Below are positions 1 through 64,000 of a stretch of DNA of 64,000 nucleotides, one piece after another. The position numbers and the translations under genes were made by a program. The notes beneath the pieces are model-generated. The model was not told where the DNA came from and made no database searches. It was given only the letters and a program-made list of their open reading frames with translations. Position 1 is the first letter of the stretch; each line of letters begins with the position of its first letter. This DNA comes from Mastigias papua. Taxonomy: Eukaryota; Cnidaria; Scyphozoa; Rhizostomeae; Mastigiidae. The stretch lies in NCBI GenBank assembly GCA_964019165.1, contig OZ025267.1:21970003-22034002 (forward strand), written 5' to 3'.

Positions 1-1893
1 TCTGAACGGAATGGCAGTATGAAGTTACAAGAATAAATATATAACAATGAAACTAGAACTAGAGAGAACAATACTTCAAGTAAAAAGCGAAGAGACCAGC
101 AATTCATGAAACTATCGAAAACATAAGAGGAGAAGATGAAGATGCAATATCGTTCATTAAAGAGTAAAGGGCAAACGTGCCTGCTTTTCACAATGAGAGA
201 CAGGCGCATTCTAATCTTGGCTAATACAAGCAGAAGAATAAATAAACTTACGTCACGCCATCGAACGTTATGCGTTTCACCATTTCGAAACACTGCAATA
301 AATATTAAGCGAATGAATCCAGTGGCCGTGTATCTTGTTACGATAAAACAAAAAGTGCGATATGACCAGAGTAATATCCTAAAAGAGTTCTCGATAATCT
401 ACTATTGCTATCCCCGTTCTTTAGTCATATGTGTACATCTACTTACATCTAAAGAATGGCCTAACTAAACATAAGTGTTACAAACAAGTGCTTCATACAA
501 CTGTCGCGCATACCTTGAACCATACGCCTATTGGTGATGTCATCAGCTCTATGTCTTTTCTATAAACAAAAAATTAATATTGTTTTAAACTAGAGCAAGC
601 ACCAACACTTCTTCAAATTGCTCACCCTATGTGTCTTAAGAAGATATACATGTGACAGTGAAGGCAGAAGTATATCGAAGAGAGAGACAGAAAGAGCGAG
701 AACAAGATAGAGTTCCCCGCTTTACTCTTTCGAATATTTCATTTATCTCAATTTCGATGGGCTTTCTTTCTCTAATTAAACGAAACAAGTCTGGGGCATA
801 ATTTTGGCATAAACAGAACAACTCCCCGCTTAATCGCTGCAAAGAAATCAACAGTGCTACCATCTTCTTGATAAAAACAGAGCAGCCAAGAAAGTACAAA
901 ACTTTGAATTATAGCACATTCATGCTTAACAGGCGAAAAATACGTACAAAGTCCTCTATGATCTCCTTTATCGCTGAACAACTCAAAACAAACAATAACG
1001 GAACTGCAGTTGTGTATCTTCCGGTTGGAGACACGTTTGGTATTTGCTGCAAATGAAGAAGCACGTATCAATACTTTACGCTAAATGTTTAATATACATT
1101 TTCCCTATATCAAAAATGATTCTAACGTTGGTTCTTTTGTTTAAGAAACAAAACTTAAGAAACAAAACCCTGAGACAACCAATCTTTCTAGGACATTTAC
1201 ACGAAAGAGTTCTTGTTTCATAACTGGCTTATTACATTCTATTTCATTTTAATTTTTTCTTCATTTGCTCCATATCTAAAGTTGGCAATTACAATAGTAA
1301 TTCTACAAAAGCTCTCCATAAATTTTGATAATTTCTTCTCATAACAATGTTGACACCTCATTGCAGAGTCACTTTGAAGAGCATCAAATTTATCTAAACA
1401 AATTGGTTGCGCTGTGAAGAATCTCTTCATTTTGGTTGGAAATTCATACGCATTCTTCTTCATTTATCAACAAATACAATTGGTTTTCAAGGCATGCCAA
1501 GGTCAAACATGCACGCTTTGAGTACTAGAGATGCCAGACCAAATGTCTCCTTGTGACAAGACCAGCGGGCATCTGTCAAAATGTTGTCAAAAAAGATATG
1601 CCTATGAAATTTGACAATAGCACAACTAAATGAATAATTCAGGCCATAATTCTTCAAAATGAATTTATATTCAACACACTTTCATGAATTATTGAAGATG
1701 CTAAGAATGTAAAAAACAATTCGATAAATAAATCGAGATATGTGGAGTCGAAAAACCAGCAAATTCTTCATTACCGAAGTATGATTCATATAGTGAATAT
1801 AGGCTTGATGGTCAACGTTTAAAAGCTTTTGGGCTAATTCTTAACAAAACGACTTTGTGCTGTATTTCATTTACGACTGCCGTAGCCGTGCTG
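1..1893. other. intergenic DNA, no gene recognised
   Basis: AT-rich DNA with only short, unsupported open frames on both strands. I see no splice-bounded exon, no protein motif and no structural RNA. It may contain old unrecognised repeats. Confidence 0.5.
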
Positions 1894-1969
1894 GATCAAA
1901 GGCTACGAAACAGGGGTTGGTTAGAAAACTCCGGGCTACCATTCAATATTTTTGAAGTAAAGGTGGGAG

Positions 1970-2045
1970 AAAATAAATGACAAGACTGGGACTCGAACTC
2001 TCGACTTTCGATTTTGTACGTCAGATGCTCCACCACTAAGTAGGC
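1970..2045 (-). repeat. tRNA-like SINE-head fragment (degenerate)
   Basis: Read on the minus strand, the segment contains a good Pol III B-box (GAGTTCGAGTCCC). A D-arm/A-box-like stretch (TAGTGGTGGAGCATCTG) lies upstream at about tRNA spacing. The acceptor stem does not close and the A-box deviates, so this looks like a decayed tRNA-derived repeat and not a functional tRNA. Confidence 0.35.
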
Positions 2046-2879
2046 ATCAGCTATGCTGAATGGGCAACCATCTATTAGTAACAGAAATGTATGTATGTAT
2101 GTAAGCATACGACGTACACAACTTTGCGGGTCGCAATTTCGAATTCCGCTCGGGCCATTCAATTTCTCTCACGTTCACCTTAAAATTTTTCCAAATCCAT
2201 TTATATTCAACTGGTTTTCAATTATTTCTTGTAAATGCAGCGGACAAATATATAATAATAATAATATTACTTGAGGAAAACGTTTTCATCAATTAATAAA
2301 AGTTCTAAGGGCAGTGTCACAAGTATTGAAGCTTCTCTGATTTGTACATACAATTCAGCATTACTCTTTCATTCTAATCGCTAACTAGAGAATGTCTATA
2401 AACCAATTGATCAATATTGGATGTTTTACTTACTTGCAACAGTGCTATCAATAGAAAAAAAATATTTGAATATCGACTAAACTGCTCCAGCAAAAATTTC
2501 GGTAGGAAGGTGATGAAGTTGTATTTTGCCGTACTGCAAAAGAGAAATCAAGAATCGTGTCCTTTTCACATGAAGACAACAAAACAAGCTAGAATTTCAA
2601 GAATAGCTTATCATCTTTCATGCAGGTCTATTGTTTCCATATCTATGTATCGGATTAGCAAAGTACCGTGTAACAAAGGGGCCGTGCTTTTATCCAGTAC
2701 CGTGTAACTGAAACCTAAAAAGCCCATACTTTAAACAATGAACTTTAAAATGAAGAAACGGAACATTTTTCAAAACTTAAGTAATGGCCTGAATATCATG
2801 AATAATGAGGTAGATTGAGAATATTTACAATAACATTTCAGATAATAATCTTGGAATATTTAATTAAGCTACCTTGTAC

Positions 2880-2880
<1 letters not shown>
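2046..2880. other. intergenic DNA, nothing recognised
   Basis: AT-rich sequence with short random open frames. No gene, RNA or clear repeat boundary is visible. Confidence 0.4.
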
Positions 2881-2960
<80 letters not shown>

Positions 2961-3073
2961 TACATACATACATACACACACATACATACACACACACGCA
3001 CGTACGTATATAAGCGCGCAAGCACACACCAACGCTATTGTGTACGCACACACAAACACACGCACGCACACAT
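2881..3073. repeat. (CA)n compound microsatellite
   Basis: A long CA/AC dinucleotide run degrades rightwards into ACAT, CACG and CACA variants. The poly-His/Thr and poly-Cys/Val open frames across it are translation artefacts of the repeat. Confidence 0.97.
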
Positions 3074-4435
3074 GCCCTAAACTATACTTAACTGATTTTT
3101 CCAGCAAACCTGATCTTATTATTTGAGAATTGTTGCTCTTGCGGTCCATTGGCGATGATTGTTCTCTCCGGCCTATTACTGTCAGTTTCATCAGACAGGC
3201 TGCCATAACTCTCTAAAAAATAGAGGTGAACAAGTAAGTTGAGTTAATTTGGTGCCAAAAAAGGAAAAATGAACAAAACACAGAAGCTATGGGAGTGTGG
3301 GTAATCATTTAGAGCTGCAAAGACGAAATCCGGATGCGTTGGGTAACTTCACAGACTACAACTTGATCTAATCATCGGAGGATGGCACCCTGTGTGGGAC
3401 AAGAAACAAAGATGACCTAGCCGTACAGTAATAGCAGCTGTACGCTCAGTGACTCAATTTCTATATTGAAACTGGTGCTCACTAATCGAACTAAATCATA
3501 CGTCTAAGAACTATGAGGAAGTGTCTTCAATATATACAGCAAATCGTGGAATTTTCACATAAAACATTTGAATCAATTGCGCTGTAAGCCACTTCAATTG
3601 CTGATCAAGAAATGTAAAATCTGCCGAAAACTTTCATCTCTCATTAGAAGATTGCTTACACCTTCTTGAAAAGCTTCAATTCCAACTAAGAAAGTTATTT
3701 TTTATTGCAAGAGCTATGTACTATTGTATTCATGCCTTTGATGAGAGCAATTTGAGACGACGTTTATATCAAAGGATGTCATAAACACTCCCTGTTCATT
3801 CAACGTTTTTCCTTTAAGCTCAATATGCATCGCAGTCTCAGCGTATGAAAGATAATAAAGGAACTCAATCTCTAATCAGCAGTAAAGCTGTTGTTTTATC
3901 TATGAAGCGTTGTGTATAGAATCACAATTCGAAGCAATAAGATAGCACTTGACTGAATTCCCCAGCTGATATCTTCGCATACACGGCTTCAAACGTGGCA
4001 ATACTCAAATCATAATAGCGAAAAAATCTGACAAAGACTCAGAGTTGTATTGTTTAATCATGGAATTTATCTCAACTTCAGCAGATATCTCCTGCTTAAT
4101 TGTGGAGTTAACCTGAACAGCTGCATTTGCTCGCACAAAACAAGGTAGACAAAAGGTACCAGAATAACTCAAAGCGTTCACGAAAAATATTGAGTCAAAT
4201 ATAATGTGAATTCGCACGTCTTTGAAGTATACGGTAATGCTGTTTAACTCTTGTTAAGAAGTTATTTCCAAGCTTTTTTAAAAAACCATCTACCGGCTCT
4301 CACAAACTGTATAATGAAGACTGCACAGAAAGTATCAAGCAAACTCTAGGTACCTATACTCTCAGTTACCTCCGAGGCCCTAAATGTTGCAGCGGCATTG
4401 AATTTCCACTTGCTGTAGCGTACCGAAGAGCTCTT
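3074..4435. other. intergenic DNA, nothing recognised
   Basis: No gene-like frame, splice pattern or repeat boundary could be supported in this stretch. Confidence 0.4.
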
Positions 4436-4440
4436 CAGTG

Positions 4441-4612
4441 GAGGGGGGTATAGTAAAGTAAAGGGGGTTTAGTAAAGTAAAGGGGGTTTAGTAAAGTAAT
4501 TTAATGACAGACTTGATAAATGCACCCAAATTACCGACAAGCCATAAACATTGTAGCAACTTTTACCGACAATTCAAAGGTTTACCGACAATTCAAAGGT
4601 TTACCGACAGTA
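4441..4612. repeat. two short tandem-repeat blocks
   Basis: Positions 4441-4500 hold about three copies of a 19-bp unit built on AGTAAAGTAAAGGGGGTTT. Positions 4562-4612 hold about 2.5 copies of a 20-bp unit built on TTTACCGACAATTCAAAGG. They are unrelated minisatellites separated by unique sequence. Confidence 0.8.
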
Positions 4613-4980
4613 TGACACCCGCACAGCCCTATTTCGGAATTTCCCTTTCTATTGTGAATGCAAATTTTTCCAAAATAAATTTAGCCAACCGCCATGTTAT
4701 AAGGGCTCTGCACTGATTGAGAAAGTAGAACATGGTTCTAGGTTCCAAATGCCTGCTTGATGTTACCGATGAATCGAAAACATCACAAGGAATTGCTAAC
4801 ATCAATAAAGCGAACAGTTATTTAGTCTCTTATAGCGTTTCTAAGAAACATCTGAAGTTCACTAACTCTAAACATTGAAACTGTAGCGTTTGTAAAACTG
4901 TACGTGCGCCTCCGTAAAAAGTTGGCCTTAATTGGCTTTTGTTTTAGCTATTGCAAACAGCGAACTCAAAGTCAAAAAAG

Positions 4981-5129
4981 CATAGCCGACAAATGTTTCG
5001 TTGTTTGAGAGCTCTAATCAAGTCTATTTTCTCCCAACATAATTGACAAATCATCCTGCATGATGATTGGTCAATTAGGTTGGGATAAAACAGACCAGAT
5101 CAGAGCTCTCGAGCATTTGGCGGCTATGC
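4981..5129. mobile_element. fold-back MITE, family F1, copy 1
   Basis: The element is almost one long inverted repeat. The left arm begins CATAGCCGACAAATG and runs through GAGCTCTAATCAAG and CTCCCAACATAATTGAC. The right arm is its reverse complement and ends CATTTGGCGGCTATG. Three related copies lie at 11434, 20708 and 51259. There is no coding capacity. It is a non-autonomous inverted-repeat element of unassigned superfamily. Confidence 0.8.
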
Positions 5130-6987
5130 TGATCAAAGAAGTAATAATAAATATGAGAACACTTCATGATTGCTACGTACATTGCAGCTCAATCGATAAC
5201 CGATCGCAGGACATTGGGGTTATATGGCAAGCAAATTTAATTCAAGTGGTTACGAAACTCACCTTAGCTGGCTTAGATTAAATGGAAATAATACATCAAC
5301 AAACGAGAATTGAACTGTTTCTATTTTATCGGCTGAAAGTGTTCTAAAGCTATCTCAAATACAATCAAGAATCTGAGCTTTTATTCCAACCATCCACATG
5401 CTATTCTGAAGAATTTATTCATTACATGTACGAGGCAAGAAACAATTCCAGTCTGATTTACATACTCAATTACCAGGCGCTGCGAACTTGTATATGAGAA
5501 AACAAAAGAGATGTCTAAAGAATTCTTATCATCGTAAATATGAAAGGAAAAGTAATTGGTATTAAGACATTAAAAACTGAACCGAATAGTCCATAACTAG
5601 GATAGTAAACAATGATTAAAGCTGGAAACATGAGATCCCAGTACAAATCCTAATTGCAAAATAAGCCTGTAGTGCAGCACAGAAAACCGAACAAAATCAT
5701 TGTAAATGCTCCTTGTCAGGGCGAAATCCTCATAGTAGCTACAGAAATGCTCATTTCTATTAAATCTTCTCGCCAAAATCCCCATACGATAGAAAGCGTT
5801 TTATAGAAACATGAACTGCTTCGCAAAGAGCAAGCATAACCAAAATCTACTGAGAGCTATTTCAGAGCATTTCGATTATCTATTAAGAACCTTTTCTATT
5901 CTGTAACATAAAGACATTTTTCAGAAATATCAACAACAGACTGGGCATTCAGCTAAGCCCTATTGAAATTTTCGGCTTCTTGCTAAAATTCTCCCGTACT
6001 GAACAAGCGTATTAAAAAATTGTGGTTAACATGACATCTTCTTTCTTGTTCTCCTAATGCGACCAGAATTTCGTAATACCATACAAAGACAGACCTCTGT
6101 AGAGAAACTATACGCGTGTTTCCTACACTACGAATATTTCTCAGAGCTAAGTAAACAACACAGCAACACTAAATACTGCATATTTCGTTGATTTCCCATC
6201 GGGTTTCTACATACGATGAAATAAACCAAAATTAATTCATTTTCTGACAGAATTTACTAATAGTTTCAAACTAGAGTGTATTTCAGAGAAGTAACAGCCA
6301 CCAAAATTGGCTTTTCTTTCACAGGCAGAATACACGTGATTTTAGATCAGGCACTAATGCTAATTAACTGCAGCTGAATTGCATGTTACTTTACACTACG
6401 GAATCATTGCATTCAATTGCCAACAGAATATGTACTATCCGTCGAATTTTCACTCAGAACTTCCGTTTCTACATACGTATTCTAACGTTGATAAACTAGT
6501 TTTCCATTTTCCAAGTTAAGATGATTAAAATTGATGGAGGCAAACTGTCATTCATAAAACCTACAAATATGGTAAACATTGGATTAGAGTGGGCTTAAAA
6601 GGATGGAAATCCACTGCTCACGAAAAAATTGAAACTAATTTAATAAAATATTGAAATTTCATGAAACTTTGTGACAATAAGTTGCTGATGATATGATAAG
6701 GTAGAGTCATCGTGACCCGGAAAATCAACTATGGAAAAGCTGTGGAGATGAGAGAAGTAGGGGCATAACTAATGAAATAGGGTTATTCATATGTGATAGG
6801 AGGCAATCTAACGAGTGAAACGTCGTTCTGCTATAACGAGCTGCTTTACAAGGAATCAACAAGTAGAAGGCCAATAAATACGAAGAACTGTAACCACTAG
6901 CAACAAAGTCCCTCAGGACACTTTCAGTTTCGAACAATTCTATCATTACAAACAAACGAGAATGAAGAAGTTAAAGTCGCATAAACT
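5130..6987. other. intergenic DNA, nothing recognised
   Basis: AT-rich sequence without a supportable gene, RNA or repeat. Confidence 0.4.
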
Positions 6988-7061
6988 GTGTGTGTGAGTG
7001 TGTATGAGTGTGTGTGAGTGTGTGTGAGTGTGTGTGAGTGTGTGTGAGTGTGCGTGAGTGT

Positions 7062-7095
<34 letters not shown>

Positions 7096-7166
7096 GTGTG
7101 TGTGTGTGTGTGTGTGTGAGTGTGTGTGTGTGTGTGTGTGAGTGTGTGTGTGTGTGTGTGTGTGAG
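6988..7166. repeat. (TG)n / (TGTGAG)n microsatellite
   Basis: Pure TG dinucleotide runs are interspersed with a regular TGTGTGAG higher-order unit. Simple sequence, no coding potential. Confidence 0.97.
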
Positions 7167-7884
7167 AGTAATTCTTGTAGTAAGTTATTTATAGTAAAAT
7201 TTCCGTTGAAACTAGTAGTATCTATAGTACCCTGCCTGTCTTAATACTGAAGGTTTATCACATCTATAGCACTAAACGTGAAGTTAGGGTTAAGGAACTT
7301 TCAGAACAAGGCCTTGTGCTAGATTCCTTATAAAAATGGCAAAAGTGTACCGTCTGTGTGCCAAAATGTATCAGAAATAAAAATGCAGTTTTTTGTATTC
7401 AATATAAAACTTTACAATTATAGGCTATTTGCTACAGTGCATACAATCTACCTGACTACACTATAAGGATGACACAATGGAGTGCAAGATGCCATGACAA
7501 CTCCGCAGCCATTCACATAAACAACACGTAGCAAAACATAATTAAAAACACAGAAACACAAATCCATATGAATACACATAAATAACTTTTACAAACAAAT
7601 AGTTAGGTTTGTTGCATACTGTACGCCAGACTAACATAGGGCAATCAGGTCCTTCAAAGTGCAGTTCACATAGAACGCGAAGCATATTCAAATGGAACAA
7701 GTTAGAATCTAGCAAAGAAACTCTTAGATACTAAATAAATAAAATAAATAAATAATTAATAAATAAATCAAATAATCAAATAATTTACTTGCAACGATAA
7801 GGGGAGGCAAAGATTGATTTACCACAAATAAGTGCTTTTCAACTTTCAAATTAAAACTTACATAAGAACCAAGTTGCCACTAAA

Positions 7885-8130
7885 GGTAAAGGTTAGTCCC
7901 GTATAAGTTTCCTGCTAGAGAGGACACTTATCCTGAGCCGTCGGCATAGTGAGGTAGGGTGGCCAGTTCCTTTCCAAGCCGTCTTCAACCTCCCAAGTGT
8001 TGCCACCAGGTACCCATTTGCTGCTGGGTGGAAAGTGAGCGAGCATCCCAACTATGGTCCGAGGGATCGGCTCGAGCCATCGATATTCCGCTCAACAGTC
8101 AAGCGCTCTAGCCATATGGCCATTTGCCCA
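7885..8130 (-). mobile_element. tRNA-derived SINE-like repeat
   Basis: Read on the minus strand, the right end gives a tRNA-like head. An A-box match (TGGCTAGAGCG) follows a GGCCATAT stretch, and a B-box-like GGCTCGAGCCGATCCC lies about 40 bases further on. A GC-richer body of about 170 bp continues to 7885. The composition contrasts sharply with the AT-rich flanks. The Pol III boxes are seen; the SINE assignment is inference. Confidence 0.5.
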
Positions 8131-8202
8131 TAACTTCCCACTAGAGTGGGCTTATATTCTTAGCTCTCGTACTACCCGGAGAGTCTTCTTTTAGAAATTC
8201 CA

Positions 8203-8330
<128 letters not shown>

Positions 8331-10950
8331 TATACATACGTTAAACAACATTGCACAATATCAGGGGCGGCGGAGCAATATTTTTTGTGGGGGACTCAAG
8401 AAGACAGCTAAAACCACAGGGAAATAGAGGATGTTAAAACGGGGACTTAGTACATTTGCGAGAAAAAATGGAGGGGCTACAGCTCCCCAGTCCTTCCCCT
8501 GACTTCGCCCTCCATGAATATAGCTTCCTCCATTCTAATACTCAAATCAACTTAAAAAGAAAAAATTCTGTGATTTGCATTTAATCTTTTATTGTAAATT
8601 TTACACAGAACACTGGAATTTAAACTTTTAGAATGAATGAAATTAGAATCAAAGGAACTAAAGCGGGAGTGTTAAAGACTTTGAAGGAATCATCCATATA
8701 GTAAACATCTGAGTTACGGACTAAAACCCGCTCATTTTTCAGCACTTATTCTCTGCTTCAGTTGACAGGCTGAGATTTACAGAATTAACAATACCCAAAA
8801 CAAATAATTACATTCAATAGTGCGGCATTAAAAAGAAATTGTGGGGCTAATGCCAAAAGCCGTAAAATCATTGCTTTCATTAAATACCAATGAATAGAAA
8901 CAACGAGTAAGGAAAAATTATAGGAGATCTTCCCAAAGCATTGCAATACAGTTAGTACTATTGATGACGATCGTTGCCAAGAAGAAAAATAGGAATATCA
9001 AAATCCAAGAACATATTCTAACAGATTTGAAAGATGTGTTCAAAATAACTTACGAAAATCGATGATCAAAAGTTTGTGAAGAAATGAAATGAATTTTTCA
9101 AAGAGACAAGGGTCCTTTTAAGCTTAATATATATTAACATGACCAAACTTTAATACCCCATTTCAACAATTACATGATATTAATGCCTTTTATGAGATTC
9201 AATATGAAAAAGTGCGTTGATATCTACAGTCTTCATCACAGAACATGCAAGAAAAGTTGAGAGCAAACTTTTTCATTGCAACGACGAAGATGTCGTGACG
9301 ACAAGACATTCATATAGCAGTAAATGAGCGATTGCGGTAAGATTAAAGGATATCCACGAACTGGCTAATGACAGATATGACCTTACTTACCAGAAGCAGA
9401 CGATTGAAGTGTAAATTTAAGTCTTTCAAAGTACCACAGCAAAACATATTGACAAAATACACTTTTGATGAATTGGCGTGATTAAGAGGAATAAAAACAG
9501 TAAGCTTTACAGAGATTCAATAAAAGAGTAGTAAAAGAATATAATTTACGTTTGTCTCGGATGCTTGGGAAAGCCGCTTTCTCCACACCAGAAAATGCAT
9601 GTTTAACGAAATTAAACGCCATAACCACCAACAAGTAATTCAAGATTACTTTAAATAATGCCAAATCAATATGAAGCCTAGCACTGTCATGTTTTGTGAG
9701 CAAAGGTGGCCTCGACGAATGATTTGTAACGAGAGTGTCAATGTAATACGAAGTGCAATAATACAGTAGTGATGTCTGTGTACATCGTGGATGAATTCTG
9801 ATTCTGTCTACCAGTGCAGAGTTAAAGCAAAGCAGGTGAATTACACGTACTGTAGTAGAAGAATCGGCCAGCGACACACCTGCGCTCAATACTGATGCAA
9901 ATTGCTTGAACTACTTATATGTACAATGATCGAATCAATTGACATAATGAAGAAAAGAGCAGGGAGCGCAGTATCTTCAGATTTAGCAGGTGCCCTTATC
10001 TAATGAACGAAATACGATTGCTTGCATATGAAGACAACAAAAGCAAATTCAACACGAACCTGATAGGCCTGTTAGGGATATGAAAATTCACGTCCGTCCC
10101 TCATGACTTATCCATTTGGCAAAAAGACAGCTATTCTACAGTTCAAAACCAGGGCAAAAGCTCATGGACACAAGACAGAAGAAAACGCTGCCATTGCCTC
10201 AGTCGACTTGAAACAGGCAAGCAAGTGCAGGCATGAGGGTTGGAAAAATAATTTGAAAGAAAAAATTTGAGCGAAATAATCTAGCACAAATGGCATAAAA
10301 ATCACAATAGGACCCTAAATTAACAATGAATTTGGGCCCTTAGTTAGAACACTCGTAAAAGGAAGCCAACCCGCAAAGCAGTTAACTCATTACAACCAGT
10401 GGTGGCGGACGCTAGGACAGCGAGGAGGCGGTCGACCCACGATAACACCAAAGAAAAATGGAACATGCCTCTGATTACAATGTCACTGATTTTAACCTTA
10501 CAGATTAGCACCTCTTTGACGTATATACAATCCATTTATCTAGACAAAATTGAACAAAACGAAAGATATCAGCTGAACCTTACACTCAGGGGCCCTTTTC
10601 AAGACATAGAAAGAAGAATTGCAATCTAACAAAAATAAGATACTATTGACATGCCAAACAGAGAACTCAGCCACAAGTCCTGGTGATAGTAATACTTCTA
10701 CATTTAAATATCTGAATTCCTATAACGTCCAACCACTGTGAGACTATGTACTACAAACACATATCAGTTCCATGACCTGTCAAGATGGTATGCTTCTCAT
10801 ACACCGTAATGTTCTAGAACGTTTATAGTAGCACCAACCAGCAATGTGAAAACTAGTGCTCCTCAGATATCATTAAAAAAGAGAATTAACGAGTCAGGCT
10901 GAAACCTGGATAGATAACAATTGTAACAAAAGGTGACAAAGGGGTAAGAC
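8331..10950. other. intergenic DNA, no gene recognised
   Basis: A short GC-rich patch at about 8363-8515 (GGGGCGGCGGAGC near the left, CCTGACTTCGCCCTCC near the right) resembles a worn hAT-type MITE. The rest is AT-rich with unsupported open frames. The longest, 9482-9889 on the minus strand, shows no domain, no signal peptide and no paralogue in the window. Confidence 0.4.
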
Positions 10951-10952
10951 GA

Positions 10953-11150
10953 AGGGTTGCATTTAAGTCTGATGACTGGCCCCTGTACAACATATCGATG
11001 GGCCTTTCTGCAGACATTAACTAAAGCAAAAGACTGAGTCTAACAGTATTTTACAGGACTTCTGAAGGTTTGCTCAGGACCCCCTACTTTTGAAAACAAG
11101 AGGGAGCCTCTGGGCCTGCGCCCAAATGGCCCATTGGTGAATGCGGCCCA
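10953..11150. mobile_element. diverged hAT-like MITE (relative of the 56560 copy)
   Basis: The left edge reads GGGTTGCATTTAAGTCTG, as in the well-defined element at 56560-56819. The interior and right side are rich in GGCCC/GGGCC motifs, as in that copy. The target-site duplication is no longer recognisable and the right boundary is approximate. Confidence 0.4.
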
Positions 11151-11433
11151 GATGAAACCCCAAGAAACACTGGGAAAATGTGGTGCCAAATATTGATTTT
11201 CTTGTGACATATTAGTTTCCACATGCAAACCTCTCAAGTTCTAAATAAAAAAGAACCACAAGACTTATAATAAAAATGACAAAGACAACCTATAAACAAA
11301 ACTATAATTTGAAATTCCAATCAGAAGAGCAGATAAGAAACTAATATGGTTTAGAATGACCATCTGATGCTATTAAAAGGATACAAAAATCAAAGCATGA
11401 TCAGCTCATGTGCTCAAACAACAGCCAGTTCAA

Positions 11434-11623
11434 CATAGCTGCCAAATGTTCAAGAGCCTGATCAGATCTAATTTCTCTTGACCTAGCTGACCAGTCATCA
11501 TAAAGGATTCTCACCACATGTGCATTTCACAGCTATATTCAGGGCCATTCTGCATGCTGATTGGCCAATTAGGTTGGGAGAAAACATACCTGATCAGAGT
11601 TCTCAAACATTTGACAGCTATTG
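11434..11623. mobile_element. fold-back MITE, family F1, copy 2
   Basis: Left arm CATAGCTGCCAAATGTTCAAG, right arm ending AACATTTGACAGCTATTG, with the family core AATTGACC...GGCCAATTAGGTTGGGAGAAAA. It is longer than copy 1 because the spacer between the arms is kept. Confidence 0.8.
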
Positions 11624-12605
11624 TAGCCACTGCCAATTACTTCAAGCCTATTGCACACTGTTTGACAAATACCATATTGACAATAACTAGGCAATAACAG
11701 ATAATGGCTCTTAGCTAAAAGTTTCCAAAAAAGTACCATCAAGATCTTGATTAGCTGTAAACTGGCTACAACTAGGCATGAAATAACATTTGTTCTATCT
11801 AGGAACATAAGGCATTCCTCAAAATTGCACTGGATGTTGGACTTGTTAGTTACTGTTAAAATCCCCTCATCAAATTCATACCATTGCCAACTCAACTTGA
11901 CATTTGTATAGGAATGAAGGAATGTTACATCCAACATGACAAAACAGAATCCCTTTGGCAACAGAAAAACTTTGTTATGTATAATACAGGGATAAGGTCT
12001 GGCATGAGACTGTCCTATAGGAAAGATTTATGCAATAGCTTGATAAAACACAAATACTTGTTCTTGACAACAACTCTTGCCATACAGAATGGCTAATTCA
12101 GAGGTATTTGTGAGGGAGCCCAAAAACCATGGTAATGAAACTTACTTATCACTATGTGGGCATAGCCTCTTTCTCTAAATTAATAGCAAAAAGGAAACAT
12201 ATCATCAAGAAAACAGAAAACTGTCCTAAAAATAAATATTTAATTCTAAAATGTACCTACTAGCTGTCAATAGCACTGCAGCATTCTTGAATTAGTACCA
12301 TATTAAATGAAGTTGCATTACCAACCTAAATTGAGGCGACTTGCATAACTAATTCAAGAGTAAAAGCTTCTCAGATTAAAAGATGTCTTTCTAGAAAAGA
12401 AATCTTATCAACCTGGATGCTGTTGCATTGCACTGTACTGCATTACAAATACACTGCATTACAAATACTCCTAATCTGAGCAGATTTTATGGATATGTGA
12501 TTAAGGGAGTGTTACCTCTGTGAAGGCAAACCCCGAAGGATTGCTTACCCAGCTAATACAAGATTGAGGAGGCAATCAATGAAGACTTGGTTAACACACT
12601 AAAGG
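11624..12605. other. intergenic DNA, nothing recognised
   Basis: No gene-like frame or repeat boundary was identified. A short 14-16 bp direct repeat (CATTACAAATACACTG) occurs near 12443. Confidence 0.4.
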
Positions 12606-12955
12606 ATGCACACTTTATATTCTATAAGAATATCAAGGTTCAAAACCATTGAAATTTAAGAATAATTTATGAATAATTTGAGGCTTAGATTTTCTACTTA
12701 TATTTGAGTTTTCATTAGAAAACAACACAAATGTGAGCATTGCTTATTGGGTCTCAGAGTCATTGCATAATTATGCGACTCAGCAACTCTTTGGAGAGTG
12801 TCAGTTACAAACTTTTCATGATAAGAATATGAGTAGCAATGCTCAAAATCCCTAAAATTTAAGAATAATTTAAGAATATTCTTAGGCTCAAAATAAAAAA
12901 ATTAAGAATATTGAGGCTTAGAGAAAAATGAGATATTCTTGTAAAAAAGTGTGTA
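12606..12955. mobile_element. TIR MITE, family F3, copy 1 (TACAC ends)
   Basis: The ends are inverted repeats of the form TGCACACTTT...AAAAGTGTGTA, with ATAAGAATA-like inner TIR sequence. The interior repeats TTTAAGAATAATTT and GAGGCTTAG motifs. The element at 49384-49726 has the same end and interior style (AAGAAAAT, GAGGCTC). TA-flanked ends suggest a Tc1/mariner/pogo-type element. No coding capacity. Confidence 0.55.
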
Positions 12956-14789
12956 TACCTACATGGAAAAACTTTTCAGATCTTACATTATAAGAAAAAC
13001 AAAACATGCTATATTCTGAAAATTGGGGGTGTTTGAATTACCAAAGTAGACACATACTTATGGTATGCCCAAGGTAAGTATTCAATCTCCCTTAGGAACT
13101 GGACATCTCATTCTACTGCAAGATATAATCTGCACTGCACCCCCAGTTAGCAGGTCCATGTGTTTGTTTATTGACACGTTTGACTAAGTGTAGCAGAAAG
13201 CCTTGTCGAATTTCCATTCTACTGCACATAACTCTATGATTCCTATTTTGATGAATAGAACTCTGTATAAATTGTCAAGTGAAGGTCTAAGCTGCAGATA
13301 CCTGAGCAACAAAATAGCATACACTTTCCAAAACAAACTGATCAACAAGCTAAGCAGCTTTTTGGACCAACACATCTACCAAAAGTATATAACATACCGA
13401 TGTTCAATCCAAGACTTGCAGTCAAGCGTCTTCGAGCTTCCTTCATTTCAAACCAAATACCTTTGCTTCCCATATCATTTGTCATCCCTCCCAAATCCAA
13501 AGAACGTTATTGTGCTACAGCCACACCTCTTCAATTTCAAACTCACAGCGTTTTATTATCTCACAGCGACGGCATTGAATTCCAAGACGAGTAGTAGCCC
13601 TTAACTACTTCTTCCACAGTCAAGCTCAAAAGTAGGCTCGAATCAAACAAGGACTCTTTGACATTGCAAATAGTTTCGTTTTGAACCCTGGCTGTATACA
13701 AATCAGGCGGATGTGATCTAGGCCACAGTTGATTGATATGTGCAATAACTAAACAGACCGCAACAGTTAACTCCAGGAAAGTAAACTTAAGAAGTCACTG
13801 AATCGCCTCCGTAGCCACTACCAAGGTGCACTATGACCAGACCTGTCCTCCTTTGGCCTCATGTGTCAAACTCGCTTGTTTTCAGTAGATACTAGCAGCA
13901 CCATTCCACTGTAAAAAGTCGCACTGCTTAGACGCCTTGCAATGTAACTTCAGGTATTGACATTGGTATTGATAAGGTGGTGCGTTTTGTACAAAAGCGA
14001 GGCTGGCAGTGTCAATTGTCAATAAGCTGGGGGAAAGTGAAATGTGGGCACTTTGGCACAATGATTGGCACTTATAAATTGACATTCAGCTCAGTATTGC
14101 TACTGTATTTTGCTCTAGTTTGACAATTAATGTATAACCCCTCAAGCTCGAGGTTATCAAATATGAAAGCTGTGTGAAGGGACTGAAATATTTTGAAACG
14201 AATAATCAATTTCAAGTGACCAATAAGCAATACTTGTTCCAGTCTACAACATCGAGAATGTGAGGGGAAGCAGTGCCGTTCCCAGAGAAGAGAATGTGGT
14301 CTAGACCCCCACGTTTCCAAAACATGGTCCACGAAATCTTTGCAAAAAAGTTGCTAAATTACAGGGGGGAGGTAAGTATTGTACTGTAACGTTTACCATA
14401 GCTAATGTAAATGAAATGTTAAAGGAAAATATATCAAAAGGGTGTTTCCTTACATTTGCGAGAGTTTTAAGGGCGTGCTCCCTAAACAATGTTCCCCCTA
14501 CACCCACCTCTCCACTTCTACACCACTGTTCTACTCTCCTGGACAAGATTCTGAGGGGAAGCATATGTGAAGGCTACTTTTGGGCAAAACCTGCTCAGAG
14601 TTCGGGTTAGCTATTCTTCAATGCTGCCGTTGAAACAAGTAACCTTGCCCAATGCTCTAGGCATCTTAACCTGTACATATACCCCATTTCTTATATCCAT
14701 ATGTGTAATCCATTAGCTTCACACAAACAAGTCAAGTCACAGTCAGTTTGACAGACGCCATCATTGAATCAACCCCATACCCTGCAATC
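12956..14789. other. intergenic DNA, nothing recognised
   Basis: Short unsupported frames on both strands. A frame at 13203-13604 was examined and has no recognisable domain. Confidence 0.4.
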
Positions 14790-15335
14790 TTTCCTCCTCT
14801 TATTTACGATATATACCGACCGAGATCTTTTCACTGGACTTCCAATACGAGGCAATGTGAAGATCTCCAGATCCCTAAATATAGGACTGAATTTGCAAAA
14901 AATGGCTTTCATTATGCAGTTCTCAAATCTTGGAATGACACACCTGCTGAACAGAAGTGTGGCGGCATAGATTGTCTTGGGGGGCCAGGTGAAAGTTGGG
15001 GGCTAGGTGACAGTTGGGGGCCAGGTGAAAGTTGGCGCCCCTCTGTAACGAACATAGTAAACATCTTACAGTTTGCATTTCAGGCAAGCAAAAATTTAGA
15101 AACTTAGATCTTCTGAAATGACCAGAAGCTCTTATATTTCTACTTATTTTCAGAATATACTGCTGAATTTTTCATTTTAAATCTTCATTTTGCTCCTTCA
15201 GTGCCCCTCAAAAGTCATTCTAGGGGACCATGTCCCACCTGGCCCCTATGCTACCACGCCACTGCTGCTGAAATTCATAAACTGCCAACACTAGATCGTT
15301 TGAAAAAACAACTTAAAACAAATCTAAAGTGCTGA
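14790..15335 (+). mobile_element. non-LTR retrotransposon 3' ORF relic, split by a hAT MITE
   Basis: The plus-strand frame reads like the extreme C-terminus of a CR1/L2/Jockey-type reverse transcriptase: IPKYRTEFAKNGFHYAVLKSW followed by NDTPAE. After the MITE at 14952-15264 the frame resumes as IHKLPTLDRLKKQLKTNLKC and a stop. Only the C-terminal tail survives; the polymerase catalytic motifs are absent. Removing the MITE and one target duplication rejoins the two parts in frame, so the MITE inserted into an element that was still intact here. Confidence 0.7.
14952..15264. mobile_element. hAT-type MITE with 8-bp target duplication
   Basis: The left terminus is CAGAAGTGTGGCGGCATAG. The right terminus reads, as reverse complement, CAGTGGCGTGGTAGCATAG. 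Direct repeats CTGCTGAA flank it at 14944-14951 and 15265-15272, the 8-bp duplication typical of hAT transposons. The 313-bp interior is G-rich and repetitive (three GGGGGCCAGGTGAAAG-like units) and encodes nothing. Confidence 0.85.
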
Positions 15336-16293
15336 CACTAAAACACAACTCCCTGGAAGAATAATTATAGGAAGATAAGATTTGTAGGTCTTATAATCTT
15401 TAATTGTTAGGCTTGATATCAATGCAATCAGATTCTTCATTAGATTTTTGTCTATTTTTGCTTAGATTTTAACTTGCTGAAGGGTAAATTTGTGTATATT
15501 ATATTTTAAATTGAAAAATTGAAAAATATGGTTTCTGTTGGGATTTTGGCGCCAAGATCTATTCCCGTCCCTTTCATTTGCCCCTCCTGAAAGTTAAAGT
15601 ACTTTTCCAATATGACTTATATTTATTGTTATCAACACAAAAAGTGGCTTTTCAATACTTTGTTATGACCATATGACGTATTATCAACAATTGACGGGAA
15701 TTCCAAGGAACATGAAAGGTCAAGTGGTCAAACCTCAGTCATTGTAATCAACATCTCAAAAAACGAAACGTTAGTTGATGCCATGGGCGTAGTAGACCTT
15801 TACACATAGGGAGACTGCAAACTGCTTGCCCGAATCATTTATCTGTTGCCTGACAGAATTGCTGTCTAGCTGTATTGAGCTACAGCTATCTTCGGGGAAA
15901 ACCATTGCTTTTCTGAACAAATTACCCGAATGAAATGGATTACTGCCCAACTGGGGGAAGGATACAACCCCTTGCCTCCTATACTTATGCCTAATACACA
16001 TTGGAAATTCCGATTTCTATGCAAACCCAGCATATCTCTAGTTTAATTATCATAGCTTTCCTGTGATAATTTAATGCAGTGTAGTGCCTGTCTATTTATG
16101 AAGCAATAAACAGGCACGGCAATGCCAAATAAAATGCGGAAGCTACAAACAATAAATTGCTTGATAAAAGCTAGAAATGTCACTGGCTGGCAAAAAGTGC
16201 GGGGGATGATGCCCCCAGACCCCCCAGCGACGCCGTGCCGGATGCAATCTTTGAACATACAACAAAGACAATACATACAAAAACCTACAAAAC
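15336..16293. other. intergenic DNA with repeat fragments
   Basis: A segment at 15781-16000 (GGGCGTAGTAGACC at its left edge; ATTACCCGAATGAAATGGAT inside) is related to a segment near 25225-25260 (ATTACCCGAAGGAAATGGAT), so both are copies of a dispersed repeat. Around 16195-16240 a GC-rich stretch (GGGGGATGATGCCCCCAGAC) looks like a further transposon end. No gene recognised. Confidence 0.45.
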
Positions 16294-16575
16294 TTGATGG
16301 TTGAAATATATAAATCGTTTAATCAACTAAACCCTGAATATATGTGGGAATTCTTTATAAAGAAGGATGTCCCCTATAACCTACGCACCAAGGAAATGTG
16401 CAAATTACCCTTAGTGAGTTCCCAACGATATGGAGTCAATTCTCTATCATTTAGGGGGAGTCTGTTATGGAATACCCTGAATGACGAGCTCAAATTAACA
16501 TCCTCTCTTATAAAATTCAATAAGGGTATAAGTAGCTGGAATGGCAGGAGTTGCACATGTTACATTTGGATATAA
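16294..16575 (+). mobile_element. non-LTR retrotransposon RT C-terminal relic
   Basis: The 93-codon frame carries the conserved tail of CR1/L2/Jockey-like reverse transcriptases: LNPEYMWEFFIKKDVPYNLR, then YGVNSLSFRGSLLWNTLNDEL and KFNKGISSW. Catalytic domains are missing and the element is 5' truncated. A GATTATGATTATGA microsatellite tail follows at about 16678-16710, as is common at non-LTR 3' ends. Confidence 0.75.
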
Positions 16576-17318
16576 TGAAGATTTTACTTTTATTTCCTTT
16601 ATCTTATTCTTTTGTAGAGTAGATAGTTGGTGTAAATTAGTATTTAACTATGGTAAACCAACTGTAAATATGTTTTATGATTATGACTATTATGATTATG
16701 ATTATGATAACAAACTTGAATATTCTTGCTAAAGAAAGGATTAAAACGGGAATCATGAAAAGCTAAAGAAGGTTAAGTGCTAGGTGAAAAACTCTCTTAG
16801 GGTTCCCTCCCTCAGCAGTGCTAGGACAGGGTCTCCCTAGCATTTCTCAGTATTCTCCCAAAGACGAGGAAAGAGGAGGTCACAACAGTGAATGCTGGCT
16901 TCCATTGTGTCCACTTAAAACCAGGTGGAGAACCTTTTCCAGTGAGTCTTTGTCACTTGGCAGCCCAGGCAAGTGGGCACCCAAATATCGACTATTTGGT
17001 GGCAAATGAAGAAGACAACAGCACAAAGGAAGTAATTGGTAATTCGGAAGAAAACTTTACTTGTGTCAATTTTCTTGTTAGCATTTTGTGACCGAAATAA
17101 TAGTTTGAAATGAGATAAAAAGCAATGAAAAATGTGGATAGGATACTAATGTGAATAAAATTATGTGGATCGCACAATGTCTTGCACAGTTCTCTTCAGT
17201 GGCTCGGAAGTAGCAAGACACTCTCCAAATGCCTACGTATGAATTGTGGCAAAAGGTCATCCACAAGACTATCATCAATGACTTCCTGTCGAAGTCAGAA
17301 TAGTACAATGCAGTAAAC
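16576..17318. other. upstream region of gene A
   Basis: Contains the microsatellite tail of the preceding retrotransposon relic and otherwise unrecognised DNA. The promoter and 5' UTR of gene A presumably lie in the right part, but no TATA box or other element can be assigned with confidence. Confidence 0.35.
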
Positions 17319-20300
17319 ATGGAGAAAAGTTCGCAGAAACTCAAAGCGACAGCCAATTGTTGCGATGGGAGAGCAAGGTTCTCTTTGGTAATGGTCTTCG
17401 TTTTGGCACTTGCAAATACGGTTATGCATTTATCTCGCGAGAAAAGATTGATGTCGCTGGATTCTGAGATAAAATCTTTACAGCAGAAAGTTGCACAGCG
17501 GCAACTACATAAACCGCACATCCATGTTGCAAAACTAGGCCAGTTAATGAATGAATTAAAGGAAGCTCTTCAGCAAGGTAATGCAGTGAAGTTTGGATAG
17601 ATTTCTGTTGATGATTCTGTTTCCCTTATTACTATAAGTGAAGAAATTGAGTTTCATTGTAAATGATGTGTAAATGATAAATGGGAAAACAGGACAAAAA
17701 CACCCATACGCATAGAAGCACAAGCAGAGTATCAAAGCATAATGGTGTCGGCCGTCAGGGATGCTCCACTTGACTATGACAGGGGGCAAAACATTAGTAG
17801 GGGGTGGAGCTATGTAAAATATTGGTTGTATGTGCTCCCACAATAGTAGATTTTGGCCTTCGGATTCTTGCTAATGAAAAGTACTCTTGACTAAACATCT
17901 GCAAGTGGTCCTATTTCAAAGGGTACCCTTTGCCCCTCCTGACCTTCCTCGACGAAGGCAGGGGGCAGCTTCCTGTCATGCCCCACAAGGGTAGGCGGCC
18001 CTTTCGGTTGTAGTTGATAATCATCACACTGGTACTGATGGTTTTCGTGATGCTAGACTGCCAGTGTTGTTACTGCTAGTGGCGTATGGCGCGGCATAGT
18101 GACACTACTGTTACTTGTGGTGGTGGTTGTGGTTGGTATGGTTAGGCGGTGTAACTTGATGCATACACTGATTTCTAGTGAAATAAATGCCACTTGATTT
18201 AACGTAACTTCATTGTATGTTCAACTTCTTCCAGGTTAATTATTTATGTCTTTTTGTCGTCTTTTATGCAGATGATGAAATTACTGTTCATTACCGACAG
18301 AAGCGACATTCCCCAGAAAAACCAGTCAAATCTATATTGGTGAGCTCATTTATCCAATCCCTTCACCTGCTTGAGAGCTACATGCTTAATTGCGGTAGTG
18401 GCTCCCATGCTTCAAACATGAGTTTGTTGTGCAAAACTGGCAGACGAGGAAAGCCAGGCCCAAGAGGTCCAAAGGGTGATGCTGGTCGTCTTGGCGCAAG
18501 AGGCCCCCCGGGATTGCTCGGTATTGATGGCCAGAAAGGTGAGAAGGGTGACCCTGGACCGAGGGGGTCTCCTGGGCTCTCAGTTGAGAAACCCCAACTC
18601 ACAGAGAGGCCTTCTAACGTTACAACAAAGGAGAACAGAACGGTTACATTTTTATGCAAAGCGAAAGGGCACCCATTGCCCGAGATGGAATGGAGAATAA
18701 ATGAGAAAACGGTAAATAGTTCATCTTCTCGGATAAAGATAATAGGAGACTTTGGACTGCAAATCGATAATGTGCATGCTACAGACGCTGGCAGTGTTGA
18801 GTGCATTGCTAAGAACATCTTTGGAAATGATGGAGCAGTGGCGAAACTTATTGTTCACAGTAAGTGCTTTCTTTTGTTTTGTTTACTAAATGCAATAAAA
18901 CATCGATCTTGGCTACAGTATTCTTACAATTGGCTATGCCTATTTGTTTAATCAGTAAGAAAAGCAATCATCAAAATACAGCAACACAAACGAAAACAAT
19001 TGTAGTGTACTGTGCTATCCAAAGATGGAAAAGAGACAAGGTCATCTGATTCCCCACTTTGGATTGCACCTACAATTGTGGCATTTTATCAAACAACAAA
19101 GAAGTAAGTACGAGATGGAAAAAAGAAAGATAGCTTACTATGATAGCAATCAATGAAGAAAAATAAATGCAACTTGTGCATATGCGATCACCCAAGTTAA
19201 ATTTGCTATTAATTTTCATGCCCATTGCTAGCAAACTCTGTTATTATGCTCTAGAACAAGGGTATGCATCCTACGACCGACGAGCCACAATCGGGTCCAC
19301 GAAAGGATTTCTTGTGGCACTGAAATAGAGAGCCCAGATGGTCCTATTCTTTGCTGATTTCTGTGTATTGCGGAATTGTTTAGATTTATTGGATTCTTAC
19401 CAATGCAAGCCTTGCTTAGTTTAGTGTACCTTTGGCCAATTTGACGAACAGATCTAACGAATCTCGCCCACCCTCCTGAAGGTTGCCCACCCCTACTACA
19501 GGGTTGTTTTAGGTCACAAGTTACTGTTTTTCTTGGTTATTGCCTTTCCCTTCCTCTGCTACTTTGCAAGTCAACTGTGTCATTAATGGAGTCACCTGTC
19601 AACAAACATAATATGGTTTTCAATTATTGGAAGTCATAGTCCCTTACCATAATTCAAATTTTTAGCACAATTCCATATAAAGTTATGTAGAAGGGCGGAT
19701 AGCTTTAGCTGTTTCCTCATAGTACCTATATAGTAGCACACTATCATAGTACCTATTCATAACTGAAGCAATGAACCCTATACACGGAAGAGAGTGGATA
19801 CGTTTCCTAAATGCAAAAGTCAACGTTTTTGTGGTTTGCACACTTTAAAATAGTATTTCATGCTTGAAGATTCCAGATTTATTGGTGATGACGTTACTGG
19901 GAGTTGAAGTTCTATAGACATACGTTGGCTCGATAATTTGAAGAAATAGGACCTATGAAATATCTATAACCCAAGAAATTATTTTATATTACGGCTGTAA
20001 TTTTGGTGTCCTTTTTGCATAAAACTATAGCTAAGCCATCCATTTATGTGCACCCGGATCGTGTGTTAGCCGTGGAAGGTGATGAGGTTACAGTGTACTG
20101 CAATGCAAGCGGAGTACCAAAGCCAAAAGTGACATGGAAGTCTGTCATAGGAGAAAGCTCCAAAAGTATGATCACGTTGCCAAATGGAAATTTGATTTTA
20201 CGAAGAGTAAAGAAGATGGACAGTGGGATCTATCGATGCACAGCGACAAATTCTATTGGGTCATCAAGCAAGTCCTCCTTTGTAGTAGTTATGCCAGGTA

Positions 20301-22186
20301 AGTTGTGATAATTTATCAATGCTAATCATATACCACCTCATTTCCAAAAGGAGGCTGTTGGGGCAGGCCTGTGTTGGAAGTAAGGAACGAGGCAACATGG
20401 ACCTGACATTCTACCTTTTTTCAATTTCCTTGCCACATTGGTATTCCGTAAGACTTTTTTGCATATGCTGCGATGATGTACAGGTGTAGTCAATGTAATG
20501 TTCCTCTATTTGACAATGGAAATCTAGTTCTTTTGAAGAGTTAACCTCCTCTGCGATCCTAATATCAAAATATCACCAAAACTCTGATTGGCTACTTTTC
20601 AACGAAGGATATCAATAAAGAATGGAATGAATAAGTTGTAGATGAGAGCTTACAACTTACAAATCCAGAGTTTTGAATGACAACCATGATGCCTTTGCTG
20701 TAGGAATCAGAGAGCCTATTTTCTCCCAAACTAATTGACCAACCATCATGCAGGATTCTGACCACACATGCTGAGGCTAGGCCCATTCTGCATGATGATT
20801 CGTCAATTAGTTTGGGGGAAAATAGGCCAAACAGGACTCTCAAACATTTAGCGGCTATGCTACGGCAGAGCTCTCTAAGAATCGAACAACTTCAAAAATT
20901 TACGTTAACTAGGAATTGGGTAGTATTGTTAAAGTATGACTTTGTTTCTAGGCAATGGAGACAGGAAGAAGTTTACAAACAATGGACGTACTGGAAGGGT
21001 TGGGGTAATAGAAAAATATACAATTCCTTCAACTGGATCATACCGAATAAAAGCTGGAGGAGCACGAGGTGGTAAACATGTTACGAACTATGGATCCTAT
21101 CCAGGTAAATCACATTATCTAAATTAACATGAGAGATAATGAAAAACAGCTGCTACTACAAAGCGAGGGAATAGGAGGAGAAATGATAATAGATAAAAGG
21201 CGCACTTTGAGCTACAGAGGGAGGACATATGATATACGTTCTGTAGCACAATCATTAACAAGTTAGAATGAAAGGCATATCTTTTTTCTGCTGCAGTTTA
21301 GTGTTCATTATCTTATCTCTTAGGCCATTGGTTTGGTTACAAATATTCCGTGTCATTTTTCCTCTTTGAATACCTTTGCATTCCCCATTTCCCTTCCCCA
21401 CTAGTATGCATGGATCTCTGAAAATATTCTCTCATCATAGGAACATTTTACGGTGGTCGAGGTGCAACAATGCAAGGTGATTTCTACTTTTCTGCTGGTC
21501 ATGTCCTTAATATTGTTGTTGGTCATCGTGGTGGCGATTCTGTGGAGGTGAAGGACGGACAGTCGACTACAGCTACTGCTGCTTCATTAGGTTTGTCCAT
21601 AGAAGATAATGCAGGAACAGGGGGAGGAGGAGGATCGTTTGTGTATTCAAGTTCAGGTGTGTTATACATTGCAGCTGGAGGTGGAGGTGGTGCATCAGCT
21701 GGTTGGAATGGTGTTGATGGACAATCTGGAACAAGTGGAACTGCTGCTGTTGGCAAAAGCTCTACATTAGGTGCAGGAGGGACATCAGGACAAGCTGGAC
21801 AGTGTTGTAATACAGGAAGTTACCATGGAGGTGTAGGTGCCGGTTGGAATAGTACAGGGAAAGAGCGTGAAGGGACTTCACATGGAGAAAGAGGAGGAGG
21901 TAAATCTGAAAAATGGATTGGAGGTAGAGCTGGCACTATGAATTCAGGAAATAATGGTGGTCCTGCTCCTGGTGCTGTTGGAGGTTTTGGAGGTGGTGGT
22001 GGTGGCGCTGAAGATAATGGTGCATCTGGTGGTGGTGGAGGTTATTCTGGTGGTGGAAGCGGAGGATATTCAAATGCTGCTGGAGGTGGAGGGGGCTCAT
22101 ATTGTGGAGGAAGTAGTTGCAGTGGAGTCACAGGTGGGAATACTGGAAGTGAATATGGATTTGTGATTATATCAAAGATATTTTGA
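17319..22186 (+). CDS. gene A: type II membrane collagen-Ig-Ig-glycine-rich protein
   Basis: Five exons with GT-AG junctions, all phase 1: 17319-17577, 18272-18859, 20031-20297, 20952-21104, 21441-22186 (2013 nt, 670 aa). The ATG context is good (A at -3, G at +4). Residues about 20-38 form a single hydrophobic segment after a basic N-terminus, without a signal-peptidase-like site, so I predict a type II signal anchor. A coiled-coil-like stretch (about 43-85) follows. RQKR at 95-98 matches the furin consensus, so the ectodomain may be shed. Sixteen uninterrupted Gly-X-Y triplets occupy 143-190. Two I-set Ig domains follow, 192-282 and 283-371, with Cys pairs, Trp and DxGxYxC or its variant DAGSVEC. 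Residues 372-670 are a glycine-rich domain of the ALK/LTK ectodomain type. Membrane collagens and gliomedin share the anchor, furin-site and collagen plan. I know no named orthologue; an adhesion or matrix role is inference. Confidence 0.85.
19254..19500. mobile_element. possible hAT-type repeat in gene A intron 2
   Basis: The left edge AAGGGTATGCATCC and the right edge GGTTGCCCACCCCTACTACA are imperfect inverted repeats of the AGGGGTGGGCAACC type found at the ends of many hAT elements. A target duplication is not clear, so the boundaries are approximate. Confidence 0.4.
20708..20860. mobile_element. fold-back MITE, family F1, copy 3 (intron 3 of gene A)
   Basis: The arms AGAGCCTATTTTCTCCCAAA and TTTGGGGGAAAATAGGCC are inverted, with the family core AATTGACCAACCATCATGCA and outer right end TTTAGCGGCTATGC. 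The outer left arm is eroded. It sits between the second Ig exon and the first glycine-rich exon. Confidence 0.8.
21441..22186 (+). other. gene A terminal exon: glycine-rich (ALK/LTK-like) cassette
   Basis: This exon encodes about 248 residues dominated by GGGGG runs with interspersed aromatic and Cys residues ([21 protein letters not shown]). About nine in ten residues match the corresponding exons of genes B (29199-29938) and C (39757-40499), although the three genes differ upstream. Similarity ends abruptly at the C-terminus ([10 protein letters not shown] here, YGFVTISE in [10 protein letters not shown] in C). The antisense Pro-rich and in-frame Val/Leu-rich open frames over it are shadows of the biased composition. 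Confidence 0.9.
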
Positions 22187-22654
22187 ATGTCCATGTCCAT
22201 GTCATGACTTACATAATACGTTATATTGTAAGTCGTAATACTGCATGTACCTGCAGGCTCTTTCCTACTCTTCATCAACTGGAGACATTTTTGATCGTAG
22301 CATAACTGTCTAGAAATTATCATAGTTCTCTCTAAGGTTTTCATAAATGGATTATTTGTATGTATTATATTATACCTTTCATTTTATCTGTTGTTTCACG
22401 ATGCATGATATGAACTCTTGTTTTCTCCATGCCAGCAGGCCAGACCAGGGCTGTTTATTCGTTTGTCGAACATTCTTCATTCGTCAAAACAGTGACAACG
22501 CAATTCCTAGTTTTGAATTGAATTGCATTTCAACTGTCTTTCTTGGAAAACTCATCGAGTTACGAAGCAGGTTAAGATATGACTTATTCTGCTTCTTGTC
22601 AATTGAGCAACTAGAAATTAATGATTCGCTCTCGGCTCCTACATTTTTATTCTA
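22187..22654. other. 3' flank of gene A
   Basis: Probable 3' UTR and downstream DNA. I could not assign a polyadenylation signal. No other feature seen. Confidence 0.35.
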
Positions 22655-23740
22655 CAGTCCACTTCGTATAATGCATATCGGTTTTATCCGGATTTTCTGT
22701 ATTCCGGACAGGTTGCTAAGTGCAATTAGTTTCCTATTAAAGTATACTAAAATAGGTCTCATTATCCGGATCTCCAAATCCGGATAAATGCATAGACCGG
22801 ACAACATATTTCGGTCCATTTCGTACACTTTGATAGTATTTATTATTCACCATAATCCGAATCAACGATCCGTCCACTTGATCTTCATAATAGATTTACA
22901 CTGGCAAAGGCCTATGAGCAGTTTAATGAGGAGGTATAAGCTTTGAAGAGAAAATAAGAACAGTTCATGACACGATTGTCCTTACGTAAAAGTCAAACAG
23001 ATATTATGAATTTCTTCTCTAGCTCTTAAAATATTGGTTTATTGTTTTTTATAAAGTTTTTTTGAAATGTAAGTAATGAGATACTACGTTTTGTTGAAAT
23101 ATGCAAAAATAAACAAAGGTAGCAGTATTTCACACTACGCAGTACACTATTTTAATGAAGAAACCAGTTTATAAGAAACCTAGTACTAGACGCCTAAAAT
23201 TTCAAAAACTCGTAGAACTACAAGGAAAGAGCTAAGAAACTTTAGAAATTTCTGTGCCATCTTTCACAGTTTCGGAAACATATTTTTCCTCCACAGAAGT
23301 AATGTGTCCACTACAGTATGTTTTATGTGGCTAAAAGCCAAAGCCTTATGGACACTTCAAATGACAATGGTTGTTTTAGCTTTCGCTTTCACTACAATTT
23401 CTTTTAGTAAATCAGGAAACTTGTAAGACACTTTTAGAACAAAAATATGGCCAGAAATTAAGGAACTTTTACTATTAGGACTTCATACAAGTCTCTGTTA
23501 AAAGTACGTGTATATGTTTTCCAGGCTAACTTGAATATCGACATTCAGGGGTGACCTGATTCCTACCACTCTGTATGCTAAACAGCCCTGGAAGTAACCT
23601 CCAAACACCAACAGACATTTTAGAGGGTCATGTGTAAATGAGTAGAATCTCTAAAAAAAGTCTCTCTGCGTAATCCGGATTTTCTGTAATCCAACCAAAT
23701 CAGACAGTCCCATGTGATCCGAATTATGCAAGGTTGACTG
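22655..23740. mobile_element. CAGTC-end TIR element, family F2, long copy
   Basis: Flanked by TA. The left end CAGTCCACTTCGTATAATGC and the right end GCATAAT...GGTTGACTG (inverted) match the two 185-bp MITEs at 41156 and 56049, as does the subterminal TTAGTTTCCTATTAAAGT. The roughly 900-bp centre is absent from the short copies. Either it is an insertion, or this is a larger ancestor and the 185-bp copies are internal deletions. No transposase frame is visible. TA target and end style suggest a pogo/Tc1-mariner relative. Confidence 0.6.
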
Positions 23741-23993
23741 TACTTTAAGTAAACTTCCACGTGCATAGGCACGTAATGATTCAAAAAATAGTTATGCAGC
23801 CTCATCTAAGGCACTTGAGGTACAATCAAACCAGATACAAAGATTACATAAAAGACCTTATAAGCTTACAAGTATGCTACAGGTCAATAGAAAAGCACAG
23901 GACAGACAAAAGTGGATACAGTTTGCTAAGGATGCCACGACGACAGATTAACCATATGATTTAATAACCGTATAATGATGATGATGATGACGA

Positions 23994-24168
<175 letters not shown>

Positions 24169-24212
24169 CATTCAAAAGCTACAGCCACTAAGAAACTTTT
24201 TATCACATAAAT

Positions 24213-24319
24213 AGGATTGAAGAAACAACTTCAACATTTTTAATGAAGACGCAAGTCGAAACGTACGCGAGTCGAAATGTCGAAAGGTTTAAAAATGTTG
24301 GAATTTTTTCTTGAATCCT
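24213..24319. repeat. long hairpin with hammerhead-like core between AT arrays
   Basis: Arms of about 31 bp, 24213-24243 (AGGATTGAAGAAAC...) and 24288-24319 (...TTCTTGAATCCT), are inverted complements with few mismatches. Within the loop, GAAGACGCAAGTCGAAACGT gives a GAC-GCAA-GTC stem followed by GAAAC, which resembles stem II and the 3' core of a hammerhead. The 5' core reads TTAATGA where CTGANGA is required, so two essential positions are changed. Probably a dead ribozyme or the end of a Penelope-like element. Confidence 0.4.
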
Positions 24320-24336
24320 ATATATATATGTATATA

Positions 24337-24516
<180 letters not shown>

Positions 24517-27500
24517 CAAAGTCATTTTCAGAACTAGGCAAGACATACAGAAATCTAACCAACTATAATGCATGACAATAATTCTCATACCTGAAAACTG
24601 TTCAGAGTTTCGGGATTCATTTGACATTTTCCTTCTTGTAAGGAAAGGGAGCTTGAAAAAATGCTTTCCTTGAGGGTTTGTTTTTCTATTGCATTCATTG
24701 TGCCTAACTGACTTTTCCATAGTCTCAAAAATAACCAGCAGTCCTTGTATCGCCTTTGTCACAATATAAATGATTTTCTTCTCTTTTGCTGATTATTCAA
24801 GCTGTGTGCAGAGTATCACTAGCACATTTCTTGTCGTACAGATTTTAAAAAGTCCTGGAAAATAAGAATCGTAATAGAAGAACTTGTAAGTCTTCATAAG
24901 GTCATATGAAAATAGAACATAATGAGCAGGTCTTCACTCTGATTGCGATAATTTCTACGGAACCGCATGCTCTGGCCGAAAATAATAGCTCCTGCTGAAA
25001 GTGAGTTAGCTCTTTTGTGGGTGCATCGAAATTTGTCTTTGAGGAAGTAAAATTTGATGCAAATGATACTATAACTTGATGTAGATTAATAACCATTGGC
25101 ATAAGGGGGCCTTAAGTTCTGAAGGCTGCAAAATGTCTGCCGGGATTATCGACGGTCCGGGATGGAGGACGCTTCCCAAAGTCGTATTAATTTGCAACTT
25201 TTTTCAATAATAGCTGGCATTTTTAGGAATAAATTACCCGAAGGAAATGGATTTCTACCGAAATGGCAGGCGGCAGACCACAGCCCTTGCATCCTGAGCT
25301 TATGTTACCAACTACTGCCATTTCCAAATCTGAAGGTAAATTTCTTCTACATACCCCTCACCCAAAATTCCTTCGGCACGCCACTGACTTTGCAAATCTT
25401 TTGGTTAACTGAATGCGTTAAGTAAATGGGCTGATACGACTTCAAAGCATCAAATACTTTATAACAAGCTATAACCAGGACTTAGGAAACTAAAGTATGG
25501 CGGGTCAGCTGACAGCAAACAAGATTCCAACGTTTCGCGATACGCTGGGAAAGAGCGACTACATGGTGGTCACTTTAAGGCGGTGGTTTTTAATGTTTTG
25601 AAAATTGTTTGATCATTCAGGCTTGATTACACCCTAGCTCATTGACTTTCAGTTGACAGTAGAAACTTATAAGAATTTCATTGACTGGTTTAAACCATGG
25701 TGGTACAAATGATACTTGATTGATTTTTAGATGTTGGAAAAGAGATTTACCCATTATTTCCACTGAGTGTCTGAATGATTTTTTACAATAAGAAAACATC
25801 TGACCCATCATATTAGACCTTCCCCCATACTATTGCTCCTGAACAGCTGGTTCTATAACATGTGTGAACTGGAATATTTCGTTAGATTCTTTAGTGGTAT
25901 ATCCTTTACGCTATTTGAAGCTCTCATTTGGACATCTTACTTTATGATTATCAGGCAAATCAAATTTGAATTTAAGTCTCCAGTTCAAAGTCAGCATTGT
26001 GCTTGCGGAGGAACACGACAGAAGTAATCACTAACAATCTTATTGTTTTTCTATACTCTTATTGTTTTTCTTACTTTAAATCACCGCTTTAGGACATTCA
26101 TGCAAGTTAGAGTACACAATTAAAAGAATTACAACTTTTTATGAGAGGAGTTTTGTGCGTAGATGATAAACTATTTTCGAATGTCGAAATTTCATATCAT
26201 TTTTCAATCATCTTTTAACGTGTTAGGCCCACTCTCGACTTTATGAGAGTAATAATGCAAGGTGTTGCTTATGTATACGCACACATATATAAATATATGG
26301 GAATGCAAATCGCGATCAATATAAGCTCACATAGATTGCACTTTAAAATGCAGATAACGAAGAACGCTGTTTATACTCACCGGAAAATTCTTGAGTTCTC
26401 AGCTACGAACTTAAGGTCGGTTTTTGAATTGATTGTTGAATGAAAAGTCGACCATCTGCGGGAAGGATCCAACAAAACATCTGACAATGCAGTACTATTC
26501 AAATCCATTGTCCTCAGACTAACTGAGGTCATCTAAGTATGACATATTAATGTGATTATGCATGCTATAATAGTTTTTTTAAACGCTACATGTAAGATAT
26601 GTGAATATTTCATAGTATTTTGTAGCAAAGTACACTTTCTAGTCATATTAATTGCTATTCAAACACTCTAAAATCTATAATAAACGTGCGAATGTTAGTT
26701 GAAAACCTCCCCCGCTACTTATTTTGACACCCTCTTTTATTAATTTTAACAATTTTGAAGTTGCTTTCTAAATCTGCGTACATCATTTGTCCGAACATGC
26801 GAATGCAGCGACTGCTTTTAAACTTAGTTAATGTCTTATAGTTTGCTGTTTTTACGTGACGTTAGCACTTGGTAGGAACAGGCATGCCAAGACGCTTATG
26901 ACCCCCTCATATATGAATATTGGAGTTTTAATTACCCCACCTCCCACTCATCTTAATTTGAACCCCCGACTGTCAATTTCGAAAACTTGTTAGACCCCCA
27001 TTTATTGTGATCCCCCATTTATTACAGGTTTTAGAGTATAGTATCTATCTGTTTCAATGCTATTTTCAGTGGCGTATTTAGAGGGAAGTCAAGGGAAGTG
27101 AAAGCTTCCATAAAGAGCTAAACTGCCATTTTTGTTGGAAAATTTCTTTTCTTATCGGAAAAGTAACACATGGAATGTACCATCCCCTTGCATAGATTTT
27201 TCTGTCTCAGTAGCCGACTATTTTGTGAGATTACATTGCGGTTTCATTCCAGTTAAAATCAAAACCTCAGTTTCTTGCCAATAACTTAATACTGATAATG
27301 ATAAGTCCTTGTCTAACTGTTTTTAAGCAAAGCACATAGCGATTCAATCTTACCCATGGGAAGAGCTGCTGAAGTGGAAATTCGAGGGTCGATTAATGTA
27401 GTTCAAAGTATGCTAGCTAGATCAAACTTGTCGAGACGAATATATTTTTTGTCGGTTCATGTCCTAAAAGCAATTGTTCTGCGCTTAAAATGCAAAATAT

Positions 27501-27930
27501 ATCAGTTTGTGCTAGGCTGTAAATAGCTGAATAACTTAACGAAGTGAAAAACAATGAAGCATCTCTGATTGCAAATAGGCGTTGCTTCCACGAACAGTTT
27601 ATTTTAGAGGTAGCTAATCAACCTTGTATAGAGCTTTATAGATTGTTTCGCTGTGCCCCCTAAATGGCATAAGGGAAGTTAGAACATTTAGGTTTTGGAC
27701 AATCAAGGTATTTATCCATATGCCCATCGCAACAACTCTACAAAGATGCTGCCTTCTTTCAGCTGCCTTTACAATATTCTAACTGCACCGAGGGGTACTT
27801 TTTTACTGTTAAAAGCACTATTTTTTACTCAGCTTATCATGCAGTGATATTCCGTTCCATGTAGTTGGTAAGAATATACCACAATATGAAAATTGAGCAA
27901 TTGGCATCTAGCATATAATAGGATAAAAGT

Positions 27931-27967
<37 letters not shown>

Positions 27968-29198
27968 CTACAGTAATAAAATAATACAGAGGTAGTCTAG
28001 TAAAAGACATCCCTGATGTCGCATTTCCTTAATGTTTACAGTTGACTTAAACAGCGTTAAACATTGCATGCTACCATTATCTGCATGACATGCAGGCATA
28101 GGTTAAACGCAAGTGACGTAAGACGTAAACCAAAAATGCTGTAGAGTATTGGTTCATACTACCAAGTTTGAAACTCAACAGACCAGCATACGTTATTCGC
28201 AAAGGGAGCTGAGCTCTCCACAAGCCTCTCCTCATCTTCACAAGGGGGACTCAGCCCTGGAGCCCCCTTCACATCACTCCTGATATGCACTGAACCCACT
28301 ACTATTCGTAACTGTCTTGGATAGCCTGACAGACGACATCTACTGTACTTCGAAACACCTTGGGACAGCACTCACCTTAATGCATCGTACCTTAGACTAT
28401 CATCTAATTTTCTTATCTCAGAAATGCCCCCTATGTTAAAACCCCCTAAGCATAACTGTGGTTTACTCCTTCATCAAGATTCAAGCTGCATCTGGATTAT
28501 TCAAATTACTGTAAGAATTTTGCAAATGTCTTTCAGATAATTAGGCCTAAGTGCTCCATCTGGTGTAAAATTAGGTTCTCAAATGTGAGGAAAGACTACG
28601 AAGGAATACTGTTTGAGAAAAATGAGGTGAGCATGTGATAGCTTTAGTCAGCACAGGCTGAAAGATTGTACATTAATTAGATCTATGTAAAATTTACGTT
28701 ACATTTGATTTAACGAAATACCTCTAATACCCGCCAAAAGTCATTGGGAAGCTCGCAAAATATGATAAAAACCAGATTCCTCTTTAACGCTTCTTCCTTG
28801 CGCATTACACACACCCCTTCCCCCTCTGAATAGCATTGTTTTGTCTATGAGGCACTTAAACTGTGTTGAAAAATCTCCCAAAACTCAACACTGTTTGGGA
28901 GGAGGAAGAGGAAGAAATTTATGTTCAGAAGAAGACAAGTGCTAAGTATCCCATGACTTTTCACGACCATTATAAGGCCTAGTTACATTTCATACTAGAG
29001 CAAAGTGAGACAGGAAGTGACGTAATTGGCACTGTATCCGATAACTGGTGAACAAAGTTGTTCCTTATAGAACATTTGATAGTGACTTTGTATCAGATAT
29101 GTAAAACAACGATTCTCAAATACTACTCAAAACTCAGTATTCACAACCATCTCACTAATGCTTGTCATTAATTACTAGATTTGTTAACATGCAACTGA
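24517..29198. other. intergenic DNA between convergent genes A and B
   Basis: No gene recognised. It holds a dispersed repeat near 25160-25384 (right edge CACGCCACTG, hAT-like), a CAGTGGCG-type transposon end at 27067, a short AT array at 27937-27962, and a GC-richer block at about 28180-28375 whose minus-strand frame has no recognisable domain. The rest is AT-rich and unremarkable. Confidence 0.45.
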
Positions 29199-29938
29199 TT
29201 ATTCAGAGATTGTCACAAATCCATATTCTCTGGCAGTATTCCCACCTGTGACTCCACTGCAACTACTTCCTCCACAATATGAGCCCCCTCCACCTCCAGC
29301 AGTATTTGCATGTCCTCCGCTTCCACCACCGGAATAGCCTCCACCACCACCAGATGCACCATTATCTTCAGAGCCACCACCACCACCTCCAAAACCTCCA
29401 ACAGCACCAGGAGTGGGACCACCATTATTTCCTGAATTCATTCCACCAGTTCTACCTCCAATCCAATTTTCGGATTTACCTCCTCCTCTTTCTCCATGTG
29501 AAGTACCAGCGCGTCCTCCGCCAACACTATTCCAACCGGCACCTACACCTCCATGGTAACTTCCTGTATTACAACACTGTCCAGCTTGTCCTGATGTCCC
29601 TCCTGCACCTAATGTAGAGCTTTTGCCAACAGCAGCAGCTCCACTTGTTCCAGATTGTCCATTCACACCATTCCAACCAGCTGATGCACCACCACCACCT
29701 CCAGCTGCAATGTATAACACACCTGAACTTGAATACACAAACGATCCTCCTCCTCCCCCTGTTCCTGCATTATCTTCTATGGACAAACCTAATGAAGCAG
29801 CAGTAGCTGTAGTCGACTGTCCGCCCTTCACCTCCACAGAATTGCCACCACGATGACCAACAACAATATTAAGGACATGACCAGCAGAAAAGTAGAAATC
29901 ACCTTGCATTGTTGCACCTCGACCTCCATAAAATGTCC
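29199..29938 (-). other. gene B terminal exon: glycine-rich cassette
   Basis: Same domain as the last exons of genes A and C. It differs from C at about one residue in twenty and from A at about one in eleven by eye. About 30 bp of the adjoining intron also match gene A (TCTCTGAAAAT.TT.TCTCATC before the acceptor) but not gene C. Confidence 0.9.
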
Positions 29939-32900
29939 CTACGATGAGAAAACATTTTCAGAGATTCATGGTTATAAGTGGGGAAGTGAAAAATACCGTA
30001 AATCCTCGAATAAGCCCCTGGAGTCTTATTTGCAAAATGATTTTTTAGGTGGGGGCTTATTCGAGTGGAGGGCTTATTCGGATGTGGGGGCTTATTCGAG
30101 GACTTAGGTACACGGAGCTGTTCAACAATGCATCATCGTTTTAACAGTTGATTGAGCAGATATTTCTGCAGCCTCGGTAGTTTGCTTTGTTTTCGAAAGA
30201 ATTCAATTGAAACGATAAGTTAAGGTAAAGCTAGTACAGTAAAAACCCTCATATAAGAAACTCAGTTTTTCTGATCAGGCTGCTGAGTTTCTTATAAAAA
30301 TGAGTTTCTTATAAAAATGAGTTTCTTATAAGACGATCAAAATAGCTGGACCAACTGGGAAAAGCGAAAACTCTATGACCGATAATAAATATTGTATCAT
30401 ATTGTATTTTAATTTCTTACTAAAGGCTTTGCATCATACATGTCATGAACCAAACACTCAAGATTAATGACAAAGGGCGCACTATTTACTTTTCACACAA
30501 ATTTTTAGTCCAAAAATTAGTGCTTATAACAAACTGGAAAAAATTCAGGCTGACCAATTTCCTATAGTTTGGTACATTTCTTTGAAAAAGTCCGCCTGGA
30601 GTTTCTTATAAGTACACTTCTTATATGCGGGTTTTTACTGTACTTAGAATCTTGAAGGGATGAACCTTCCGGAATTTCGTTGAATGATTTGAGTCAATAG
30701 ACGAGACTTATTTACAACGTAGTGCAGTTGAATTGAATTTAATCTTTCTTTACGGGTGTTGAACATTTCAAGATGACTGAATCTGTTTTGCTTATTTTTC
30801 GTTCAAGCCATCCCTTGGTTTACCTTGTATTAAAGAAGGACATTTCCTTTGAAGCACTTGTTGCAGGATCAGCATCATAGAATGTAGAATGTGGAATCAT
30901 TTTACTAAATCAGAGATGTTACTAGAAAGGTGAGATCGCTCTAAAGCAAGAGGAATTTCAATACAACAATTCAGACATTAGTCTCTTATATCAGCAATTT
31001 GAAAATGGGAGTAGCTGCTTAATAGCTTGAAAGATTTTCTGAAAGCTGACTGTCTTACGTGTAGAGATAAACAGTATATATGTTAATTGCTGAGGTGCTG
31101 GTAGTTCGAATTTTATGCTTTTGTGACAATGAGCTTGTATAAACTGTGAGTTTTCAATGTGGACTGTCAAGATCAGACAGGTCTTTAATTGCAAACTCAA
31201 CGCAGTGTGCAATTCAATTTTTCATGGAATAAAGCTGTATTGGTGTTATTCTGAAGTTTTATCTTATTCACTTACATAAAAAAATCAAATTTGCACCAAT
31301 TAGAACTGAGGTTGGTCGACCCTCTTTAATGTTTTCTGCTCCTCTTGTGGCCCCATTAAAAAAATAACATCCCACTCCTGAGATATAGCCCCTAAGATTG
31401 TATTGCACAAAATTGCCAATATGAAAGCAGGAGACAGTTATGGTATTACAATTAAACACACATAGCAGTATTTATTACCATAGCATCAATAATCCATATT
31501 CCCACTTCATAGCTGTAGAACATTTGGTTCTATATGTATGGTAATGAAAACAGTGGTTGGTAAGCTCACTGATAGCTCACCACTGTTCTGCCTTTCATTC
31601 TGTACAAATTAACTGATGTGAGTCATTTTCCCGCCATGCATCGATCACGGCACAACTTACATTAAAACTGTTAGAAGTTTTCTATCAACTATGCCTTTTG
31701 CTATTATGCCTTTAGGTAAAATGGCGCACAGCAAAAGATGAGGCTAAAGCTTGATAAAGAGCAATGCTATTAAGTAGCAAAGACGTAAACTTTGCTACAA
31801 ATCTCCCATTATCACTTAAACTTCTTCTTTTCGAAGTTGGACCATATATAATATTTTTGGAATAATTAGAAATTGTTACAAATATTTAGCTAAAATCAGA
31901 CTCCAGATAGATAACCAAATGTAATCAAAAAATTAACTGCTGCCCATTTTTGATTGGAGAACAAATAACACATCAAAATATTAAAGCACTTAGAAGATGG
32001 TATCTCACAGGTTTTGATACAATACAATTCAAACTTAGATTAAATACCTGGATAAGACCCATAATTTGTTACATGTTTACCACCTCGTGCACCTCCAGCT
32101 TTGATCGTATAGGTACCTGTTGTAGGAATTGTGTATTGTTGAATGACTCCACTTCTGCCCGTGTAACCAGCATTTGTGAAAGTTGTCGTAGTGACTAAAG
32201 ATTGAAAATAAACTGAGATCCAATCTATTTTGGTTAGTTAGCTCGTATGCTAGTAGCAGAATACGTTTCAAAGTCAAACCAATCCATTTTCAAAGCATCT
32301 TAAAGAGTGCTTTGAGAAATGTTTTCAACATAAATTATGGCAGAACTGGAAGCCATTTTCCGATTGTGCTTGAAAAAATATCATTCCTTGGCTGATGGAA
32401 ATGAGAAATTTGGAAATGAGAAGCATTGATCTAGCAACAACATGCAATTAGCAATAGAGATCAAGTAAGGTATATTTATTTTCTTTCAACCATTGCCATG
32501 GATCATGATAGCTAAGTGATTGATTAGAAAGCAAAAATAGACATTGACTGCTAATGAAAATTTTCAGAGATGTATCGAATCGATAATCAGTAATCAACGA
32601 TGGAAGGCCGAACAACGGAACCAATAGTTTAAAAGTGCGATGACTTAGAGTGAAACAATGCTATGGTTGAAAATTCATGACAATTTATCACATCGTATAG
32701 AAATGAATGATAGATAACCTCTTGTCTGACAATTGGTCCCGGTGTATCCTGCGGCACAGGAGCAAGTATATCTGTTCACATAATCTGTACATGTTCCACC
32801 ATTTTGGCATGGAGAGCTGCTACATTCATTTATGTCTGAAATTATAGCAATATATTATTAGCAAAGCTCTTTTTCAACAACATCTAACTTTGAATCCATG

Positions 32901-35900
32901 TACAGTTCAAACATGCAAGGTGAAAGTACATTTAATTTCAAACCACACAATATCAATTATGCACATACCTGTTTGGCAATTTGTTCCTATGTAGCCTGCA
33001 GCACAGGAGCATGTGTATTTGTTCACGTGATCTGTACATGTTCCACCATTTTGGCATGGAGAGCTGCTACATTCATTAATATCTGAAATTACAATGGTCG
33101 AATCAGTAGAACTGGGTTCTCGTTGACGATTGTCCACGACAGAAGGACCAATGCCAAGTTAAATAAGGCCCTCGAAAGAGCTTTGCAAATTGCATGCAAA
33201 GATATGGGAAATAGTTCTGCTAATAGTTTAAATAAATCACTGATAGTCCATCACCGCAATTTGCAGTTGCTTATGATTGAAATATTCAAAACAAGGAACA
33301 ACCTCAATCCAACTTTTATGAAGGATATCTTTGCAGAAAAAAGAGCTATTATAGCCTGCGAAATCCAAATCTTTTGCAACTTCCGATAGTAATAACCGCA
33401 ATATGTGACACAGAAAATATTCAGTGTAGAGGCTGCTCTTTATGGTCCTCACTGCCCAACTTTTTGAAAGACAGTAGCACTTTGCAGCACTTTAAAAGAG
33501 AATAAACCAGTGGAATGGTATTTGCTGCAACTGCAGAATGTGCAAAGCTTTTATTAAGGACTTAAGCTATTTAGATTAGTTTATTGTCCTTTTTAATTCA
33601 TTATAATTATATCCCATCCTTATTTCTAGCATAGTTGGCCTGAATTAGCTTTTTCTCGTTAGCTATCGTAGAAGTCAACTTCAAATAAATCGATGGTGAT
33701 GATAATGATGATGATGACGCATTCCTGTAACTTATTGACTATCCAACACAGTGGAGTGAAAGCTAGAAGATATCAAATGCAGAATGTTAAAAATGGACAT
33801 ACTTGTCTGACAATTTGTTCCAGTGAAACCTGCAGCACAGGAGCATGTGTATTTGTTCACCTGATCAGTGCATGTTCCACTATTCTGGCATGGAGAGCTG
33901 CTACATTCATTGATATCTGAAATTATAGTGACAGAATCAGTAGAATTGGGTTCTCGTTGATTGCATCCCTATAATGCATCGACAGTCCGAAGCAGTGGAA
34001 TGAAAGCTAGCAGATTTTAAATAAAGAATGTTAAAAATTGACATACTTGTTTGACAATTGGTCCCGGTGTATCCTGCGGCACAGGAGCAAGTATATCTGT
34101 TCACATAATCTGTACATGTTCCACCATTTTGGCACGGAGAGCTGCTACATTCATTTATGTCTGAAACAAAAATAACAGAATATGTTGAGCTGGGTTCACA
34201 ATAATGTCGTTCTTGTAATCCATTGACAGGCTAAAAGTCCGTTGCGAAGGAATATAATGAGTAATAAAGCACAAAATATCTAACATGGACAAACCTGTTT
34301 GGCAATTGGTTCCAGTGTAGCCAGCAATACAGGAGCATGTGTATTTGTTCACATGATCTGTACATGTTCCACCATTTTGGCATGGAGAGCTGCTGCATTC
34401 ATTTATGTCTAAAATAAAGTAACAGAATATGTTGAGCTGGATTCTCAATAACGTCATTCTTATAATCAATCGACCACCAGTAATTACAAGATTAAATCTT
34501 ATCAAATGATGCAATGCAAAACATCGAGTGTGGACCTGTTTGACGGTTTGTTTCACTGTAGCCTGGAACACAGGAGCATGTATATTTGTTTACATGGTCT
34601 GTACATATTCCGCCATGTTGGCATGGAGAGCTACTGCATTCATTGATATCTGAAATGTAACGTCATCATGCTAATTATAATTAACGTCCATACTTGGACT
34701 ACACTCACATTCCTTTGTCTTCATTTTGATCTGTTTTTGCTCCCAAAGGCGGAGCTGGTTTTCCTCTCTGTTCACACAACTCCATTTTCATACAGAAAAG
34801 GACATCTATCAATTGATGTTCATATTTGTCCTCAAAAACGCATCTGGTTGACGGCTTCTTTCATTTTGGCACTGTTAGTAGCTTACTCAAACTCTGCCAT
34901 TTTTGGTGTTCACGCTACAGAGTTACATTTTTCTTTAGCTCCTTTTTCATTTAACTCTGTTTTTATCATCTTTTTCATATAGCTCCATTTGGAAATGAAT
35001 GAGAACGCAAAGACAAAACGGAGCTAAACAGATCCGTTTTTGTTCAAGAAAGGACTAGTGTGAACGGGCATTTTCAATTCCCTCTTCGTGTGCCTTAATA
35101 GCAACAGACAGAAAGGCCTGTCATGGAATCTCAAAAATTTAGACGTCATTTTTCAAAGCACAAGAAGAATTCTAAGAGCGTTACATAAGAGTTTTGATCT
35201 GAGAGTGCATCTGTAGCCTTTGATTACTATTGTGAATTTTCACTTCTAGATTGTCTTTTTTGGCATATGTTCGAGCGATAACAACTACGATGAATTGCAA
35301 TTTTGTTTCCTTGCCATCATAACTCGTTTACACGAGAATCAGTAGAAACAGGCCTAAAAACCTTACTATTGATAAGCAATGTTCATACACCATTAAACCC
35401 ACAATGGTTGGATCTATCCTAATGTAATTAATAAGAAAAGTTGAATAGGAGTAAAGTTTTTGCTACCTGTCTCACAATTTATTCCAGTGTAACCAGGGAC
35501 GCATGTACAGCTATATCTGTTTACATGGTCAACACATGTTCCATTATTATGACATGGAGAGCTCTCACATTCGTTTATTTCTACAAGGAAAACAGGATAT
35601 CATAATTTCTTGTAAATGCCCAGAAATTTGCAGTAAACATGCTTTGGAGCGTAAAAGACAACCTATTGGCGAATACGAGAAATAACAAATATTAAGTGAA
35701 ATACATTGCAAATGCCTCACGTTTGACATCATAACTTGAGTTGCAAGGAAACAAGTCTTGGATATGGAAGCTAACATTGATAATGAATGGTAGAGACCTT
35801 ACCTTCACAGGTGTATCCATTGGATGATGAGCAAGAATCGAAGCAAGAATAGCCTGGGCTGCATGCAATCAATCTACAGCGAGGACTTGCCTAAATATGC

Positions 35901-37420
35901 AAAATACATTTTGATAAGGATACTCTTCAGTCCTGAAGGCTTTCAAAGTACTTAGGACTACCAGTGCTAAGATGGACAAGATTGAATCATGCAAAGTTAG
36001 AACTATCATGGGTGAAACTTTTGGTGTAAAGTAGAGTCTTAATAGTTTGTGTTCTACTCTGCACTTCAAGCAACTATTACTATATAAGAATTGGATTGAT
36101 TTTGGTCAACTGTAAGTGTGCATTGTTCAATATGCAAGCTATTGCCATCGCACACGATTCTTTTTATACAAAGGGTTCTAATGCCAAAAGCTGTGTTAGG
36201 AAAACCTAGCGCTTTATGACCTGATAGTGTTGAGATAGTTTTTAATAGAAATTGTGTGAGGTGTGGCTTTCCTATTTTACCAGCTACTTATATGGTGGAT
36301 TACTTGTGAGAAAGGTTTAAACAAGAGTGCTGTGACCTACCAAGTGTGAAAAATTTACAATCAGTCAGCTTCTTACCCACAAATGTTTTCACCATCAATA
36401 GATAATTTGCAGTTGCTAGGACGCAAAACAGTCCTTTGGCTTAAAAATATTGAAAGCGTTAAGTAATGCAGATAGGGCACCCAATGGATAAAATACCAGT
36501 TATGGCCCAACTAGGTTTTATGAAGCATTTTTTGTCTGTCAAACTTTAAGGGCTTCTCCAGCATTTAGTTAACTTCAACAGTGGGCTGAATGCGCATAGC
36601 AATCATTAATCTGATGCATCCATGCTTGAGGAGTTACAAATGCTTATGTTGCACCAATCCAGCAAAACAGTTGGCAAATAAACTTGAGGATAATTTGTGA
36701 AATTGTATAACAATTTTGAAACAGTTGCGTTTCTGACATAGACCAAATACATCAAAAGACATCAGCAACCGCTAGACTGTTACGTGAGTATTCGCAATTG
36801 CATTATGGGAAGCTTTCCTTAAAGTACAGAAAATTCTGTTCAAAGATGATGTTCGCTTCTTGGTTGGTGCATATTGATCATTAATCGGAAATAAATTTGC
36901 AGCTTCGTTTAGTTGATCATCGCTTTGGTATTTCGTGTACTGCAGAATGACAATAAAAAACATTTCATTTTCTTCAGGTAGTGCTTTTCGTCTTCAAATC
37001 AACATTCCTATTTTGCATCATAAAGAGATTACAAAAATGCAGTATGATAAAATAGAAGGACAGAAATACCTGAATAACTGGCTCATAGATGTTCCATTCC
37101 GGTTTGTCCAAAACTACTGCACTCGAGTTAGTGCTACGTATATCCAACAGTTCACAATTGTTTTCGTTTCCAGTTGCAGTCTTCTTAAAATTCACTGATA
37201 GACAATTGAACGTTTTCAAACAATCACGAACACAGTACGCTAACGATGTGACTTTTCGTAGAATAGTATTGGAGGAACCTGTGAGCTTAGCGTTCTTCTT
37301 GAATTTCTTGAGCATTGTATCACGGCGGCATTGCGTCCGATGAATTGTGACTTCCTCGCAACTGATTTCGTATTCATATATACAAATGAGACTAAACATA
37401 AGTAAATGAGACCAGATCAT
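29199..37420 (-). CDS. gene B: secreted PAN-EGF(7)-glycine-rich protein
   Basis: Exons in transcript order: 37420-37070, 35890-35803, 35580-35467, 34649-34536, 34408-34295, 34160-34047, 33916-33803, 33082-32969, 32835-32719, 32194-32048, 29938-29199 (2127 nt, 708 aa; intact frame). I start at the MIWS methionine because gene C has the same start and upstream DNA is not conserved. Residues 1 to about 18 are a signal peptide. Residues 20-117 are a PAN/apple-type domain ([34 protein letters not shown]). A 29-residue Cys-rich linker follows, then seven EGF modules (147-413), one per exon, with the calcium-binding pattern D/E-I-N-E-C and the hydroxylation consensus C-x-D-x4-Y-x-C-x-C. Residues 414-708 are the glycine-rich domain shared with genes A and C. 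No membrane anchor is seen, so the protein is probably secreted. It is convergent with A and tandem with C. Function unknown; matrix or recognition roles are inference. Confidence 0.85.
29994..30110. mobile_element. MITE with TCCTCGAATAAGCCCC ends
   Basis: Left end TACCGTAAATCCTCGAATAA; the right end reads inverted as TACCTAAGTCCTCGAATAAG. About 117 bp, with a third internal GGGCTTATTCG copy. It lies in the last intron of gene B, 56 bp upstream of the terminal exon. Confidence 0.75.
30237..30640. mobile_element. pogo-like MITE with CAGTAAAAACCC ends
   Basis: TA-flanked 404-bp element in the last intron of gene B. Left end CAGTAAAAACCCTCATATAA; right end inverted CAGTAAAAACCCGCATATAA. The left interior repeats GAGTTTCTTATAAAAAT. 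No transposase frame. Confidence 0.8.
33140..33700 (+). mobile_element. non-LTR retrotransposon tail in gene B intron
   Basis: Plus-strand frames carry the reverse-transcriptase C-terminal signature: [35 protein letters not shown], then after a frameshift [20 protein letters not shown] and HFKRE. Stops and shifts show it is dead. It ends in a GATGATGATGA microsatellite tail at about 33690-33720. It lies antisense to gene B between two EGF exons. Confidence 0.75.
34686..35065. repeat. intronic repeat paired with 45813-46165
   Basis: A T-rich element ending in GTGTGAACGGGC. It shares a series of segments (CTCCATTTTC, CATTTGTCCT.AAAA.GCATCTG, TAGCTCC.TTTTCATTTA, GAGCTAAA.AGATC.GTTTTTGT) with the repeat in gene C. 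Both lie in an EGF-array intron of their gene. Probably a hAT-like MITE. Confidence 0.65.
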
Positions 37421-39756
37421 AGCGAGAATTCCTGACAAATAAACTTCAAACAGCGTAAAGAAGTGCGCAGGCTGTGAAAGAAATTGGACGGTCAGCACTC
37501 TGGGTACTGGTAAGCTATATGGGATCCAGTACGACCCAACAGATTTATTGATTAAAACATGTATTTGATCACCTCACGCTATACACCTGCGCTAATTATT
37601 CATTCAATAGATAAACCGCGGTAAGACCCAAGGCAAACAGAACGAGCTAATAACAGGCCTTATAATTTAGCGAGAAACTAAAACTTTGAAAGATCTAGAA
37701 TCTTCCATCGACAAGAAGCGAAATAAATTAGGTGTAGCTGTACTCATTTATCTTCATAAATATCATAATATTGATTAAAATCTATAATATTTTCACACGC
37801 AAACATCTAGGACATATTCAAGCTATGCGGTCACCATGAATGGTCATTTATTGCCATCGATGTCATAAGTAATTTAGGCTCCACATACACAAAACTGCTA
37901 CAATAATTAATCTTTCTAGTAATGGTGGCCACGAGGAGGCAGAAAGCAGTGCACCAGATCATGTTGCAAGGAAATGCTATCCAGAGTAGAGTGCAAATTG
38001 TGTATAGTACATCCACTTGTTGAAATAATTGCTTCAGTGTTAGCACATTGTCTGCTACATGTTTAGATGCGTAGTATTGCATAGTTAAACTAAAAACGTT
38101 TAGATTTTATGCAAGGCGCAAGGCGTGTCTCTTGTTGCAAGCATGCATAGGGCAACAAAGAGTAAGAAATATATGTTGCATGACAATTTCTATACAGACG
38201 TGGACTACCAAAAACATTACCAACACGTCATCGTTTACTCATTGAAAATCTCAGACTGAATTATAACCTAGGCCGGTTTCTCAAGCTTGTGTAATAGAAA
38301 GACTGGACATGGGTTTTCAAGAAATATGTTATGAATTTAATGATATATCCATATAAATTGAATTGCGGATCTTGGAAAAAATGTGAAGAATAACAAGCAA
38401 GCTCTATTAACAACAGTAACTTATTGAGCCAATCTGGGTCGCACCTAGGAAGTTCTAAGGGTAGGTGCCTAACCCACGAAAAGGGCATACACTAATTTTT
38501 TTTAAGACCATATGGCCTGGAATTAAAATTTTTAAAATTAAGAAACTGTTGAAATACTTTGTTGCTTTTAAGCAGAAATGCACAAACCAGTTTCAAGGGT
38601 CAGGACTTTATACCTGCAGGACTTGTAGCAATTCCATTTTTAGTTACCTTATGCTCCACTCCACTCATTCATTCATTGCGTGTTTTTCTATAGTTCATTG
38701 CCATCATTTCCTCTCAACTAACATCACACTAACATTCCATTGCGTCATAACACCTTGCTCTTTGTTCAGGTCTAATTTTATATTAGTTTTTCTTCAACAC
38801 ATTGCCAAACTTTACCTAGCCCTTCCTTTCCAACAGAGATTTTATTTACTTCATCTTTATATGTAATTCCAGGGAACAAATGTATATATCAAATCATAAT
38901 TTGTAAATAGTCAGTTGATTTCTATCGTGTTGAAGATTACACACACAAATACGACTTACTGTCTACCAGCCTGCAACGTGCATTTGTATAAAGTAAAGAG
39001 AAGTACAGTGGTGAGATCGTTCTTTTAATTATAACAAGAACTTTAAGTATCAGGTCTAAAAATTAAAAACAATACAATCAAGAATTGCTAAAGACTCTCC
39101 CATTGTTGGTCCCCTCAGAATTTCCTGGAAAAGTAGCATGTATCATCCACATTTGCAGAACGTTCTTACAATGATTGATAGCTCTCTTTACAATGGAACA
39201 AAAATCTGTAGCAAATTTGCAATTAGTCAATAAAACAAATTCGTGCTCCTGCAATGAGGTAAGTAGAGTCTCAGCACAAGGACGACGAAATCGTCATAGT
39301 GCAAAGAAAAAACTAACAGATTCATTCAATGTATTTTGTGCTAATGTCGTAAGAGGAAAAGTTAGTTGGTGAATGGCTATTTGCAGAATGACGATTAAGA
39401 AGTACGTTTCCATCATGAGACGGACTTCATTTAACATTTATTGTACGCACATTCAGGATACTGTAGCCTTGTTGTCATCAGTTTTATAAAATAGCAAATG
39501 CATAGCGTATACAGGTAACTGGACAACATAGTACTTCAGATGGAGAGAAGAAACAAGTATACAACAAACAATATTTATAGGAACAATGACTTAGAAAATC
39601 GATGGAAGTACTAATGCACTTACGAAATAACATATGCGATCTATAGTTAATTCCAGCCGTATATCCGTGCAAAAATGATAGTTCTCCGATCTGCTTCTTG
39701 GAGCACTTCGAACATAATACAGTGATCCTATAGAACAATACTCGGATTGCCAATAT
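37421..39756. other. intergenic DNA between genes C and B
   Basis: Contains the presumed promoter of gene B (right of 37420) and the 3' flank of gene C. Short frames (for example 38465-38866, +) have no recognisable domain. No repeat boundary identified. Confidence 0.4.
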
Positions 39757-40499
39757 TTATATTGTATAGATTGTCACAAATCCATATTCACTTCCAGTAT
39801 TCCCACCTGTGACTCCACTGCAACTACTTCCTCCACAATATGAGCCCCCTCCACCTCCAGCAGTATTTGCATGTCCTCCGCTTCCACCACCGGAATAACC
39901 TCCACCACCACCAGATGCACCATTATCTTCAGAGCCACCACCACCACCTCCAAAACCTCCAACAGCACCAGGAGCGGGACCACCATTATTTCCCGAATTC
40001 ATTCCACCAGCTCTACCTCCAATCCAATTTTCGGATTTACCTCCTCCCCTTTCTCCATGTGAAGTACCAGCACGTGCTCCACCAACACTATTCCAACCGG
40101 CACCTACACCTCCATGGTAACTTCCCGTATTACAACACTGTCCAGCTTGTCCTGATGTCCCTCCTGCACCTAATGTAGAGCTTTTGCCAACAGCAGCAGT
40201 TCCACTTGTTCCAGATTGTCCATTCACACCATTCCAACCAGCTGTTGCACCACCACCACCTCCAGCTGCAATATACAACACACCTGAACTTGAATACACA
40301 AACGATCCTCCTCCTCCCCCCGTTCCTGCATTGTCTTCTATGGACAAACCTAATGAAGCAGCAGTAGCTGTAGTCGACTGTCCGCCCTTCACCTCCACAG
40401 AATTGCCACCACGATGACCAACAACAATTTTGAGTACATGACCAGCAGAAAAGCGGAAATCACCTTGCATTGTAGCACCCCGACCACCGTAAAATGTTC
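39757..40499 (-). other. gene C terminal exon: glycine-rich cassette
   Basis: Third copy of the shared exon, nearly the same as gene B's (for example [18 protein letters not shown] against [18 protein letters not shown]). Unlike the A/B pair, the intron just upstream of its acceptor shows no similarity to the other two. Confidence 0.9.
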
Positions 40500-43400
40500 C
40501 TTTGGTGCGAAAAAATATACTAATAAGTTACTCTTTACAACAGAATGGTATCACTAGAAGATAGAGAGTAAAGGCATGCTAAAAGAATGTCCCGCTTTTT
40601 CGTGCTACAGTGAAGTTCTGTAGTAGCAACAGACTCTTCAAATAAATAATAATAAAGCATCAATTGAATACCAATACAGTATAATATAGTTGCTTTGATA
40701 TAATATATTTATCTTAAAACAAATACAATACCTGGATATGATCCATAGTTCGTTACATGTCTGCCACCTCGTGCGCCACCAGCCTTGACCCTATAGATAC
40801 CGGTAATAGGAACAGTATATTGTTGAATGGTTCCACTTCTACCCGTATACCCAGCATTTGTGAAAGTTCTCTTGGTGACTAAGAGGGGCATAAGATGAAA
40901 TCACTTAGTGAAAGGTAATTGACGCGGTTCACCTTGACTTGGTACTTACTTAGGAAAGATGTTTAAACAAAATTTGTTCTAATATTTTCCCAAAGTACGA
41001 AGTCTAAGTAAACCAACAAATCAAAATCAGCCAGCATCAACAGCATGAAAGAAGCAATGAAAGACCTGAAACGCTTATTCCTGTAAGCATTCCATTAGCA
41101 CTCATTCATTGGTTCTGAAAAGAGAAGCTGACGTACCAATTGATATATGAAAATACAGTCAACCTTGCATAATTCGGATCCATTTTATCCGGATTTTTGC
41201 ATATTCCGGACAGAATTGCTAAGTCCAATTAGTTTCCTATTAAAGTGCAACACTGAAAAAGTTTCTACGTAATCCGGATTTTCTGTAATCCGGACAAAAT
41301 CAGCCAGTCCCGTTTGATCCGAATTATGTGAGGTTGACTGTACCACTCAAATGGTGTTGGCTCATTGTCACTCAAATTGTATTAACATCACATGACATAT
41401 AGCAACACCACATGACAAATACCAACATCACATGATATATGCCAACATCATATGACAAATACTAACATCACATGATATATGTCAACATCACATGACAAAT
41501 ACCAACATCACATGATACATGCCAACATCACATGACAAATACAAACATCACATGATATATGCCAACATGACATGACATATAGCAACATCACATGACATAG
41601 AAACATCACATGACAAATACCATTATCACATGACATATACCAACATCACTTGATACATACCATCATCACATGACACATAGCCACATCACATGACACATAC
41701 CAGTATCACATGATATATAGCAAAATCACATGACATATATAAAACTAATGAACTTACAGCCAAAATGAACTTACATGTTTGACAATTGGTCCCAGCATAA
41801 CCAGCAGGACAGGAACATGTGTATTTGTTCACGTGATCTATGCATTTTCCATCGTTTTGGCAAGGAGAACTGCTGCATTCATTTATGTCTGAAATAAGCA
41901 GAACTCTTTCTCAATAAAATCAACCTTTCAATTCATGGTTAGCTCAAACATGCAAGATGAAAATACATTGAATTACACACCACAAAATATCAATTATGCA
42001 CATACTAGTTTGACAATTTGTTCCAGTGAAACCTGCAGCACAGGAGCATATGTATTTGTTCACATGATCAGTACATGTTCCACTATTCTGGCATGGAGAG
42101 CTGCTACATTCATTGATATCTGAAATTACAATGACAGAAGCAGTAGAACTGGGTTCTCAATAATACCGTTCACTTAATCCATTGACAGGAATGCATAGTA
42201 ACGTTAAATTGAATAATAAAAAACAAAATTTCGAGCATGGACATACTTGTTTGACAATTGGTTCCAGTGTATCCCGCAGCACAGGAGCATGTGTATTTGT
42301 TCACTTGATCTACGCATTTTCCGCCATTTTGGCATGGAAGGCTGCTACATTCATTGATATCTGATATTAAAGTAATATATTCATCAAAACTCACGTCTCA
42401 ATAACTGCATTCCTAGGGTATGCAATACTTACAATCCAACAAGGACATATAAAGACTAACAGAATACAAAAGCAGAACTTGAAACATGGGCATACCTGTT
42501 TGACAATTTGTTCCAGTGTAGCCTGCAGCACAGGAGCATGTGTATTTGTTCACGTGATCCACGCATCTGCCGCCATTTTGGCATGGAAGGCTGCTGCATT
42601 CATTAATATCTGAAATGCCAGGTCAAATAGCTAGTTAACTTGAGATTTGTTAAAGCCTTTCTATGCTTATACAATGAGGTCTCATAACACTGTCAGCAGA
42701 AACAGCTCTTTGAAGATTTCAATGCTCTTGTATTCTTGAATTTTGTAGCTGGTGTCACAGTGACGTTTAATTTTGCTCTGGTGCATATTTATCTTTACAA
42801 CATTTTATCATTAACTTTTCTAATGATAGGCCCTTTTATTCTATTCAAAATGACCTAAAAAATTTTCGAAAAAAGTTGGGCATGCAAGAATGCAAAGTTG
42901 CTTCCACTACGCAAGAGGAAAGCAAATCTTTCCTTAATAACAATTTTGCTCTGTTTCTGATGAAGCAGTTCTTCTAAAAAAAGAGTTTGGTAAACTCCTC
43001 ATATCTGACAATTGATCTACAATTATAGATCGGCATACCTATTGCAGGTAGGTTGTATTTGTTTAGATTTGGTGGGAGTAATATATTGATACGCTATTGT
43101 CAATTCTTTCATAGCATGTGGCTGGTATATTAGCAGGTCGGTTTTGGTGCATTTTTTGTTGCACATGCAGAACGTATATTAGGGTGATCAAATGACGAGT
43201 TATCAGGAGTTTTAGTGTACCGAGTGAACTGTGAACTGAGATAAAAGTCGGCGAATTTTGCTATATGATGCTTTTGACGAGGTTTTCTAATGGTGACGAT
43301 ACAAGTCTTTCTTATAAGAAAGCTTTCTTCGCCTATAACTAAAATCTCTTTACTTTTTCATGACTTTAGTACTAAAATTTTCATAAGATTTTCCTAGCGA

Positions 43401-46400
43401 GAATGTTCGGCTTTGTGTGGCATTGCAGTTTTACACACAGACAGACATTACACAAACATTACACGGCAATATATAGATTTTCATAGGAAATCTAAGCAAA
43501 TTAATCAAAAGAGATGTTAGGCATGCGTGAAAATTGGAACTTCAAACGTGTATCAACTTATCAGCGTTTTTAGGTTTTAGAAATCCAGTACAGAGCTTTC
43601 TTAACTTTTTGAGTAGCTGAGTACTGCTTTCTCGCAAACCAATTTTCTTATTAAATAAAGACGTACAATTGTGTCCAATCGATGAGCGTCGTTGTTTTAA
43701 TATATTGCAAATTCGGCAGCTAATGCCATAAGCATTTGCTAAACTATAGTACTGATACAAGCAGAGAGATACCCAGAAAGATCTATATATAGTATTGATG
43801 AATATTTAACCTCAGTGTTGAACTAAGGAACGTAAAGCGGAGTCAGGTTGCGAACTAAAATGAATTTTGTCAAAGTACATTTTACAGCCTATCCTACCAC
43901 ACTGTGAAGGAGGGACTTAGGTTGAAGACCACAAGAATAATCAGAAGTTGCGTAGAGGCTCATAGGATAATTTCTTTTCTAAACTTCATCCATATAATTC
44001 AGACATTAATGTACAGCATCAAACCTTATTATTTGTTATAGGTAGTGTGAATTGGCAAGCTTGCAAAAAGCATTAAAAACAAGTAATCATAATTAACTAG
44101 AGAGGAATCCAATTAGGACAGGTCCAAGGTTTGTTATCGGTTGCTATAAACAAAATAGATTATTCAGACTGGTACTTTCGAGAAAATCAGAGAGGCCACC
44201 AAAGATCCCAAATTAGTATAAAAAGCAATTTTCAAACAAGAGAAAATTGATAATTCAATTTTCACAGAAGCTGTTACTAATACTGTTTACTGAGTATGAT
44301 AATTGAACTTGGAAAGATATCGGAGTACCAAAATACAGCAAAGGCACATGGCATTGGAAGATTCCTTGGAAACCACGGTGTCACTATGAGCCTCAGGGTA
44401 GAGATGAAACAGATTCCAATGCTAAAATAGCCACGTCACTATCTTAACAAAGCTAATTAAATTGACAAGTCCAGTTAAATAATTTGGATACATCCCAAGA
44501 TCCATCAAACATATGAAGGGTAAACGAATTACAAACTCAATTAAAGCATAGAATAGTATGCGATTTATATTTACCTGTACCACAATGGATGCCATTATAC
44601 CCTGGAACACATGAGCACGTGTATTTATTGACACCATCTACACAGTTGCCACCGTTCTGGCAAGGAGAGCTGCTGCATTCATTGATATCTGAAACAATCC
44701 GGAAAGGCTAACATCAATCTCTGTTGCTTATATCTGAATATCCTCTAATCAGAAGAACATAAAATTAAAACTTTACGAATTCACTAATAGAGTGTGGCAT
44801 AAAAACTCACTTGTCTCACACCTGATTCCATTGTAGCCTCTTACACATGAACATGTATATTTGTTCAGGTGATCAGTGCATGTCCCACCATTTTGGCACG
44901 GAGAACTGCTACATTCGTCGATCTCTGAAAAGAGAAACAAAGGAATAGCTTATTTCTGTTACAAATACAAGATTCCCGATAGTCCCAAAAACTTAGAAAA
45001 CACAAATAAGTAACAAAGCTCTTCTTTCCACATCCAACTATGAAATAATCACAAAAATACCAAAATATATCACCTTTCTCACAATGGGCACCAGTGTAAC
45101 CTGAAACACACGAACACCTGTATTTGTTCACGAGATCAATGCATGTTCCACTATTCTGGCAAGGAGAGCTACTGCATTCATTGATATCTAAAATATGATA
45201 CAAGGTTAGATTGTCTTCAAAATTTGATACACATCCTTAAAATTTAGGAAAAAGCAAGCAAAAGTGCTTGAAAATCAAAAATCTAAACGAAACCAAGAAA
45301 CCGAATCGAGAAGGAAAATCGAATATGATTAGGAATCGAAGAAATCCTTACTTGTCTCACATTTGATTCCAATGAACCCTGCTGCGCAGGAGCATGTGTA
45401 TCTGTTAAGATAATCTGTACATGTTCCGCCATTTTGGCATGGAGAACTGCTGCATTCATTGATTTCTGAAATAAAAGTAATAACGGCAGTTGAACTAGGT
45501 TCTCATTAATGACATTCTATTAATCCATAGATAGAAGAAAATTGCAGTGTGAAAATGTATTAAATGAAAAATACACAAAATCAATCATGGACATACCTGT
45601 TTGACAATTTTTTCCAGTGTAGCCCGCAACACAGGCACATGTGTATTTGTTCACATGATCTGTGCATGTTCCGCCATGTTGACATGGGGAACTATCGCAT
45701 TCATTGATCTCTGAATAAAACAAGCAAAGAATTGAACAGACTTTTCGCATTTCAACATTATTTCAAAATTCCAACAGAAAGTTTAAAAACAATATTGACA
45801 CAATGGATTGGTAAACTTAGGCCACTTTCACTTTACTCCATTTTCGTTTTGGCCCGTTTTTACTCCCATAAATGAAGCTGTTTATTTTTCTCTTCGCGCT
45901 ACTCTGTTTCAAGCAAAAACGAATATCTATCACTTGGCGATCACATTTGTCCTTAAAAATGCATCTGTTGGTCACTTCTTTTATATTTGTGTTGTTTCTT
46001 AGCGTTTTCAAATTCCTCCGTTTTTGCCTAGCTGCATTTTCATTTAGCTCCATTTTATCATCGTTTTTATTCAGCTCCGTTCTTATTGTGGATTATTGTG
46101 AACCCAAAGCCAAAAACTGAGCTAAATAGATCTGTTTTTGTCCAGAAATGGAGTAGTAGTTTGAACAGGGTCTTAAAATAATACTGCCTATCAACAACGT
46201 CAAATAGGTGGAAAAATTTCAGCCGAATAAATTATACCGCTTCCAACATCAAAATATGAAAAAATGTCGAAGGTAGTACTTATCAGCTTACCTATCTCAC
46301 AGTGGCCACCAATGTATCCAGGGGCACAAGAACATGAGTATTTGTTCACATGATCATTACATGTTCCATCATTTAGGCATGGAGAGCTAATGCACTCATT

Positions 46401-48609
46401 GATGTCTGAAAGCACCACCAAAAGATTTAATTGCGTCTCCTTAGTTAGTTATTGAAAACTTATAAAATAATGAGAGAAAGGTTATCTAACATTCATCCAT
46501 AAAATATTTGATATTTAAAGATAACGTCAAAATATTCATTAACTGAATTTCGAATACCAGCTTACTTGTCTCACAGTTGATTCCTGTGAAGCCTGGGACA
46601 CATGAACAAGTGTATCTGTTCAAATGATCTGTGCATATTCCACCGTTTTGGCACGGAGAGCTGCTGCACTCATTAATTTCTGAAAGTCAGTTAAAATTTG
46701 ATGACTACCAAAGTAACCATATCGCATGCGAAAGAAAGTGTCTGAAATTTTTGCTGTTCGGTGCTTTTTGTAGGAAGGCGAAAAATATATAGAAAATAAA
46801 CTACAATGCTAATAATAAAAGCAAAGAAATTATCAGTTTATGAATGATCTAACGGAGATGAGCGACTTTCTTTCTTTCAAAATAAACAAAATGAGAAAAG
46901 GAGAATTGAAGCAAAACTTCCACTTACCTGCCTCACAATTTATTCCAGTGTAACCAGGAACGCATGTACAACTGTATCTGTTAATATGGTCAACACATGT
47001 TCCATTATTTTGACATGGGGAGCTCTCACATTCGTTTATTTCTACAAGGAAAACAGGATATCATATTTTCTTGTCAATGCCTAGAAATTTGTAGTACAAC
47101 AGGCTTTGGGGCGCAAAGGACAGCCTATTAGGACGAAAAATAATAAAATGTAAGTTAAATAAATACTATCACTTCATCTTGGATGAAGATTTGGCGTCAC
47201 CGGTCGGTCACAACGAAAGAAACCATGGGAGGGAAACTAAACTCAATAAAGAATGGTAGAGACCTTACCTTCACAGGTGTATCCATTGGATGATGAGCAA
47301 GAATCGAAGCAAGAATACCCTGGGTTGCACGTAATCAATCTACAGCGAGGACTTGTCTTCAAAAATAAAATGAGAATTATAGATGTGAATATACTTCATT
47401 AATCACGAGCATCATATAGTTAGAGACAGAACAAGAAAGAAAATGCAACACTTTAGTGTGCAACAACATAACATCATTAGTCAACAGTAAAGTCTGTCAT
47501 AAGTCCTTGTTTTGTGCCAATTTTCTACAAAGTACATCCTTCTCTGATACATATGTCATCAGCGGATTCAGCTTGATTTTAACATCTGAAAGTTAATCGA
47601 GTATTTGTTGCATTGTGCAGCCAGATTGCACTTGAACTTGGAATAGATTTCTCTTCCTTTAAAATCACTTGGGCAACAGCAAATTCATGTCGGAAAGGCT
47701 GCAGGAAATTTGAATTTCTAAAGAAACTGGGAATTCTATGGACAACATGTTTTGCTATATAACACCATAGCTGGTGCTTCTTTCAATTGTTGGTCGAAGA
47801 TTTGAGACTTTACCATGTGGTATACCATTTTCAAAATTCCAGTTAAAATAAAAAGCTGTAAAAACGGCATGCTGTAGTTAATCGGCCGAGACAGGACGTC
47901 TCTTCATCTAGTTGTACTGAAACCCATGTACAGTCCGGCAATAAAACTAAAAGACTCCTAAGAGGAGTTCGTCATCACACTCAATTGGTATATTCACACT
48001 ATCGATTAGTTGTTCGAAAACAACACAATTCTCGTACTTGTGTTTATTGATTGCTGCATTGATCAAGAGTTGAAAATGAATTTACAGCATCTATTGGCTC
48101 ATAATCGCTTCGGCACTTCATACACTGTAGACTCACAATAACAAGCCTTTCATTTTCTTCAGGAAGTGCTTTCCTTCTTCAAATCAACATTCCAATTTTG
48201 CATCATAGATCAAAAGATTACAAAAGTTTAGTATGATAAAATAGAAGGAGAGAAATACCTGAATAACTGGCTCATAGATATTCCATCCCAGTTTTTCCAA
48301 AACTACTGCACTCGAGTTAGTGCTACGTATATCCAACAATTCACATTTGTTTTCGTTTCCAGTTGCCGTCTTCTTAAAATTCACTGATAAACAATAGAAT
48401 GTTTTCAAACAATCACGAACGCAATACGCTAACGATGTGACTTTTCGTCGAATAGTATTGGAGGCACCAGTCAGCTTAGCGTTCTCCTTGAATTTCTTGA
48501 GCATTGTGTCACGACGGCATTGAGTCCGATGAATTGTGACTTCCTCGCAACTGATTTCGTATTCATAAAGGCAAACGAGACCAAACACAAGTAAACGAGA
48601 CCAGATCAT
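39757..48609 (-). CDS. gene C: secreted PAN-EGF(12)-glycine-rich protein
   Basis: Tandem paralogue of gene B. Exons in transcript order: 48609-48259, 47356-47269, then twelve 114-bp EGF exons starting at 47041, 46679, 46405, 45710, 45465, 45187, 44924, 44688, 42609, 42360, 42119 and 41888, then 40878-40732 and 40499-39757 (2697 nt, 898 aa; intact frame). Signal peptide [23 protein letters not shown]/apple-type domain (to residue 117), Cys-rich linker, twelve EGF modules (147-602), glycine-rich domain (603-898). The PAN exon, its donor-side intron flank and the linker exon are almost the same as in gene B. No transmembrane segment seen. Gene C has five more EGF modules than B. Role unknown; extracellular matrix, adhesion or recognition are the reasonable candidates. 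Confidence 0.85.
41156..41340. mobile_element. CAGTC-end MITE, family F2, 185-bp copy 1
   Basis: TA-flanked. Left end CAGTCAACCTTGCATAATTC and the inverted right end CAGTCAACCTCACATAATTC. Interior with four TCCGGA/ATCCGG motifs. Exactly the same length as the copy at 56049. Lies in gene C between the glycine-rich and EGF exons. Confidence 0.85.
41386..41740. repeat. minisatellite, about 21-bp unit
   Basis: Roughly 16 imperfect units based on CCAACATCACATGACATATA, some alternating GACAAATA and GATATATG endings, suggesting a two-unit higher-order repeat. It lies directly upstream, on the plus strand, of gene C's last EGF exon and begins 46 bp after the F2 MITE. Confidence 0.9.
41775..47041 (-). 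repeat. gene C EGF-exon array (12 units)
   Basis: Twelve 114-bp phase 1-1 exons, each one calcium-binding EGF module with six Cys. A 1.9-kb gap (42610-44574) without EGF exons divides the array into blocks of 8 and 4 exons. The last four units resemble gene B's units most closely, and unit 42119-42006 shares exon and flanking intron sequence with gene B's 33916-33803. Confidence 0.9.
45813..46165. repeat. intronic repeat paired with 34686-35065
   Basis: Diverged copy of the gene B intronic repeat in the same orientation, ending AGTTTGAACAGGGTCT. It lies between EGF exons 46405-46292 and 45710-45597, a position comparable with that of its partner. Confidence 0.65.
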
Positions 48610-51258
48610 AATGAATAATTGGTAAAGCAAGGAACTTTTTACAAGGAAACCTAGGTCTGTATCACACAGCAAGTTGATTTGAACGAACTAAAACAGTCAA
48701 CACACTTTGGAGATGGTCATGCTGAATAAGACTCCATAGTAAGCCTCTCTGGCATTAGAGGTCGTTAATTAAAACCTGTCCTGGATTAAGTTAAGCTGTT
48801 TACCTGAACTAATTGTTCATTCACTGTATGAAACGACACAGGGTGGAAAGTAAATGGACAGAAATAGCAACAGGATTCATATCTATGCAACAGGAGAAGA
48901 CTTAAAAACAAATATCTTGCCGTCATCTGCGAGTACTGAAATAAAGCATTGACTTATCTACCTTCGATTGTACTTCCTTAAACGACGTTTTTCATAAGCA
49001 ACTTTTTCTGACCCGAAGTTGCCTATTTTCAACCAAAATTTGGACCTTATGTTGCTTAATGGTTGCCTAATTTTGTCAGCTCGCTCTCTGTAACTATACA
49101 AAAGGAAGGGAAAGTAAGAAAAGAGACAATATTTTCAGCAAATATCATATATCCAAGCAAAAAAGTCGTTGCAGGTTTCTATTTCTACAAATGTCATATG
49201 ACTTGTTTTGTTTTCATTGAAAGTGACTCTGCAATTAGAGGTGCTTTTTTTACCTTTACTAAGTAATATTTTTGTAGTTGCTCACACTCATATCTATACA
49301 GTCCTGTGGTTGCTCGATCATTTTTCAAATCAAGTTGCTTATATAGGAGTTGCTTGCTAAGAAATCGTCTACATAGAAAAGAATACACGTTTTTTATAAG
49401 AAAAAAGTTTATAAGAAAATGAGGCTCAAATGGCCAAAATCTTAAGAAAATCCTAGGAAAATCACAAGGCTCAAGTTCAAGAAAATGCTAAGAAAATTAC
49501 AGTTCATCTTCTTCACATGCCAGAAATTGATATTGGCTCATTTTTGCAAACTCTCGTACAAAGATCGAGACTTATGGTGGCCCAGTAAATACAGAGTAGC
49601 CTGTTTCAGCCAGTTTTTTCCTTCAGAAGTTAAGAAAATCTTAAGAAAATCTCAGCCTCAAATTCGTGAAAAGTTAAGAAAATTGAGCCTCAGGAAAAAA
49701 GTGTTTTCTTATAAAAAAAAGGTGTAAGTGTATAGCCATAACAAGAAACAACTGTATGGCCTCCATCAAAATCGTACACAAATCTGGTTGTATTCACAAA
49801 AAGTAGGTCTGACAGAAGGTTGGTATGATAGTTTTGTAATCTTCACAAATGGATGGGCATACCTGCATAGGCAACCCGGCCGGGCCCGATCATCGAATAA
49901 ACCGGTTTTAAAAATGCCATTGCAACAGAATAGCTAGCACTTGCCACACAACTCCAGTCCAACTTCAACTTGGCAAACCAAACGGCTAGATGCTTACATA
50001 AAGAATAATGGGTTTATCTTTAATTCCTCTCATTGGCATTTGACTACGCACAGTTTCATCTAGCGGGTAGCTACGAGGTGCTGCATTCAATTCCTGCATT
50101 CAAATCTTCGACAAACAGATTTCATAAGCTTGATTAAAAAAAAATAAATATCAATAATTGCCAGGTTTCAAGTGGAGAAGATTAAGCAAGATTAAAGGGA
50201 TTTTCACCCATCTAAATACAGAATAGACAAGTTTAGGGAACATGTTGAAAGACCAATAATGAAGATTACAACAAAACACTTCAGTTAATGATCGCAATAT
50301 TGGAATTTGGGCAAAAATGAAATTCTCAATAAATTGATAGCTTAAAGATAGAGAAGTGACAATTGAACTTTCAGCAATAGTATCGAGGAATGAATGGGGC
50401 ATGATCAGAAAAATAAGTCAAGGATGGGAAATCAGCCCCTAAAATCGTGCATGGCCGCAGTTTTTTTACTTTAGCTGAAACAATTTTCAGATTGGAATGT
50501 TCATGTTTACAATTAAGAGACAATCTTCGATTTATTTTTTCAGTGTCAAGGAGTAAAGGAAGCTGATAAAATACGAAGCTGTACGAAAGATGAATATGAA
50601 TATGAAAGATGAATATGGATATGTAAGAAATATGAAAGAATGTCTTAGGCAAAGAGTTGCAAATAATTCTTAGTAGCTTATTCCTCCCGGGATACCTTTG
50701 TTTTGAAAACATGTCTCTCAGTCTCCCTCCTCCGTTGCGCAGGATATATATAAAGTCACTGAGACAACTTTAAAACTGTATAATCAAACCAGATGGTACT
50801 TCTATGAAACCGGTCAAATTGACGTATATTTTACTATAGTTGGACCAGGGTTTACAGATGTACAGGTCTGGTCAATCTATGACCCCAAAACACAAAAGAT
50901 GCCCAAGTGAGTGTCCCTTCTAACTTATTATCTATTCTGCGATAATAGCTAGCTGTTTGGTTGATGTTTACGTGAGGGAATAAGAAAACTTACATAGGAT
51001 TTCATCGGATAATCTAATAAGGTCACTACGAAGGTACTTTCTGAAGTGAATTGCACTGAAGTTCAAGGTATAGAAAATGTGGCGGATACCCCAGTAGACA
51101 AAAGTTAGTTCTATTTTACTCATCCCTGAGATGCAAAAGAAAAGAAAGATCAAATGGAAGAAGAAAACCGCGGATATAAACATTATGGCAAAAGATAGCA
51201 ATAATCAATGACGTCAAATCAGGGTTGGAATGAATAATAAGTGATGCTATAGTACACT
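48610..51258. other. intergenic DNA upstream of gene C
   Basis: Presumed promoter of gene C on the left; the F3 MITE at 49384-49726 lies within. Other frames show no recognisable protein. The region also contains the unlocated last coding exon of gene D if that exon lies further downstream of it. Confidence 0.4.
49384..49726. mobile_element. TIR MITE, family F3, copy 2
   Basis: Left end TACACGTTTTTTATAAGAAA; right end inverted TACACCTTTTTTTTATAAGA. The interior repeats AAGAAAATC and GAGGCTCAA/GAGCCTCA in inverted orientation. The start overlaps a TA dinucleotide. Related to the element at 12606. Confidence 0.7.
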
Positions 51259-51449
51259 GCATAGCCACCAAATGCTTGAGAGCTCTCATCGGGTCTATTT
51301 TCTCCCAACCTAATTGACCAACCATCATTCAGGATTCTGATCACAATTGCGTTCCATAGCTAAATTTACGCCCATTTTGCATGATGACTGGTAATTCGGT
51401 TAGGAGAAAATAAACCTAATTAGAGTTCTTAAACATCTGACAGCAATGC
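51259..51449. mobile_element. fold-back MITE, family F1, copy 4
   Basis: Left arm GCATAGCCACCAAATGCTTG and right arm ending AAACATCTGACAGCAATGC, with the family core CTCCCAACCTAATTGACCAA...GGTTAGGAGAAAATA. This copy retains the complete spacer. Confidence 0.85.
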
Positions 51450-52020
51450 AATAGCAAAAGTGTTTTGTGCAGTAGAAGAACAACTGAAGAAAAACAATGA
51501 ATTGTCACGTAGGGATGCTTGGTAATAAAGCGGGTGTCCAGTGATATTTAGGGAGAAAGAATCCTCGGTTCATTGTTCGTCCAAAGTATTTTGTACTTGA
51601 AAGCTATGTCATCATCTGGGTTATTTGAGCAGGAAGCTAAAATTGAACCAAAACAGTATGTTCGTAAGTTGCACGATTAAATCCTCTTGAAGTCGTATCT
51701 GCTTAAAGCCAGTTATTAAAAGCTCGATCTCTGATGAAGGAAAAAATCATCACGAAACTGGCTGATCCTGTGTTATTGCTACGTTGCTTTGTTTCTCGAT
51801 AATCAGAGTATGATAAATATAAATATAATTCAACGTATTAATAAAACTGATTATACTTTCACATAATACAATAATAAATACTAATAATTATTAGATAAAA
51901 TAAATTGTTGGAAGTAAACTTTTATCATAATATAATATTACACAGTATAAAGTAACTTACACTAAATATTCAAGAAAAAAATCATTCTTTAAATTAGTTG
52001 TAAAATACACTTTTTGAAAC
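51450..52020. other. intergenic DNA downstream of gene D
   Basis: Probable 3' region of gene D. A CTGATGAAGG...CACGAAACTGG stretch near 51731-51766 looks like a worn retroelement end. No exon could be assigned. Confidence 0.35.
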
Positions 52021-52218
52021 TGATTGATTGACTGATTGATTAATTGATTGATTGATTGCTAATATGACAGTAGATTGATTGACTGACTGACTCACTGACA
52101 TGATGACAGGACGGTTGATTGACTGATTGACAAGATGATTGATTGGTCGGCTGATTGACTGACATGATGAGAAGCCGGTTGACTGACTGATTTACAAGAT
52201 GATAGACTGATCGGTTAC

Positions 52219-52262
<44 letters not shown>
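52021..52262. repeat. (TGAT)n-rich tetranucleotide array
   Basis: TTGATTGATTGACTGATTGA-type repeats with an ordered GACAAGATGAT interruption. The array ends in ten pure ATTG units that abut, and partly overlap, the possible read-through end of gene D. Confidence 0.95.
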
Positions 52263-52263
<1 letters not shown>

Positions 52264-55200
52264 CAATAACTGCTTTCTCGTAAGCATTTCTTTATGCATA
52301 TAAATCAGTTTGCTGAGAGAAACAACAGGCATACAGTGCAAAAATACAAACCTATACGGATATCCATGGTACTTTCCTCTAAAAATTGACAGGATGACAC
52401 TGAAAAAGAACACTACCATTCCAAGGCCAATTACCATAAACACTGAAAAAAAAACAAAATAATATTTTAGCCTCAAAACAAAAGCTAATGAATAAAAACT
52501 CTAAAATCCGAGTCCCACTAGAGACAAACCACACTCACTCTTATTGCTTCTCTTATTAAATTATCATATTGGTCAGTGTGCTGAGGAAAACAATCTTTCA
52601 ACAGAATCACTTCTGCTGATCAAAATGACTAACATAGCTTTTGGTTGCAAAATTCAGACCTTAAATACCCTAGGCTGTTCAGCCCATTATTTAACATTAC
52701 AGCTGCAGACAGAAGTTAAATATACGTGGCAAATTTTGTGAGGAGTACCAGAAAGGAACAAATTTAAAACATTTCCCTAGTGGATCTTTACCTATGGAAT
52801 CATTAATCATATGTGATATCGTGGATAACCCAAATTTGATTCTCTAATGCAAAAAAAATAAACTCACATCTTCTTTTCTTGATATCCTCTTGCGCTTGAG
52901 CTTTTTCATTCAGAAATATGAAACCAATACAAACCATGGCATCTATTCATCATTAAGGTGAACTTATAAGCAATAAATCGTTCTACGAAAACTCAGCTGC
53001 AAAATTATGGGCCTAAGACTCTGTGTTCAAAGTTGGATTCAAAAAGAGAATACATACATCACCTTGAAAGGCAAACGGGAGGAAGGGAGGGGGGCATATA
53101 CGGATTGTAAGAGCGACTGACAGTACGTAACACATTTCTGTGATTTTCTTGTTCTCTGTTCTGTGTGTCTCCACACTCTATATCATAGAGTCATAAAATG
53201 CTTTTGGCGTACTCAGTCTTTATCACTAAGAAGTACAAAGTTCCTTTTCGCATTTTGAAATCTACATAAGTAGGAAAGGATACATAAAACAAAAACAATA
53301 TAAGTCTCTGCGATGAGCTGTCCATCACTACTGCCATGTATGTAAATCTAGAAAATAAAGGTGAATATCTATGATACAACTGAACACAAATAGCATGGGT
53401 AAAAATTTTCAGAAATGTTACCAAGTCAGTTTACAATTGCTAATGTAAGTCAACTTTTAAAAATAAATCACTTACGATCTCTCCATTTTGTGGGTTTCTG
53501 TGAGCATAAGGGGGATTTCGTATGTGGTTCCACATTTGGCCAGATATCATTATGAACACGATTGTCTGTTAAATGAAAAATACATCCAATTTTGCGGAGC
53601 CAAAAAACAATGCATAATATAACACCAAAGTCAAAGTTAAAGCTTCAGTGGTACATATCAAACTCTAATCACCCATAGACAACATATCTACGAAACAAAA
53701 CTTGATTAGATGGCGAGATGGCTGAATGGCGAGATGGCTGAAAGGCGAGATGGCTGAATGGCGAGATGGCTGAATGGCGAGATGGCTGAATGGCGAGATG
53801 GCTGGATGACGAGATAGCTGGATAACGAGATGGCTGGATGACGAGATGGCTGGATGGCGAGATGGCTGGATGACGAGATGGCTGAATGACGAGATGGCTG
53901 AATGACGAGATGGCTGAATGACGAGATGGCTGGATGACGAGATGGCTGGATGACGAGATGGATGAATGGTGAGATGGCTGGATGACGAGATGGCTGGATG
54001 ACGAGATGGCTGAATGATGAGATGGCTGGATGACGAGATGGCTGAATGACGAGATGGCTGGATGATGAGATGGCTGGATGACGAGATGGCTGGATGATGA
54101 GATGGCTAAATGCAAATGGTGAGATGGCTGGAAGGCGAGATGGCTGGATGACGAGATAGCTAAATTAGATGGGTTAACCATTCCTAACATTTACATTAAC
54201 TTCGCATAATCGCCTCATTTAAAGCTGATTTCTAGCCATAAAGACGCCATTTCTATAGCCTTACGACTAGCACTCTACTGCTAGACCATGGGTGGCCAAC
54301 ATGCGGCTCACGAGTCACACACGGCTCTTTGACAATCTGCGGCTCGAGAATTACAAGGATTTAGTTTCCCATTGGCTGAACAACATTCTTATAAGATAGG
54401 CCAGACAGCTAAATGGCACTGTTTCAAAGTTGATTTACAGTTTTCATTCGCTTTAGGAACAAACCAACTGCAACAGTACTGCGATCTACGCGAGTATGCA
54501 ACATGGCCGCAGCCACAACACTATCTACCATACCCTTAACTCTTGTACAAATGGCACTAAAGCATAGCAAAATGAAGTCACTATACATTTGCTCCTAATC
54601 CTAATGATGACAAAAAAGACATGAACAAAGTAGATACTGTGAATGATTGCTTGCAGAATCGATTTAAAAATTTATTACCACTGCTCCAATAGCCCAATAG
54701 TGTTTGTTGTAGATGAACTCAAGACTCTTTCGCCGTACGTACAATATACAACCAATGCTAGCCAGCAGAATGCCAATGAAAATTGCAAATGCATAATTGG
54801 GTGGACGAACAACTCTGATCTGCAATAGGAAAAAAATACATCCTACAAACAAAGCCGATATTGTCGGACAGTCTCATCCTTTGAATTATTCACTAGAACG
54901 CAAAAACGGTCCAGCCATTACCACCAATCATATGACAATTTTCCTCTAGGTTTAATCTTATGGATAAAAACTCTCATGGAAAGCACATTTCACTTCTACT
55001 AAGAAGAATAATAAGCCATTGGCAAAGACAGCCAGCAATTTATGAATATCTATTGAAAAGAGAATAATTGATATACATCAAACATGGCACACATAATAAA
55101 GTAAGAAACTTTGATACTTCAATCTTGAAGAGGTAAACTTACATGGATATCAGTTCGCTCTGCAACCCACCTTCCAATTTGCTCAGCTGAGAAGCCTTGC

Positions 55201-58200
55201 CTGAAAAATGCTCAATAAAATTATCTCCATATACATATGAAAATCAAAAGAGTTACTATAACTTTGATCATCAAAACAGTCATGAATTGGGCAAAGAAGT
55301 AACAAAGAGAGAAGTAAATAGCTGCACAAATATCCAGGAATAGTTAAGGATTACACAGTCCTCTTCAAGCAACTTAAATATTTGAATGATTTAAAACATG
55401 TTTCAATAATTGAAGACTTTCATTGTGAGCAGGGCATTAATGCTTCATTTTTAGCATTGTAAAACCAAATTATCTGCCCATCCATTGTAACATATATTCA
55501 TGTAATATATATGTAACATATATATTCACATTGAACAAGCCTAAAAATCTTGTACAATGAAATGGGAGATAGGTCTTTAATGCCCTGTTTCAATGTTCCA
55601 CAAATTATAATTCTACAAACTGACCCAATGCTACCAAATAGTAAATGAAACAGTGAACATTTTCTATGTTGGCATTGAACAAGAATTATTCAAAGCTGCT
55701 AAATCAGTGATTACTTCCTATTTCTCTCTACATTTTTGTTTCTTTCTACAAGCATTACTTCTCCTTAAACTGTCTATAGCTCTCTATTTCATTACACATG
55801 TAATAATAATATGGGGACTTCTAACTTCATCTGAGCCCGCATCTAGATGGTTTAATATAACTTTTTTAACAAATGCTATGCCCGGAGTTAACCAATGCTA
55901 GTGCCTATAAATCACAGCTGATTTTCTATAAAGGACAAAAATGAATCAAAGAAAATAAACAGGATCTCTAAAATTCAAAAACAAAACATATATAGATTTC
56001 ATCCTCATCCTCATGCCATTAAAGGAAGATGGAAAGTAAAATGAAATACAGTCAACCTCGCATAATTTGGATCACACGGGACTGGCTGATTTTGTTCGGA
56101 TTACAGAAAATCCGGATTACGTAGAAACTTTTTCAGAGTTACACTTTAATAGGAAACTAATTGGACTTAGCAATTCTGTCCGGAATATGCAAAAATCCAG
56201 ATAAAACCGATCCGAATTATGAAAGGTTGACTGTATATGGAAGCAAAACAGATTGCTTTTGTTGATTGGGCAGATAGATCAAGAAGATACAAAGAAATCA
56301 GTACCTTTGCATATCATAAGTGTCTCCTCTTTTGGGCTTCCCTTTTGGGGGAAAGTGCATGATAATTGGAGCAGAATTTAACTTGAGCTATAAGAAAAGA
56401 ACAGAATCATAAAATTGAAAGAAAACATACCATTTGGAAGGGAGCATAAAACAAAGCAAAAATAATGCATTACTACTTCAACATGTAATATTTTGTACTA
56501 AAAGCCAAGGCACTTAAGCAAAAGGGAAACTAGTAGGTTACATTACCTCTAGCTACAAACAGGGTTGCATTTAAGTCTGTTAGGGCACTGGGCCTAAAAC
56601 AGTGTGAGGCCCTTAAAATGTACTTAAAAATGCTTTATAACTTGATTAGTACTTGGCACCCAGCTGGCAAGATATATTGATTTAGATAATGATACATGTC
56701 CACTACTTCAGGTACTATCAAGAAACAAAACTATTCATATGACTTTCAAAGCTCTGCTTAAGGCCCACCAGTTGAAGGAAAAGTATGGGCCCCTGGGCTC
56801 CTGGGTAAATGGGGCCCTGGCTACAAAAGCAATATTTTCTTACTGTTTCTCCTCCTTCTGAATTCTCAAGCAAAAAATATGGAAGGAACAATAAGAAGGG
56901 CTGGTAGCGTTAGACAAATAGGGTATAATCTAACAATTTACCAATTGAAAGACATCTGATCCTTCATCAAAATCAACCATAGCAAAAAACAATTTTGAGT
57001 TATATGATGAAGAGTATCTCCATGAGCTTGCAATGATTTGAAATTCTGAATGAACATCTCTGGGGAAAAGAGAGATAGTTAATAAGTATACATCCAAGTT
57101 AATAATCCTTTGCAATTATATCACACTATTGATCAGACGTCACCAGTCCTGTGCCTGTAGGCACCTTGTGGTCCACAATAACCTCATCAGTTGTCCACAG
57201 ATCAACAATGAAAGACAAAGATAAACCATGCCACTCTGGTATCCCAGCAGCTTGTGATCAAAAGTGGCAACCCTTTGCATGCCTCAGTGCCCTTGCAGTG
57301 GCTCTCAGTATCAAAAAGGCTGATGACCCCTGACATAAATGGATGGGAAATCCCCCTACAACTGTATGTTTAGCAAATAATATCACCAGTCATGTGCTAC
57401 AATAGTGTAGTCATGTGCCACAATAGTGTAGTCATGTGCCACAATAGTGTAGTCATGTGCCACAATAGTGTAGTCATGTGCCACAATAGTGTAGTCATGT
57501 GCCACAATAGTGTAGTCATGTGCCACAATAGTGTAGTCATCTGCTTTTCAAGTCCAACTCATACATGCTCATATATAAAGCATTATACTGCCTCTTTTGG
57601 AAGTATCAACTAACTGCACAATGGCCTGGCCAGAAGAGAGGCTAGCTACAGCAATACCATATACAATTCTAGAAATAAATTATCTTTGGCTGACAGTCAT
57701 TGCCCAAGGACCGTAAAATTCTGTTGCTTACTTAATTACTGATTAACAACAGGAACAAAAATGGGCAGCGTAAAAATAGAATTTGAAAACATTGCATTCA
57801 TGAGTAGACTTCTGCAATAATTCTTCAGGTGCTACTTACTTGCAGATTCCACACTGCCGTTGTGGAGCAAGAGCTGTGAGCATCAATATGACAGAATAAT
57901 TCCTGGGTGAGAACTTGACATATGTTCGGAATTTGTCACCATTCATACTAATTATTGGTCTTCTTGCATTCATTTCCATCAGGTTCTGAACCTTCAGTTC
58001 CACTTGAGTAGAAACACTCTGCAGAAGCAATTCAGAATCTACATGGTAAACATTACTTGAACACCTTTGAAAAATCTCTTAGATTTTGCAAGCAGATGTT
58101 TGTCATGTCTCCCTTACTTTATAGATATTTTTAAGTATACATAGTGAAAGCTGTACATATGAATCTTCATTTGTTAAGAACCTACAGCCTGAAATTGCAT

Positions 58201-59694
58201 ATTATACTACATTTTCATAAATGGTTTCATCCATTGAGAACTAAATAGAGTCTTTTTGCCATTCAACCTAATTCAATCATGCTCCAAAACTCATACAAAT
58301 ATGACTGTGATAGACAAGGCCTGTAGGGACAAGAACAGTATGACATTGGCTAGGCCAAGAACAATAGATTTGGCTAAAATTCAAAGCTCACAGAATCTAT
58401 GCAGTTACCATATTTTAATGTTAAACTATCCATTTAATGGCATCTGTTTGGGATCCTGTGTTGAGAGCCTGCACCCTGGTAACAAGAAATGTCTCACCAC
58501 ATAGGAACACAAACTGGCTCATTTCAACAATCTAGATTGTTATGTGTGGGTTTTTATTGTAGTTGAAACTTTACTGCAAACAGACAATACTTTGGAAACT
58601 TTGCAAATTTTTATTCTTGTAATCAATTGCTCCTTGAAAATAAGCACTGGTGATGGGCTACCTGTCTTAAATATTTGAGAATAAAATGAAAAATACTCTT
58701 TTTCAATCATGAATAGAATTAAATGTAGTTAGGATTGGCTGGATTGGAAAGTTTGTCATGTATGGCAAAGTTCTCAGTCACTCATTTAGCATTTCAGCAG
58801 CAGTCCTAGCTGCATACCTTTCATAAAATATATTCTGGCCACAGCTTTGGCTGCAAATTTCCTTTCTGTTTATCAGACCCACATGACTTGTCTTATTTTT
58901 GGAGTGTGAGATAAAGGATTAAAAAGTGCAAAGCTCAGAGATTCTGAATATCGTAGGTGCAGGCCATGCCATGCATGTGGGGCAGTTACACTAGCATGCG
59001 TGACACCTAATCAAATTCTGCAAAAATCTGCAAGTGCATGTCATATAACATCAAAAGTATAAAGAATAAATTGACCTAATACAAATACATGTTAATATCA
59101 AAATCAAAATTCATTGAAGGAATACTCTAGGAGGACAACTATAATTTCGAAATGTCACACGAAATAAGCAAATGTGCTATCAAACAATCAGTAAGATGAA
59201 ATGATGGCCATTCTTATATAATATAATATAATATAATATAATATAATATAATATAATATAATATAATATACAATAATATAATATAATTATAATATGGTTC
59301 TTGTAAAACATGCTGAGAAGAAATTACTTACCAATAACCCAACCTGTTAACCCTGCTATTTCCCCCTACACTAAGTGCATTTAAGTTCCTATTCAGTTTC
59401 TATATAAGCGTAGAAAGCTGCATTTATCAAGACTTGATTAGTGGCGTTACATATCGCTTTCTTCTCTGATGCTACATACAAAACTAGGCTGGTACTTATA
59501 GACATAGTAGTGTGGAACAAAACAAATCAAAGACTGAGACCTGTGACGAACTCAGTTTTTTCACAAAGAATACATAAAAAGTATAGTCAAACCTCTTTGT
59601 ACTTCTTTCCTTCTATACATGATGAGAAACAGATTAGAAATACAGCAAATAGATGCAACATTTTAAGTACCATCACTTTCAAAGCGGACGCCAT
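52192..59694 (-). CDS. TUSC3: gene D: OST3/OST6-family oligosaccharyltransferase subunit (TUSC3/MAGT1)
   Basis: Oxidoreductase subunit of the STT3B-type oligosaccharyltransferase in the ER membrane; it forms mixed disulphides with nascent chains during N-glycosylation. Exons in order: 59694-59593, 58018-57840, 57059-56942, 56387-56305, 55200-55143, 54819-54679, 53565-53476, 53347-53284, 52942-52868, then 52442 onward. All junctions are in phase. Signal peptide about 1-29. The thioredoxin-like domain has CGIC at residues 90-93 ([10 protein letters not shown]), NSAP with the cis-proline, and [17 protein letters not shown]. Four membrane segments lie at about 190-208, 222-240, 268-289 and 304-324. 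Hallmarks include [26 protein letters not shown] and [12 protein letters not shown]. Spliced length to YPY is about 333 aa, close to the human proteins. The last exon either reads on to a stop at 52192 or splices at 52352 (TATAG/gtttgt), the site where human TUSC3 isoforms diverge, to a short exon I could not find. A single invertebrate orthologue could equally be named MAGT1. Confidence 0.93.
53707..54160. repeat. minisatellite, 16-bp unit, in gene D intron
   Basis: About 28 units of GAGATGGCTGAATGGC or GAGATGGCTGGATGAC in blocks. Because 16 is not a multiple of 3, the 173-codon [12 protein letters not shown] minus-strand frame repeats every 48 bp and is an artefact. It lies in the intron between exons 54819-54679 and 53565-53476. 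Confidence 0.95.
56049..56233. mobile_element. CAGTC-end MITE, family F2, 185-bp copy 2
   Basis: TA-flanked element in the gene D intron. Ends CAGTCAACCTCGCATAATTT and inverted CAGTCAACCTTTCATAATTC. It aligns end to end, in opposite orientation, with 41156-41340. Confidence 0.85.
56560..56819. mobile_element. hAT-type MITE with perfect 8-bp target duplication
   Basis: Flanked by GCTACAAA on both sides (56552-56559, 56820-56827). Termini CAGGGTTGCATTTAAG and GGGGCCCTG. 260 bp, non-coding, in the intron between gene D exons 3 and 4. The shared left edge links it to the diverged repeat at 10953. Confidence 0.85.
57134..57333. mobile_element. possible hAT-like MITE in gene D intron 2
   Basis: Left edge CAGACGTCACCAG and right edge CTGATGACCCCTG are imperfect inverted repeats (10 of 13 match). 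No clear target duplication. Confidence 0.4.
57399..57540. repeat. minisatellite, 21-bp unit, about 7 copies
   Basis: Near-identical units of TAGTCATGTGCCACAATAGTG head to tail in intron 2 of gene D. The first unit differs (GCTACAATAGTG). High identity suggests recent expansion. Confidence 0.95.
59216..59290. repeat. (ATAAT)n pentanucleotide microsatellite
   Basis: About 12 pure TATAA units with minor interruptions near the right end; in intron 1 of gene D. Confidence 0.95.
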
Positions 59695-60718
59695 GATGAT
59701 GTGAAACGCTTAGGACGTTTGAAATCGAGACTGCCGCCTCCTATTCTTCAGCTTCGAAACCACTAAGAACTTTATCGCACCCTTCTTGTTCTTCTGTGCA
59801 GACATTGCAGCCTTCTCTACAACCGCCTTACACCAAGTAAATACACTGATCTTTAATTTTACTTTTGCTCTACCATGCATTTATGTGGTAGCTGTATCCA
59901 TGCCAATTCCAGTATTGTTAGCTGGAGCCAACAGCACAGTGACATAGGAGCATTGGTAGCCATTGTTTCATCTGCTAGCTATAGTTTGCAATAAACTGCA
60001 GACCTACATAACTTTATGACCTGAAAGCGATTTGCATAAAGCTTGGATTTAAATATGAATGATTCTCAGAGTATTCAAATCGTGTGAGGAAATTCAAAAA
60101 ATAAGATATATTTTAGTGTTATCATAAAATATCTCCGAGGAATATAAAGATCAATAGCTATGAAAAGCAATTGTAGTAGAAACAGTTCAAAACTATTTAC
60201 AGATAAAACATTAACATCCTCTGTATTTGCACCCAACTCCAAATATATACAACAAGTTTAGAGTCTTTTAAGTTGCATATCCATATCAGCCAATAAAAGA
60301 CTGCCAGGTATTTCGCCTGCGATATGAAATGAACATGTATGAAATAAACCCAAAACTATAAATATTAGATTATATATAAAATTCTGACTAAAGACGATCC
60401 CTAAGAAAGACAAGCAATACCAAGCATCAGGTCGTAACTACACGACTGTTGTGAGGGATGTCCTATAATCTTCATTTATAACTTTTGTGAGGGGCGCCAT
60501 CAATTGGAACACTTTACCTGACATCATTAAGTGTTATACAAATTACAACATATACTGCTCGTAAATTACTTGACATTGTTTATGGCTAAATCATAACGGA
60601 ATTCGTCAATGAAATGCAATTTGTTGACTTATTCAACGATATGACGATATACAACCTTGCCTAAATGAGTTAGAGCGTTCTGTGACGTAAATACGATTTC
60701 AGAAGATATGTTACTTGT
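59695..60718. other. upstream region of gene D
   Basis: Presumed promoter and 5' UTR of gene D adjoin 59694. No core promoter element can be assigned with confidence, and no other gene is seen. Confidence 0.35.
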
Positions 60719-60815
60719 CAGGCCCGTAGCAAAGGGGGGCCTGGGGGGCAAGGCCCCCCTGGATTTGTGAAATTTGACCCTGTGGCCCCCTACAAAAATG
60801 AATTTTATATGTGTG

Positions 60816-61002
<187 letters not shown>

Positions 61003-61020
61003 CCAAAGTTTCTCAGCAGT

Positions 61021-61862
61021 AATATATTAGAAATACACTTTAGGAAAACGACAATTGCTTTCAATTTGTAAAACATGTTTCGATTGCTTCGACAACCATC
61101 TTCAGTTACAGAATAAGCATATTACATGGTGCAAACGATATAAAGGCAAGTGATTACTCCCTAGGGGTCTTACAACAAAAACTATTCCATTGAGATAGAG
61201 TGCGTCGGTGCTTAAAATGAGGGTTATAATATATCCTATGATAATACCAATGGGTGCCAAGTGCTTAGAATGCGGGCTGTAGTATGGTAACAAAGGGAAA
61301 TACCTGGGGATATGGGACAATTAGAGTAGGAGCAAATGAATAGGCAGCAGATATATGAAAAAAAAAGAGACAAACAAACAAACAAACTAGATGCTTAATG
61401 TTAAGGTGCTATGTGTTAGTTGGGAATTAAGATCAGGTTTGAGCCAGCTAATGTGTAGAGCTTCCTTAATTTTGAGTTGATAACTGCTTGTGGCAGTATC
61501 TAGGATGGTAAAAGAGTCTTCGCTTATAAGTTTTTTACGACAACTGGAAGATGAGAGGAGGTGTTTGTAAATATGCGAGCTTTTATCCCGTGATATATGC
61601 TCACGAACACGAGTAGAGAAATGTCGGCATGTCTCGCCAACGTATACGGAATTACATCCCGTACAACAGAATTTGTAAACTACACGTGAGCGCAGTGATT
61701 TAGGGATGGGATCTTTGCTAGAAAACATGTTGCTGAGTTTATAGGATGAGAAAACCAATCGTATATCAAAATTAGAACAATAAGCTTTGAGTATAGATCT
61801 GACTTTTCTTTGGGCAAATGAGGAGATGTTTAAGTAGGGCAATTTGAAATTTATTTGCTCAT
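61021..61862 (-). mobile_element. Penelope-like element, 5'-truncated left copy
   Basis: Reading leftward, the copy comprises the end of an RT-GIY-YIG frame (stop at 61387), about 365 bp of 3' UTR, a hammerhead-like motif at 61110-61067, and then the AT array. The reverse transcriptase and the 5' part are missing. It is nearly the mirror image of the right copy and extends about 40 bp further 5'. Confidence 0.8.
61067..61110 (-). ncRNA. hammerhead-ribozyme-like motif (left Penelope copy)
   Basis: Same 44 nt as in the right copy. On the minus strand: TGTAA / CTGAAGA / T / GGTTG-loop-CAATC / GAA / ACATGT / T / TTACA. The invariant core CUGANGA...GAA is intact, stems I and II pair fully, and stem III is minimal. 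Activity is not shown by sequence. Confidence 0.6.
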
Positions 61863-62757
<895 letters not shown>

Positions 62758-62766
62758 AATACATAA

Positions 62767-62824
62767 AATTCAAGAAATAAAATTACTCCATTTCATGAAA
62801 TGGAGTAATTTTATTTCTTGAATT
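62767..62824. repeat. 58-bp perfect palindrome
   Basis: Two 29-bp arms without a spacer, centred on TTTCA|TGAAA at 62795/62796. AT arrays lie on both sides. It can extrude as a cruciform and has no coding role. Confidence 0.97.
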
Positions 62825-62877
62825 CTATCTATACTTATAAATTTATAAATTACTTGGTTGGTTGTAGCTTCTTGACG

Positions 62878-64000
<1,123 letters not shown>

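What the first reader, a model, noticed from the sequence alone, without database searches (positions are those of the whole stretch)
17319..48609. Three-gene extracellular cluster with different front ends and one shared glycine-rich tail
Genes A, B and C end in nearly the same two-exon glycine-rich domain, yet A begins with a membrane anchor, collagen and Ig domains, while B and C begin with signal peptide, PAN and EGF modules. Sharing a C-terminal cassette across unrelated architectures at one locus suggests exon shuffling followed by sequence exchange. Such variable-front, common-tail clusters would suit adhesion or self/non-self recognition. The architecture is seen; the role is inference.
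Basis: partly seen in the sequence, partly recalled or inferred. Interest (0 to 1): 0.85.

Follow-up and report, generated by a model that had tools for sequence, protein, structure and literature searches.

The report
Three genes sharing one ALK-like tail
In what looks like a jellyfish relative, three neighbouring genes with quite different front halves end in the kind of domain that ALK and LTK receptors use to catch their signals, and the last exon of that domain appears to have been copied between the genes.

Summary
The three genes are really there, at the stated coordinates. A (plus strand) encodes a membrane anchor, collagen and two Ig domains; B and C (minus strand) encode a signal-like start, PAN and EGF repeats. 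All end in a two-exon glycine-rich tail. By profile search and by the predicted fold of a relative, this tail is a TG domain (TNF-like plus glycine-rich), the ligand-binding part of ALK/LTK, here without kinase. One correction: only the last exon is nearly identical (93-96% DNA, dS 0.10-0.15). The first tail exon is diverged (65-82%, dS 0.6 to about 2). So the last exon looks copied between A and B/C. Cnidarian relatives carry the tail on many fronts. There the tails group by lineage more than by front, and the collagen-Ig stalk seems to have met this tail at least twice. Likely role: one binding head shown on a sheddable membrane stalk and on secreted PAN-EGF rods; this is inference. No evidence was found for the self/non-self idea. 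RNA, polymorphism and the rest of this genome could not be tested.

The parts
17319..17577 (+). Gene A exon 1: short N-terminus and membrane anchor (residues 21-39, window 17379-17435), type II by charge
   Evidence: hydropathy 1.89; 5 positive, 2 negative residues before it
18272..18859 (+). Gene A exon 2: furin-like RQKR (18295-18306), two cysteines, 16 collagen Gly-X-Y triplets (18439-18582), Ig domain 1
20031..20297 (+). Gene A exon 3: Ig domain 2
20952..21104 (+). Gene A tail exon 1 (start of TG domain)
21388..21440 (+). Intron end shared with B (B: 29939-29991), not with C; the tract reaches past the exon
   Evidence: (pair I1)
21441..22186 (+). Gene A tail exon 2 (rest of TG domain, stop)
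37070..37420 (-). Gene B exon 1: signal-like N-terminus and PAN domain
35803..35890 (-). Gene B short cysteine-rich exon
32719..35580 (-). Gene B: seven EGF exons (35580, 34649 degenerate, 34408, 34160, 33916, 33082, 32835)
32048..32194 (-). Gene B tail exon 1
29199..29938 (-). Gene B tail exon 2
48259..48609 (-). Gene C exon 1: signal-like N-terminus and PAN domain
47269..47356 (-). Gene C short cysteine-rich exon
41775..47041 (-). Gene C: twelve EGF exons
40732..40878 (-). Gene C tail exon 1
39757..40499 (-). Gene C tail exon 2

Best explanation
Three extracellular proteins present one binding head, a kinase-free ALK/LTK-type TG domain, from two kinds of carrier. A is a type II, collagen-stalked (hence probably trimeric), probably furin-sheddable stalk with two Ig domains. 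B and C are secreted PAN-EGF(n) rods. Shown here: the gene structure; the homology of the head (through relatives); a last exon far more alike between A and B/C than the exon next to it; tails that follow lineage more than front. Inferred: the last exon was homogenised by gene conversion or exon replacement between the inverted (A) and tandem (B, C) copies. Inferred and weaker: keeping it alike keeps one partner (a ligand or matrix component) common to the membrane and secreted forms, while the fronts decide where the head sits. By step: gene structure and TG homology about 0.95; exchange of the last exon about 0.8; shared-partner function about 0.35.
Against: Holding A's tail with P0003's is not rejected (p 0.065); the PAN clade B+C+P0004 is rejected only just (p 0.044). 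Runs of A=C (3, p 0.42) and B=C (4, p 0.92) are no longer than in shuffles, and overall clustering is modest (p 0.026). Between B and C, tail exon 2 (dS 0.10) is not lower than the short exon (0.11) and not far below PAN (0.22) and EGF 1 (0.27), so there tail exon 1 (0.62) may be the odd one. No outgroup DNA, so codon-level constraint is not fully excluded. Lineage grouping of tails could also come from separate shuffling in each lineage. The window's own tails do not reach Pfam's ALK_LTK_GRD and were not folded themselves. No expression data, no known ligand.
Confidence: 0.65

Rival explanations
1. No exchange: the cassette duplicated once, and tail exon 2 stayed alike because protein and codons are under unusually strong constraint.
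For: Tail exon 2 is conserved among relatives, with long invariant glycine runs.
Against: A-B codons at shared residues: 205 of 218 identical, about 100 expected from codon usage; non-glycine codons 130 of 136 (206 of 221). About 50 intron bases are shared by A and B but not C. Tail exon 2 protein of P0003 and P0004 is 80-86% identical to the window's, whose own copies are 92-96% alike, while in tail exon 1 A is as near to P0004 (78%) as to B (80%) (P0003 is 61-65% there).
Confidence: 0.12
2. One capture: a whole tail exon 2 (with about 50 intron bases) replaced an older one in A or in B, once, rather than repeated exchange.
For: Clean loss of similarity at the exon ends; A=C and B=C runs not longer than chance; B-C tail exon 2 not clearly lower than their other front exons.
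Against: B-C tail exon 2 is much more alike than B-C tail exon 1 (p 2e-6), and A, B and C pair differently along the exon, which suggests more than one event.
Confidence: 0.3
3. The cluster is a self/non-self or allorecognition locus with variable fronts.
For: Ig, PAN and EGF extracellular modules in a cluster.
Against: Only two kinds of front. The part kept alike is the tail. A is type II by charge and B, C have no span by hydropathy, unlike the type I Alr proteins of Hydractinia (recalled). No polymorphism data.
Confidence: 0.05
4. Structural or adhesive matrix: the glycine-rich tail is a cross-linking element like loricrin or silk rather than a binding head.
For: Database names such as loricrin-like; glycine-rich domains joined to known modules occur in cnidarian biomaterials (PMC4944945, passages).
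Against: The tail looks like a whole TG fold, aligned to LTK from residue 127 to 421 of the P0004 model.
Confidence: 0.25

Closest known systems
ALK/LTK receptor ectodomain (TG domain; PDB 7nx0, 7nx1, 7n00)
   Same: Fold and order of the tail; 30-34% identity over 233-245 aligned residues in VIA ranks 1-10 (on relative P0004)
   Different: A, B and C end at the domain: no EGF-like domain, span or kinase after it. Fronts are collagen-Ig or PAN-EGF; ALK has MAM and LDLa (PMC10605310, passage)
Colmedins and gliomedin (type II collagen-stalk proteins)
   Same: A: type II anchor, furin-like motif, collagen, C-terminal head; ectodomains of colmedins are secreted (PMC7848082, passages)
   Different: Head is TG, not olfactomedin
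Collagen-Ig proteins with fibrinogen-like, C-type lectin and other heads (head names from accessions partly recalled)
   Same: Front of A (P0121 E 1e-45, others weaker)
   Different: Other heads. In the front tree the TG head joined such stalks separately in the lineage of A and in stony corals
Cnidarian proteins with the same tail on PAN, EGF, lectin or CUB fronts (among P0004-P0033)
   Same: Tail; PAN and EGF before it in several
   Different: Not shown to form such a cluster; names are uncharacterized, hypothetical or loricrin-like. In Montipora foliosa and Oculina, collagen-Ig and other tail genes share a contig length, so may share a chromosome
BEX/WEX/GASP genes of mammals
   Same: One exon homogenised by gene conversion across otherwise different genes (PMC1274310, abstract)
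   Different: There a 5' UTR exon; here a coding exon

Membership tests
ALK_LTK_GRD / TG domain | Sequence match of the tail to PF12810 at its cut-off | tested here: inconclusive
   Window: no match for A, B or C with E up to 1. Relatives with this tail: 10 of 13 tested pass; P0005 (23.3 vs 24.5) and P0004 (12.1) fall short and P0003 has none
ALK_LTK_GRD / TG domain | TG fold over the whole tail | tested here: met
   [not shown]
ALK/LTK receptor kinases | EGF-like domain, membrane span and tyrosine kinase after the TG domain | tested here: not met
   Stop codon directly after the tail in the models of A, B and C
Colmedin/gliomedin | Type II anchor, furin-like site, collagen | tested here: met
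   Gene A; by hydropathy, charge and motif only
Colmedin/gliomedin | Olfactomedin head | tested here: not met
   No olfactomedin family listed for A with E up to 1
Hydractinia Alr-type allorecognition genes (features recalled) | Type I membrane protein with V-like Ig domains | tested here: not met
   A type II by charge, best Ig match I-set 108.4 (V-set 27.3, cut-off 26); B and C no inner span by hydropathy
Hydractinia Alr-type allorecognition genes (features recalled) | High polymorphism between individuals | not testable with these tools
   One sequence only

The most novel reading that the evidence does not exclude
Cnidarians use a kinase-free ALK/LTK-type ligand-binding domain as a plug-in head, captured again and again by unrelated extracellular carriers. 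Copying of its last exon keeps the head the same on membrane and secreted forms, giving a matched receptor-like and decoy-like set for one ligand or matrix partner.
Probability: 0.25. Interest if true: 0.8.

Novelty: new variant of a known kind. Interest (0 to 1): 0.57.

Why it matters
The TG fold is known as the cytokine-binding part of ALK and LTK. A wide set of kinase-free TG proteins in cnidarians could show what the domain does outside the receptor and gives many natural versions to test for ligands. Exon-limited homogenisation across genes of different make-up would be unusual: a coral genome study calls gene conversion very rare there (PMC10236652, passages).

Tried and rejected
Literature: eight searches, of which some aimed at cnidarian or glycine-rich-domain proteins like these. 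None of their listings showed a paper on kinase-free ALK/LTK-type domains in cnidarians. Only open-licence PMC papers are held and only the top of longer lists was seen, so this is no proof of absence. Passages of PMC7851593, PMC6626399 and PMC7853314 added nothing used here.

A search with the PAN front of C (residues 1-150) gave no protein at E 0.001 from 177 candidates, so PAN fronts were not placed in a tree. phmmer of one tail against the PDB found nothing; the profile did. Further copies of A's front, the PAN exons or the tails in the window: none by tblastn at E 1e-3 (EGF exons not asked). 'Collagen-Ig-TG is one old architecture' was rejected for tails and fronts. Mended steps: the unaligned tail exon 1 codon count was wrong for A and is replaced; the motif found nothing and was redone; one search crashed and was rerun.

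Rows dropped and choices by hand: of P0001-P0035 the tail tree leaves out P0009, P0016, P0024, P0027, P0029, P0033, P0035 and the short P0034; 34 rows remain, six of them from P0001 and P0002. labels 24 of the 34. Its architecture labels are mine: PAN was seen by eye, not by Pfam, in P0005, P0007, P0008 and P0011; P0026 and P0028 likewise (P0028 17.1 vs 21.4). One search scored only the 7982 candidates sharing most words and listed 120 of 145. The front tree has 29 hand-picked rows, 375 of 967 columns and long branches. One search looked at 53 proteins; 19, P0003 among them (N-terminus cut), failed the anchor-plus-collagen filter. On re-check I raised the one-capture rival from 0.25 to 0.3, because B-C tail exon 2 is not clearly lower in dS than their front exons.

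Full report
What is there. Three genes lie between 17319 and 48609, A on the plus strand, B and C on the minus strand, so A's tail stands inverted to theirs. Spliced models read open: A 5 exons, 670 aa; B 11 exons, 708 aa (670 without one decayed EGF exon); C 16 exons, 898 aa. Of 29 introns 27 are phase 1, the classical setting for modules that can be shuffled; the two others are the matching first introns of B and C. Pfam on exons finds collagen and Ig in A and PAN in B and C; on whole proteins two Ig in A, six EGF in B and twelve in C, where collagen and PAN drop out of the lists. A's first exon holds the only hydrophobic span of note (1.89), with more positive than negative charges before it, and RQKR lies between span and collagen. 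A motif of this kind lies there in 23 of 34 proteins with anchor and collagen, 4.2 expected by shuffling (these proteins are related). This is the build of type II collagen-stalk proteins such as colmedins, whose ectodomains are secreted (PMC7848082, passages).

How alike the tails are. Only the last exon is nearly the same in all three: 93.3-95.8% DNA identity and dS 0.10-0.15, against 65.3-81.6% and dS 0.62 (B-C) to about 2 (A-B, A-C, near saturation) in the exon before it. At shared amino acids, identical codons are 16 of 36 against 206 of 221 for A-B (p 2.8e-11); A-C and B-C go the same way. Codon usage alone would give about 100 of 218. Similarity ends at the exon borders, but A and B share about 50 intron bases that C lacks. 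Of 69 variable sites in the exon, 33 have B=C, 17 A=B and 15 A=C. A run of 7 A=B sites near the 5' end is longer than expected (p 0.0013), but A=C and B=C runs are not (p 0.42 and 0.92), and clustering overall is modest (p 0.026). For B and C alone the case is weaker, since PAN, short and EGF 1 exons have dS 0.22, 0.11 and 0.27. Gene conversion or exon replacement between A and B/C is the simplest reading; more than one event is suggested, not proven.

The wider family. The tail search gives 145 proteins, 120 listed. Of the best 34, 27 name an organism, in each case a cnidarian; P0035 is a flatworm, and weaker hits include bacteria. Fronts include EGF, PAN, C-type lectin, H-type lectin, Kazal, CUB and collagen-Ig (some names recalled from Pfam accessions). 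In the tail tree the window's three tails form one group (98/88) beside P0003 and P0004. Tails follow lineage (9 changes, minimum 7, 0 of 300 shuffles as low) more than front (7 changes, minimum 2, 35 of 300). The four collagen-Ig tails as one clade are rejected (p 2.6e-58), and so are their fronts (p 1.8e-8): A and P0003 stand with a C-type-lectin-headed stalk (84/75), the two corals with fibrinogen-headed ones of sea anemones (91/92). So stalk and head seem to have met at least twice, or heads were swapped later. Against a neat story: A with P0003 in the tail tree is not rejected (p 0.065), and the front tree has long branches.

Which animal. The tail tree puts the window outside the 20-row anthozoan group (99/99). 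I infer a medusozoan; the species is not known, and its genome could not be searched.

How it probably works. The part kept alike is the head and the part that differs is the carrier. I infer that A shows a trimeric, sheddable head at the cell surface while B and C carry the same head on secreted rods, and that keeping the last exon alike keeps one partner common to all three. This function is inference. I found nothing for the self/non-self role. Closest printed parallel that I saw for conversion confined to one exon across different genes: BEX/WEX/GASP (PMC1274310, abstract). A coral study calls gene conversion very rare (PMC10236652, passages), which makes this case worth checking in more species.

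Noticed in passing
window 34536-34649: An EGF exon of B has lost its sixth cysteine and has a poor donor site; skipping it keeps the frame, as the EGF exons are phase 1-1.
   Followed up: partly
window 32719-34160: EGF exons 4 and 7 of B are 98% identical, and EGF 5 of B is nearest to EGF 11 of C (96%): the EGF array also seems to be duplicated or exchanged.
   Followed up: partly
window 61387-62293: Two inverted copies of one reading frame (about 150 aa, with SVYVGETCRHFSTRVREH) that looks like a mobile-element fragment; recalled resemblance to GIY-YIG-type ends, not searched.
   Followed up: no
P0001 and P0002: Unnamed proteins that seem to be three TG domains in a row, the first cut short; no other Pfam family listed.
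   Followed up: no
[not shown]
   Followed up: no
window 23962-24530, 60700-61000, 62800-63300: Long TA-rich simple repeats, one pair inverted.
   Followed up: no
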